IMG/VR virus record: IMGVR_UViG_3300020601_000863
Coordinates: 1 to 42,609 of that record
Reading direction: 5' to 3' (one strand)
Source of the DNA: a virus
DNA: 42,609 nt
Numbering within the stretch: position 1 is the first letter of the stretch; every line of letters starts with the position of its first letter. The translations under genes and the position numbers were made by a program. The notes under the pieces were generated by a model, which saw only the letters and a program-made list of their open reading frames with translations, made no database searches and was not told where the DNA came from. This document shows, piece after piece, positions 1 through 42,609 of this stretch.

Positions 1-1
1 C

Positions 2-3000
2 GAATTATTGTTAATTACAAACAGTACAAAAAGTGAAGTAATTTACAACTTTACTAATGCAACTACTGGTGCTAGTATTAGCATTAAAGATCATGGTGAA
101 GATGATGAATTTCCAACATATCTTCAGACTACTGACGGCGTAACTACACTTACATTAAATTACGATACTAGTGCGCATAGCGAAACTGACGAATTACAAA
201 TATTTGTAGAAGAAAAAGAAGTTCGAATCAGACCATACGACTTTGGTACAGATGCAATTGAACGTATGCGTATTGCACCTCCAATGTCTATGCTTGATGC
301 TGACTTTGAGTACGGATTACAGCCAACTAAGTGGAGTGCGATCGGTACATTGCGCGGATATCCTAGTGTATACGAATTACCAGGAACTGACACTCAAGTT
401 GTTTCGGTTGTAACAGATGCAAGCGCTGGAACAAACGGAATTGGTCAAAGTTTAATTACTGTAACTACTCCTTCACCGCACGGCTTTGAACCGGGTACAC
501 CTATAACAATTAAAGCATTTGAAAATAGTATCAACGGTGCAGCTCGTGCAGAAGGAGCATTTATTATTATTAATACTCCGACTTCAAATACATTTACGTA
601 TTATGCAAAAGCAAAAGTAGGAACAACAAACGGACAGGTTATAAGTACAAACTATACTCAATTACGCGAAGCTGGATTCTATACAGGCGCTGCGATCGGG
701 TCCCCTACATTTGTTATTGCAAGTAACGGCAGTGCAGGAACAATGACTACGGAATTAGCTGTATTAGCTGGACAAGATATTATACCATTTGATGGTGATG
801 CACCAGAGATAGGATCACCGATTGATGATGTATCAGGAGCAGTACCGCTAGGATCTCAAGTAACTTCTATTAGAAGTACTAGCGCCGGCGGCGGAACTTT
901 CTTAAATGTTCAAGTTTTAGGCGACTATAATATTGGTGCAACTACTATCACTGTAGCAGACGCAACTGGTGTAGAACCTGGATTAGCAGTTAACAGTGGA
1001 AATGGATATGCTACATATGTAAGTAATGTAGTAGGAAACGATATATCATTCACGCTTCCTACTACAGACAATATCAAAGGTAATACTTCTACATATACAG
1101 TAACAGGCGAAACAGTTGCTGGCATTGGTAGCGAAGCAACATTTAACATATCAAGAGCAGCAGGAGTATATACAGTTGATTCAATTGTTGACGATGGCTT
1201 AGATTATGAAATTGGAGATAGAATATTAATTTCAGGTGAAGAACTCGGCGGCGTATCACCTGATCACGATTTAACACTTGTAGTTGATAGTACATTTAGT
1301 AATGGTGCAATATCGTCTGTATTAGTTGAAGGTACAGCCTTTGACGGAGTAGCAACAATTACTGGTTTTCAACCACCTGCAAATGGCGGTATAGGTTACG
1401 GCGCATATGTTGATGTTGACATTGTTAATAACGTATTTTCTTCAGTTACATTAACAACTGAAGAAAACTATGATTTTGCAGTAAACGATAGAATAATTGT
1501 TACTGGTGATAATTTTGGCTCTAATGGAGTTGCCGGAACAAACGATCTTATTGTAACAGTTACTAGCGTTGATAGTGAAGGGACTATTTTAACTACTACT
1601 GTAGCAGGTACTGCTCCTGATAGTTCTAAATCTTTTTATGATCCCCCATGGTCAACAAATAACTTAGGAACTGCTGCATTTTTTCAAGTTGTTAAAAACG
1701 GAACAGCTTATACTGTTAATTTTATCAACCCTGGATTTGACTTTATACCGACTGATGTTATAACTGTATTAGGATCTGAATTAGAAGGCATTGATACTAC
1801 AAACGATTTAACTATTACTGTTGATAATGTAGACGGTAGTGGTAGAATTACTAACTTTACAGTTAGTGGCTTAGCAACTAATATCGATCAATACCTCAAT
1901 GTAATTGCTGATCCATTAATTGGTACCTCAGCAGCATTTTCAGTAACACTAAACGCTGGATCTTATAATGTTGCAGTTACATCATTGGGACAGAATTACG
2001 GAATAAATCAGACATTTACAATACTAGGCTCACTATTATATGGTGAAGATGTAACTAATGATTTAGAAATTACTATTACTTCAACAAATGCCACTGGCGG
2101 AATACTTGCAGTATCAGCTACAGGTACAGCAGTTTTAGGTACTGGGTCATATACTAATATTTCAGGGACTAATGAAATTCCACAAGGTAATGGCGGTCAG
2201 TTTACAATAGTAAGAACTAACGGAACATATCAAAGTATTGTTTTAGAAAATGAAGGCACTAATTATGGCGCCGGAAATAGAATAATAATTCCAGGCGACA
2301 ATTTAGGCGGTATATCTCCATTAAACGATATATTAATTAAAGTAACAACAGTAACTGTCGGTACAGACGGTATTGACACATTTACATCAGAATTTGTAGA
2401 AGCCTCGCCTGGCGTTAATTTTGATTTAATATCAACGTTTACTATTACAGAAGTAACAACTAATCCATTACCGGCTGATTCTGAATTAACATTTAGCGCA
2501 TTGGCAACTATTGAAGTTGAGTTTACTAATGCTCACGGATTAGTTCCGGGTGATAGTTTTATTACTGCTATTACTTCCGATGACGGGTCAAACGGTCATA
2601 TATTAGCAGCAGGCTCATATTTTGCAACAGAGATTCCTGCACTTAATAGTTTACGATATCAAGTTAGAGCTCCTGGGAACATTGACGAAAGTACTACAGT
2701 TATCTCTGGAACAGTATATGCAAGGCCTGATAGTTTCTTTATTCACAGACCATATGATGGCGGTGTACAATTAGGCACAGGCGGACCACAACACGGTGCG
2801 CAAGCAATACGTCAAAGTAAAAAGTACATTCGTTATCAATCAGGTAAGGGTATTATGTACACAACCGGTGCGCTATTTGCACCGAGCTACGATTTACGCA
2901 GTGTAACCGCAGACGGTACAGAAGTAGGTGCATTGATTACTGTAGAAACCGACGACAACGATCACGGCGTTCAAGTAGGCGGGATTATTCGTTTATTAGG

Positions 3001-5194
3001 TGTAGAAACACCAGGATATAATAGTGGCAACGATACTGCTGTTCCGCCAAACTTTGATTACGAAGTAGTCGATGTAGTTAATGAACGAGTATTTAAAGTT
3101 AGATCACAACGTAGACTTGGGTCAACAAATGCAGTACTTGGATTTGCAGCACAAATGAGTGTAGTTAGTTGGCATGGTGCAACTGTACGTTCAGGCGTAT
3201 TTGACGACCAAAACGGTATTTTCTGGGAATACGATGGTACTAACATCAGTGTAAATCAACGTACAGGTACTAAACAACTTTCAGGTACTATCTCCTTAGA
3301 AGTTGACGACAACTTAATTACCGGAACAAATACACGCTTTAGAGATCAAGCAAAAGCTGGCGATAGAATTGTTATTAAAGGTATGACACATGTAATAAGT
3401 CATGTTGATAGTGATACTTCGATGACAGTTACTCCAGACTGGCGCGGCGTCGTTAATATTACAGGAACAAAGGCCAACTTAGTTGTAGATAAAAAAGTTA
3501 AACAGCAAGATTTTAACTTAGATAGATTAGACGGAACAGGGCCAAGCGGTTACAATATAGATATTGCTAAGATGCAGATGATTGGTATTCAGTACTCATG
3601 GTACGGTGCTGGTTTCATTGACTTTATGCTACGTGGTTCAGACGGTAACTTTGTATTCTGTCATAGAATGCGTAACTCGAATATAAACACAGAAGCGTTT
3701 ATGCGTTCAGGTAACTTGCCTGTACGTTATGAAGTTACTAACGAAGGCCCTCCAGGACAATTAGCGGAAACAATTGACGCTGTCCAAACAACTATCGAAT
3801 TAGTAGACGGTCAATTCTTTCCAACTAGTGGTACGGTTTATATCGACAATGAAATTATTAATTTTAGTGGTCGTACTGGGAACACATTAACAGGATGTGT
3901 ACGCAATGCAGACTTTGTGAATTTTCAAGCTGGTGCCGAGCGTACATATAATGCTGGTGTAGCAGAATCACATTTAGCTAGAACCGGAGTTATTTTAATT
4001 AGTAACACAATTACTCCATTAATTAGTCACTGGGGTTCAGCGTTCCTAACAGACGGTGGATTTGATGAAGATCGTGGTTACATTTTCTCATACGCAGAAA
4101 CTGGTCTAACAATTTCAACTACTAAGCAGACTGCGTTTATGATTAGACTAGCACCTAGTGTATCTAATGCAATCGTAGGCGACTTAGGCGAAAGAGAATT
4201 GTTAAACCGTGCGCAGTTATTGCTTCAAGGTCTTGAAATTACTTCAGAAACAGGCACAGGCGGCATTGTTGTTGAAGGAGTGTTAAATCCAAACAACTTC
4301 CCACTAGATCCTGGAACAGTTACTTGGTCAGGACTAGCATCGCAAGCTCAAGGTGGTCAACCATCGTTTGCACAAATTGCAAACGGAGGTTCTATTACGT
4401 GGGCATCTGGTGCTGCGGCTGTCACAGCAACTCCTGCAACTGCTGCATTTCCTTCAGGAACAATTACATTAACAGACTGGTATTGGGTTGGAGGAACACA
4501 ATACAGTACCGATGGCCAAGCCCAGGTACTGTTAGACGATGATGATTATCGTAATTATATAGATTCTGGATTAAGCACAGGAGATTACTTTACTCATCCA
4601 AACTTCCCCGCAAACACCACTGTAACGGGATTTAGTAGTAGATGGACCAATGGCGGGAATAGGTATAGATGGATGTATTTAAGTTCTAATTCTTCTGGCA
4701 ATGCTAGTCAACAAAGTGCAACTGTGCAAAAACGATATAAGACTAGTTCAACTTCTGTTATTTGGTTTAACAGTGCTAGTCTTGCAGCCGCTGGAGTAAC
4801 ATCAGGAACATCAGTATCTGACTCTAGGTTCCCAGCAGGTACACAAGTTAACACTATTAATTTAGATAGTTATTTTGGAAATTCATATAGTATTGTATCG
4901 TTTAACAATACGTCAAATGCAACTGTAATTAATCCAGGAACTACAACTATTGAATTTAGCTTTATTGAACCGCCGTACGCACAGCCGGGCGAGACAGTAT
5001 TCTCGTACATTGCTAACCCAGGAGAGCGTTCTACACTTGATTTAAATCAATTGAAAGAATTAACTAATACTCCACTAGGCGGCCGAGGCACATTTCCTAA
5101 TGGTCCAGATGTGTTAGCAATTAACGTGTATAAGGTAAGCGGTTCAGATCTTACTGGAAATATTATTCTAAGATGGGGCGAAGCACAAGCATAA
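2..5194 (+). CDS. Very large virion protein, probably tail or baseplate (5' partial)
   Basis: The frame is open to the left edge. The first usable start is a TTG at 8, but no RBS can be seen and the true start is probably outside the window. At least 1728 residues remain. The composition is rich in Thr, Ser, Asn, Gly and Val, typical of beta-structured phage tail proteins, with no membrane segment or enzyme motif. Residues about 375-800 hold five tandem units of about 88 residues, each with a core like 'GDRIIVTGDNFG' followed by 'NDL' (cores near residues 400, 490, 579, 664 and 753). Residues about 910-1250 ('HRPYDGGVQLGTGG', 'YIRYQSGKGI') resemble a block I associate with large structural proteins of marine T4-like phages. 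It stands alone on its strand, facing the heptose operon. Virion role is likely; the exact part (baseplate wedge, fibre base or whisker) is not resolved. Confidence 0.7.
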   Translation, partial: ELLLITNSTKSEVIYNFTNATTGASISIKDHGEDDEFPTYLQTTDGVTTLTLNYDTSAHSETDELQIFVEEKEVRIRPYDFGTDAIERMRIAPPMSMLDADFEYGLQPTKWSAIGTLRGYPSVYELPGTDTQVVSVVTDASAGTNGIGQSLITVTTPSPHGFEPGTPITIKAFENSINGAARAEGAFIIINTPTSNTFTYYAKAKVGTTNGQVISTNYTQLREAGFYTGAAIGSPTFVIASNGSAGTMTTELAVLAGQDIIPFDGDAPEIGSPIDDVSGAVPLGSQVTSIRSTSAGGGTFLNVQVLGDYNIGATTITVADATGVEPGLAVNSGNGYATYVSNVVGNDISFTLPTTDNIKGNTSTYTVTGETVAGIGSEATFNISRAAGVYTVDSIVDDGLDYEIGDRILISGEELGGVSPDHDLTLVVDSTFSNGAISSVLVEGTAFDGVATITGFQPPANGGIGYGAYVDVDIVNNVFSSVTLTTEENYDFAVNDRIIVTGDNFGSNGVAGTNDLIVTVTSVDSEGTILTTTVAGTAPDSSKSFYDPPWSTNNLGTAAFFQVVKNGTAYTVNFINPGFDFIPTDVITVLGSELEGIDTTNDLTITVDNVDGSGRITNFTVSGLATNIDQYLNVIADPLIGTSAAFSVTLNAGSYNVAVTSLGQNYGINQTFTILGSLLYGEDVTNDLEITITSTNATGGILAVSATGTAVLGTGSYTNISGTNEIPQGNGGQFTIVRTNGTYQSIVLENEGTNYGAGNRIIIPGDNLGGISPLNDILIKVTTVTVGTDGIDTFTSEFVEASPGVNFDLISTFTITEVTTNPLPADSELTFSALATIEVEFTNAHGLVPGDSFITAITSDDGSNGHILAAGSYFATEIPALNSLRYQVRAPGNIDESTTVISGTVYARPDSFFIHRPYDGGVQLGTGGPQHGAQAIRQSKKYIRYQSGKGIMYTTGALFAPSYDLRSVTADGTEVGALITVETDDNDHGVQVGGIIRLLGVETPGYNSGNDTAVPPNFDYEVVDVVNERVFKVRSQRRLGSTNAVLGFAAQMSVVSWHGATVRSGVFDDQNGIFWEYDGTNISVNQRTGTKQLSGTISLEVDDNLITGTNTRFRDQAKAGDRIVIKGMTHVISHVDSDTSMTVTPDWRGVVNITGTKANLVVDKKVKQQDFNLDRLDGTGPSGYNIDIAKMQMIGIQYSWYGAGFIDFMLRGSDGNFVFCHRMRNSNINTEAFMRSGNLPVRYEVTNEGPPGQLAETIDAVQTTIELVDGQFFPTSGTVYIDNEIINFSGRTGNTLTGCVRNADFVNFQAGAERTYNAGVAESHLARTGVILISNTITPLISHWGSAFLTDGGFDEDRGYIFSYAETGLTISTTKQTAFMIRLAPSVSNAIVGDLGERELLNRAQLLLQGLEITSETGTGGIVVEGVLNPNNFPLDPGTVTWSGLASQAQGGQPSFAQIANGGSITWASGAAAVTATPATAAFPSGTITLTDWYWVGGTQYSTDGQAQVLLDDDDYRNYIDSGLSTGDYFTHPNFPANTTVTGFSSRWTNGGNRYRWMYLSSNSSGNASQQSATVQKRYKTSSTSVIWFNSASLAAAGVTSGTSVSDSRFPAGTQVNTINLDSYFGNSYSIVSFNNTSNATVINPGTTTIEFSFIEPPYAQPGETVFSYIANPGERSTLDLNQLKELTNTPLGGRGTFPNGPDVLAINVYKVSGSDLTGNIILRWGEAQA
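1140..2420 (+). repeat. Five tandem ~88-residue beta repeats inside the large virion protein
   Basis: Five copies of a unit share the pattern 'Y-x-x-G/N-D-R-I-x-I/V-x-G-x-x-x-G-G', then 'NDL-x-I-x-V', then a Gly-rich turn and 'V-x-G-T-A'. Cores start near nucleotides 1205, 1475, 1742, 1997 and 2264, so the spacing is 255-270 bases. The copies have diverged at the DNA level, which argues for an old duplication kept as a structural module. Outer limits are approximate. Confidence 0.65.
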
Positions 5195-5202
5195 TGCTTG
5201 CA

Positions 5203-5229
5203 TTGCACAGGCTTATAATGCCTGTGCAA
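5203..5229. terminator. Hairpin between convergent genes
   Basis: A perfect 10-bp stem (TTGCACAGGC at 5203-5212 with GCCTGTGCAA at 5220-5229) has a 7-base loop containing the gmhB-like stop codon. It separates the convergent large virion gene and the minus-strand heptose operon. Neither strand shows a strong U-tract after the stem, so it may protect 3' ends or terminate with help rather than act as a classical intrinsic terminator. A second small palindrome (CAAGCAT A ATGCTTG, 5187-5201) overlaps the stop of the upstream gene. Confidence 0.5.
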
Positions 5230-5818
5230 ATTCCCACAAATCGTCAAATATATATGTTTGTTTTTGAAGTGTTCTGTAGGTAAACTTTTTCAATTCTTTT
5301 TCAGTTTCTGTTCCATGTCCTGTTCTTACTAGTACAGGTCTTGCACCCATTTTAACAGCAGCTTTTAGGTCAGAAATCTTGTCACCTACATAGTACCCTT
5401 GATTAAATTTAATAAACGGTACTTCTTTTTCGCAACGTTTGAACATGCCAGTATTTGGTTTGGCATACATATCTTCTTTACGACTGCTAGTGCTATAGTA
5501 TAATGCATCAATACTAGGACAACCTGCTCGACCTAATAGGTCGAACATGTAACGATGTACTTCTTCAACATCTTCACTAGTCATTAATCCTTTTTCGATT
5601 CCGCCTTGATTAGTTATTATTGCAATTTTATGACCTTTGGCTCTAATCATTGCAACTGCTTCTAAACTGTTAGGTAATGGATCAAAGTCTTGTGGACGAG
5701 TTACATAAGTGCCCAAGTCCCTATTAATAACACCGTCACGATCTAAACCAACTACACACTTATTTGCAACTTTAATTGCACCAGGAGCATCGCCTTGCCC
5801 CCAATATATATTTGTCAT
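5213..5818 (-). CDS. gmhB: HAD phosphatase, GmhB-like (heptose-bisphosphate phosphatase)
   Basis: This 201-residue protein carries the HAD motifs in order: nucleophile loop 'DRDGVINRD' (Asp26 and Asp28), 'ITNQGG' near residues 68-73, 'AKPNTGM' with the motif III lysine near 118, and 'GDKISD' near 145. The order and wording match GmhB, which removes the 7-phosphate from D-glycero-beta-D-manno-heptose 1,7-bisphosphate in ADP-heptose synthesis. The Cys-rich zinc loop usual just before 'RKP' in GmhB and HisB-N is absent; the equivalent stretch reads 'YYSTSSRKED'. It is the last gene of the operon and its ATG overlaps the cupin stop by 4 bases. Company with HldE and HldD supports the heptose role. 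A related HAD activity, such as on Kdo-8-phosphate, cannot be excluded. Confidence 0.8.
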   Translation of the reverse strand: MTNIYWGQGDAPGAIKVANKCVVGLDRDGVINRDLGTYVTRPQDFDPLPNSLEAVAMIRAKGHKIAIITNQGGIEKGLMTSEDVEEVHRYMFDLLGRAGCPSIDALYYSTSSRKEDMYAKPNTGMFKRCEKEVPFIKFNQGYYVGDKISDLKAAVKMGARPVLVRTGHGTETEKELKKFTYRTLQKQTYIFDDLWEFAQAL

Positions 5819-6201
5819 TGTGTTTCCTCTTTAGTTGATTGGCTGTCGCCTGGAATAATTCTATAATTCTCTTCAACACTATCGGGCGTACTTACTTCTG
5901 TAATACTTGAATTGGCTTCTAATGCTTCTAGTTGATGCGGCATCAACGGAGGATTACGCCAAGTATCGCCTTCACCTAATTCCTTTTCGTACAATGTTGC
6001 AGTAGTAGTGTCGATGTATCTTAATTTAAATCGTCCTGCATTTACAAACCAAGTTTCATCTTTTTCTCTATGGAAGTGCATACTAAACTTAGCACCAACT
6101 TTATCAAATACCATAATCTTACCACAGTAATGTTCATTAGTGGCCCAAATGAGTTCGTATCCCCATCCTTTTTTAACATAACCTTCTAGTCGTGTTGTCA
6201 T
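5815..6201 (-). CDS. Small cupin, mannose-6-phosphate isomerase type II-like
   Basis: This 128-residue single-domain cupin has a metal-binding signature 'HFHREKDETW' (His42, His44, Glu49) and a later 'PHQLEAL' giving the fourth ligand. The fold and the opening 'GWGYELIWA' resemble the sugar-phosphate cupins found beside nucleotide-sugar genes. The substrate is unknown. It sits in the heptose operon, 14 bases after the oxygenase and overlapping the phosphatase start by 4 bases. An AGGA sequence precedes the ATG. Because GmhA (sedoheptulose-7-phosphate isomerase) is missing from the window, an isomerase role in the pathway is an attractive guess, but the sequence alone does not show it. Confidence 0.7.
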   Translation of the reverse strand: MTTRLEGYVKKGWGYELIWATNEHYCGKIMVFDKVGAKFSMHFHREKDETWFVNAGRFKLRYIDTTTATLYEKELGEGDTWRNPPLMPHQLEALEANSSITEVSTPDSVEENYRIIPGDSQSTKEETQ

Positions 6202-6215
6202 TTTAAAATCCTTTA

Positions 6216-6848
6216 TTAATTGTATGTAAGATTATGTACGTTAAAGCTCATTGTAATCCGCACAACGTCACTTATAAATGGATATACTTGATGATTTAAA
6301 TCTGCATCAAACAAAAATATATCACCTGTTTTTGGAACAATTTTATGTGTATAATTACTGCTTTGAAATTCTAATTGCCCCGGACATCTCATATTTGAAT
6401 TTATTGGAATGTTTATAATTTCCTTAGATATTTCTTCAGGAACGTCAATCATGCATATTCCGCTTAATACGCCAGAATGTTTATGTGTTGGATTAAATTC
6501 GTGTTGTCGTTGATAATTAATCCAAGGCCCTGTACCTAAGTCGTAGTTAACAGTATTGACTGTATCTTCAATATTATTTAAAATGAGATTTTGTTTTATC
6601 CTTGTCATTCTCTCTTTAACGTACTGTTTAATATGTACATCGATAAATTTTAAAAATTGAGAAATTTGAATTTCATTACATGAAACAGATAATTGACTTT
6701 GAATATTTCCTGCTAAATTATGACCATTGCTTTGATTATTGCGTTTTGTACTTTCGGCAATTGCCGTTAATAAACTTTGTTCAATGGTAGTTGTGCTAGA
6801 ATGATATATTGATGGACCAAACGGTAATAATACTTTATACGGTTCCAT
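6216..6848 (-). CDS. Putative 2-oxoglutarate/Fe(II)-dependent oxygenase
   Basis: The predicted 210-residue protein matches the pattern of phage 2OG-Fe(II) oxygenases: 'FNPTHKHSGVLSG' gives the first iron-binding histidine region (near residues 122-124), 'LFDADLNHQVYP' the distal histidine (near 186), and 'RITMSFN' the 2-oxoglutarate-binding arginine (near 197). The family hydroxylates proteins or small molecules; the target here is unknown. I chose the ATG at 6848, preceded by GAGG nine bases upstream, over the longer TTG start at 6863. It overlaps the end of HldD by 14 bases, so it is part of the heptose operon. Similar oxygenases are common accessory genes in marine T4-like phages. Confidence 0.75.
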   Translation of the reverse strand: MEPYKVLLPFGPSIYHSSTTTIEQSLLTAIAESTKRNNQSNGHNLAGNIQSQLSVSCNEIQISQFLKFIDVHIKQYVKERMTRIKQNLILNNIEDTVNTVNYDLGTGPWINYQRQHEFNPTHKHSGVLSGICMIDVPEEISKEIINIPINSNMRCPGQLEFQSSNYTHKIVPKTGDIFLFDADLNHQVYPFISDVVRITMSFNVHNLTYN

Positions 6849-7656
6849 TAATATAATCCTCAATACCTGTAAACTTCATGTCTATAGTGTTATTTAATGA
6901 CGTCATGTTTGCACAAGTATATTTCTGGTATTGACTTTTTAGATTATCAGGCATAGGTACGTATTCAATTTCTGCATTATGTTTTTTAGCAATTGCCCTG
7001 GCTACTGTTTCGAAGCTAGTAGCAGTGCCTGTACCTACATTCCAAATTCCCTTGCCATCTACATTAAACATTTTTTCGTGTACTTGACAGATGTCTTCTA
7101 CACAAATAAAATCTCTTTTATACTGGTCTGAATTTTCAAAAAGTTTAATAATCCCAGTATTTTTTGCTTGTTGCGTAAACTTAGTATACGGACTTGCTTG
7201 ATCGCCTTTGTGTTCTTCGCCTGGACCATAAACATTAAAGTATCGAAAACCTTGAATATTAATAGTAAACTCGTCCTTGTGTTGATTAATAAATCTATCA
7301 AACAAAAACTTTGACCAGGCATATGGACTCTGCGGCAACAACATGCCATCTTCTGTAAAATGTTCAGTTGTGCCATATACACTAGCACTTGACGCATACT
7401 GGAAATTAGTACCCATCATTTCGCATGCTTGTACAAGTCGTAAACTATATTCAAAGTTTTGTTCTAAAATTTGTTCTACATCTGTAAATGTAGTTGCACT
7501 GATGGCACCTAGATGCACTACCCAGTCATAGTCTTCAGGGTTAGGAATAATGTTAGGACGATATTCCCATCCTTCTACTTCGTGACCTTTGCTTAACAAA
7601 TATAATGCAAGGTTTTTACCAATAAAGCCTTCGTGACCTGTAACTAATATTTTCAT
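6835..7656 (-). CDS. hldD: ADP-L-glycero-D-manno-heptose 6-epimerase (HldD-like)
   Basis: This 273-residue short-chain dehydrogenase-type epimerase opens with a Rossmann NAD(P) loop, 'MKILVTGHEGFIG', and has the catalytic Tyr112-x3-Lys116 in 'SPYAWSK'. It also has the HldD-diagnostic 'FRYFNVYGPGEEHKG' and 'GIWNVGTGTATSFE'. HldD inverts C6 of ADP-D-glycero-heptose to give ADP-L-glycero-heptose, the donor for inner-core LPS. Bacterial HldD is about 310 residues, so this copy is somewhat compact, but the catalytic parts are intact. The ATG overlaps the HldE stop (ATGA), indicating translational coupling. A general sugar epimerase is less likely given the diagnostic stretch and the HldE neighbour. 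Confidence 0.9.
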   Translation of the reverse strand: MKILVTGHEGFIGKNLALYLLSKGHEVEGWEYRPNIIPNPEDYDWVVHLGAISATTFTDVEQILEQNFEYSLRLVQACEMMGTNFQYASSASVYGTTEHFTEDGMLLPQSPYAWSKFLFDRFINQHKDEFTINIQGFRYFNVYGPGEEHKGDQASPYTKFTQQAKNTGIIKLFENSDQYKRDFICVEDICQVHEKMFNVDGKGIWNVGTGTATSFETVARAIAKKHNAEIEYVPMPDNLKSQYQKYTCANMTSLNNTIDMKFTGIEDYINGTV

Positions 7657-8792
7657 TTGCTTGCCTCTATAATTCTTGTTGTACTGTAACCTTCTACTAT
7701 AGGCACAATATGCACAGGTGCTAAGTCATGCCCCACTACAGTTTCTACAGTATAATCTCCGCCCTTAACAATAAGAGCAGGGTTTAATCTTTTAATTAAG
7801 TTATACGGAGTGTCGTCGTTGAACACAAACACTTCATCTACCCAAGGTAATGCCTCAAGTTGCTCTATTCTAGTTTGTTCATCATTAATCGGTCGACTGT
7901 CGCCTTTAAGCCGTTTAACACTTGCGTCACTGTTAATACCTACTACGAGTTTAGTACCTAAACTGCGAGCTTGTTTTAATAGTTCAAAATGTCCTTTGTG
8001 TAGTATATCAAATACGCCATTAGTAAACACTATAGATTGTTCAAAGTCTTTTTTACTTAAAACATATGTACCTGCATGTTTTACACTTTCGGTTGCTGCA
8101 TCAACAGCCATTTGTAAACAAGTTGCGTAATTTTTTCCAATGTCAATACCGTATACAAATGCTGCTAAGAAACAATCACCTGCTCCAGTAACATCTGATA
8201 CTTCAACTTGATCTACAATTGCGGTATAATCAGCATTGTCAATCTTGGCATGTACTGCGTCTTGTGCGTCAGTTGTAATAATGTTACCTAACCAGGTATC
8301 AAACCCTAAATCACGATATTCTTTGTTGTTAGGTTTAACTAACCATGCGCCTTTATAATAACTAGAATGGCGTTTAGGATCTACAATAACTTTACAGCCA
8401 AAATTATTAAGATGGGCTATAATTTCTAAAGAACGATCTAACACACCTTTGTTATAGTCGCTGAGAATAACATAGTTGTACTGCGAGAAATCAGTTGCTC
8501 GTATAGTGTCTAGCACTACATTGCCGTTGGCGTGTTTGTCATCATCTATGCGTGTAATATAATGACCGTCACAAATTACTCTAGTTTTGACACTGCTAGC
8601 ACTATCTGTTTTAAACAGGTCAACATCAACACCTAAACTTTTAAGGTTATCAAATACTAATCCAGCGCCGCCTATAGTTTCAACTTCACGCAGATATTTA
8701 ACTACAGGGACAGGAGCCTCCGGACTCAAGCGATTGCTTGTCCCATAGATATATTTGTCAATTATAACATCGCCAATTATTAAGACTTTCAT
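7653..8792 (-). CDS. hldE: Bifunctional heptose-7-phosphate kinase / heptose-1-phosphate adenylyltransferase (HldE-like)
   Basis: Two domains are visible. Residues 1-245 form a PfkB-type kinase with 'RLSPEAPVPV' (21-30), 'SDYNKG' near 111-116, 'VIVDPK' (135-140) and the catalytic 'DVTGAGD' ending at Asp206. Residues 253-379 form a nucleotidyltransferase with 'GVFDILHKGH' (259-268), 'GINSDASVKRLKGDSRPI' (285-302), 'IVKGGDY' and 'STTRIIE'. This is the HldE layout: phosphorylation of heptose-7-phosphate at C1, then adenylylation of heptose-1-phosphate. The protein has 379 residues against about 477 in E. coli, and the shortening lies in the kinase domain. It is the first gene of the operon. The -10 hexamer ends six bases before the ATG and no Shine-Dalgarno sequence is present. 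Confidence 0.93.
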   Translation of the reverse strand: MKVLIIGDVIIDKYIYGTSNRLSPEAPVPVVKYLREVETIGGAGLVFDNLKSLGVDVDLFKTDSASSVKTRVICDGHYITRIDDDKHANGNVVLDTIRATDFSQYNYVILSDYNKGVLDRSLEIIAHLNNFGCKVIVDPKRHSSYYKGAWLVKPNNKEYRDLGFDTWLGNIITTDAQDAVHAKIDNADYTAIVDQVEVSDVTGAGDCFLAAFVYGIDIGKNYATCLQMAVDAATESVKHAGTYVLSKKDFEQSIVFTNGVFDILHKGHFELLKQARSLGTKLVVGINSDASVKRLKGDSRPINDEQTRIEQLEALPWVDEVFVFNDDTPYNLIKRLNPALIVKGGDYTVETVVGHDLAPVHIVPIVEGYSTTRIIEASK

Positions 8793-8798
8793 AAAACT

Positions 8799-8827
8799 AT
8801 TATATACTCTTTGCGATTAATTGTCAA
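8799..8827 (-). promoter_or_regulatory. Consensus sigma70 promoter for the heptose operon
   Basis: On the minus strand TTGACA (8822-8827) is followed by a 17-base spacer and TATAAT (8799-8804), a perfect consensus. Only six bases separate the -10 from the hldE ATG at 8792, so transcription should start at or next to the start codon. The -35 lies just past the stop of the Nudix gene. This predicts early expression by the unmodified host polymerase. Confidence 0.9.
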
Positions 8828-9257
8828 GAAGATTTATAGTTTTAAATACAGTTTCTAATTTAGTTAGATTGACTTTACTTTGAAGGGTATTACGCAATCC
8901 ATGATGGAGAGGCTTTGGCCATTTAGTGAAACTACACCAAGCATACCCGTCATGTTCTTTATTTAAGATAGGAACAAATTCATTTTCTATTACACATAGA
9001 TACGTGTGAAAATGAAAATTTTCATCATTCGAAATAAAACTTTCTAATGGAAGTGTTTTCTTAATATCAGGTAATAATCCAATTTCCTCTTGGATTTCAC
9101 GCTTTAAACCTTCCCACGGAGTTTCACTGCCTTCGTTGGTTCCGCCAACTAATCCCCAAAGATCAGATCTCTTTCCTTGCGCACGATGCAGGAATAAAAA
9201 TCTATTAGTATTAAGTGTATAAAACAGCGCACCACTGCAAACTATTCTTGTGTTCAT
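8817..9257 (-). CDS. Nudix hydrolase
   Basis: The protein (146 residues from the chosen ATG) has a complete Nudix box: G-x5-E-x7-R-E-I-x-E-E-x-G-L, beginning 'GGTNEGSETPW' and ending 'REIQEEIGL'. Nudix enzymes cleave nucleoside diphosphates linked to another group, using a metal held by the box glutamates. The start could be ATG 9290, overlapping gp15 by 25 bases, or ATG 9257. I prefer 9257 because it leaves a normal Nudix N-terminus ('MNTRIVCSGALFY') and lies just after the gp15 stop; neither has a strong RBS. The substrate is unknown. Next to nucleotide-sugar genes it could act on a sugar nucleotide, but mRNA decapping or nucleotide clean-up is equally possible. Confidence 0.85.
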   Translation of the reverse strand: MNTRIVCSGALFYTLNTNRFLFLHRAQGKRSDLWGLVGGTNEGSETPWEGLKREIQEEIGLLPDIKKTLPLESFISNDENFHFHTYLCVIENEFVPILNKEHDGYAWCSFTKWPKPLHHGLRNTLQSKVNLTKLETVFKTINLLDN

Positions 9258-9265
9258 ACAAGTAG

Positions 9266-10678
9266 TTAGCCGTCGAGATCTATTCTCCATGTTCCAACTG
9301 GATAATCACCATCAATACTTAACAACCATTCACCGTTGCTGTATCGATATTGAACTGATGTATTTAGATTAGTAACATACGTAGTTTCACTAATTGATTG
9401 AGAATCAAAAACTATATTCCATTTAGTACCATCCCACTCGACTATATCGTTAGCATTGGCAACCAATCCAGTTGAGTCATTATTACGCCATGCTAGTGGA
9501 TTTTCTGTTGCAGTAGCATTACCTACACTTTCGAGAAGTAGAAGTCTAACACCTGCTGTCTTAATGCTGCTAGGATTAAATCTTGTAGGATCAATAATAA
9601 AATCAATACTTGTTCGCCCTGCAATCACAGTATCTTGAGGGAAACTGTCAGTGTCCCAATTAATTTCAATTTTGCCTTCGTCAAATGGATTGAGTGTGAA
9701 TGTTCCTGTAACTGTACTATCATTATTTGTGCTAGTTAAAAACAGTCTACTGACATCTGCTCTATAATAACCGGGTAATGCTTCGAAAATTTCTCTCCAA
9801 TTTTTATTACCAACAGTGCCACCGCTTATTAATTGAGCAGACCCATTGTCAACATATACTCCGTATCTGTTATAATTAACGTTTGCCATTTCGTTTGCTG
9901 CTAATGAAGTTGCCTTTGAACCAAATTCATTAGTTGTAGATCCAGGCACAGGCGTGTCATCATATGCATTTAATTCAGGAGCACTAACTCCGCTTTCAAT
10001 TGTACCTAATGATTCGTCGAACATACTAGTTATAACGTTTGTAATAACGCCCATCTTTTTAACTTTAGTAGGCGGTGATATGTATATAGGTACACTAAAT
10101 CCTAATGTAGCAATATCTATTTCACTGTCGACTCCTATAGGAACACTTCTATTACTCCACTGTACATTTTCTAAATTAACAACGGTAATGCTTGTCCAGT
10201 CAATAAAGTTATCAGTAGTTTGCATCTCTAAACTAGGATTAAACAATACTAATAATTGTTCTAAAATTTGTAACTTTTGATCTGTGTTTGATGCCCATAT
10301 ATCTGCATTAATGCGTAACAAATACGGTGTAGGAATTAATCTTTCAACTGTATAGTTTTTACCTTGAGTGTTTAGGTATTCATTATTAGTATCATCATAT
10401 GCACGTTCTCTAATATTAGTAGACCTAGTATAAGTTGCATCTGTTAATCTATCTTTGTCTAGTTCTAATCCAGTTACATAAACTGCAATTCTAGGAGCAC
10501 TAGGTAATTTATTTTCACTATTTTCTCTAATAATATTTGCAACTTGGCGAGACAAATCTCCGTAAGTTACAGGCACTACTTTTTGTTGACCTTTCCCGTC
10601 TTGTACAGGAAAGTTACTAAGAATACGCATCATTTGCGTAATATAACGTCTTACTTGTCCGTCGTAAAAGTGTTGCAT
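9266..10678 (-). CDS. 15: Tail terminator / sheath stabiliser, gp15-like
   Basis: The N-terminus 'FYDGQVRRYITQMMRILSN' aligns with the start of T4 gp15 (FYNSSFRRYATLMGDLFSN). A region near residues 110-200 ('TPYLLRINADIWASN', then 'QILEQLLVLFNPSLEMQ') matches the gp15 core. gp15 forms the hexamer that caps the tail tube and sheath and joins the tail to the neck. T4 gp15 is 272 residues; this one has 470, with an extra C-terminal beta-rich region (from about 260) ending in a 'EWDGTKW' motif. It follows gp14 with a TAATG stop-start overlap, so the two are translated together, probably from the late promoter in front of gp14. Confidence 0.8.
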   Translation of the reverse strand: MQHFYDGQVRRYITQMMRILSNFPVQDGKGQQKVVPVTYGDLSRQVANIIRENSENKLPSAPRIAVYVTGLELDKDRLTDATYTRSTNIRERAYDDTNNEYLNTQGKNYTVERLIPTPYLLRINADIWASNTDQKLQILEQLLVLFNPSLEMQTTDNFIDWTSITVVNLENVQWSNRSVPIGVDSEIDIATLGFSVPIYISPPTKVKKMGVITNVITSMFDESLGTIESGVSAPELNAYDDTPVPGSTTNEFGSKATSLAANEMANVNYNRYGVYVDNGSAQLISGGTVGNKNWREIFEALPGYYRADVSRLFLTSTNNDSTVTGTFTLNPFDEGKIEINWDTDSFPQDTVIAGRTSIDFIIDPTRFNPSSIKTAGVRLLLLESVGNATATENPLAWRNNDSTGLVANANDIVEWDGTKWNIVFDSQSISETTYVTNLNTSVQYRYSNGEWLLSIDGDYPVGTWRIDLDG

Positions 10679-11838
10679 TAATTATCCGCCTTGGGTCTAA
10701 GTGCTTTAGATAAGCTCTGACGCTCTTCGACAACTTCGCCGCCTATGGTGTTGGTTGCAGTATTATTGATAAAGCTAGACTTTTGAGTCTGTCTCTCAAG
10801 TGTATTACTTAGAGTCATTCTAATATCGTCATTGACCTTAACCCAGCGTTGACCGTCATATCTAAACATTCTATTTGGTAAGAAATCTGTACGCAAGTAA
10901 AAATCTCCCTTGACGTTTTCTCTAGGAAACGAAATACCAAAACCAAACGGAGCACCGTTAGGCGCAGCATCACCTGTTCCTACTAGGTAACCTGTATAAC
11001 CTTCTCGCTCTGGTCTACTTACAATTTCGTCAGTTGTATATGTAATATTTGACGCATCTAAATCTGTTTCATCAGCAGTTGTTAATGCAATGCTACCGTC
11101 ATCGTTTGTACTTACTGTGTAATAATGACTAATGTCGTATCCACTTTTAGGAGCATCAGCTTCTGCTTGTGCAACCACCGCAGCATTAATCTGCATTTCT
11201 TTTTCGTATGTACTTAAAATATCACGCAATGTAGTATCGCTACCTTCTTCTGCAGGCAAGTCAAGTATCTCTGCGTATTCTTGTCCGTCGTATATTTGTT
11301 TAAGTTTTAAACGATATAAGTGCGGATACCATGTCTGCGAAAATCCTTCAGCAGCACGATTAACATCTTCAACTACATAAAATCTTTTTAATGCAAAACT
11401 ATAATCGTTTGCAGCGTATTCGTCTTTTAAGTGAGGTAATTCAATTACATCACCACTCATTATTTTTCTGCCCAATGTTTTAACTGAACTATTAATGTGT
11501 ATTGTCAAGAACAATGTATCATTACTTAAAAACAATCCAAACTGACTAAGATCAAAGTCAATATCTTGTACATTATAAATGCCGCGCATTGTATAAATGT
11601 CTGGATCGTATTTTCTATCTCTATTTTCTAGGAATAGTAAGTCCTGTATATTAGTTTCCTTAACAGCATCATATTGAGGCTGATCAGCTGTGGCAGTTCC
11701 TGTATCTGGATTTTCTGGTCCTAGATACTTGTGTATGTTGATATCAGTACCGCCAACCGTAAACATCTCCTGAATCTGTCGATCTAGGAAATAGTAATCG
11801 TTACCGCGCTCTGGTTTGTATAAACTTATTCTTGGCAT
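10678..11838 (-). CDS. 14: Neck protein, gp14-like
   Basis: This 386-residue protein resembles T4 gp14 in its middle part: 'IMSGDVIELPHL' near 125-137, followed by 'ALKRFYVVEDVNRA' and a 'YRLKLKQI' strand. gp14 works with gp13 in the neck that seals the filled head and receives the tail. The N-terminal 'YYFLDRQIQEMFTVGGTDINIHKYL' region is characteristic of marine gp14 proteins as I know them. The C-terminal third carries 'RMFRYDGQRW' and is longer than in T4 (256 residues). The gene is first of a gp14-gp15 pair and is divergent from gp13, which is usually next to it. The ATG is five bases after a GATAAATA box, with no Shine-Dalgarno sequence. Confidence 0.8.
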   Translation of the reverse strand: MPRISLYKPERGNDYYFLDRQIQEMFTVGGTDINIHKYLGPENPDTGTATADQPQYDAVKETNIQDLLFLENRDRKYDPDIYTMRGIYNVQDIDFDLSQFGLFLSNDTLFLTIHINSSVKTLGRKIMSGDVIELPHLKDEYAANDYSFALKRFYVVEDVNRAAEGFSQTWYPHLYRLKLKQIYDGQEYAEILDLPAEEGSDTTLRDILSTYEKEMQINAAVVAQAEADAPKSGYDISHYYTVSTNDDGSIALTTADETDLDASNITYTTDEIVSRPEREGYTGYLVGTGDAAPNGAPFGFGISFPRENVKGDFYLRTDFLPNRMFRYDGQRWVKVNDDIRMTLSNTLERQTQKSSFINNTATNTIGGEVVEERQSLSKALRPKADN

Positions 11839-11843
11839 ATAAC

Positions 11844-11851
11844 TATTTATC
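11844..11851 (-). promoter_or_regulatory. T4-type late promoter box for gp14 (leaderless geometry)
   Basis: GATAAATA on the minus strand matches the T4 late consensus TATAAATA at seven of eight positions. Exactly five bases (GTTAT) separate it from the gp14 ATG at 11838. T4 late transcripts start about six bases after the box, which here is the A of the ATG. Confidence 0.75.
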
Positions 11852-11857
11852 GGTTAC

Positions 11858-11865
11858 GATAAATA
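11858..11865 (+). promoter_or_regulatory. T4-type late promoter box for gp13
   Basis: GATAAATA is followed by a short leader with GGAG (11872-11875) and the gp13 ATG at 11883. It is back to back with the minus-strand gp14 box, only six bases away. Confidence 0.75.
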
Positions 11866-11882
11866 CTATATGGAGAACACGC

Positions 11883-12641
11883 ATGGCTGATTTAGCAACA
11901 CAAAAACAAGAAGTATTTGACTATGTACATGCCTTTTTAGGCGGTGGCATGGTCGACGTTGAACTTGATCCAATTCACTACGAAACAGCTTTGAAAAAAG
12001 CATTAACCCGTTATCGTCAACGTAGCGATAATTCAGTTGAAGAGTCATACTTGTTTATGCCAACAGTGCTTGAACAAAACGAATATACGTTGCCCCAAGA
12101 AGTTGTTGAAGTTAGACAACTATTCCGTAGAAGTATTGGTTCGCGCACAAGCGGTAACGAAGGTGGCTCTACATTTGAACCCTTTAACGCAGCATATACC
12201 AATACCTATCTGCTTTCAAGTTCTAAAATGGGAGGACTAGCAACATACGATATGTTTAGTCAATACCAAGAACTTGTTGGACGTATGTTTGGTAGCTTTA
12301 TTGAATTTAAATGGAATTCAAACACTAAAAAATTAACTATTTTACAGAAGCCTACAGCAGACGAAACATTGTTAATTTATGCGTACAATTATCGTCCTGA
12401 CACTCAGCTATTAAGTGATTACATGGCAATACAGTGGCTTAAAGATTATACACTAGCAGCATGCAAATATATGCTAGGCGAAGCACGTTCAAAGTTTGCT
12501 ACTATTGCAGGTCCGCAAGGTGGATCAACACTTAACGGTGATGCACTAAAATCAGAAGCAACTGCTGAAATGGAAAAACTTGAACAAGAAGTTAGTCAAG
12601 GTGTTGCAGGCGGAAACGGCTACGGATTCTTAATCGGATAA
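11883..12641 (+). CDS. 13: Neck protein, gp13-like
   Basis: The 252-residue product matches marine T4-like gp13: 'VFDYVHAFLGGGMVDVELDP' near the N-terminus, 'ALTRYRQRSDNSVEESY', 'QNEYTLPQEVVEVRQLFRR', and 'KDYTLAACKYMLGEARSKF' near the C-terminus. gp13 and gp14 together complete the head portal after DNA packaging. The longer reading frame from 11832 was not used because ATG 11883 has GGAG eight bases upstream and starts with the family-like 'MADLATQKQ'. T4 gp13 is 309 residues, so this is a shorter member. It is transcribed away from its partner gp14. Confidence 0.85.
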   Translation: MADLATQKQEVFDYVHAFLGGGMVDVELDPIHYETALKKALTRYRQRSDNSVEESYLFMPTVLEQNEYTLPQEVVEVRQLFRRSIGSRTSGNEGGSTFEPFNAAYTNTYLLSSSKMGGLATYDMFSQYQELVGRMFGSFIEFKWNSNTKKLTILQKPTADETLLIYAYNYRPDTQLLSDYMAIQWLKDYTLAACKYMLGEARSKFATIAGPQGGSTLNGDALKSEATAEMEKLEQEVSQGVAGGNGYGFLIG

Positions 12642-12647
12642 AAACGC

Positions 12648-12676
12648 TTGACATGCACTATTATCTAATGTATACT
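12648..12676 (+). promoter_or_regulatory. Sigma70-type promoter for the nucleotide kinase gene
   Basis: TTGACA (12648-12653), a 17-base spacer and TATACT (12671-12676) form a near-consensus host promoter 28 bases before the kinase ATG. It starts seven bases after the gp13 stop, so the kinase can be expressed early and independently of the late neck gene. Confidence 0.85.
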
Positions 12677-12704
12677 GTTTAGAACAATGGAGTTCTAAAT
12701 AATA

Positions 12705-13283
12705 ATGCATTTACCTAAATTATTAATAGTTGGTCATGGCAGACATGGCAAAGATACCGTTTGTGAAATTTTACAAGATTACGGTTATAAGTTTGAATCA
12801 AGTTCGAAGTTTTGTTCAGAGCTGTTTATCTTTGACGAACTAAAACACGAATACGGATATGCTAACGAAGAAGAGTGTTACGCAGACCGACATAATCATC
12901 GTACTGAATGGTACAATATGATTCACGATTACTGTAAGGACGATTTAGCAAGACTAGGGCGTAACCTGTTTAAAGATCATCAAATTTATTGTGGCTTACG
13001 TAATCGTAGAGAATTCTTTGCAATGCAAAATGAAGAAATCTTTGACTATGCTATTTGGGTCGATCGGTGTGATCATTTGCCAAAAGAAGATCCTAGTTCA
13101 ATGAGTATTGAGCAATGGATGTGTGATTACACTATTGACAACAATGGCGATCTAGCAAGACTTAAAAACAATGTAGAAGTACTGATGCGTACTATCTTTA
13201 AAAATCGGGGACTAAGTCTCCCTGTTTCCAACGGATACCTTCCTTCTGCAACAGACGTTGACAGTTCGCACATATTGTCTTAA
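12705..13283 (+). CDS. P-loop nucleotide kinase, probable dNMP kinase
   Basis: This 192-residue protein has an N-terminal P-loop 'GHGRHGKDTVC' (about residues 9-19), followed by 'YGYKFESSSKF', acidic 'YADRHNHRTEWYNMI' and 'LRNRREFFAM', typical of phage deoxynucleotide monophosphate kinases related to T4 gp1. These phosphorylate dNMPs to feed phage DNA synthesis. The kinase-like sequence ends near residue 165 ('NNVEVLMRTIF'). The last 27 or so residues are encoded antisense to the end of the HNH gene and look like chance coding, so the C-terminus may have been altered when that gene arrived. GGAG lies 12 bases before the ATG. It has its own sigma70 promoter, consistent with an early metabolic gene inside a late block. 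Confidence 0.75.
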   Translation: MHLPKLLIVGHGRHGKDTVCEILQDYGYKFESSSKFCSELFIFDELKHEYGYANEEECYADRHNHRTEWYNMIHDYCKDDLARLGRNLFKDHQIYCGLRNRREFFAMQNEEIFDYAIWVDRCDHLPKEDPSSMSIEQWMCDYTIDNNGDLARLKNNVEVLMRTIFKNRGLSLPVSNGYLPSATDVDSSHILS

Positions 13284-13533
13284 GATTAGTAGGACTGCAA
13301 TTATTTAAATCACCATCTATATGAAACACATTGAACTGCTCAGTGTGTTTTGATTTAAAATTGCATTTCTCACAAAAGTCTTTTTTGACATAGCCGCGCT
13401 GCTTCCATTTAGGCACGCCGTGCCCGATGCCATTGCGCAGACAGCGTTCGCATAGTTTGCGATAATAAACTTTGTCCTCTTTTTTATAGTTTATAGCCGC
13501 AGGACGCTGGCCGCACTTGCATAATGGTCTCAT
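13198..13533 (-). CDS. Small HNH endonuclease-like protein
   Basis: This 111-residue protein has four Cys pairs (CKC, CERC, CEKC, CANC) and an HNH-type core: 'FHIDGDLNN', then 'TNLKTICANCQ'. The first His, the Asp and the Asn-Leu are present. The last position, often His after the CxxC, is Gln here. HNH proteins nick or cut DNA and often move themselves between phage genomes; proteins of this type are frequent in marine T4-like phages. It is on the opposite strand from its neighbours and overlaps the kinase 3' end by 86 bases. Upstream of the ATG is 'GAGGTAAATACAAT', which holds both a possible RBS (GAGG) and a late-like TAAATA. Activity is uncertain because of the Gln. Confidence 0.75.
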   Translation of the reverse strand: MRPLCKCGQRPAAINYKKEDKVYYRKLCERCLRNGIGHGVPKWKQRGYVKKDFCEKCNFKSKHTEQFNVFHIDGDLNNCSPTNLKTICANCQRLLQKEGIRWKQGDLVPDF

Positions 13534-13537
13534 ATTG

Positions 13538-13545
13538 TATTTACC
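13538..13545 (-). promoter_or_regulatory. Possible late promoter box or RBS for the HNH gene
   Basis: GGTAAATA on the minus strand ends four bases before the HNH ATG. The 13 bases TAAATACAATATG are identical to those at the gp17 start. GAGG just upstream could instead be a Shine-Dalgarno sequence 10 bases from the ATG, so the assignment is weak. Confidence 0.35.
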
Positions 13546-13600
13546 TCACCTTTTCGGTACCTTTTTCCATAGGTTATATAGGGCATTTTCTCTAGGAAGT

Positions 13601-13608
13601 AATAAATA
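13601..13608 (+). promoter_or_regulatory. T4-type late promoter box for gp18
   Basis: AATAAATA lies 31 bases before the gp18 ATG and is followed by a leader with a good Shine-Dalgarno sequence (AGGAGA, 13628-13633). Confidence 0.7.
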
Positions 13609-13639
13609 CACTTAGCATACATCCAATAGGAGAAATATA

Positions 13640-16600
13640 ATGGCATTAGTATCACCAGGCGTAGAAGTCAATGTAATTGACGAATCATTCTACACTCCGG
13701 CCGCAGCCGGAACAGTACCAATGATTTTTGTTGCTTCTGCTAGTAATAAAACTAGTAGCAGCGGAGCAGGAATTGCAGCAGGTACACTGCAAGCAAACGC
13801 AGGAAAAGCATATTTAATCACTAGCCAGAGAGAGCTAGGAGAAACATTTGGCGATCCGCTATTTTATTCGGATAGTATCGGCAACATGATACATGGCGGA
13901 GAACTTAACGAATATGGTTTACAAACTGCATATTCATTACTAGGTGTTACTAATCGTGCATATGTAGTTCGTGCAGATTTAGACACAGCTAAACTAGCAC
14001 CTAGCGCAACTGCTCCAGGCGGAGAGCCTGCAGATGGTGCATATTGGTTTGACACAGCAGTTACTGGCTTTGGTCTTCTTGAATGGAATTCAGCAGCAGT
14101 AACTACTGTAAACGGACAAAGTTTTACATCAATAACTCCACTAGTTATTACTGAGCCTACTGACTTAACAAACGATGTACCAAAAGGTTCAATAGGTCAA
14201 ATTGGTAGCTATGCAGTTGATGCAACTACTACAACTACACAAGTGTGGTATAAGTCTGCAGGTACAGTACCGAGTGCAGGCGCTGTTACATATAATGATC
14301 CAGGCACATGGGTTAAAGTTGGTAGCACTGGGTGGTCAGCAAGTCATTCTGCGGTTCGTGCATCGATTGCAAATGCAGTTCCAGCAGACGGTGAGTCGAT
14401 TACTATTAATGGTACTCCTGTAACTGTACAAGTTGGTGAAAATACTATTGCAGAATTTGCAGCTGAAATTAATAGTTCCGGAATCGCAGGTATTACTGCA
14501 ACAGCAATTAACGGCGTACTTGAAATTTATTCAACAGGCGTTGATGTTGTTATTGCTAACGTAACTGGTGCTTTGTTAACTAACACTGGTATTGTTGCAG
14601 GTACATATTCTGCTCCTAGACTAGAAATTAAACCACACACTGATGTTCCAGGATACAAATCATCTGATACTTCTCCTGCTCCGACTGGTTCACTTTGGAT
14701 TAAAACAACAGTGCCTAACGGTGGTGCAAACTTCCGTGTTAAGCAATACAATGGTGATACTGCACTATGGGATACAGTAAGTGCTCCGGTATTTACTTCA
14801 CCAGAAGGTGCTATTCTTAATCTTGATAGAACAGGTGGCGGATCAAACTTAACCCTTGGACAAGTTTATGTAAAAGGAAACGTTGAAGAATCTACTTCAC
14901 CACTAGCAAGCTATAAGATTTATTCACGTGCAGCAACAGGTGCAACTAGCATTTCGAGTGCTAAGATTGTTGCACAACTATCAGGTGTATATACATTTAG
15001 TATAGAAGAAAGCGTTGTAGGTTCTGCAACTCGCGTATCAAAAGCTATTACTACACCATCAGTGACCGGTGTTGGCGCTGCTGAAGATATTGCAAGTACA
15101 ATTAACGCAGCAGGATTTACTAATATTGTTGCACTTGTTGATTCTGGCAACAGAATTGTAATTCAACATAAACTAGGTGGTGAATTCCGCATTACTGAAG
15201 GTTCGGGCTTTATGACTGATGCAGGGTTTGAAGGATTTGATCCTGATGCAAACGCTGGCGCAGGCAATGCAGCTACAGCAACAGCTAATCTTTACATTGC
15301 ACCAACAGGTGATGCAACTAACGATTATGTTGCTTCAAACTGGAAACCACTTAGCTATACAGCAACAGGCACTGAGCCATTAAGCCTAACAGCAGACGGC
15401 GAAATTTGGTACAACTCAATTGTTGACGAAGTTGATATCATGTTGCATAACGGTACTGATTGGGTTGGATATCAAAGTTCAAACGGTGGTTATGTTGACA
15501 CAGATCCAGCTGGACCAATTGTAAGCGCAGCTGAGCCAACAGAACAGAGCGACGGCAATCCGCTTGAAACTGGTGATTTGTGGATTAGCACAGCAGATGT
15601 CGAAAACTATCCAGCGATTTATCGTTACAACGGCACTCTTGCTGCATGGGTATTACTTGATAAAGCAGATCAAACAACTGAAAATGGTATTCTGTTTGCT
15701 GATGCAAGACAAGCAGACAATGGCGGCAGCACTTTAGTTGCACCAAGCGCAACTATTGCAGAAATGCTAACAAGTGACTACTTAGATCCAGATGCTCCAG
15801 ATCCAGCACTATATCCAAAAGGTATGCTACTATGGAACCTACGTAGAAGTGGCTTTAACGTTAAGCGTTTTGATCGTAACTACATTGATGTAGCTGGTAC
15901 TAACCCACGTCAAGGTGATGCATCAATGGACAGCTATTATCCACATCGTTGGGTTACTGCTTCAGGCAATAACGAAGATGGTTCAGGTACATTCGGTCGT
16001 CATGCACAACGTAAGACAGTTGTACAGGCACTACAGGCAATGGTTAACAGCAACCAAGACATCCGTGATGAAGAATCACGTCAGTTTAACCTAATTGCTT
16101 GCCCAGGTTATCCAGAACTAATCGGCGAAATGATCAGCTTAAACTACGATCGTCGTTTAACTGGATTTGTTGTCGGTGATACACCAGCAAGACTAACACC
16201 AGATGCTACATCATTAAATGAATGGGGTCAGAACGTTAGACTAGCAGTTGAAGACAACGATGACGGTTTAGTAAGCAGAGATGAATATTTCGGTATTTAC
16301 TATCCATGGGGCTTTACAAGCGACAATGCAGGTAACAATGTTGTTGTACCACCGAGCCATATGGCATTACGTACTATTGTACTAAACGACCAAGTTGCAT
16401 TCCCCTGGTTTGCTCCAGCTGGAACGAGACGTGGTGGAGTAACTAATGCAAGCGCAACTGGTTATGTTAGTGCAGAAGGCGAATTTGTTTCAGTGGCACT
16501 TAACACTGGACAGCGCGATACATTGTATTCAAACGCAATTAACCCGATTACATTTATTAGTGGCGCAGGTTTAGTTGTATTTGGTCAAAAAACTCGTGCA

Positions 16601-16939
16601 AGAAATGCAAGTGCGTTGGATCGTATTAACGTAGCACGTTTGGTTGTTTACCTACGTGGTCAGTTAGAACTACTAGCAAGACCATACTTGTTTGAACCAA
16701 ATGATAAGATCACACGCGATCAAGTTAAAGCAGCAGCTGATTCACTCCTACTAGAGCTTGTTGGACTAAGAGCACTTTACGACTTCCTAGTTGTATGTGA
16801 CGAGTCAAACAATACACCAAGTAGAATTGACCGCAACGAGCTATACTTAGATATTGCAATTGAGCCAGTTAAAGCAATTGAATTTATTTACATTCCATTG
16901 CGTATTAAGAACACAGGCGAAATTGCAGCACTAGGTTAA
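13640..16939 (+). CDS. 18: Tail sheath protein gp18, enlarged
   Basis: The N-terminus ('MALVSPGVEVNVIDESFYTP', then 'LITSQRELGETFGDP') and the C-terminal part from about residue 720 ('YPKGMLLWNLRRSGFNVKRF', 'PWFAPAGTRRGGVTNA', 'VVFGQKTRARNASALDRINV', ending 'FIYIPLRIKNTGEIAALG') are clear contractile-sheath sequences. gp18 polymerises around the tube and contracts at infection. It has 1099 residues against 659 in T4. The extra length sits in the middle (about 115-700) and contains repeated small beta units with 'YNG-x-x-x-W' motifs ('LHNGTDWVGY', 'YRYNGTLAAWVLLD'). In contractile sheaths such inserts face outwards. It has a strong RBS (AGGAGA) and its own late promoter. Confidence 0.95.
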   Translation: MALVSPGVEVNVIDESFYTPAAAGTVPMIFVASASNKTSSSGAGIAAGTLQANAGKAYLITSQRELGETFGDPLFYSDSIGNMIHGGELNEYGLQTAYSLLGVTNRAYVVRADLDTAKLAPSATAPGGEPADGAYWFDTAVTGFGLLEWNSAAVTTVNGQSFTSITPLVITEPTDLTNDVPKGSIGQIGSYAVDATTTTTQVWYKSAGTVPSAGAVTYNDPGTWVKVGSTGWSASHSAVRASIANAVPADGESITINGTPVTVQVGENTIAEFAAEINSSGIAGITATAINGVLEIYSTGVDVVIANVTGALLTNTGIVAGTYSAPRLEIKPHTDVPGYKSSDTSPAPTGSLWIKTTVPNGGANFRVKQYNGDTALWDTVSAPVFTSPEGAILNLDRTGGGSNLTLGQVYVKGNVEESTSPLASYKIYSRAATGATSISSAKIVAQLSGVYTFSIEESVVGSATRVSKAITTPSVTGVGAAEDIASTINAAGFTNIVALVDSGNRIVIQHKLGGEFRITEGSGFMTDAGFEGFDPDANAGAGNAATATANLYIAPTGDATNDYVASNWKPLSYTATGTEPLSLTADGEIWYNSIVDEVDIMLHNGTDWVGYQSSNGGYVDTDPAGPIVSAAEPTEQSDGNPLETGDLWISTADVENYPAIYRYNGTLAAWVLLDKADQTTENGILFADARQADNGGSTLVAPSATIAEMLTSDYLDPDAPDPALYPKGMLLWNLRRSGFNVKRFDRNYIDVAGTNPRQGDASMDSYYPHRWVTASGNNEDGSGTFGRHAQRKTVVQALQAMVNSNQDIRDEESRQFNLIACPGYPELIGEMISLNYDRRLTGFVVGDTPARLTPDATSLNEWGQNVRLAVEDNDDGLVSRDEYFGIYYPWGFTSDNAGNNVVVPPSHMALRTIVLNDQVAFPWFAPAGTRRGGVTNASATGYVSAEGEFVSVALNTGQRDTLYSNAINPITFISGAGLVVFGQKTRARNASALDRINVARLVVYLRGQLELLARPYLFEPNDKITRDQVKAAADSLLLELVGLRALYDFLVVCDESNNTPSRIDRNELYLDIAIEPVKAIEFIYIPLRIKNTGEIAALG

Positions 16940-16948
16940 TATGCGTAC

Positions 16949-16981
16949 TTAATGGGTGGATGAAAAAAGTCCACCCATTAA
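16949..16981 (+). terminator. Strong hairpin after gp18
   Basis: A perfect 12-bp stem (TTAATGGGTGGA at 16949-16960 with TCCACCCATTAA at 16970-16981) has a 9-base A-rich loop. It lies ten bases after the sheath stop and directly before the gp19 late box. No U-tract follows, so it may stabilise the sheath mRNA or stop polymerase with a factor rather than alone. Confidence 0.6.
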
Positions 16982-16983
16982 AG

Positions 16984-16991
16984 CATAAATA
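16984..16991 (+). promoter_or_regulatory. T4-type late promoter box for gp19
   Basis: CATAAATA is followed by AGGAGA (16998-17003) and the gp19 ATG at 17009. It begins three bases after the gp18 hairpin, so gp19 can be transcribed separately, as expected for a very abundant protein. Confidence 0.75.
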
Positions 16992-17008
16992 TTGTATAGG
17001 AGAATAGA

Positions 17009-17653
17009 ATGCCAATCACAACATTACAAAATATTTCGATACCTACAGAGGGTGCTGGATCAAACTCATCATTATTGATGCCTAAGTTACAGTATCGCTT
17101 TAGAGTATTTTTAGACAGCTTCGGCACTACTGGTGGACCAGATGGTGTTAGAGAAATTTCAAGACAAGTAGTAGACGTAACTCGTCCAAACGTGAGTTTT
17201 GAACAGATGACTATTGACGCTTATAACTCAAGAACATATCTTGCAGGTAAGCACACATGGGAGCCAATTACACTTACATTGCGTGAAGATGCAAACAACA
17301 ATGTTCAAAAGATTGTTGGTCAGCAGCTACAACGTCAGTTCGACTTCTTCGAACAGTCAAGTGCAGTATCAAGTGGTTCTTACAAGTTCCAAACTAGAAT
17401 TGAAATTCTAGATGGCGGTAACGGCGCAACTGGTGCAAACGTAATTGATCGTTTCCACTTAGTAGGCTGCTACATTGAATCAGCTAACTACAACACGCTA
17501 GCTTATGCTACTAACGAAGCAGTTACTACTTCACTAACTATTCGTTATGATAACGCTATCCAATTTGGTGCAGACGAAGAATTCGTTGGTATTGGAGCAC
17601 CGGTAACAAGAGCTACACAAGCAGCTACCGGCGGTACAGTAGTAACCAATTAA
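17009..17653 (+). CDS. 19: Tail tube protein gp19
   Basis: This 214-residue protein has the T4-like tube fold signature: 'PKLQYRFRVFLDSFG' near residue 25, 'REISRQVVDVTRPNVSFEQM', 'WEPITLTLREDANNNVQKIV', and a C-terminal 'TSLTIRYDNAIQF'. gp19 hexamers stack to form the inner tube through which DNA passes. The length is somewhat above T4 gp19 (163 residues). It lies directly after the sheath gene, the usual order, with its own late box and RBS, and is followed by an intrinsic terminator, so it appears to be a single-gene transcription unit. Confidence 0.92.
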   Translation: MPITTLQNISIPTEGAGSNSSLLMPKLQYRFRVFLDSFGTTGGPDGVREISRQVVDVTRPNVSFEQMTIDAYNSRTYLAGKHTWEPITLTLREDANNNVQKIVGQQLQRQFDFFEQSSAVSSGSYKFQTRIEILDGGNGATGANVIDRFHLVGCYIESANYNTLAYATNEAVTTSLTIRYDNAIQFGADEEFVGIGAPVTRATQAATGGTVVTN

Positions 17654-17682
17654 TAGCAATTAGGTTGGTATAATGCTATTCG

Positions 17683-17718
17683 AAGCGAGAGCTGTTAATT
17701 CAGTTCTCGCTTTTCTTT
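17683..17718 (+). terminator. Intrinsic terminator after gp19
   Basis: The stem GCGAGAGCTG (17685-17694) pairs with CAGTTCTCGC (17701-17710), with one G-U pair and a 6-base loop, flanked by AA and TT that extend the stem, and is followed by TTTTCTTT. This is a standard rho-independent terminator. Confidence 0.85.
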
Positions 17719-17740
17719 ATGTACACGGTTAATCTACAAG

Positions 17741-17748
17741 GATAAATA
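17741..17748 (+). promoter_or_regulatory. T4-type late promoter box, leaderless geometry
   Basis: GATAAATA is followed by exactly five bases (TTTAC) and the ATG at 17754. The only purine-rich stretch upstream (AAGG at 17738-17741) is too far from the ATG for a usual RBS. Confidence 0.75.
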
Positions 17749-17753
17749 TTTAC

Positions 17754-18965
17754 ATGTCGTTAAAAGATCCATATTTACAGAATGTTAATTTAGACTTGCA
17801 CTTGCGAGATGCACGTCATGCTCATCAGTTGTTTAATGAGCACAATCTTGCATTGGCTCCTAAAACTAAGTTCTTGTATCATGTATTGTTTACTCCGATG
17901 CCGGAAGTAGGAAATAGTGCAAATAGCAATACATTTAAATTTCAAAAAGAAATTGGAGTGTTAGTTAAGAGTGCAGATTTACCAAGTTATAGAATTAGTG
18001 TAGAAAATAAACAACAATATAATCGTAAAAAGAATGTACAAACTCGTATAGATTATCAAGATGTTAATATTGTACTGCACGATGATAATACTGGTATCAC
18101 TCGAGGAATGTTAGAAGAATATTATCGTTATTATTTTAATGATGGTAATAATCAAGCATTTAATGGTGCATATGATGCACGTGACAAATATAAAAATGGT
18201 AGCATTCCGGTATACGGAATGAATACTGGAATACGTGGGCCGTTCTTTAATAGTATAACAATATATCAACTTTCTAGAAGAAATTGGTATGCATATACTC
18301 TAGTTAACCCATTAATATCTGCATGGAATCATGGAAATGTTGACTCAAGCAGTGGCGCAGACATGAATTCAAATAGTATTACACTTGCATACGAAGCAGT
18401 TATGTATACGCATGGAATCATCGGTGATAGAGGCGAGCCTGGAGGATTTACTGATGATGCAACTAGATACGATAATGTTATGAGCCCATTGGGGTATGCA
18501 GACAAGAATATGATTGACGCTGCATATGCAAGTGCTGACCCTGCACTTGTTGACGAACGACGAAATGTAGATAATTTTGTAGTTCCTAGAATGACAAACA
18601 GTTCGAATAATTCTCCGCTAGCAGGTATATTTGGAATTTTTAATCAATTACCGGGAGGATTAACTAATACTAGTGTGCCTACAGTTGATTCACAAGCTAA
18701 CACAAGTACTTCACGTATAAACAATGTTTCGACATCTAATAAAGGTGTATCAGCAATAACAGATGCATTTACAACAAATTTATCTGCACTTAAGAGTTTT
18801 GCAGCAAAGGCACTTAATGCAGGCGCGGGCGGAGTTAGCTACGCTGAGTATAATGCTGCATCCCCAGCTGTTCAATCACAAATAGAACAACAACTAACAG
18901 CAGATACTGCAAATAATGCAAAATTACAAAATTTTGCAAATGAAGCAATTAATGCTAGTAAATAA
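17754..18965 (+). CDS. Virion protein with tail-tube-like features (possible tube initiator or second tube protein)
   Basis: This 403-residue protein shows the strand pattern of tube-fold proteins in residues about 35-240: 'KFLYHVLFTPMPE', 'IGVLVKSADLPSYRISVE', 'RIDYQDVNIVLHDD', 'SITIYQLSRRNWYAYTLVNP' and 'NSITLAYEAVMYTHGII'. This is like gp19 and the tube-related baseplate proteins gp48 and gp54. The last 150 residues are low-complexity, Asn/Ser/Ala-rich and end in a helical tail. It could be gp54 (tube initiator), a gp19 paralogue or a neck-side tube cap. The position right after gp19 supports a tail role but does not settle which. It is probably translated from a leaderless late mRNA and followed by a 122-residue protein 14 bases on. 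Confidence 0.55.
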   Translation: MSLKDPYLQNVNLDLHLRDARHAHQLFNEHNLALAPKTKFLYHVLFTPMPEVGNSANSNTFKFQKEIGVLVKSADLPSYRISVENKQQYNRKKNVQTRIDYQDVNIVLHDDNTGITRGMLEEYYRYYFNDGNNQAFNGAYDARDKYKNGSIPVYGMNTGIRGPFFNSITIYQLSRRNWYAYTLVNPLISAWNHGNVDSSSGADMNSNSITLAYEAVMYTHGIIGDRGEPGGFTDDATRYDNVMSPLGYADKNMIDAAYASADPALVDERRNVDNFVVPRMTNSSNNSPLAGIFGIFNQLPGGLTNTSVPTVDSQANTSTSRINNVSTSNKGVSAITDAFTTNLSALKSFAAKALNAGAGGVSYAEYNAASPAVQSQIEQQLTADTANNAKLQNFANEAINASK

Positions 18966-18979
18966 GTTAAGGATAAATT

Positions 18980-19348
18980 ATGGCTACTGCTAAATCAGAT
19001 TCTACAAACCAACAAGATTCTGAACTTACTAAAAAGTTCTTCAACAATTATTATAATACAGAAATATCATATAGTGCAAGCGAAGTTGATGCAGTTATTG
19101 GATATTTTCTTAAAAGAGGTTTTGAGCAAACTGCTGCTATTAATACAGCAAGTGTATTATTGCAACAAGCACATATTGACAATGTTAAAGTATTCCAATT
19201 ATTAGACACATTAAAGGGTGTTAATGATATCCAGTTAAGCAATATTGTTGCACAAATCCTTAATTTAAATAGATCAAAAACTAGTACATTAGGATATAAA
19301 AATCCATCTGTAGGACAACTATTTGATCAAAGAAATATTTTAGTTTAA
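18980..19348 (+). CDS. Conserved small protein of the tail-head block, function unknown
   Basis: This 122-residue protein is mostly helical, with no membrane segment or catalytic motif. The pattern 'ASEVDAVIGYFLKRGFEQTA', 'LLQQAHIDNVKVFQLLDTL' and 'LNRSKTSTLGYKNP' resembles small uncharacterised proteins that I recall in the same place in marine T4-like phages. The ATG follows AAGGA by seven bases and the gene ends one base before gp4, so it is co-transcribed with the late genes. A structural or assembly role is inferred from position only. Confidence 0.6.
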   Translation: MATAKSDSTNQQDSELTKKFFNNYYNTEISYSASEVDAVIGYFLKRGFEQTAAINTASVLLQQAHIDNVKVFQLLDTLKGVNDIQLSNIVAQILNLNRSKTSTLGYKNPSVGQLFDQRNILV

Positions 19349-19349
19349 T

Positions 19350-19787
19350 ATGTCGAGATTTGCACAAGGTAAATTTAATCTAAAAAACCCTGAAAAATAT
19401 GTAGGAAATAAAACTCCTACATACCGCAGTGGTTGGGAATTTACTTTTATGAAATTTTGCGACGAACATGCTGCAATATCTCAATGGGCAAGTGAAGCAG
19501 TACGCATACCTTATAGAAATCCATTAAGTGGCAAGCAGACAATTTATGTACCAGACTTTTTTATTGTTTATGCAGATAAAAACGGAGCACAGCGAGTTGA
19601 GCTTATTGAAGTTAAACCTAAGAACCAATCAATAAAAGAAAACTTAGGCCGTAGCAAACATAATCAAGCACATTGGGTCATTAATCAAGCAAAATGGGAA
19701 GCTGCAAGAGCTTGGTGCAAACAAAAAGGAATTCTTTTCCGTATTGTTACTGAGGATGATATATTTCATCAAGGTAGAAAACGATAA
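19350..19787 (+). CDS. 4: Head completion protein gp4
   Basis: This 145-residue protein matches T4 gp4 (about 150): 'NPEKYVGNKTPTYRSGWEF' near the N-terminus, then 'SGKQTIYVPDFFIVY' and 'VELIEVKPKNQ'. The Asp in 'VPDFF' and the Glu and Lys in 'IEVK' form a PD-(D/E)XK nuclease-like core, as noted for the gp4/TnsA-like family. gp4 is needed to make filled heads competent to join tails. It lies one base after the previous gene and its stop codon overlaps the late box of the terminase small subunit. Confidence 0.88.
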   Translation: MSRFAQGKFNLKNPEKYVGNKTPTYRSGWEFTFMKFCDEHAAISQWASEAVRIPYRNPLSGKQTIYVPDFFIVYADKNGAQRVELIEVKPKNQSIKENLGRSKHNQAHWVINQAKWEAARAWCKQKGILFRIVTEDDIFHQGRKR

Positions 19788-19790
19788 ATA
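19783..19790 (+). promoter_or_regulatory. T4-type late promoter box for gp16
   Basis: GATAAATA overlaps the gp4 stop codon and lies 26 bases before the gp16 ATG at 19817, leaving a short leader with GGAC. Confidence 0.65.
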
Positions 19791-19816
19791 ATAGTAGCAC
19801 ATAATGGACTGGACCC

Positions 19817-20320
19817 ATGACAAAAAAATTAGAAGATTTATTAAATTTACCAGACTCTAAAGATATTATTAAAAATGCAGAGTCTCAGGAAAAAGAACAA
19901 GAAAGTTATGCTCTCAAGGAACAAGAAAAAACGTTTCGTGATATAGCAGAGTTTGATAAAATTGCTAGTGCATTGCCAGCAGTTAAAGGACTAGGCGAGA
20001 TGGCTGATAAAGAGCTTAATGAAATTGCTGACAAAGCAATGGAAGCATATGACGATCTAATGGATCTTGGTATGAATGTAGAAAGTCGTTATGCTAGTAG
20101 AGTATTTGAAGTTGCAGGCGGCTTGCTTAAAACCAGCTTAGATGCCAAGGTTGCTAAACTAGATAAAAAATTAAAAATGGTTGAGCTACAACTTAAAAAA
20201 GAAAAAATGGACAAAGAAGGTAGTACCGGCGATGACGGCATGATCAACGGTCAAGGATATGTTGTTACAGATAGAAACAGTCTTCTAGAGCGCCTTAAAG
20301 GCTTAGATAAAGATAAATAG
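19817..20320 (+). CDS. 16: Terminase small subunit gp16-like
   Basis: This 167-residue, highly charged helical protein has a long coiled-coil-like region ('RVFEVAGGLLKTSLDAKVAK', 'LDKKLKMVELQLKKEKM', about residues 95-135), the pattern of marine gp16 proteins. T4 gp16 is 164 residues. It forms rings that recognise viral DNA and stimulate the gp17 motor. The position between gp4 and the prohead/gp17 block supports this. Small terminases vary a lot in sequence, so the call relies on length, helix pattern and place. Confidence 0.75.
   Translation: MTKKLEDLLNLPDSKDIIKNAESQEKEQESYALKEQEKTFRDIAEFDKIASALPAVKGLGEMADKELNEIADKAMEAYDDLMDLGMNVESRYASRVFEVAGGLLKTSLDAKVAKLDKKLKMVELQLKKEKMDKEGSTGDDGMINGQGYVVTDRNSLLERLKGLDKDK
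20312..20319 (+). promoter_or_regulatory. T4-type late promoter box for the first prohead-internal gene
   Basis: GATAAATA overlaps the gp16 stop codon. A leader with AGAGG (20326-20330) follows, with the ATG at 20341. Confidence 0.7.
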
Positions 20321-20340
20321 TTTATAGAGGATTATATAAA

Positions 20341-20832
20341 ATGAGATCATTTCGCGACATATTAACAGAATCAAAAAAGACCTATGATTTTAAAATAGGA
20401 GTTGCTGGAGAACTTCCAGAGCACTTTGCTGATCATATGGAAACCGCACTTAAAAAGTTTGGTCTTGTTAATCTTACAACAGGTAAAAAAACACCAATTC
20501 AGGAACGTCCACTAGACTTTCCACAATTACAAAATATGGAAGTTACGTACTTTGAAACTTCAGTTGAATACCCAACTACTATACAAGTATTACAAGAGTA
20601 TTTAGGTAAAGCATGTACAGTTGATCAAAGCCGAATTATTGTACGTAATCCAAACGAACCACAAGAACTGTATCAACAAGAAACAGAGGACGAAATATAC
20701 GAACCTTTGATTACTAAAGAAGATATGGGCGGTGAGTCTGCACAAGACAGCGTAGGCGAAAATAGAGTAATGGGTTTGCTCAAAGAACTAGAAAAAGCTA
20801 GCAAAGAACGTGCAGCTACACAGGAGAACTAA
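20341..20832 (+). CDS. Probable prohead-internal protein with capsid-targeting sequence
   Basis: The function is not established. The N-terminus 'MRSFRDILTES' is similar position by position to the capsid-targeting sequence of T4 internal proteins (MKTYQEFIAE), and the 'LTE' at residues 8-10 fits the gp21 protease rule (L/I)-x-E. In T4 this peptide carries proteins into the prohead and is then cut off. The rest (163 residues in all) has a mixed alpha/beta core ('FADHMETALKKFGLVNL', 'MEVTYFETSVEYPTT', 'SRIIVRNPNEP') and an acidic tail. It lies two bases before the next gene, which also has an early L-x-E site. It may be an internal or capsid-inner-face protein. Confidence 0.6.
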   Translation: MRSFRDILTESKKTYDFKIGVAGELPEHFADHMETALKKFGLVNLTTGKKTPIQERPLDFPQLQNMEVTYFETSVEYPTTIQVLQEYLGKACTVDQSRIIVRNPNEPQELYQQETEDEIYEPLITKEDMGGESAQDSVGENRVMGLLKELEKASKERAATQEN

Positions 20833-20834
20833 AA

Positions 20835-21638
20835 ATGAACATGAAAGATATGATCCAGCGCATGACTGCTATTGATGCTGGAAAAACACAATTAAATGAA
20901 TCAGCAGTTGCTGAATGCGGTATGCCGCCGTCTGCACCACCAATGAATCAAGGTACTCCTGTTAGTATGAATGTTAGTTTAAATGCAAGCGGCACTGAAC
21001 ATGTTGAAGATTTAATCAATATGATGAAAAATGCAGGTATGGGCGCAGCAGAGCCAGTTAGTGCTAAAATGCTTTCACCCCGTATGGACATGGAACGTTT
21101 ATCAAGCATTATGGGCGAACCAGACATGGGTCCAGAAAGTGTTGAAGAAGGCGCAGGCGTTGAAATAACCGACGAGTTATGGGACAAAATTGTTGCACGT
21201 AAACAAGAACTTATGGGACCAGATGAAGATGAAATGGAACCAGAAGATGCACAGGATCAAGCAGCAGAAGAAATGGATGTCGATCCAGAAGAACTAAATG
21301 CTTGGTTAGAAGCAAAGTTTGATGAAGGTTATGCTAACGAACCAGACGAAGCGTATGGTGATACACAACTGATGACTAAAGATTTGTCAGGCGGTCTTAA
21401 TCGTGAAAAGAAAAGTTATAAAGTAGTAGCTGGCGGCGATAATCCAATGGAATACAAAATGGAAGTAGAGTCGATTAAAGAAGCACTAATGGCAGCACTA
21501 CAAGAGAAGAAAGCAAAGCCAGACTTCCTTGATGTTGACAAAGACGGCGACAAAAAAGAGCCAATGAAGAAAGCACTTAAAGACAAAGGTAGCAAGCCTA
21601 AAAAAGGTGAAGTACCTCCGCAATTTAAGAAAAAATAA
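20835..21638 (+). CDS. Acidic probable prohead-internal or scaffold-associated protein
   Basis: This 267-residue, very acidic protein has a basic tail. Residues 1-23 contain 'QLNES' with an L-x-E cleavage-like site at 20-22. A segment 'VEDLINMMKNAGMG' near 55-70 resembles proteins of marine T4-like phages. The middle is a Glu/Asp-rich helix region ('DEDEMEPEDAQDQAAEEMDV'), and the end carries 'FLDVDKDGDKKEPMKKA', an Asp-rich calcium-loop-like motif, followed by Lys-rich sequence. No enzyme motif is present. It sits between a probable internal protein and gp17 and ends just before an intrinsic terminator. A role inside the prohead is inferred from composition, the cleavage-like site and neighbours. 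Confidence 0.55.
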   Translation: MNMKDMIQRMTAIDAGKTQLNESAVAECGMPPSAPPMNQGTPVSMNVSLNASGTEHVEDLINMMKNAGMGAAEPVSAKMLSPRMDMERLSSIMGEPDMGPESVEEGAGVEITDELWDKIVARKQELMGPDEDEMEPEDAQDQAAEEMDVDPEELNAWLEAKFDEGYANEPDEAYGDTQLMTKDLSGGLNREKKSYKVVAGGDNPMEYKMEVESIKEALMAALQEKKAKPDFLDVDKDGDKKEPMKKALKDKGSKPKKGEVPPQFKKK

Positions 21639-21660
21639 ACTACGGTGGGGATCGGATCAA

Positions 21661-21687
21661 ATAGGACCTTCGGGTCCTATTTTTTTG
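21661..21687 (+). terminator. Intrinsic terminator before gp17
   Basis: A perfect 8-bp stem (ATAGGACC at 21661-21668 with GGTCCTAT at 21673-21680) has a stable TTCG tetraloop, followed by seven T residues. It ends the gp16/prohead transcript 22 bases after the preceding stop and abuts the gp17 late box. Confidence 0.93.
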
Positions 21688-21695
21688 AGTAAATA
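21688..21695 (+). promoter_or_regulatory. Possible late promoter box for gp17
   Basis: AGTAAATA immediately after the terminator T-tract ends four bases before the gp17 ATG at 21700. It keeps TAAATA but not the first bases of the consensus. GAG at 21687-21689 is a poor RBS, so initiation at or near the start codon is possible. Confidence 0.5.
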
Positions 21696-21699
21696 CAAT

Positions 21700-23280
21700 A
21701 TGGCAAAAGCATTAGACGGCGTTTTAATTAAAAAAGCAAATAAGAAGGAATCATTTACCGAGGCCCAGATTGCTGACCTCATGAAGTGTATGGATCCTAC
21801 GGACGGGTATATGTACTTTGCTCGTAAGTTTGCTTACATACAACATCCAGTAAAAGGTAAGTTGTTATTTGATCCATTTGAATATCAAGAACGCTTGTTA
21901 AAAAGTTATCACAATTTCCGCTTCAACATTAATATGCTACCAAGACAAACAGGCAAAACTACTTGCGCTGCTGTATACCTAGCATGGTACGCAATGTTTA
22001 ATCCGGATCAAACTATTCTTATTGCTGCACACAAATATACAGGTGCTCAAGAGATTATGCAACGCATCCGTTACATTTACGAACTGTGCCCAGATCATAT
22101 TAGAGCTGGTGTTACTAACTACAACAAAGGCTCAATTGAATTTGAAAACGGATCACGTATTGTTAGTGCTACTACAACTGGTAACACAGGACGTGGTATG
22201 TCTATATCACTACTATACTGTGACGAGTTTGCATTTGTACAGCCTAACGTAGCAGTTGACTTTTGGACTTCAATATCTCCTACACTAGCAACTGGTGGTC
22301 GTGCAATTCTTACAAGCACACCAAACAGTGACGAAGACACATTTGCTACTATTTGGAAACAAGCAGAAGATAAGTTTGATGAACACGGTAACGAACAAGA
22401 AGTAGGAATTAATGGTTTCCATAGTTTCCGTAGTTACTGGACGGAACATCCAGACCGCGATGAAAAATGGAAACAAGAAGAACTAGGACGCATCGGCGAA
22501 GAACGATTCCGTCGTGAATACGACTGTGAATTCCTTGTATTCGATGAAACACTTATTAGTAGTTTAAAACTTGCCACAATGGACGGCGCAAGTCCGTTAG
22601 TTAATATGGGACAAACACGTTGGTATAAGAAGCCAACTAGCCAATATACATATGCTGTAGCACTCGATCCTAGTATGGGAACAGGCGGCGATAATGCTGC
22701 TATACAAGTATTTGAATTACCAAGTTACGAACAAGTTGCAGAGTGGCAACATAATACGACTGCTATTCCCGGGCAGATAAGAGTGCTTGCAGATATATGT
22801 AAGTATCTTGCGCAGGAAACAGGGAACCAGAACGGAATTTACTGGAGTGTCGAAAACAACGGTATCGGCGAAGCAGCACTGCTCGTTATAAACGACTTCG
22901 GTGAGGAAAATATTCCAGGATTATTTGTTAGCGAACCAATTAGAAAAGGTCACGTCAGGAAATTCCGTAAAGGTTTCAATACTACACACGGCAGTAAAAT
23001 TACTGCATGTAGTAGACTTAAAACTATGCTCGAAAATGATAAAATGATTATACACAGTAAGCCATTTATATCAGAGCTTAAAAATTACGTAGCAACAGGA
23101 TCTAGTTATCAATCAAAATCAGGACAAACAGACGATCTTGTTAGTGCTGCATTACTTGCTATAAGAATGATGGCAGTACTAAAAGATTGGGATCCAAGAA
23201 TCTACAATACATTTACGCAAGCTGAAAATATAGAAGATTACGAAGCACCAATGCCGATCTTCATTAGCAGCAATTATTGA
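21700..23280 (+). CDS. 17: Terminase large subunit gp17
   Basis: The product (526 residues) has an N-terminal packaging ATPase with Walker A 'LPRQTGKTT' (about 79-87), Walker B 'LLYCDEF' (about 170) and the coupling 'LTSTPNS' (about 205), and a C-terminal RNase H-like nuclease with 'ALDPSMGTGGDNAA' (about 320), 'SVENNGIGEAAL' and 'QTDDLVSAALLA' (about 475). This is the DNA-packaging motor that pumps and cuts concatemeric phage DNA. The frame is open back to 21607, but that part overlaps the previous gene and the terminator. ATG 21700 starts the family-like 'MAKALDGVLIKKANKKESFT'. T4 gp17 is 610 residues; marine versions are usually near this length. Confidence 0.95.
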   Translation: MAKALDGVLIKKANKKESFTEAQIADLMKCMDPTDGYMYFARKFAYIQHPVKGKLLFDPFEYQERLLKSYHNFRFNINMLPRQTGKTTCAAVYLAWYAMFNPDQTILIAAHKYTGAQEIMQRIRYIYELCPDHIRAGVTNYNKGSIEFENGSRIVSATTTGNTGRGMSISLLYCDEFAFVQPNVAVDFWTSISPTLATGGRAILTSTPNSDEDTFATIWKQAEDKFDEHGNEQEVGINGFHSFRSYWTEHPDRDEKWKQEELGRIGEERFRREYDCEFLVFDETLISSLKLATMDGASPLVNMGQTRWYKKPTSQYTYAVALDPSMGTGGDNAAIQVFELPSYEQVAEWQHNTTAIPGQIRVLADICKYLAQETGNQNGIYWSVENNGIGEAALLVINDFGEENIPGLFVSEPIRKGHVRKFRKGFNTTHGSKITACSRLKTMLENDKMIIHSKPFISELKNYVATGSSYQSKSGQTDDLVSAALLAIRMMAVLKDWDPRIYNTFTQAENIEDYEAPMPIFISSNY

Positions 23281-23286
23281 TAAATA
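23279..23286 (+). promoter_or_regulatory. T4-type late promoter box, leaderless geometry
   Basis: GATAAATA overlaps the gp17 stop codon (TGA 23278-23280), and exactly five bases (TTAAC) precede the ATG at 23292. No Shine-Dalgarno sequence is present. Confidence 0.75.
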
Positions 23287-23291
23287 TTAAC

Positions 23292-24965
23292 ATGAGAGAA
23301 TTTGAAAAGATAGGCGAAGACCTTTTTAACAAAATACGTGGACGTTTTCCAAAGGTTACTATTGGCGATGCTAATGGTGAAATAACCAACGAGCCTAGTG
23401 CTGCTCGTTTCTTTGATTTTGATTATAACGGATTAGGCAAAGTAAGCGTAAGTATCAACGAAGATAGCGGTTTAACAGTTATATACTCAAAAGATTTTAT
23501 GGAAAATCAAGACGAAATTACTCGTGATGCTTGGTATGATTTTTTAAAAGAGTTAAGAGTATTTTCAAAAAAACGTATGTTAGATTATAGTGTAAGAGAT
23601 ATAACTAAGTCTAATCTAGATAAAAGAGATTACAAATTCCTAGCAAAACGCCCCGGAGAAGAAACAATGGCTGAATCAAAAATGTACGGAACAAACCGTG
23701 TAAGTTATCAAAAAGTTGATGGCGCAAGACTAGTAGTTAAACATACTGAAAGTATTAATGCTGAAGTTACTGCTAGCCGCACACGTAACATTGGTGCAAT
23801 TTATATTGAAAGCGCAGACGGTGAACGTTTTAAATATCCATTCAAACATTTAAGTGGTGCAAGAGCAATGGCTCGCCACGTAGCAGAAGGCGGCAAGCCA
23901 TTTGATGATTTTGGCACACATATTACTAGCCTAAGTGAAGAAATGTCTAAGCTGCGCAAGTTTAAAAATTACATGGGACGCAGTGCTGTTATGGCAGAAA
24001 GCCTAGCAGGCTATATGGATGCAGTACATGATCGCATTAAGTCAGTTAAGAAGACTATCGAGAGCTTGCAAAAACCTAATTACTATAAAGAATCGTTTGC
24101 AGCATTTGAAACACCAATGATGGAAGATGTTCCTGCAGATGTTGCAGAGAATTGGATTGACCAACTAACTATTAAACAGTTTAACGAAGAACTAGCAGAT
24201 GTATTTCCTTATATTTACAAGCTAGTTAGTGAAGCAACAAAAGCAAAAGAATTAAATGCAGACGACTTGATGTCTGAAATGGATTGCTGGGATGGTTACA
24301 AAAAAGACGGCACACAAGCAGGCACAGGTAAGAACAAAGGTAAACGTGTAAACAAATGCGTACCAGAAGAAATTGCACTAGAGCAAGGCTTTGAAGAAAT
24401 GATGGGTCAATTTGCAGAAGGCTCAAATCCTGCGGTAGAACAAAAGGTAATGAAATTATTTAAAGACTTTGATCTCGAAGCAAACGAAATTGGTGCATAC
24501 GGTGATCCGGACATTAAGAAAGCAATGCAGTTAGTACAAGCAGGTAAGATCGAAGACGCAGCAGATGTAGTTGCTGGCGAATACTTTGGTGATGATGGTG
24601 AAGAAATTCCTGCTATTAACGGTATGTATACAGATCTAGTACAAGATTTGCTCTACGTTACTGGTGCTGACGGATCACCTCAAGAAGGCAACGACAAGGA
24701 AGAAAAAGAACAGAAGACACCATTAGGCGAGTTCATCCTTAGTTACTTTGACAAAGAGTCAGGGCAGTTTCCAAAAGGTGAAACAGCAGTATTGACAATG
24801 ATTGAAAAAGACTACGGCGAGCAGTTTATAGAACCTGCGAAACAGTTTATCGAACAGATTAATGCTAAGTTTGAAGAATTCCAAATGCGCACTCAACCAC
24901 AACAAATGGAAGCACCAGATACAGGCGATTATGACAGAATGAGAGAGTTAGCAGGGTTACGTTAA
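23292..24965 (+). CDS. Large probable capsid-associated virion protein, marine T4-like family
   Basis: I do not recognise a function for this 557-residue protein. Residues 1-125 form a mixed domain ('FFDFDYNGLGKVSVSINEDS'), and about 130-215 another ('YGTNRVSYQKVDGARLVVKH', 'DGERFKYPFKHLSGARAMAR'). The second half is acidic and helical. It contains 'CWDGYKKDGTQAGTGKNKGK' followed by 'NKCVPEE', a motif I associate with structural or prohead proteins of marine myoviruses, and it ends 'DRMRELAGLR'. The start is ATG 23292, not the in-frame TTG at 23277, which overlaps the gp17 stop. Its place after gp17 and its late promoter suggest a particle or assembly protein. Confidence 0.6.
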   Translation: MREFEKIGEDLFNKIRGRFPKVTIGDANGEITNEPSAARFFDFDYNGLGKVSVSINEDSGLTVIYSKDFMENQDEITRDAWYDFLKELRVFSKKRMLDYSVRDITKSNLDKRDYKFLAKRPGEETMAESKMYGTNRVSYQKVDGARLVVKHTESINAEVTASRTRNIGAIYIESADGERFKYPFKHLSGARAMARHVAEGGKPFDDFGTHITSLSEEMSKLRKFKNYMGRSAVMAESLAGYMDAVHDRIKSVKKTIESLQKPNYYKESFAAFETPMMEDVPADVAENWIDQLTIKQFNEELADVFPYIYKLVSEATKAKELNADDLMSEMDCWDGYKKDGTQAGTGKNKGKRVNKCVPEEIALEQGFEEMMGQFAEGSNPAVEQKVMKLFKDFDLEANEIGAYGDPDIKKAMQLVQAGKIEDAADVVAGEYFGDDGEEIPAINGMYTDLVQDLLYVTGADGSPQEGNDKEEKEQKTPLGEFILSYFDKESGQFPKGETAVLTMIEKDYGEQFIEPAKQFIEQINAKFEEFQMRTQPQQMEAPDTGDYDRMRELAGLR

Positions 24966-24974
24966 TCTGCTAAC
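24947..24974 (+). terminator. Hairpin at the end of the late block
   Basis: GTTAGCAG (24947-24954) pairs with CTGCTAAC (24967-24974) around a 12-base loop that holds the stop codon. T-rich sequence follows about 10 bases later. It separates the late block from the gp32 early promoter and may be a weak terminator. Confidence 0.4.
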
Positions 24975-25009
24975 ACTCATAAGTTTTTAAGTTTTTCTTT
25001 AAAAAAGAC

Positions 25010-25038
25010 TTGACAATCGTTATAAACCAGTATATAAT
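25010..25038 (+). promoter_or_regulatory. Consensus sigma70 promoter for gp32
   Basis: TTGACA (25010-25015), a 17-base spacer and TATAAT (25033-25038) form a perfect consensus. It gives a leader of about 75 bases before the gp32 ATG, unlike the leaderless sigma70 promoters elsewhere in the window. Confidence 0.92.
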
Positions 25039-25045
25039 TATTACT

Positions 25046-25111
25046 GTGCTATAACACTTTAAGGCACTTGTAGCAATAACGCTACAGCACATAGGCATAA
25101 CATTTAGGAGG
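25046..25111 (+). promoter_or_regulatory. Structured gp32 leader with strong RBS (possible autogenous operator)
   Basis: The leader holds a hairpin (TGTAGC 25069-25074 with GCTACA 25081-25086). GTGC at 25046-25049 can pair with GCAC at either 25064-25067 or 25087-25090. The RBS AGGAGG (25106-25111) is eight bases before the ATG. T4 gp32 represses its own translation by binding its mRNA leader beside a pseudoknot, so an equivalent operator is plausible here but not shown. Confidence 0.45.
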
Positions 25112-25119
25112 CATATACT

Positions 25120-26124
25120 ATGGCATCATTAGCAGAAATCCGAGCAAAGCTCAAAGAACAAGAAGCCCGCTCAGGCGGCAACGCACAATCATCCGGTGGC
25201 GGTGACAACGCAATTTACCCATTTTGGAATATTAAAGAAGGCGAATCAGCAACGATGCGTTTCTTACCAGATGGCGATACTGAGAACACTTTCTTCTGGA
25301 AAGAACGTTTGATGATCAAACTTCCATTCGCAGGTATTAAAGGTGAAACTGATTCACGCCCTGTACAAGTACAAGTTCCATGTATGGAAATGTACGGAGA
25401 ATCTTGCCCAATCCTTTCAGAAGTACGTGGTTGGTTTAAAGATCCTTCATTGGAAGACATGGGTCGTAAGTACTGGAAAAAGCGTTCATACATTTTCCAA
25501 GGTTTTGTAACTGACAATCCGTTACAAGAAGACAAACCAGAAAATCCAATCCGTCGATTTATTATTGGCCCACAAATTTTCCAAATTGTTAAGGCAGCAT
25601 TGATGGATCCAGATATGGAAGAATTGCCAACAGATTACACTGCTGGTGTTGACTTCCGTCTTAACAAGACATCTAAAGGTGGTTATGCAGACTATGGCAC
25701 AAGCAATTGGGCACGTCGTGAGCGTCCACTAAGTGATACAGAGATGCAAGCAATTAACACGCATGGTTTGTACAACTTCAATGACTTCCTTCCTAAGAAG
25801 CCAGACGCAACTGCGGTACAGGTAATCAAAGAAATGTTTGAAGCGTCAGTAGACGGTGAAGCATATGATGCAGATCGTTGGAGTAACTACTTCCGTCCTG
25901 CAGGTGTTGCAGCTCGCACAGGCGATCCTACTCAAGCAGCATCTCCTAATGCAACAGCAGTTAGTCAAAGTGCTCCTGCACCACGCCCTGCTCCAGTTGC
26001 TGAAGAAGCACCATTTACTCCAGACCCAGTGCCTGCAACGCCTGCTCCTACAGCAGAAGCAGCACCGGCAACAGGCGGTGCACAGGACATTCTTGCAATG
26101 ATCCGCTCACGTCAAGGACAGTAA
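25120..26124 (+). CDS. 32: Single-stranded DNA-binding protein gp32
   Basis: This 334-residue protein has the gp32 N-terminal basic segment ('SLAEIRAKLKEQEAR'), the OB-fold core with 'YPFWNIKEGESATMRFLPDG' (about 32-51), 'PCMEMYGESCPI' with two cysteines (about 87-95) where the T4 zinc site lies, 'YWKKRSYIFQGFV' and 'RRFIIGPQIFQIV'. The C-terminal tail is Ala/Pro-rich and ends 'DILAMIRSRQGQ', where T4 has an acidic protein-binding tail. gp32 coats ssDNA during replication and recombination and works with UvsX and UvsY, which are encoded directly downstream. Strong RBS and a consensus early promoter fit a highly expressed early gene. Confidence 0.95.
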   Translation: MASLAEIRAKLKEQEARSGGNAQSSGGGDNAIYPFWNIKEGESATMRFLPDGDTENTFFWKERLMIKLPFAGIKGETDSRPVQVQVPCMEMYGESCPILSEVRGWFKDPSLEDMGRKYWKKRSYIFQGFVTDNPLQEDKPENPIRRFIIGPQIFQIVKAALMDPDMEELPTDYTAGVDFRLNKTSKGGYADYGTSNWARRERPLSDTEMQAINTHGLYNFNDFLPKKPDATAVQVIKEMFEASVDGEAYDADRWSNYFRPAGVAARTGDPTQAASPNATAVSQSAPAPRPAPVAEEAPFTPDPVPATPAPTAEAAPATGGAQDILAMIRSRQGQ

Positions 26125-26131
26125 AAACAAC

Positions 26132-26182
26132 GCTGTAGGCTTGTATTTTTAGAAACAAGTCTACAGCCTTTACAGCTTTTTT
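26132..26182 (+). terminator. Hairpin with alternative arms between gp32 and uvsX
   Basis: GCTGTAGGCTTGT (26132-26144) pairs with ACAAGTCTACAGC (26155-26167), 13 bp with one G-U pair. A second copy of TACAGC (26171-26176), followed by TTTTTT, can compete for the 5' arm. This looks like an intrinsic terminator that may leak, giving more gp32 than UvsX. The uvsX RBS (AGGAG) follows directly. Confidence 0.7.
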
Positions 26183-26192
26183 AGGAGAAAAC

Positions 26193-27281
26193 ATGGCTAA
26201 ATCATTTGACGTTAGCAAGTTTCGCAAGGACTTGACTAAAAGCATCTCAGGCGTGAGTGCTGGATTTAACGATCCTACTGATTGGATTTCAACAGGATCA
26301 TACGCATTAAACTTTCTTATCAGTGGCGACTTTCACAAAGGTGTTCCGCTAGGTAAGGTAACTGTGTTTGCAGGTGAATCAGGAGCAGGTAAGAGTTATT
26401 TCTGTTCAGGAAACATTATCAAACACGCACAAGATCAAGGCATCTTTGTAGTTCTAATTGACTCAGAGAATGCACTTGATGAAACTTGGTTGCATGCACT
26501 AGGTGTGCAAACAGGCGAAGATAAATTGCTTAAACTTAACATGGCAATGATTGATGACGTAGCGAAAACTATCTCAACTTTCATGACAGATTACAAAGCA
26601 ATGGCTGAAGAAGATCGTCCTAAAGTATTGTTTGTAATTGACTCACTTGGTATGCTGTTAACACCTACTGACGTTGATCAGTTCCAAAAGGGTGATATGA
26701 AGGGTGATATGGGCCGTAAGCCTAAAGCACTAACTTCATTAGTCCGCAATACTGTAAACATGATTGGTAGCTACAATGTAGGCTTAGTTTGTACTAACCA
26801 CACATATGCTTCACAAGATATGTTTGATCCAGACGATAAGATCAGCGGCGGCTCAGGCTTTATCTATGCATCAAGTATTGTTGTTGCAATGAAGAAGATG
26901 AAGTTGAAAGAAGATGAAGACGGCAATAAGATCTCAGAAGTAATGGGCATCCGTGCTGGTTGTAAAGTAATGAAGACACGCTATGCAAAACCGTTCGAAG
27001 GTGTGCAGGTTAAGATTCCTTATGAAACTGGTATGAATCCTTATTCAGGTCTAGTTGAATTGTTTGAGAAGAAAGGCTTGTTAGAAAAGCAAGGCAATCG
27101 ACTCAAGTACGTTGACTTAGCAGGCGTTGAACATCTTGATTATCGTAAGCAATGGATTGGCGAGAAACTTGATTTGATTATGTCAGAATATGCAGAAAAA
27201 ACAGCTACCGTGGTAAATACCGCAGAAGTTGAAGAAGATGCAACTGATGATCAAATTGAGGAAAACTTTGCAAATGATTAA
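26193..27281 (+). CDS. uvsX: UvsX RecA-like recombinase
   Basis: This 362-residue protein has Walker A 'GESGAGKS' (61-68), Walker B 'VLFVIDSLG' (about 144-152), a Lys/Asp-rich loop 'MKGDMGRKPKALTSLVRN' and 'VGLVCTNHTYASQDMFDPDD', followed by 'SGGSGFIYASSIVVAMKKMK', all typical of UvsX. It forms filaments on gp32-coated ssDNA and performs strand invasion for recombination-dependent replication and repair. T4 UvsX is 391 residues. AGGAG precedes the ATG. The 3' end overlaps the next small gene by eight bases, and uvsY follows soon after. Confidence 0.95.
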   Translation: MAKSFDVSKFRKDLTKSISGVSAGFNDPTDWISTGSYALNFLISGDFHKGVPLGKVTVFAGESGAGKSYFCSGNIIKHAQDQGIFVVLIDSENALDETWLHALGVQTGEDKLLKLNMAMIDDVAKTISTFMTDYKAMAEEDRPKVLFVIDSLGMLLTPTDVDQFQKGDMKGDMGRKPKALTSLVRNTVNMIGSYNVGLVCTNHTYASQDMFDPDDKISGGSGFIYASSIVVAMKKMKLKEDEDGNKISEVMGIRAGCKVMKTRYAKPFEGVQVKIPYETGMNPYSGLVELFEKKGLLEKQGNRLKYVDLAGVEHLDYRKQWIGEKLDLIMSEYAEKTATVVNTAEVEEDATDDQIEENFAND

Positions 27282-27504
27282 TGAAGAACAAGTCAGTGAT
27301 ATATGGATGTTGTTTAAAGAGTACATTGATAAGAAGCAACTAGAGATTGTAGCAGAAAAGTATGTTGACATGCTAGCTGACTACGGTGTTAGTGATTTAG
27401 ATTTTAAAGGTGCATTAGGTACTGAAAAATATTTAGATTCAGCTATTCAGTATTACTTAGAACTAGACGAACAAGACGACATCGAAGACGAATACGAGGA
27501 TTAA
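27274..27504 (+). CDS. Small acidic protein between uvsX and uvsY, unknown
   Basis: This 76-residue protein from ATG 27274 ('MINEEQVSDIWMLFKEYIDK') is helical, with a very acidic C-terminus ('LELDEQDDIEDEYED'). The start overlaps the uvsX stop (ATGATTAATG), so translation is probably coupled; the longer frame from 27229 would run far into uvsX. No family is recognised with confidence, though similar short proteins occur beside uvsX in marine T4-like phages as I recall. The acidic tail could mimic DNA or bind gp32/UvsX, which is a guess from charge and position. Confidence 0.65.
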   Translation: MINEEQVSDIWMLFKEYIDKKQLEIVAEKYVDMLADYGVSDLDFKGALGTEKYLDSAIQYYLELDEQDDIEDEYED

Positions 27505-27506
27505 TA

Positions 27507-27962
27507 ATGGGATGGTACTCAGAAGTATCGCGTGACATTAGTAAGATTCCTGATGCAGTAATGCATTATGAAACTGAATTGTTAACTGCAAAAAATGAGG
27601 TAAAACTCAAAGGTAATGTAGAACGTGCTGCTGCTGAGATGCCAGGCATTGTTGAACATCGTTTCAATCAGCTTCAAGAAATTGAAGCAATCTTGAACTA
27701 CTTGAATATCGAGCTACGTAGGTTGCGTAGCTCGTACTTCAAAAAATATCTTGAAAACTATCAACGTGCATTGAGCAGTCGTGATGTAGAGCGTTATGTT
27801 GATGGCGAAGCAGATGTAGTTGACTACGAAAAAATTATTAACGAGTTTGCACTTATGCGTAACAAATGGTTAGGTGTGCTCAAAGCACTTGATCAAAAGC
27901 AATGGCAAATTACTAACGTGGTTAAATTACGTGTTGCAGGGATGGAAGATGCTTCTATATGA
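27507..27962 (+). CDS. uvsY: UvsY recombination mediator
   Basis: This 151-residue helical, basic protein fits UvsY in length (137 in T4), place and pattern: an N-terminal helix 'MHYETELLTAKNEVKLKG', a middle 'NIELRRLRSSYFKKYLENYQ' and a C-terminal 'QKQWQITNVVKLRVAGMEDA', similar to the T4 end ('GFAIKHIQDMRAFEAG'). UvsY helps UvsX replace gp32 on ssDNA. It lies two bases after the small acidic gene, and its stop overlaps the following glycosyltransferase start (ATGA). Confidence 0.85.
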   Translation: MGWYSEVSRDISKIPDAVMHYETELLTAKNEVKLKGNVERAAAEMPGIVEHRFNQLQEIEAILNYLNIELRRLRSSYFKKYLENYQRALSSRDVERYVDGEADVVDYEKIINEFALMRNKWLGVLKALDQKQWQITNVVKLRVAGMEDASI

Positions 27963-28654
27963 TCGACTTTTTTTGCATTTATAAAAAAAATGACGAACGA
28001 AGTACGCGATTAGCAAACGAAGCGATTCAATCAGGAAAAAAATACAACATTAATGTACACTTACACGAAGGTGTTTATTCTAACATTGATGGAATAATGA
28101 AAGACGAAGGATTAGTAGTCAATCATTGGGGCAAACAAAAAATACGAGCAATAGGAGTTCTTGGCTGCTTTTTAAGTCATTATACTCTTTGGAAAAAGTG
28201 TATTGATTTAAACAAACCAATAGGTGTACTAGAGTACGATGCATATTTTATAAATTCATTACCTGATAATTTTTTAAATTCATTTAAAGATTATTGTAAT
28301 TTAGATTACACTCGCCATTTATACTACGGCACCGGAAAAGAATTATATCTACAAAATTTAGAATATGACAAGCCGATTACTATTCATCCATTAGAAGAAC
28401 GAGCTCCGGAAAAAAGAGGATCGTTCAAACATATGAATAATAATCATATCAAAGGTGCCTTCGGATATGTTATTAAACCATCAGGTGCAACCAAGCTAGT
28501 AACTGCTTCAAAAGAATTTGGGATATTACCTGCTGATGTACAGCCTAACTTAAATTATTGTAATGTCTATTATACTACTCCGAGTGTAGTGATGTTAAAT
28601 ATGAATAGCCTATACGATAGGTTTTCACATACACAAACTGATCAAACGGAATAA
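27959..28654 (+). CDS. Glycosyltransferase family 25-like
   Basis: This 231-residue protein has the GT25 pattern 'RAIGVLGCFLSHYTLWKKC' (about 60-78), then 'IGVLEYDAYF' where the family has an acidic E-D-D metal/sugar site, and 'HIKGAFGYVIKPSGATKL' (about 160-180). GT25 enzymes add sugars, often galactose, to bacterial LPS. Key acidic residues are only partly kept (EYD rather than EDD), so the donor cannot be predicted. The ATG overlaps the uvsY stop by four bases, so it is read from the same mRNA as the recombination genes. It opens the surface-glycan cluster. Confidence 0.8.
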   Translation: MIDFFCIYKKNDERSTRLANEAIQSGKKYNINVHLHEGVYSNIDGIMKDEGLVVNHWGKQKIRAIGVLGCFLSHYTLWKKCIDLNKPIGVLEYDAYFINSLPDNFLNSFKDYCNLDYTRHLYYGTGKELYLQNLEYDKPITIHPLEERAPEKRGSFKHMNNNHIKGAFGYVIKPSGATKLVTASKEFGILPADVQPNLNYCNVYYTTPSVVMLNMNSLYDRFSHTQTDQTE

Positions 28655-28658
28655 TATC

Positions 28659-29291
28659 ATGGAACATTTAGTAGAACTTAGAGACGGTTGGTGGTGGCCC
28701 AAGCATGACGTTGCTTGCTGGAGATATTTGTCTAGAAGACAAGATGTTCCTACAAACGTATCTGCATATACTAAACAACAGCGAGTAGTTGTACAAGCCG
28801 GCGGCAATGCTGGCATGTATGTAAAAAAGTATGAAGACATTTTTGATACAGTTTACACATTTGAACCCGATCCAATAAATTTTTATTGCCTAACAAAAAA
28901 TACTAGTAATAGAACTATTAAGTTTCAAGGATGTTTAGGAAACGAAACAAACTTTGTAAATTTGTCATATGATGAAACACATCATAAAAAGCCCAACAGC
29001 GGTGGGTATCGTGTTAAAGGTACTGGAATTATTCCTACATTAATACTTGATAATTTTAATCTTTCGATTGTAGATTTAATACATTTAGATATCGAAGGAT
29101 TTGAAAAGTTTGCATTACTAGGTGCAATTGAAACTATAAAACGCTGCAAGCCTGTAATTGCGTTAGAATTAAATGGCCTAGCAGAAAAATATAATCATAC
29201 CAATAACGATGTTAAACAGTTAGTAATCGAGTTAGGATATACTGAAACTGGAATAGTAGATGATGACATTATATTTGAATATAAGAGTTAA
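28659..29291 (+). CDS. FkbM-family methyltransferase (copy 1)
   Basis: This 210-residue Rossmann methyltransferase has the SAM loop 'VVQAGGNAGMYVKKY' (about 48-62), the acidic strand 'VYTFEPDPINFYCL' and 'DLIHLDIEGFEKFALLGA' (about 145-162), all diagnostic of the FkbM family. Members methylate sugars, glycolipids or other small molecules. The variant 'QAGGN' replaces the usual 'D-x-GAN'. It is a clear paralogue of the next gene, with motifs in the same order and spacing. It lies four bases after the GT25 gene. The substrate is unknown; O-methylation of a glycan made by the neighbours is the simplest idea. Confidence 0.85.
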   Translation: MEHLVELRDGWWWPKHDVACWRYLSRRQDVPTNVSAYTKQQRVVVQAGGNAGMYVKKYEDIFDTVYTFEPDPINFYCLTKNTSNRTIKFQGCLGNETNFVNLSYDETHHKKPNSGGYRVKGTGIIPTLILDNFNLSIVDLIHLDIEGFEKFALLGAIETIKRCKPVIALELNGLAEKYNHTNNDVKQLVIELGYTETGIVDDDIIFEYKS

Positions 29292-29293
29292 TA

Positions 29294-29932
29294 ATGGAAA
29301 ATAATATAACTTTAGTTAACGGGTTTTATTTTCCAACAATCGGCGCAACTAACGCAAATAAACAAAAAGCCAATTGGGATGAACAACCTAAGCTAATAGC
29401 AGGTTATGCTAAGAATAAAAAAACTTGTATTCAAGCAGGCGGAAACGTTGGGTATTATACTAAAATTTATGCAGGCATTTTTGATACAGTATACACATTT
29501 GAACCTAACCCGTTAAATTTCTTTTGTCTTGTTAAAAATGTGCAAGATAGCAATGTTATTAAAATGCAATCATGTTTAGGTAATACGCACCAATTAGTTG
29601 ATATAGCATTGCCTGCATCACATGTTAAAAAAGGTATAAACATAGGAACTTATTATATATCAGGTAAAGGCAAAATACCTACAATGCTAATTGATGATTT
29701 AAATTTAGACAGTTGCGACCTAATACATTTAGATATTGAAGGCTTTGAAGTTAATGCAATTAACGGCGGACTTTTGACTATTAAAAAATTTAAACCTATT
29801 ATATGTTTAGAAATTAATTCTGCATTGCAAAACTTTAATTACTCTGCTAATACAGTATTCGACTTAATGAAATCTTTAAATTATAAATTAGTAGATCAAA
29901 TTAACGAAGACTATATATTCGAGGGCGTGTAA
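29294..29932 (+). CDS. FkbM-family methyltransferase (copy 2)
   Basis: This 212-residue protein is paralogous to the gene just before: 'CIQAGGNVGYYTKIYAGIFD', 'VYTFEPNPLNFFCLVKN', 'DLIHLDIEGFEVNAINGG' and 'KPIICLEINS'. The same unusual 'QAGGN' SAM loop shows a tandem duplication rather than two separate gains. The copies differ enough that they probably act at different positions or on different acceptors. It starts two bases after copy 1, and its last base is the first of the next gene's ATG. Confidence 0.85.
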   Translation: MENNITLVNGFYFPTIGATNANKQKANWDEQPKLIAGYAKNKKTCIQAGGNVGYYTKIYAGIFDTVYTFEPNPLNFFCLVKNVQDSNVIKMQSCLGNTHQLVDIALPASHVKKGINIGTYYISGKGKIPTMLIDDLNLDSCDLIHLDIEGFEVNAINGGLLTIKKFKPIICLEINSALQNFNYSANTVFDLMKSLNYKLVDQINEDYIFEGV

Positions 29933-30705
29933 TGATCGATAGCCCTACTATATTCACCGGTGGTGACTCTAAGTACTGGAAAAAATACGGCAAGGTATTT
30001 GTAAGAAGTTTTAATCATTACAATCCTGATAAAACTATTCATGTACATATCATTAATCCTGATGATAATGATATAGAAGATTTAAAGTTATTGCCGTGTA
30101 ATTATACAACTGACTTTATTGACGAAATATACATTAATGACTTGTGTTTAGAATCTATAAAATATTTAGAAAATCCTCATATAGACGAACTACACAAACA
30201 AAAATTAAAACACGGTTTGTCATTCTGCAACGAAGAAACGCTTGTAGAAAAAATGAAACATCTAATGACGTTTTCGGTATATGCTTGTAATAGATTTATA
30301 ACATTATCAAAACTATGGACAGGTAATCATCCAGTAGCAGCGTATGATATGGACACTATATGCAAAGGTGCAATAGATATTAATAAAATGTTAGGCACTA
30401 ATGACTGTGGATGCTTGTCAGTTAAAGGTCCAAGATTTGTAGTTAGTCTAGTTGCATTTAGAAACAACAACTCGCTATTATTAGACTGGAGCAATAGCCT
30501 ATCTAATTCTTTTAATTCTAAAAAAGTATACGGATTTTTAGATCAAGATACCTTTGTTGAAAAAAGTAAATTATATAATACTACACATATTGATAAAATA
30601 TTTTGTGATCATACAAAGAAGTCAGACAGCGCATTAGTAATGACTGGCAAAGGCGCAGCAAAGATTAGTGATAGATTTTATATGGAATCTAAAAAATGGT
30701 TATGA
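29932..30705 (+). CDS. GT-A-like glycosyltransferase, putative
   Basis: This 257-residue protein has the order seen in GT8-like enzymes: an N-terminal strand-helix ('SPTIFTGGDSKYWKKYGKVF'), 'HPVAAYDMDTICKG' with a D-x-D motif (near 140) for metal and nucleotide sugar, 'VVSLVAFRNNNSLLLDW', and 'FLDQDTF' (near 200), similar to the family's 'DQD' acceptor motif. Overall similarity is distant. It is the last gene of the uvsY-linked plus-strand run and converges with the sulfotransferase (6-base overlap). The sugar donor is unknown. Confidence 0.65.
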   Translation: MIDSPTIFTGGDSKYWKKYGKVFVRSFNHYNPDKTIHVHIINPDDNDIEDLKLLPCNYTTDFIDEIYINDLCLESIKYLENPHIDELHKQKLKHGLSFCNEETLVEKMKHLMTFSVYACNRFITLSKLWTGNHPVAAYDMDTICKGAIDINKMLGTNDCGCLSVKGPRFVVSLVAFRNNNSLLLDWSNSLSNSFNSKKVYGFLDQDTFVEKSKLYNTTHIDKIFCDHTKKSDSALVMTGKGAAKISDRFYMESKKWL

Positions 30706-31362
30706 AAATGTATAACCAAAATTATCTATATCTTCTTCATATAACGATTTAATTAAATTAACAGTATAGCTATTTGTAAAAATATCTCTATAAGATATGT
30801 TACTAGGGCCTTTGTTAGTTATAGGCAACGACATATTTTTAAATATTTCAATGTTGGTTATTTCTTCGTTAATGTTTTCAAATTTAATAACCTTATCAAC
30901 TGATATTGATTTAGATTTAAGCCATGTACTCTGACTATCGGATAATTTAAACCAAGTATTATCCCATGCATGATTATGATATCGAGTTAACCACTTTTCA
31001 AAACTATCAATCATAATGTTATATTCTTCGAGTACTATATCATAATTATCTTGAACTTTGTTAGTTTTTTTACCTGCATATAATGCCTTTAATCCTTGTC
31101 GAAGAACTTCTCGTCTAAAGAAAAACCAGCTAGCAGTTCGGCACCAAGGATTTCTTACAATAGAAAAAACATAAGGATCTTTCTCGTTGACAAAATCTTC
31201 TGCGTCTTTTAAAGTACTATGAAAATTTAAATTAGTAGTCCTGTCATTGGGAATAATTTCGTAATTGTAATTATTTTTAATTAATGTCAATACACTTCTC
31301 CCAGCAGTTTTCGGTATATGGATAAAAACTGCTGGTGTTTTAGATTCTATATAATAACTCAT
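30700..31362 (-). CDS. Sulfotransferase family protein
   Basis: This 220-residue protein has the 5'-phosphosulfate loop 'FIHIPKTAGRSVL' (about residues 13-25) and the 3'-phosphate motif 'FSIVRNPWCRTASWFF' (about 87-102), the PAPS-binding pair of carbohydrate sulfotransferases. These transfer sulfate from PAPS to a glycan hydroxyl. The reading frame could start at 31392, but ATG 31362 lies five bases after a TAAATA box and begins 'MSYYIESKTPAVF', directly before the PAPS loop. It is the only minus-strand gene in the glycan cluster, tail to tail with the GT-A-like gene and divergent from the nucleotidyltransferase fusion. Confidence 0.85.
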   Translation of the reverse strand: MSYYIESKTPAVFIHIPKTAGRSVLTLIKNNYNYEIIPNDRTTNLNFHSTLKDAEDFVNEKDPYVFSIVRNPWCRTASWFFFRREVLRQGLKALYAGKKTNKVQDNYDIVLEEYNIMIDSFEKWLTRYHNHAWDNTWFKLSDSQSTWLKSKSISVDKVIKFENINEEITNIEIFKNMSLPITNKGPSNISYRDIFTNSYTVNLIKSLYEEDIDNFGYTFS

Positions 31363-31367
31363 ATATC

Positions 31368-31375
31368 TATTTAGC
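31368..31375 (-). promoter_or_regulatory. Late-type box for the sulfotransferase, leaderless geometry
   Basis: GCTAAATA on the minus strand keeps the TAAATA core. Five bases (GATAT) separate it from ATG 31362, the same spacing as at gp14, 17754, 23292 and 31403. There is no Shine-Dalgarno sequence. Confidence 0.55.
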
Positions 31376-31389
31376 GCATTAACTACATA

Positions 31390-31397
31390 CATAAATA
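31390..31397 (+). promoter_or_regulatory. T4-type late promoter box, leaderless geometry, for the glycan operon
   Basis: CATAAATA is followed by five bases (TCTAC) and the ATG at 31403, with no Shine-Dalgarno sequence. It faces away from the sulfotransferase box 14 bases to the left. It would drive the overlapping gene run that ends near 36292. Confidence 0.75.
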
Positions 31398-31402
31398 TCT
31401 AC

Positions 31403-32179
31403 ATGAAACATCGTGTAGTATTAGTTACAGGAGGCTTTGACCCACTTCACAGTGGTCATATCGCCTACTTTAAAGAAGCAAAAAAACTTGGCTCTAAATT
31501 GATTGTCGGAGTTAACAGTGATAATTGGTTGACTCGTAAAAAAGGCAGACCGTTTATGCCATTTGAAGAACGTGTTGCTATTATTAAAGAATTAGCATGT
31601 GTGGACAAGGTCATAGGTTTTGACGACAGCGACAATACAGCATGTCAGGCAATCTTTCATACATTAAGTACACACGGTACTGAAACAAAAGTTATTTTTG
31701 CAAATGGTGGTGATAGAACTAATACAACAACTCCGGAATATAAAGTATACGGAAGCATGCCCTATGTCGAATTTGCTTTCGGAGTTGGTGGAGAGCATAA
31801 GAAAAACTCAAGCAGTTGGATTCTTGACGAATGGAAAGCACCTAAGACAGAACGTCAATGGGGATATTATCGTGTACTCCATGAAGTCGAAGGATGCAAA
31901 GTAAAAGAACTTACTGTTGATCCGGGAAAAAGTTTAAGCATGCAACGACACGATTATCGTTCAGAACATTGGATGGTTAGTGAAGGTGCGTGTATTGTAC
32001 ACAGTAAGATGCCAAACGGATACAGTTTGCCACCTAGAGAATTAACAGTACATCAAGCATTTGAAATCCCAGTAGGCGAATGGCATCAATTGACTAATCC
32101 GTTTGATGTTCCTTGTAGAATAGTAGAAATACAATACGGAGAGCATTGTATAGAAGAAGATATAGAGAGAGAAGATTAA
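31403..32179 (+). CDS. Nucleotidyltransferase-cupin fusion (sugar-nucleotide type)
   Basis: Two domains are fused in 258 residues. Residues 1-130 form a cytidylyltransferase-like domain with 'TGGFDPLHSGH' (HxGH motif, about 9-19), 'IVGVNSDNWLTRKKGRPF' and 'FANGGDR', close to the HldE C-terminal domain. Residues 150-258 form a type II mannose-6-phosphate-isomerase-like cupin ('YYRVLHEVEGCKVKELTVDP', 'LSMQRHDYRSEHWMV', 'IPVGEWHQLTNPF', 'IVEIQYGEHCIEEDI'). The pairing suggests one protein that both isomerises (or binds) a sugar phosphate and activates it, but the sugar is unknown. It is first in a chain of overlapping glycan genes. Confidence 0.8.
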   Translation: MKHRVVLVTGGFDPLHSGHIAYFKEAKKLGSKLIVGVNSDNWLTRKKGRPFMPFEERVAIIKELACVDKVIGFDDSDNTACQAIFHTLSTHGTETKVIFANGGDRTNTTTPEYKVYGSMPYVEFAFGVGGEHKKNSSSWILDEWKAPKTERQWGYYRVLHEVEGCKVKELTVDPGKSLSMQRHDYRSEHWMVSEGACIVHSKMPNGYSLPPRELTVHQAFEIPVGEWHQLTNPFDVPCRIVEIQYGEHCIEEDIERED

Positions 32180-32853
32180 TGAAAGTATTTGTAGGATACG
32201 ATACACGGGAAGATATTGCATATCAAGTGTGCAAGCACAGCATCCAAACAAGAAGCAAAGATGCAGTAGTACATCCGTTAAAACAACAAGAGCTTAGAGA
32301 TGCAGGATGGTATACTAGACCAGTTGATAAACTTGCAAGTACTGAATTTACCTTTACACGATTTCTTGTACCTGAACTAATGAACTTTAAAGGATGGGCA
32401 GTGTTTATGGACTGCGACATGTTGATTACTACAGACATTGCAGAACTATTTGCACAAGCAGACGATAGGTATGCAGTTATGTGTGTACAACACGATTACA
32501 CTCCTAAAGAAGGCATGAAGATGGACGGACAGAAACAAACTGTTTATCCACGCAAGAACTGGTCAAGTGTAATGTTGATCAACTGCGGTCATCCTAGCAA
32601 TGCTAGACTTACACAAGACTTAGTTAATGATCCAGAAATTAACGGAGCATATCTACATCGCCTTAGTTGGCTTAGGGACGAAGAAGTAGGTGCATTAGAT
32701 CACACCTGGAACTACTTAGTAGGCGTATACGATAACATCAAAACTCCTAAATTAATACATTATACAGAAGGCGGCCCATGGTTTGAAAATTATAGAAACT
32801 GCGAGTACCATACAGAATGGAAAATAGAATTACAGAATATGATGAGGTCCTAA
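32179..32853 (+). CDS. GT-A glycosyltransferase, GT8-like
   Basis: The 224-residue protein from ATG 32179 begins 'MKVFVGYDTREDIAYQVC' and has 'STEFTFTRFLVPELM' and 'WAVFMDCDMLITTDI' with the D-x-D motif (about 76-78). 'WSSVMLINCGHPSNARLT' and the late 'DHTWNYLVG', 'PKLIHYTEGGPWF' complete a GT8-like pattern. Such enzymes transfer glucose or galactose in LPS outer-core synthesis. The start overlaps the previous stop (TAATG) and the longer start at 32146 is not needed. It is followed by two GT-B-like genes. Confidence 0.8.
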   Translation: MKVFVGYDTREDIAYQVCKHSIQTRSKDAVVHPLKQQELRDAGWYTRPVDKLASTEFTFTRFLVPELMNFKGWAVFMDCDMLITTDIAELFAQADDRYAVMCVQHDYTPKEGMKMDGQKQTVYPRKNWSSVMLINCGHPSNARLTQDLVNDPEINGAYLHRLSWLRDEEVGALDHTWNYLVGVYDNIKTPKLIHYTEGGPWFENYRNCEYHTEWKIELQNMMRS

Positions 32854-33680
32854 TGGGTAAAGTAGTTGCAATTGACAGTGTAGGCGGATTTAATTGGAAC
32901 GCCAAAGGGCACGACTATGATCCTTATCTAAAAAGTTTTATTAAAGGCGCCGACGGCGCTGCTTCGAACTGGGACAAAGAAAAAGATACAACTTCAACTC
33001 TTGTTATTAGAGGCCTCGGCGGCGGCAGTCAAAAAGCAATCAAGCATTGCTGGAAAACAAATAGAGAATTTTATGCTATCGATACTGGTTATTTTGGTAA
33101 CTGGAAACACAAAAGATGGCATAGAATAACCCGTAACGCCTTACAGAATTCTGGACCAATAATTGAACGTTCGGATGATAGACTAACAACTATTATGGGT
33201 TCTTGGAATAATATTTGGAAACCATTTACTCCTGGCAGTAAGATTTTAGTATGCCCGCCCAGTGATAAAGTTATGAGTTTATGGGATCAAGGCACTGCTG
33301 AAGATTGGACTAATCAGCTAGTAGAAAAAATAAAAACATTAACTGATCGCCCTATAGAAATTAGAATGAAACCTAACAGAAGTTCTAGAGTAACTGATCA
33401 AACAATTCAACAAGCACTTGCTAATGATGTACATTGTTTAGTAACATATAATAGCATTGCTGCAACTGAAGCATTAATTGAAGGGAAATGTGCTATAAGT
33501 TTAGGCCCAAATGCTGCGCAAGTAATTGCAGAAACAGAGTTAAATAATATTGAAAATCCTAGAGTCCCGTCAGAAGATGAAATGTTTGCATTTATGAAAC
33601 ACTTATCGTATGCACAATTTACCCAAGAAGAAATGGAAAACGGATTTGCATGGAATACACTTCAGGAGACTATTCAGTGA
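32853..33680 (+). CDS. GT-B-like glycan protein, paralogue 1 of 3
   Basis: This 275-residue protein starts at ATG 32853, overlapping the previous stop (TAATG). The C-terminal half has 'DRPIEIRMKPNRSSR', 'HCLVTYNSIAATEALIEGKC' and 'IENPRVPSED', then 'FTQEEMENGFAWNTL'. The same order occurs in the genes at 33677 and 35441. The nucleotide-sugar-side pattern (R-x-x-P, then V-x-Y-N-S with a small residue-rich helix and G-x-x-x-x-x-L-G) resembles the C-terminal half of capsule-type GT-B enzymes such as KpsS/KpsC. The N-terminal half is short and the GT-B fold may be partial. The sugar is unknown; a Kdo donor is possible because kdsA and kdsB are in the window. Confidence 0.6.
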   Translation: MGKVVAIDSVGGFNWNAKGHDYDPYLKSFIKGADGAASNWDKEKDTTSTLVIRGLGGGSQKAIKHCWKTNREFYAIDTGYFGNWKHKRWHRITRNALQNSGPIIERSDDRLTTIMGSWNNIWKPFTPGSKILVCPPSDKVMSLWDQGTAEDWTNQLVEKIKTLTDRPIEIRMKPNRSSRVTDQTIQQALANDVHCLVTYNSIAATEALIEGKCAISLGPNAAQVIAETELNNIENPRVPSEDEMFAFMKHLSYAQFTQEEMENGFAWNTLQETIQ

Positions 33681-34609
33681 CTATAAAAGTAGCATCGTAT
33701 CTAATGGGTATTCCTCCAGGCAACACTAATCCTGAAAAACCAGCAATCATTGTTAACTTCATTGAAGGTGTATGGCGCTCCGGAGATCAAGGAACTATTG
33801 TAACTGACTATACTCCTGTAAATGCAGATGTAGCAGTAGTGCAGGGGTTTGTTCACGAAAATAGTAAAAACAGTTTGCATTTAAAATTACGACAAGATGT
33901 ATTTGAAAAACAAAAACGAGATAATAAGCGTAGCATTATTGTAGACAGTAATTTATTTTTGTATGCTGATCCTCAAAATCGTAATAAATTTTTAAGATTT
34001 AGTTACGACGGTATTTTTCCAAATACCGGCGAATACTGTAACGCAACTCCTGATCCTGCTCGGTGGAATTTAATTCAACAACGTTTAGGTATTTCGTTAA
34101 AGCCAATGCAACACAACGGAAAAAATATATTAATTTGCTGTCAGCGAGACGGAGGATGGAGCATGGGCGGGCAAGCAGTACTTCCTTGGTTAATTAAAAC
34201 TATTACCCATGTTAAAAAGTATTCAGATAGACCCATAGTTATTAGATTTCATCCAGGCGATAAAAAAATACTAGAACATAAACGTGCATTGGCTAGATAC
34301 AGAATGACAAATGTAACTATAACTCATAGTGCAAACTTACTACAAGATTTTGAAAATGCACATGCTGTCATTAATTACAATAGCAGTCCTGCTGTTGCTG
34401 CTGCTATACAGGGTGTTCCTGTATTTGTGTTAGACGCTGACAGGAGCCAAGCAGCAGCCGTTGCCCATTCTGATTTAAAAGATTTAGAAAATATAAAAGA
34501 ATTTGATAGAGAACTTTGGGTCCAAAAAATGGCGCAGATGCACTGGACATTAGACGAACTTAAAGACGGAACAGCATGGACACATTTAAGGAAGTGGGCA
34601 ACAAAATGA
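33677..34609 (+). CDS. GT-B-like glycan protein, paralogue 2 of 3
   Basis: This 310-residue protein starts at GTG 33677, which overlaps the previous stop (GTGA) and has AGGAG eight bases upstream. The reading frame extends back to 33650 but that part lies inside the previous gene. The C-terminal half repeats the paralogue pattern: 'SDRPIVIRFHPGDKK', 'ENAHAVINYNSSPAVAAAIQ', 'GVPVFVLDADRSQAAAVAHS' and 'WTLDELKDGTAWTHL'. An R-x-H-P motif is present, as in capsule-type GT-B enzymes. The N-terminal part ('MGIPPGNTNPEKPAIIVNF') differs from the other two copies, suggesting a different acceptor. Confidence 0.65.
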   Translation: MTIKVASYLMGIPPGNTNPEKPAIIVNFIEGVWRSGDQGTIVTDYTPVNADVAVVQGFVHENSKNSLHLKLRQDVFEKQKRDNKRSIIVDSNLFLYADPQNRNKFLRFSYDGIFPNTGEYCNATPDPARWNLIQQRLGISLKPMQHNGKNILICCQRDGGWSMGGQAVLPWLIKTITHVKKYSDRPIVIRFHPGDKKILEHKRALARYRMTNVTITHSANLLQDFENAHAVINYNSSPAVAAAIQGVPVFVLDADRSQAAAVAHSDLKDLENIKEFDRELWVQKMAQMHWTLDELKDGTAWTHLRKWATK

Positions 34610-35451
34610 ATAAACAAATTACAGTAGTAACAACATTTCATCCGTCAGGGTTAGTAAAATACGGACAGCGTTTTTTAGACAGCTTTGCTGCAAAAGTAGA
34701 CAAGCGTATTAAGCTGCTAGTATATGCAGAAGATTGTATTCCTCGTAATCCTGATCCAATTCGTATTGAAATATTAGATGCAAAAGCAGTGCTACCTAAA
34801 TTAAATGCATTTAAAGACAAATGGCGTGATGTGCCTAAAGCTAACGGAGACGTTAGCAATGAACCACAGCGTCACACACGCAAGGATTGGAACAAAGAAT
34901 TCAAGTGGGATGCAGTTAGGTTCGCTAATAAAACATACGCAGTGTATGACGCTTGTACACGCTCTAAGGGGTGGTGTGTGTGGATGGATGCAGACAGCTT
35001 TATTCACAGTCCTTGGAATTACGAAGACTTTGCAGAACTACTTCCTAACAATGCTTATATCACATATGTTGGTAGAGGTAAAGGATCGCAGACTTGGCCA
35101 GAGTGTGGCTTCTACGGTATGAATCTAAATCATCCTGTGTGCCACAGTTTCTTAGAAGACTTTGAGCGTATGTACGAGGATGCTGAGAACGGTATCTTTA
35201 CATTAGAAGAATGGCACGACAGTTATGTGTTTGGCGAGCTGCTAAAGAAATATAGCGAATTTCCATCACACGATTACAGTGCAGAAATGTATCTCAAAGA
35301 AGCAAAGTCAGGCGGCGGAGGGCATCCTCTTATTAATGGTCCACTAGGCAAGTGGATGGATCATATGAAAGGTGGACGCAAGGATACAGGTAAGTCACAA
35401 AAGAAAGACATTATGGTTAATAGAACAGAAGCATACTGGAATGAAATTTAG
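34606..35451 (+). CDS. GT-A-like glycosyltransferase
   Basis: The 281-residue protein from ATG 34606 overlaps the previous stop (ATGA). 'QITVVTTFHPSGLVKYGQRF' opens a nucleotide-sugar fold, and 'WCVWMDADSFIHSPW' (about 128-142) supplies D-x-D. 'GFYGMNLNHPVCHSFL' and 'EEWHDSYVFGELLKKY' follow, and a Gly-rich stretch and Lys-rich tail end it. It belongs to a GT-A family distinct from the 32179 gene. It lies between two GT-B-like paralogues, consistent with an assembly line that adds several sugars. Donor and acceptor are unknown. Confidence 0.7.
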   Translation: MNKQITVVTTFHPSGLVKYGQRFLDSFAAKVDKRIKLLVYAEDCIPRNPDPIRIEILDAKAVLPKLNAFKDKWRDVPKANGDVSNEPQRHTRKDWNKEFKWDAVRFANKTYAVYDACTRSKGWCVWMDADSFIHSPWNYEDFAELLPNNAYITYVGRGKGSQTWPECGFYGMNLNHPVCHSFLEDFERMYEDAENGIFTLEEWHDSYVFGELLKKYSEFPSHDYSAEMYLKEAKSGGGGHPLINGPLGKWMDHMKGGRKDTGKSQKKDIMVNRTEAYWNEI

Positions 35452-36292
35452 TTTATGGACACAATATGGCGCACTTAATAGCAAACCTGTCTTTGATGCT
35501 TTTCGAGAGGGTTGTCGCGCCCTTGGTTTTAGCACTGACGATAATAGCAATGACTCCGACGTTGATGTTATTTGGAGCGTACTGTTTAACGGAAGAATGG
35601 CTCAAAACCAACTTGTTTGGAAGAACGCACAGAACAAAAAGAAACCAGTTATAGTACTTGAAGTCGGTGGAATTAAACGAGGCACAACTTGGAAGGTGGG
35701 ATTAAATGGTATTAATAGAGATGCTTATTTTGGGGATATGGGGAATACTAGTGACCGTGCTAATCTTCTCGGACTTGTTTTAAAGCCCTGGCGTACAGAC
35801 GGCGAGTATATACTAATAGCAGGTCAGCACGATAAAAGTTTGCAGTGGCAACATATGCCTAGGATGAGTCAATGGGTGATGAATACTATAGATGGCATAA
35901 GAGCACATACTGATCGTCCTATATTGTTTCGGCCTCATCCTCGATGCCCATTACAACATATCGAAAAAGAATTTAAAAATGTATACAGGCAAAATCCTGT
36001 AAAATTAAATGGTACATATGATGACTTTGATATGTCGTTTAACAACGTACACGCTACTGTAAGCTACAGCAGCAACCCGGGCATACACAGTGTACTAAAC
36101 GGCGTTCCGGCGTTTGTAGGGTCCGCATCTTTAGCGTATGACGTCGGTAATGACATTGACTTTATGCACGATATAGAATCTCCAATGATGCCAGATAGAA
36201 CACAATGGCTCAATGACTACGCTCACACTGAATACACTATAGAAGAAATTGCAGCAGGATTACCATTAAATAACTTGACAAGTAAGCTATAA
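35441..36292 (+). CDS. GT-B-like glycan protein, paralogue 3 of 3
   Basis: This 283-residue protein starts at ATG 35441 ('MKFSLWTQYGALNSKPVFDA'), overlapping the previous gene by 11 bases; the open frame back to 35372 is inside that gene. It has 'TDRPILFRPHPRCPLQHIEK', 'VHATVSYSSNPGIHSVLNGV', 'PAFVGSASLAYDVGN' and 'YTIEEIAAGLPLNNL', the same order as paralogues 1 and 2. This copy is closest to the capsule-type GT-B pattern (R-P-H-P, then V-S-Y-S-S-N). It is the last gene of the run; a sigma70 -35 element starts inside its final codons for the next gene. Confidence 0.65.
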   Translation: MKFSLWTQYGALNSKPVFDAFREGCRALGFSTDDNSNDSDVDVIWSVLFNGRMAQNQLVWKNAQNKKKPVIVLEVGGIKRGTTWKVGLNGINRDAYFGDMGNTSDRANLLGLVLKPWRTDGEYILIAGQHDKSLQWQHMPRMSQWVMNTIDGIRAHTDRPILFRPHPRCPLQHIEKEFKNVYRQNPVKLNGTYDDFDMSFNNVHATVSYSSNPGIHSVLNGVPAFVGSASLAYDVGNDIDFMHDIESPMMPDRTQWLNDYAHTEYTIEEIAAGLPLNNLTSKL

Positions 36293-36303
36293 TACGTTAT
36301 ACT
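36275..36303 (+). promoter_or_regulatory. Sigma70-type promoter, leaderless geometry, before the uvsW block
   Basis: TTGACA (36275-36280), a 17-base spacer and TATACT (36298-36303). Six bases separate the -10 from the ATG at 36310, the same distance as at hldE, and no Shine-Dalgarno sequence is present. Transcription should start at or beside the ATG. Confidence 0.85.
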
Positions 36304-36309
36304 ACTTGT

Positions 36310-37479
36310 ATGGCTGAGAAAACAATAGAATCATATCTTGAATTATTGACTGGACTACAAGGGAATGTATCTTTTGTAATCCAATCTAGCGATCAAACAA
36401 TTCTTCGAAGTATTGCACGCCAAGTGCATAAAGGAGTTGCACTTACTGATCGTCAGTACGAAGTAGTTAAAGAAAAACTACTATCATACGCTGATCAATT
36501 TACTGCGTTAGAGTATGATGTAGTTGGTGCTGTTAATATACTACGGAACCCATTGCGTCAGATTGACAGAACCAAATATATTAAAATTATAGACAATACT
36601 ATTAAAATTAGATTTCCGTTTAGTAAGAAAGATATTATAAAATTAGAATTAGCTAAAACTAATGCTACCGGATATGAGCACAGTAAAGGATCACACGAGC
36701 ATACATTTGAATATTCAGAACAAAGTGTATTTTCAATCTTAACTGAATTTGTCGATACAAGTTTTGAGATTGATGCAGAACTAATCGATGTTTATAATAA
36801 AATTAAACAAATAAAAAACTCACATGAAAATTATATTCCTGGTATCTATAACTTAGAACTTAAGAATGTTAATGCAACTGCTCGCAAATTAATAGTAGAC
36901 GAATTAGGCGATCTTGATCAAACAAACTTAATCAAATATGTTGATAGAAGATTTAAGTATGGTATCGAAACTATTGATACCTTGCCAGACGATACACTAT
37001 TAAACAAGATAGCTTATCGAGAAACAGCACAGCTCATGTTAAGTCCAATTGAATATGATACACAATCGGTATTATCTGCTCTTTGGGATTTAGATAGATT
37101 TCCGTTGTTAATAATTTTAGATAAAATTAATGCAGAAGAACAGCTACACGAATTAGTAACTTATTATAGAGACATATTGCCGTTTGAATCATCAAGTGTT
37201 CTTTTTAGACTAGACGGAAGTGATGTAGGATTTAATACATTAGTAAAAGATAGGAAATTGAATAATTGGGTTGACAAATCAACAAAAATAGTATATATTA
37301 GTACAGATACATTACCGAAACTCTTAGTTAACGGTGACTGGAAACCACACACTGCTATCTCTTATAACAGTAGATTAGATAGACTAGTAAACGCTTATGT
37401 AGAATTCAATTGCGACTTAATTGTTTATAGAGAAGAGAGCATGAGCCCATTTAGGAAGTATTCAAAATTTTATGGCTAG
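36310..37479 (+). CDS. Unknown protein paired with UvsW
   Basis: No family is recognised. This 389-residue protein begins with a helical region ('IESYLELLTGLQGNVSFVIQ', then 'VALTDRQYEVVKEKLLSY'). The 'LTDRQ' piece resembles a short helical motif found in some phage proteins of replication modules. The remainder is mixed alpha/beta, with 'FPLLIILDK' and 'FESSSVLFRLDGSD' that look like Rossmann strands without a P-loop. It overlaps uvsW by eight bases and shares its early sigma70 promoter, so it probably serves recombination or replication. A degenerate helicase-like or clamp-type partner is conceivable but not shown. Confidence 0.6.
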   Translation: MAEKTIESYLELLTGLQGNVSFVIQSSDQTILRSIARQVHKGVALTDRQYEVVKEKLLSYADQFTALEYDVVGAVNILRNPLRQIDRTKYIKIIDNTIKIRFPFSKKDIIKLELAKTNATGYEHSKGSHEHTFEYSEQSVFSILTEFVDTSFEIDAELIDVYNKIKQIKNSHENYIPGIYNLELKNVNATARKLIVDELGDLDQTNLIKYVDRRFKYGIETIDTLPDDTLLNKIAYRETAQLMLSPIEYDTQSVLSALWDLDRFPLLIILDKINAEEQLHELVTYYRDILPFESSSVLFRLDGSDVGFNTLVKDRKLNNWVDKSTKIVYISTDTLPKLLVNGDWKPHTAISYNSRLDRLVNAYVEFNCDLIVYREESMSPFRKYSKFYG

Positions 37480-38935
37480 TTGTAGATTAATAATTGAAGA
37501 CGAAGTAAACATCAAACTAGAAGGACTAGATGTAGATGTACGAAGAAAGCTCGCCAATGCTCTTAAGTTTGAAGTGCCTTATGCTAAACACATGCCCCAG
37601 TATAAACTGGGACGATGGGACGGTAAAGTTGCTTTTTTTGGCATTGGCGGTACAGGCTACGTCAATCATCTTGATGTTGTTTGTGATATTCTTGGAAAAA
37701 ATAATGTCGAAATAGTAGACATTCAAGACAACAGACACCCTATTACTTTAAAGTTTACACCAGTAACAGAAAGCTACTGGGCTGACCAAGGTGTTAAATG
37801 GCCTAAAGGTCATCCTGCTGAAGGCGAAGACATTATGCTTCGAGACTATCAAGTTGATGCAATTAACAACTTCTTAGCTAACCCGCAGAGCTTGCAACAG
37901 ATTGCTACTGGTGCAGGTAAGACAATTACTACAGCAACATTATCGCATATGGTCGAGCCGTACGGACGTAGTCTAGTTATTGTTCCAAACAAGTCACTTG
38001 TTGAACAAACTGAAGAAGACTACATCAATTGCGGACTTGACGTTGGGGTGTACTTCGGAGACAGAAAGAATCTCGGTAAGACTCATACTATTTGTACTTG
38101 GCAGAGTTTGAATATTCTTGACAAGAAACACAAGGACGGAAGTGCAGTATTATCACTTGCAGAGTTCCTTGAAGGTGTGAGCGCAGTTATTGTCGACGAA
38201 GTACACCAGGCCAAAGCAGAAGTGCTAAAGAATTTGCTTACACGAAACTTAAGAAATGCTCCAATTCGCTGGGGACTAACTGGTACAGTGCCCAAAGAGA
38301 AGTTTGAATTTGAAAGTATTCACGCAAGTCTAGGTCCAGTGATTGGACAGATTACAGCAAAAGAATTACAAGACAAAGGCGTGCTATCAGAGTGTCATGT
38401 TAATGTATGTCAGCTAATTGATACAGTAGTGCATACTGATTATCAAAGCGAATTAAAATACCTAACAACTAATACTGAACGCTTAGAATACATTGGCAAG
38501 ATGATGAACAAGGTATCGCAAACAGGCAACACACTTATTCTTGTAGACAGAATTAGTGCCGGACAAGCATTAGCCGAGATGATTCCGGGCAGTACATTTA
38601 TTAGCGGTGCTGTTAAAGTAAAAGACAGGAAAGAAACATATGATACGATTCGTGAAGGGACTAATGAGGTCATTATCGCAACCTACGGAGTCGCCGCTGT
38701 TGGACTTAATATACCGAGGATCTTTAATCTTGTTCTTCTTGAACCTGGCAAGTCTTTTGTTCGTGTTATTCAGAGCATTGGTAGAGGCGTAAGAAAGGCT
38801 AAAGACAAAGACTTCGTACAAATATGGGACTTGACATCGACGTGCAAGTTTGCGAAGCGGCATTTAACTCAGCGTAAGAAATTCTATACTGAAGCTCAAT
38901 ACCCATTTACGATTGAAAAAATAGACTGGAATTAA
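37472..38935 (+). CDS. uvsW: UvsW SF2 helicase
   Basis: This 487-residue protein starts with a small substrate-binding domain ('DVRRKLANALKFEVPYAKHM', 'YKLGRWDGKVAFF') like the UvsW N-terminus. It has helicase motifs I 'ATGAGKTI' (about 144-151), Ia 'LVIVPNKSLVEQT', II 'VIVDEVHQ' (about 238-245), III 'GLTGTVPK', and late motifs 'EVIIATYGVAAVGLNIPRI' and 'RVIQSIGRGVRK'. UvsW remodels branched DNA and R-loops and unwinds origin RNA to switch T4 replication to the recombination mode. The length is close to T4 UvsW. It follows the unknown protein with an 8-base overlap. Confidence 0.95.
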   Translation: MASCRLIIEDEVNIKLEGLDVDVRRKLANALKFEVPYAKHMPQYKLGRWDGKVAFFGIGGTGYVNHLDVVCDILGKNNVEIVDIQDNRHPITLKFTPVTESYWADQGVKWPKGHPAEGEDIMLRDYQVDAINNFLANPQSLQQIATGAGKTITTATLSHMVEPYGRSLVIVPNKSLVEQTEEDYINCGLDVGVYFGDRKNLGKTHTICTWQSLNILDKKHKDGSAVLSLAEFLEGVSAVIVDEVHQAKAEVLKNLLTRNLRNAPIRWGLTGTVPKEKFEFESIHASLGPVIGQITAKELQDKGVLSECHVNVCQLIDTVVHTDYQSELKYLTTNTERLEYIGKMMNKVSQTGNTLILVDRISAGQALAEMIPGSTFISGAVKVKDRKETYDTIREGTNEVIIATYGVAAVGLNIPRIFNLVLLEPGKSFVRVIQSIGRGVRKAKDKDFVQIWDLTSTCKFAKRHLTQRKKFYTEAQYPFTIEKIDWN

Positions 38936-38940
38936 AAATT

Positions 38941-39447
38941 ATGAGAATTTTAACATTAGAAAATAAATGCTTTAACTTAGATGATTTGCCTGATCAAATT
39001 GAAGACGATGTACGATTTAGTGTACTAGATAATAGCGATCCTAAAAATCCGGATTTTTTCTTTGTACCATTAATTTTTCTAGAATCATTTAGTGCACCTG
39101 CAATGGTATTAGATATTGGCGGACAAGAAATTACAATGCCAGTAGATTGGAGTATTGCAGTAGGCTGTTCAGAAAGCGGAACTGACTTAGAAATACTTCC
39201 ATTAACAAGTATTAACGATCGAGGGTTTGAAGCATTTTTGTATAATCCGTTGAAGAGCTTTAAAACAGACTTTGCATCTATTAATATTGTAAACTTCTAT
39301 ACAGATGTAAAATGGTATTTTCCTAAAATGAAAAACGGACAATTACTAAGTGTTCCGATTACAGAAGGAACAAATCCGTTATGTGCATTTTTTGTAAAAG
39401 ATATTAGTAGACAATGTGAAATTATTGAATATGAAAGGTTAATGTAA
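38941..39447 (+). CDS. Conserved protein downstream of uvsW, unknown
   Basis: This 168-residue protein has mixed beta-rich composition, with 'PDFFFVPLIFLESFSAPAMV', 'MPVDWSIAVGCSESGTDLEI', 'LPLTSINDRGFEAFLYNPLK' and 'VKWYFPKMKNGQLLSVPI'. I recall near-identical patterns in marine T4-like phages, where the product is uncharacterised. It has no transmembrane segment and no known catalytic motif. It begins five bases after uvsW and abuts the cupin gene, so it is probably co-transcribed with both. Confidence 0.65.
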   Translation: MRILTLENKCFNLDDLPDQIEDDVRFSVLDNSDPKNPDFFFVPLIFLESFSAPAMVLDIGGQEITMPVDWSIAVGCSESGTDLEILPLTSINDRGFEAFLYNPLKSFKTDFASINIVNFYTDVKWYFPKMKNGQLLSVPITEGTNPLCAFFVKDISRQCEIIEYERLM

Positions 39448-39801
39448 ATGTCAATTAAAGCAGGCAAAATTTGGGGATCAACGGAATTAATTCACGCAAA
39501 TGGCGTACTAGAATTTCACCGTATCGAATACAAAGCAGGATTTAAATGTTCAGAACATGAACACGAATTTAAATGGAATGGCTTCTTTGTAGAATCAGGT
39601 AAGATGCTTATACGTGTATGGCAAGACGATCAAGGACTAGTCGATGAAACTATCTTAGGCCCAGGCGAATTTACACAAGTTAAGCCAGGCAAGATTCATC
39701 AGTTCGAAGGCATCGAAGATGGTGTTGCATTTGAATTGTATTGGGCAGAGTTCAATCACAGTGACATTAAACGCCGCACAAGCGGAACAGCAGTTGGCTA
39801 A
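39448..39801 (+). CDS. Cupin-domain protein
   Basis: This 117-residue one-domain cupin has 'KCSEHEHEFKWNGFFVESGK' (His-x-His and the downstream Glu), then 'GPGEFTQVKPGKIHQF', which supplies the fourth ligand. Similar proteins, starting 'KAGKIWG', are known to me from marine T4-like phages. The function is unknown; most such cupins bind a metal and act on sugars or small acids. Its start follows the previous stop directly. It is different from the two sugar-phosphate cupins at 5815 and 31403. Confidence 0.75.
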   Translation: MSIKAGKIWGSTELIHANGVLEFHRIEYKAGFKCSEHEHEFKWNGFFVESGKMLIRVWQDDQGLVDETILGPGEFTQVKPGKIHQFEGIEDGVAFELYWAEFNHSDIKRRTSGTAVG

Positions 39802-40066
39802 TTTGGGCGCACTTATCTCAGGTGAAGCATTGATATATGAGCGTAGCGACGGTGTTGTCTACGCTCGTTATCGTGACCCTCCTAATAACAAATTGCCACG
39901 CTGGATAGTAGGTGGTGACCCTGCAGGAGTAGCTAGAGCACAAGGCGATTTATTGTCATATAGTGACTGGCAAGATTTATGTAGACTTGCCCAAGAACAT
40001 CCTACATTAGAAAAGTTATTAGATCAATTAATAACAATGTATTACGTAGTAAAGGACGACAAATGA
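39761..40066 (+). CDS. Small unknown protein before kdsA
   Basis: This protein of about 101 residues starts at a GTG at 39761 that overlaps the cupin by 41 bases; the frame is open back to ATG 39719, so the start is uncertain and neither site has a clear RBS. The core 'LANLGALISGEALIYERSDG' and 'VVYARYRDPPNNKLPRWIVG' is well formed and looks like real coding sequence rather than a shadow of the cupin. Its stop overlaps the kdsA ATG by four bases. No function is recognised. A link to Kdo synthesis is only positional. Confidence 0.6.
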   Translation: MTLNAAQAEQQLANLGALISGEALIYERSDGVVYARYRDPPNNKLPRWIVGGDPAGVARAQGDLLSYSDWQDLCRLAQEHPTLEKLLDQLITMYYVVKDDK

Positions 40067-40839
40067 GAATTATAGCAGGACCGTGTCAACACGAGACACT
40101 AGAGCAGAGCATTAGTATTGCAGAGACATGTGCAAGAGTTTGTAGCAAGTACGATATTGATTATTATTTTAAAGCTAGTTACGACAAAGCAAATCGCACA
40201 AGCATTAACGGCAAACGCGGTCTTGGATTAGCACGTACTATGCAAGATTTTGAAATCATGAAGAAAGAAATCCCTGGTTTAAAAATTCTTACTGATGTAC
40301 ACACTAGAGGACAAATTGATGCAATGGGTGCATACCCAGACGCAGTTGATGTGTTGCAGATTCCTGCGTTCCTTTGTCGCCAAACTGATTTGATTCAACG
40401 TGCGTGTGAAACAGATAAAATTGTTAATATTAAAAAAGGACAGTTTCTTGCACCTTGGGACGTTGCTGGAATACTAAGTAAGTGCGAAGACGCTAAAGAA
40501 GTTTGGATTACAGAGAGAGGAACTAGCTTTGGATATAATACTTTGGTTGTTGATTTCACCGGCCTTAATTACATGCTTGATAATTTTGATTGTCCTATTG
40601 TACTGGACGCCACGCACTCAGTACAAAAGCCAGGTGGCAACGGAAGTAGTAGCGGCGGGAATAGGGATTATGTTCCTGGCTTGGCTCGTGCAGCTAGTGC
40701 TTTGGGGATTAGGAATTTCTTTTTAGAAGTACACCCCGATCCTGACAATGCACCCAGTGACGGTCCTAATATGTTACGCCTAGAAGACTTCGAGCGTGTA
40801 GTGGAAGATATTGTTGCCATCAGCAGTGTATTAAAATGA
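40063..40839 (+). CDS. kdsA: 3-deoxy-8-phosphooctulonate synthase (KdsA)
   Basis: This 258-residue TIM-barrel enzyme has the KdsA motifs in order: 'IIAGPCQHE' at the start, 'YYFKASYDKANRTSI' (about 34-48), 'KILTDVHTRGQIDA', 'DVLQIPAFLCRQTDLI' (about 96-111), 'VNIKKGQFLAPWD', 'ITERGTSFGYNTLVVDF', 'VLDATHSVQKPGG' and 'FFLEVHPDPDNAPSDGPN'. KdsA condenses phosphoenolpyruvate and arabinose-5-phosphate to Kdo-8-phosphate, the first committed step to Kdo, the sugar linking LPS core to lipid A. E. coli KdsA is 284 residues. All family landmarks are present, so it is probably active. The kdsB start overlaps its stop (ATGA). Confidence 0.95.
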   Translation: MRIIAGPCQHETLEQSISIAETCARVCSKYDIDYYFKASYDKANRTSINGKRGLGLARTMQDFEIMKKEIPGLKILTDVHTRGQIDAMGAYPDAVDVLQIPAFLCRQTDLIQRACETDKIVNIKKGQFLAPWDVAGILSKCEDAKEVWITERGTSFGYNTLVVDFTGLNYMLDNFDCPIVLDATHSVQKPGGNGSSSGGNRDYVPGLARAASALGIRNFFLEVHPDPDNAPSDGPNMLRLEDFERVVEDIVAISSVLK

Positions 40840-41516
40840 ATACAGCAATACTAATTCCTGCACGTTATGGTAGCACCCGCTTTCCAGGGAAGCCGTTAGC
40901 AGTGCTGGACAACATTCCTATGATACGTATGGTATACGAGCGTTGTCGCAAAACAGGATATGATGTTTATGTACTCACAGACGATACACGTATTGCTGAT
41001 AAGTTTGAACCACATCAAGTTATTATTGATCTAACAGATTACGCTAACGGCACAGAACGATGCGCGGGCGCAGTAGCAATGCGTACACTTGACGACTACG
41101 ATCAGTTTATAAACGTACAAGGTGACATGCCTGATGTTACAGCTGAATTAATTGAAACGTGTATTGCTAGTCTATCTCAATATGAAGTAAGTACAGTGTA
41201 CACAACAATGCCAAGTAAAATGCAAAACGATCCTAACAGTGTTAAGATGGTACGTGCAGGTGATCAAGCTCTATGGTTTGGCAGAGGCATGACAGGATAT
41301 GGCGAATGGCACTTGGGTGTTTATGGTTATCGCAAACAAGCATTGCAAGCATATCCCCATTTACTTGTAGAAGCAGAAGAACGTATTGAAAAACTAGAAC
41401 AACTGCGATGGTTAAAAAGCGGTTGGCAAATAGGCTGCATGAGTGTATACTTTAATGGAGTCGAGATAAACACACCTGAGGACGTTAGCATATGGCAGCA
41501 GAAAAACTTGCGATAA
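40836..41516 (+). CDS. kdsB: CMP-Kdo synthetase (KdsB)
   Basis: This 226-residue cytidylyltransferase has 'LIPARYGSTRFPGKPLAVLD' (about 6-25), 'VYVLTDDTRIAD', 'NGTERCAGAVAMR' and 'FINVQGDMPDV' (about 90-100), then 'HLGVYGYRKQAL' and 'EKLEQLRWLKSG' (about 188-199), the KdsB layout. It transfers CMP from CTP to Kdo, giving the activated donor. The usual 'QGDEP' reads 'QGDMP', a Glu-to-Met change beside the metal-binding Asp; it may lower or alter activity. E. coli KdsB is 248 residues. It overlaps kdsA by four bases and the clamp-loader-like gene by 25. Confidence 0.93.
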   Translation: MNTAILIPARYGSTRFPGKPLAVLDNIPMIRMVYERCRKTGYDVYVLTDDTRIADKFEPHQVIIDLTDYANGTERCAGAVAMRTLDDYDQFINVQGDMPDVTAELIETCIASLSQYEVSTVYTTMPSKMQNDPNSVKMVRAGDQALWFGRGMTGYGEWHLGVYGYRKQALQAYPHLLVEAEERIEKLEQLRWLKSGWQIGCMSVYFNGVEINTPEDVSIWQQKNLR

Positions 41517-41962
41517 AAGAAATATTAAGTTGGATCGACAATGGCGAAAGTGAGATTTGGGATCATCTAGAAGACGATCATAAGAAACAAATTAGTTTCT
41601 GGTTGCTGAATAGGTATGTGAGTTCAGTTAGCGGAAGTCGAGAAGCACAAGAACTTGCTGTGTTTAAGACTAACGAATATTATAATAAAAACTTTAATGA
41701 TCTTGGAGTAAGTAAAGACAAAGGTCATCCAAAACTATTATGGCAACTTTTGTGTATGAGTGGCAATACAGGAAAGAATGAATTTCATCAATGGATTGGT
41801 TTTAAGAAAAGAGAAGGTAATGCTGCGGCTGCTACAAAGTTGTTAGAACAAATATATCCTAATTTAAAGAATGACGAGGTTGAACTACTTGCTAGAATAT
41901 CTACAAAAAAAGAACTCAAAGAACTTGCAGAAGAATACGGTATCGAAAATGTCAAGCTCTGA
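41492..41962 (+). CDS. 62: Probable clamp-loader small subunit, gp62-like
   Basis: This 156-residue helical protein has 'ISFWLLNRYVSSV', 'HPKLLWQLLCMSGNTGKNEF' with 'HQWIGFKKR', and a C-terminal 'DEVELLARISTKKELKELAE'. The end resembles T4 gp62 ('KNVKEQKQLKKLALEW'), and the order of a helical lid, a basic 'F-x-x-W' region and the C-terminal helix matches marine gp62 proteins. gp62 with gp44 loads the sliding clamp. The identity is moderate because gp62 varies a lot and gp44 is not in the window. GAGG lies 10 bases before the ATG, inside the end of kdsB (25-base overlap). Confidence 0.5.
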   Translation: MAAEKLAIKEILSWIDNGESEIWDHLEDDHKKQISFWLLNRYVSSVSGSREAQELAVFKTNEYYNKNFNDLGVSKDKGHPKLLWQLLCMSGNTGKNEFHQWIGFKKREGNAAAATKLLEQIYPNLKNDEVELLARISTKKELKELAEEYGIENVKL

Positions 41963-42609
41963 TAAGCCTTACGTATGCGAATACTGTAACACAGGTTACA
42001 CTCGTGAGAAAACACTCATGGTGCATATGTGTGAACAAAAACGCAGGGCTTTACAGAAAAACGAAAAACGTGTACAGTTAGGTTATATTGCATTTAATCA
42101 ATTCTATAAACTAAGTGCAGGCGCAAAGAAAGACAAAACATATGAAGAGTTTTGTAAGAGCAGCTATTACAATGCGTTTGTAAAGTTTGGTAGTTTCGTA
42201 TCAAATGTAAAACCGTTGTATCCAGAAAAGTATATCAACTACGTTGTTACTAGCGGAGTTAAACTCGACCAATGGTGTCGAGAAGAGATGTATGAAAAAT
42301 ATGCTATTGAACTAATTAAAAAAGAAGGCGTTGAAACTGCACTTGAACGTAGTGTTATGACTATGATGGAATGGGCAGATGAAAATAATAGTGTTTGGAA
42401 CCATTACTTTCATTATGTAAGTCTTAATAGAGCAATATGGCATATTAAGGACGGAAAGATCAGTCCTTGGCTCATACTTAATTGTTCTAGTGGAAAAGCA
42501 ATGCTAAGTAAATTTAACGATGAGCAATTAGGAATGATTTATAATATTGTAGATCCGGCTCATTGGGCGTTGCGTTTTAAAAAACAAATTACTGATGTGC
42601 AACTAGTTA
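41949..42609 (+). CDS. Zinc-finger protein of marine T4-like phages, unknown (3' partial)
   Basis: The frame runs from ATG 41949 off the right edge (220 codons seen). The N-terminus has a C2HC-type finger: 'CEYCNTGYTREKTLMVHMC' (Cys10, Cys13, His26, Cys28), then a basic 'EQKRRALQKNEKR'. The rest is helical and globular ('LGYIAFNQFYKLSAGAKKDK', 'YNAFVKFGSFVSNVKPLYPE', 'GKISPWLILNCSSGKAML') and resembles an uncharacterised conserved protein I recall from cyanophage-like genomes. It overlaps the gp62-like gene by 14 bases, so a replication or transcription role is a reasonable inference. Its end is not in the window. Confidence 0.65.
   Translation, partial: MSSSDKPYVCEYCNTGYTREKTLMVHMCEQKRRALQKNEKRVQLGYIAFNQFYKLSAGAKKDKTYEEFCKSSYYNAFVKFGSFVSNVKPLYPEKYINYVVTSGVKLDQWCREEMYEKYAIELIKKEGVETALERSVMTMMEWADENNSVWNHYFHYVSLNRAIWHIKDGKISPWLILNCSSGKAMLSKFNDEQLGMIYNIVDPAHWALRFKKQITDVQLV

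Follow-up and report, generated by a model that had tools for sequence, protein, structure and literature searches.

Late promoter boxes in the window (the whole stretch of 42,609 nt of viral DNA that was analysed) lie four or five bases before the ATG of several genes, and we asked whether transcription from them could begin on the start codon itself. The sequences indicated that this is very probably the case: T4-type (gp55-dependent) late promoters would start on the A of the start codon and give leaderless late mRNAs, no 5' end having been mapped. Since the T4 late box is located at -13 to -6 (PMC1524935, in the part of that paper available), a spacing of five bases places +1 on the A of the ATG. 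In the proposed mechanism, RNA polymerase carrying the late sigma factor of the phage would recognise GATAAATA and start at a purine five or six bases after the box. In a leaderless set of genes (terL, the second tube-like gene, the gp14-like gene, the structural gene after terL, the HNH-like gene and some accessory genes) that purine would be the A of the AUG, so that ribosomes would have to start on a 5'-terminal AUG; in a leadered set (sheath, tube, gp13 and 20341) transcripts from the same start site would carry a leader of at least about 12 nt that contains a Shine-Dalgarno (SD) sequence.

Table 1. Late promoter boxes and associated features of the window; the leaderless and leadered classes are predicted.
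Feature	Position	Strand	Box	Remarks
gp14-like virion protein gene	10678..11838	-		leaderless class; phrog_11591, E 2.5e-85
gp14-like box	11844..11851	-	GATAAATA	N5 to ATG 11838; leaderless
gp13 (head-tail adaptor Ad2) box, divergent	11858..11865	+	GATAAATA	ATG 11883; leadered with GGAG
HNH-like box	13538..13545	-	GGTAAATA	N4 to ATG 13533; leaderless; GAGG adjoins box 5'
gp18 tail sheath box	13601..13608	+	AATAAATA	ATG 13640; leadered with SD
gp19 tail tube box	16984..16991	+	CATAAATA	ATG 17009; leadered with SD
Second tail-tube-like protein (403 aa) box	17741..17748	+	GATAAATA	N5 to ATG 17754; leaderless
gp16-like terminase small subunit box	19783..19790	+	GATAAATA	ATG 19817; leadered, without clear SD
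20341 (virion structural protein) box	20312..20319	+	GATAAATA	leadered with SD
Intrinsic-terminator-like hairpin before terL	21659..21686	+		10-bp stem, T run; -13.9 kcal/mol, z -1.96
terL box	21688..21695	+	AGTAAATA	N4 to ATG 21700; leaderless
terL, terminase large subunit (gp17-like)	21700..23280	+		PF03237 + PF17289; start 21700
Virion structural protein (phrog_13484) box	23279..23286	+	GATAAATA	N5 to ATG 23292; leaderless
Sulfotransferase-like gene box	31368..31374	-	CTAAATA	N5 to ATG 31362; leaderless
Cytidylyltransferase-like + mannose-6-P isomerase C-terminal domain gene, box	31390..31397	+	CATAAATA	N5 to ATG 31403; leaderless

The name gp14 is that of the original prediction, the family match itself being phrog_11591, and the HNH-like gene (111 aa) was named by its look, without a family match. 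Mechanical ORF calling starts terL at GTG 21607, the ATG at N4 from the box being 21700, and the longest ORF of the minus-strand gene 31362 begins upstream at 31392, the N5 box being found only before ATG 31362. A further site, with three bases between box and start at 12705 (dNMP kinase-like), was rejected as not conserved (0/56 relatives leaderless); the 52 of these relatives that have no box show SD-like pairing. No host was found for the window phage.

The boxes fit the T4-type consensus TATAAATA, loosely at -13, with TAAATA as the core and TAAGTA as a minor form; the two bases preceding the core are mostly G and A, in that order, in the N5 class. The original prediction had placed TAAATA-N5-ATG at five genes (11838 and 31362 on the minus strand, 17754, 23292 and 31403 on the plus strand) and all five sites are present. 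The fixed spacing of five holds for those genes but not for the class as a whole, in which it is four or five, and the N4 sites at terL (21700) and the HNH-like gene (13533, minus strand) had been overlooked. Distances from box to coding ATG in 396 related loci and the window were not flat but bimodal, with a sharp peak at four (163) and five (341) bases, only 4 sites each at three and six, 1-18 at each distance from seven to 16 and a hump from 17. The start codons at four and five bases were ATG in 504 cases, GTG in 4 and TTG in 1. Five long contigs (1.07 Mb) gave 30 sites at four and 47 at five bases, while controls gave 7.1 and 5.4.

For the tally by protein family, rows whose alignment started after query residue 12, which had no start codon within six codons or which had fewer than 45 bases upstream were excluded, as were duplicate contexts. 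The leaderless arrangement was found in 145/178 relatives of terL, 61/67 of the tube-like 17754 family, 73/75 of the HNH-like gene, 32/45 of the gp14-like gene (the other 13 leadered), 125/177 of the 23292 family, 62/106 of the 31403 family and 9/21 of the 31362 family. On the contrary, leadered copies made up 74/74 of sheath gp18, 96/97 of tube gp19, 55/62 of gp13, 125/137 of the 20341 family and 104/140 of gp16 (12 leaderless). The predicted class thus follows gene family. The box serves late genes, being present at terL, sheath, tube, gp13 and the gp14-like gene; no box was found within 60 nt of ssb, uvsX and uvsY in 153/157, 135/140 and 106/111 copies, respectively.

SD energies of -4 or lower were obtained for 100% of leadered gp13, gp18 and gp19 copies, while among leaderless copies they were obtained for 4% in terL, 3% in the 23292 family, 3% in the nucleotidyltransferase family and 0% in the gp14-like family; four of the six main leaderless families have no SD above the shuffled level. 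The other two carry weak SD-like words before the box, located 10-16 nt before the ATG in the HNH-like family and 11-12 nt in the tube-like family, the usual distance in gp13 and gp18 being 7-9 nt. In the window these words are GAGG, 10 nt before ATG 13533, and AAGGA, 11 nt before ATG 17754; both adjoin the box and would fall outside a leaderless transcript. The earlier claim that the leaderless sites have no usable SD at normal distance needs a correction at 17754; absence of an SD holds for the terL, 23292, nucleotidyltransferase and gp14-like families, whereas HNH-like and tube-like copies have SD-like words at an unusual distance. The five genes described as leadered (gp13, gp18, gp19, gp16 and 20341) do share the box, and an SD is clear in all except gp16, in which 115/140 copies have no SD word; the proposed division into two late classes is specific to gene family but is not uniformly one of SD content. 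The AGGAG of the 13 leadered gp14-like copies is separated by only 1 nt from their ATG, but by a normal gap of 7 nt from an ATC that stands two codons further along and occupies the aligned position of the ATG in leaderless copies. The 1-nt gap contradicts an ordinary SD leader ahead of the ATG in these copies, and we are unsure of their true start; in some relatives an SD-led AUC may have replaced the leaderless AUG as start codon. This correction affects neither the spacing evidence nor the odds.

The position of the transcription start is inferred. A pyrimidine precedes the leaderless ATG in 499/504 cases, and in leadered SD promoters a pyrimidine-purine (YR) step occurs at box+4/5 or +5/6 in 264/279, while 2000 column shuffles gave a mean of 170 and a maximum of 188. 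These 279 rows come from related genes, so they are not independent, and they were chosen at distances of 17-31, which sets a 12-nt leader minimum. The YR statistics fit a start at base 5 or 6 after the box. In leaderless sites a C directly after the box accompanies N4 (150/69 vs 13/272); as a general rule this fails, since in leadered promoters it does not predict the YR position (P 0.18). The 32 leaderless and 13 leadered gp14-like copies have the same promoter as far as position -1 and differ from the inferred +1 onwards.

Chance or AT-rich composition can hardly explain these sites. AT-rich genomes are rich in such words, and family-level controls (7 hexamers x 36 spacings) reached at most 17 families at one spacing and at most 9 with at least two contexts, but the box gave 29 families at five bases (477 sources), 18 of them with at least two contexts. 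Among the 41 TAAATA of the window, five stand at N5 before an ORF of at least 100 aa where 0.11 are expected (Poisson P ~1e-7), which bears out the original judgement that chance was unlikely; each of 14 permuted hexamers gave 0 or 1 there, and in relatives they averaged only 26 at four and 21 at five bases, some overlapping the same sites. The spacing histograms already contradict chance, and the leaderless state is conserved by gene family. It is also very improbable that the ATG following the box is unused and that translation begins further downstream, at a codon preceded by its own SD. The mechanical ORF starts are indeed wrong at terL and 31362, and terL codons 2-7 are weakly constrained, but downstream in-frame starts with an SD occur in only 0-8% of leaderless copies per family (terL 11/145, gp14-like 0/32, nucleotidyltransferase 1/61, 23292 family 3/125, tube-like 1/61, HNH-like 0/72). 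Codons 2-20 evolve mostly like protein, with third positions accounting for most differences (a pattern that is least clear in terL codons 2-7), most relatives, including those of terL, align from residue 1, and 11/12 TAAATA-N4-Y-ATG matches in phage HTVC008M coincide with independently annotated starts. On this sequence evidence the ATGs after the box are real starts. A start-codon test in the nucleotidyltransferase family (GTG/TTG solely in non-leaderless copies) was dropped because most such starts look like codons internal to remote relatives of greater length (identity 39-47%, with two at 58-60%).

Two further explanations accept the box as a promoter. The genes might be translated mainly from longer transcripts that read through from upstream and carry SDs ahead of the box, the spacing reflecting genome compaction, which we consider quite unlikely. 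In agreement with it, 88% of the HNH-like and 57% of the tube-like leaderless copies show SD-like pairing upstream of the box at an energy of -4 or lower, and several leaderless genes closely follow a same-strand gene. Compaction, however, predicts a continuum, while leaders measured from the YR-inferred start (all ATGs at distances 6-60) numbered 60 at 1-11 nt, 456 at 12-27 nt and 504 at length zero. A hairpin and T run lie directly before the box in 76/145 leaderless terL copies (13 nt from hairpin end to ATG in the window), four of the six main families have no SD beyond the shuffled level, and the 31362 (minus) and 31403 (plus) genes are divergent, so that no gene on the same strand immediately precedes either of them. 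Transcription could instead begin a few bases before the ATG and leave a tiny SD-less leader; this is unlikely, though spacings of four and five both occur, with 6-8 in some relatives, and the start site in the window's clade is inferred only from T4. The pyrimidine before the A is what is expected if the A is +1, and the 13 leadered gp14-like copies diverge at that very point. The leaderless reading of the original prediction is therefore supported, with the amendments given above; RNA 5' ends and initiation on 70S ribosomes remain inferred.

T4 late promoters (gp55/gp33/gp45) resemble those of the window and its relatives in the TAAATA core, the loose -13 and their use at virion and packaging genes (PMC2988020, PMC1524935, available portions). 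Over the whole T4 genome, however, the box-to-ATG distance peaks at 28, with no peak at 4-5. Boxes without a 4-5 peak were also present in S-PM2, PA5oct and Atu_ph07 (whole genomes) and in 47 kb of Phosso. The late promoter of cyanophage S-PM2, NATAAATA, has the same box consensus as the window's, going by the accessible text of PMC2984593, but unlike the window's relatives S-PM2 has one N5 site (control 0.6) and no peak. The cultured Pelagibacter phage HTVC008M, a different T4-like lineage with terL on a very long branch, shares with the window a sharp N5 peak at annotated starts (12 vs 1.3 in the control). Unlike the window's relatives it has no leadered hump, and its major capsid, sheath and tube genes are SD-led with no box within 50 nt. 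An origin linked to alphaproteobacterial hosts was not supported, since Cr30 and phiM12 have no TAAATA-N4-Y-ATG match, ORM_20 has one and Atu_ph07 shows no peak. The leaderless gene of lambda is cI. Lambda is cited for a leaderless phage mRNA (PMC3160421) and phage transcripts are described as 'often leaderless' (PMC5312081); these likewise have no 5' untranslated region, and the portions of these sources available describe no T4-like late class. In the sections available, TA-led genes of bacteria, in which a -10-type element precedes the start by about 10-12 nt (PMC3160421), are read as leaderless, and so are the -10-adjacent ORFs of Deinococcus-Thermus (PMC12340547); the leaderless class predicted here shows the same distance, but with a phage late box in one temporal class where those genes use a cellular -10 box. 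Our literature search, which left most subscription papers uncovered, found no account of T4-like phages with leaderless late genes.

The late sigma family phrog_234 was found in 4/6 long related contigs, the window being outside this search; neither it nor phrog_12791 was found in the box-bearing contigs G001 and G005, which are possibly fragments. The phage-borne ribosomal protein bS21 occurs in G001, G004, G005, HTVC008M, PA5oct and Phosso, and was not supported as the cause since PA5oct and Phosso lack the spacing peak; peptide deformylase occurs in 2/11 records. We put forward, tentatively and at less than even confidence, that aquatic T4-like phages use one promoter type for two translation classes, in which abundant virion proteins are SD-led while low-copy assembly, packaging and accessory proteins are leaderless; recognition of the start codon by intact 70S ribosomes would determine the output of the latter, and bS21 might tune this step. 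The inferred role of leaderless initiation would be to hold assembly and accessory proteins needed in few copies at a low level that does not depend on read-through from upstream.

Among the putative leaderless genes is terL, which commonly serves as a marker for tailed phages; its start is corrected to 21700, not 21607. Box and spacing together provide a sequence criterion by which late genes can be recognised in phages from metagenomes. Attempts to predict late promoters in pelagimyophages reportedly failed (PMC7029224, in the part available), and the leaderless arrangement may account for this. HTVC008M offers a cultured system for testing, and orthologues of a single gene that differ in having or lacking a leader would be a ready comparison of two modes of translation start.

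Analysis of the window confirmed TAAATA, the core of the T4-type late promoter (hereafter the box), exactly five bases before the ATG at all five genes named in the original prediction, and revealed two additional sites at four bases, those of terL and the HNH-like gene. The spacing was indeed beyond chance, since 5 of the 41 TAAATA words in the window stand at exactly N5 from an ATG whose frame stays open for 100 codons or more, where 0.11 were expected, and each of 14 permuted hexamers gave at most one such site. The window, a complete IMG/VR virus record of 42,609 bases that may itself be a fragment, belongs to a T4-like phage. Among named phages its terL matches the PA5oct group best (about 54% identity), and its gene order (head-tail adaptor, dNMP kinase-like, sheath, tube, second tube, head closure, terL) resembles that group's. 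Searches of Pfam and PHROGs with the HNH-like gene at E 0.001 gave no match.

Positions of box sites and associated features (N4 and N5, bases between box and ATG)
Record	Position	Strand	Feature
Window	11838	minus	gp14-like ATG, N5
Window	13198-13533	minus	small cysteine-rich HNH-like gene, N4, opposite in orientation to tail genes
Window	17754	plus	second tail-tube-like gene, N5
Window	21700		terL, N4
Window	23292	plus	structural gene after terL, N5
Window	31362	minus	sulfotransferase-like gene, N5
Window	31403-32179	plus	nucleotidyltransferase, N5; cytidylyltransferase-like domain fused to mannose-6-phosphate isomerase C-terminal domain
Window	11836-11885		divergent back-to-back late promoters few bases apart; leaderless and leadered gene
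Window	31360-31405		same arrangement; two leaderless genes
HTVC008M (L542)	18916-18943		same arrangement; two leaderless genes
HTVC008M	11972		cyclase-like gene, leaderless arrangement in three phages (about 47% protein identity)
Melnitz	54825		same gene
G001, long related contig	133242		same gene
PA5oct (L398)	24847		annotated terL start, inside hairpin-like stretch followed by T run
Related loci	L007:3212, L020:560, L032:4649, L107:4901, G006:114501		examples of slot 5' of terL: unrelated genes that, as at terL, have a T run resembling a terminator, then box and nearby ATG
Related contigs	G001:121276, G004:232992, G005:111767		ribosomal protein bS21
PA5oct, Phosso, HTVC008M			ribosomal protein bS21
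Related loci	L137, L162, L171, L172, L176, L182, L188, L202, L205, L207, L211, L222, L229		leadered gp14-like copies

The sharp peak at five bases expected among relatives was found. In 396 loci from five viral contig scans plus the window, with duplicate contexts removed, TAAATA preceded a coding ATG 341 times at distance 5 and 163 times at distance 4, compared with four times each at 3 and 6 and 1-18 times at every distance from 7 to 16; from 17 onwards the counts form a broad hump. The 14 permuted hexamers, some of which overlap the same sites as TAAATA, gave means of 21 at distance 5 and 26 at distance 4. Collapse into protein families, which took in 80 more loci, left 29 families at distance 5 (18 with at least two contexts) and 17 at distance 4 (7 with at least two); as seven control hexamers at 36 spacings never exceeded 17 families, or 9 when two contexts were required, the peak at 5 remains clear while that at 4 is not established on the number of families alone. 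In 1.07 Mb from five long contigs there were 47 sites at distance 5 and 30 at distance 4 against control means of 5.4 and 7.1.

Orthologues were collected by blastp and their starts placed by alignment. Leaderless copies (ATG four or five bases after the box) predominated in terL (145/178), tube-like (61/67), HNH-like (73/75), gp14-like (32/45), the gene after terL (125/177) and the nucleotidyltransferase (62/106), and made up 9/21 for the sulfotransferase; the box lay farther upstream in sheath (74/74), tube (96/97), gp13 (55/62), the structural gene 20341 (125/137) and gp16 (104/140 leadered, 12/140 leaderless). Most copies of ssb, uvsX, uvsY, gp4, 18980 and 20835 had no box within 60 nt. 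In a quickly built terL tree, with 119 rows kept after thinning and four references, the leaderless state (91 rows) required 13 changes against 28.5 with shuffled labels, which fits an old state changed repeatedly. At five loci (L007, L008, L018, L019 and L248) terL apparently starts after an inserted gene or remnant, with more SD-like bases. The slot preceding terL seems to accept inserts that use a leaderless start as terL does.

PMC1524935, with which PMC2988020 is compatible, places the T4 late box at -13 to -6, so that +1 is the sixth base after the box. A T or C precedes the ATG in 499 of 504 leaderless sites, and an A precedes 60% of the ATGs at distance 17-31. Among leadered promoters with SD words, 264/279 have a pyrimidine followed by a purine at box+4/5 or +5/6 (column-shuffled mean 170, maximum 188); with the start set at this step, leaders of ATGs at distance 6-60 measured 1-11 nt in 60 cases and 12-27 nt in 456. 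It is very probable, on the sequence evidence, that the gp55-type promoters of the leaderless genes initiate transcription on the A of the AUG. The gp14-like gene offers a natural comparison: besides the 32 copies with TAAATA-N5-ATG, 13 keep the promoter to the same base and diverge beyond it, with 12-13 nt ahead of an ATG separated from AGGAG by only 1 nt. All 13 have, two codons downstream and aligned with the leaderless ATG, an ATC at a normal 7-nt gap from AGGAG; this is a candidate AUC start codon, and either of the two may be the start. An opposed box word faces gp13 in 45/45 copies, and thus a leaderless gene and a leadered one can be served by a single pair of divergent promoters.

SD-like pairing differed among the leaderless families. 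With anti-SD energy at or below -4, pairing was found in 4% of leaderless terL, 3% each of the 23292 family and nucleotidyltransferase and 0% of gp14-like copies, but it reached 88% in HNH-like and 57% in tube-like copies. The latter words lie 5' of the box with gaps of 10-16 and 11-12 nt, respectively, compared with the usual 7-9 nt at gp13 and gp18, and could act on read-through RNA. Leadered copies of gp13, gp18 and gp19 all showed such pairing (100%). The gp16 gene, though leadered, lacked an SD word in 115/140 copies. A hairpin and T run stand immediately 5' of the box in 76/145 leaderless terL copies, ending 13 nt upstream of the ATG in the window. True starts farther downstream, which would have refuted the prediction, are not favoured, since SD-led downstream starts were rare; codons 2-20 vary mostly at third positions, most weakly in terL codons 2-7.

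The leaderless arrangement was also identified in the cultured SAR11 phage HTVC008M (12 sites at distance 5, control 1.3), in which no leadered hump was seen. Eleven of its 12 TAAATA-N4-Y-ATG matches are annotated starts, among them those of genes for head closure, tail tube cap, DNA end protector, baseplate and tail completion. In the same phage an SD sequence precedes the major capsid, sheath and tube genes. Melnitz has three sites at distance 5 (control 0.6), two of them, cyclase and end protector, common to HTVC008M. No peak was found in T4 (3, control 1.2), S-PM2 (1, 0.6), PA5oct (3, 2.3), Atu_ph07 (2, 2.3) or the 47 kb of Phosso examined. PA5oct gp262, an annotated structural protein with a mass-spectrometry note, has the arrangement; in PA5oct terL, the start homologous to the others is apparently an ATG that lies 27 bases downstream of the annotated one.

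By inference from work cited in PMC12340547, 70S ribosomes would start on such a 5'-terminal AUG. The late sigma family (phrog_234) was detected in four of six long related contigs and not found in G001 and G005. bS21 occurs in 6 of 11 phage records; a tie to leaderless translation is unproven. That terL, baseplate and tail-completion genes are leaderless and sheath, tube and capsid are not suggests that low-copy products may be the ones that use this start.

Leaderless genes, TA-led criteria (PMC3160421) and T4 late promoters have each been described, but separately, and phage transcripts have been called 'often leaderless' in one paper (PMC5312081); our search combining the two subjects found nothing on T4-like late genes in the text accessible to it. 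The pelagimyophage study PMC7029224 reports that predicting late promoters was unsuccessful, an outcome which fits boxes lying unusually near the ATG.
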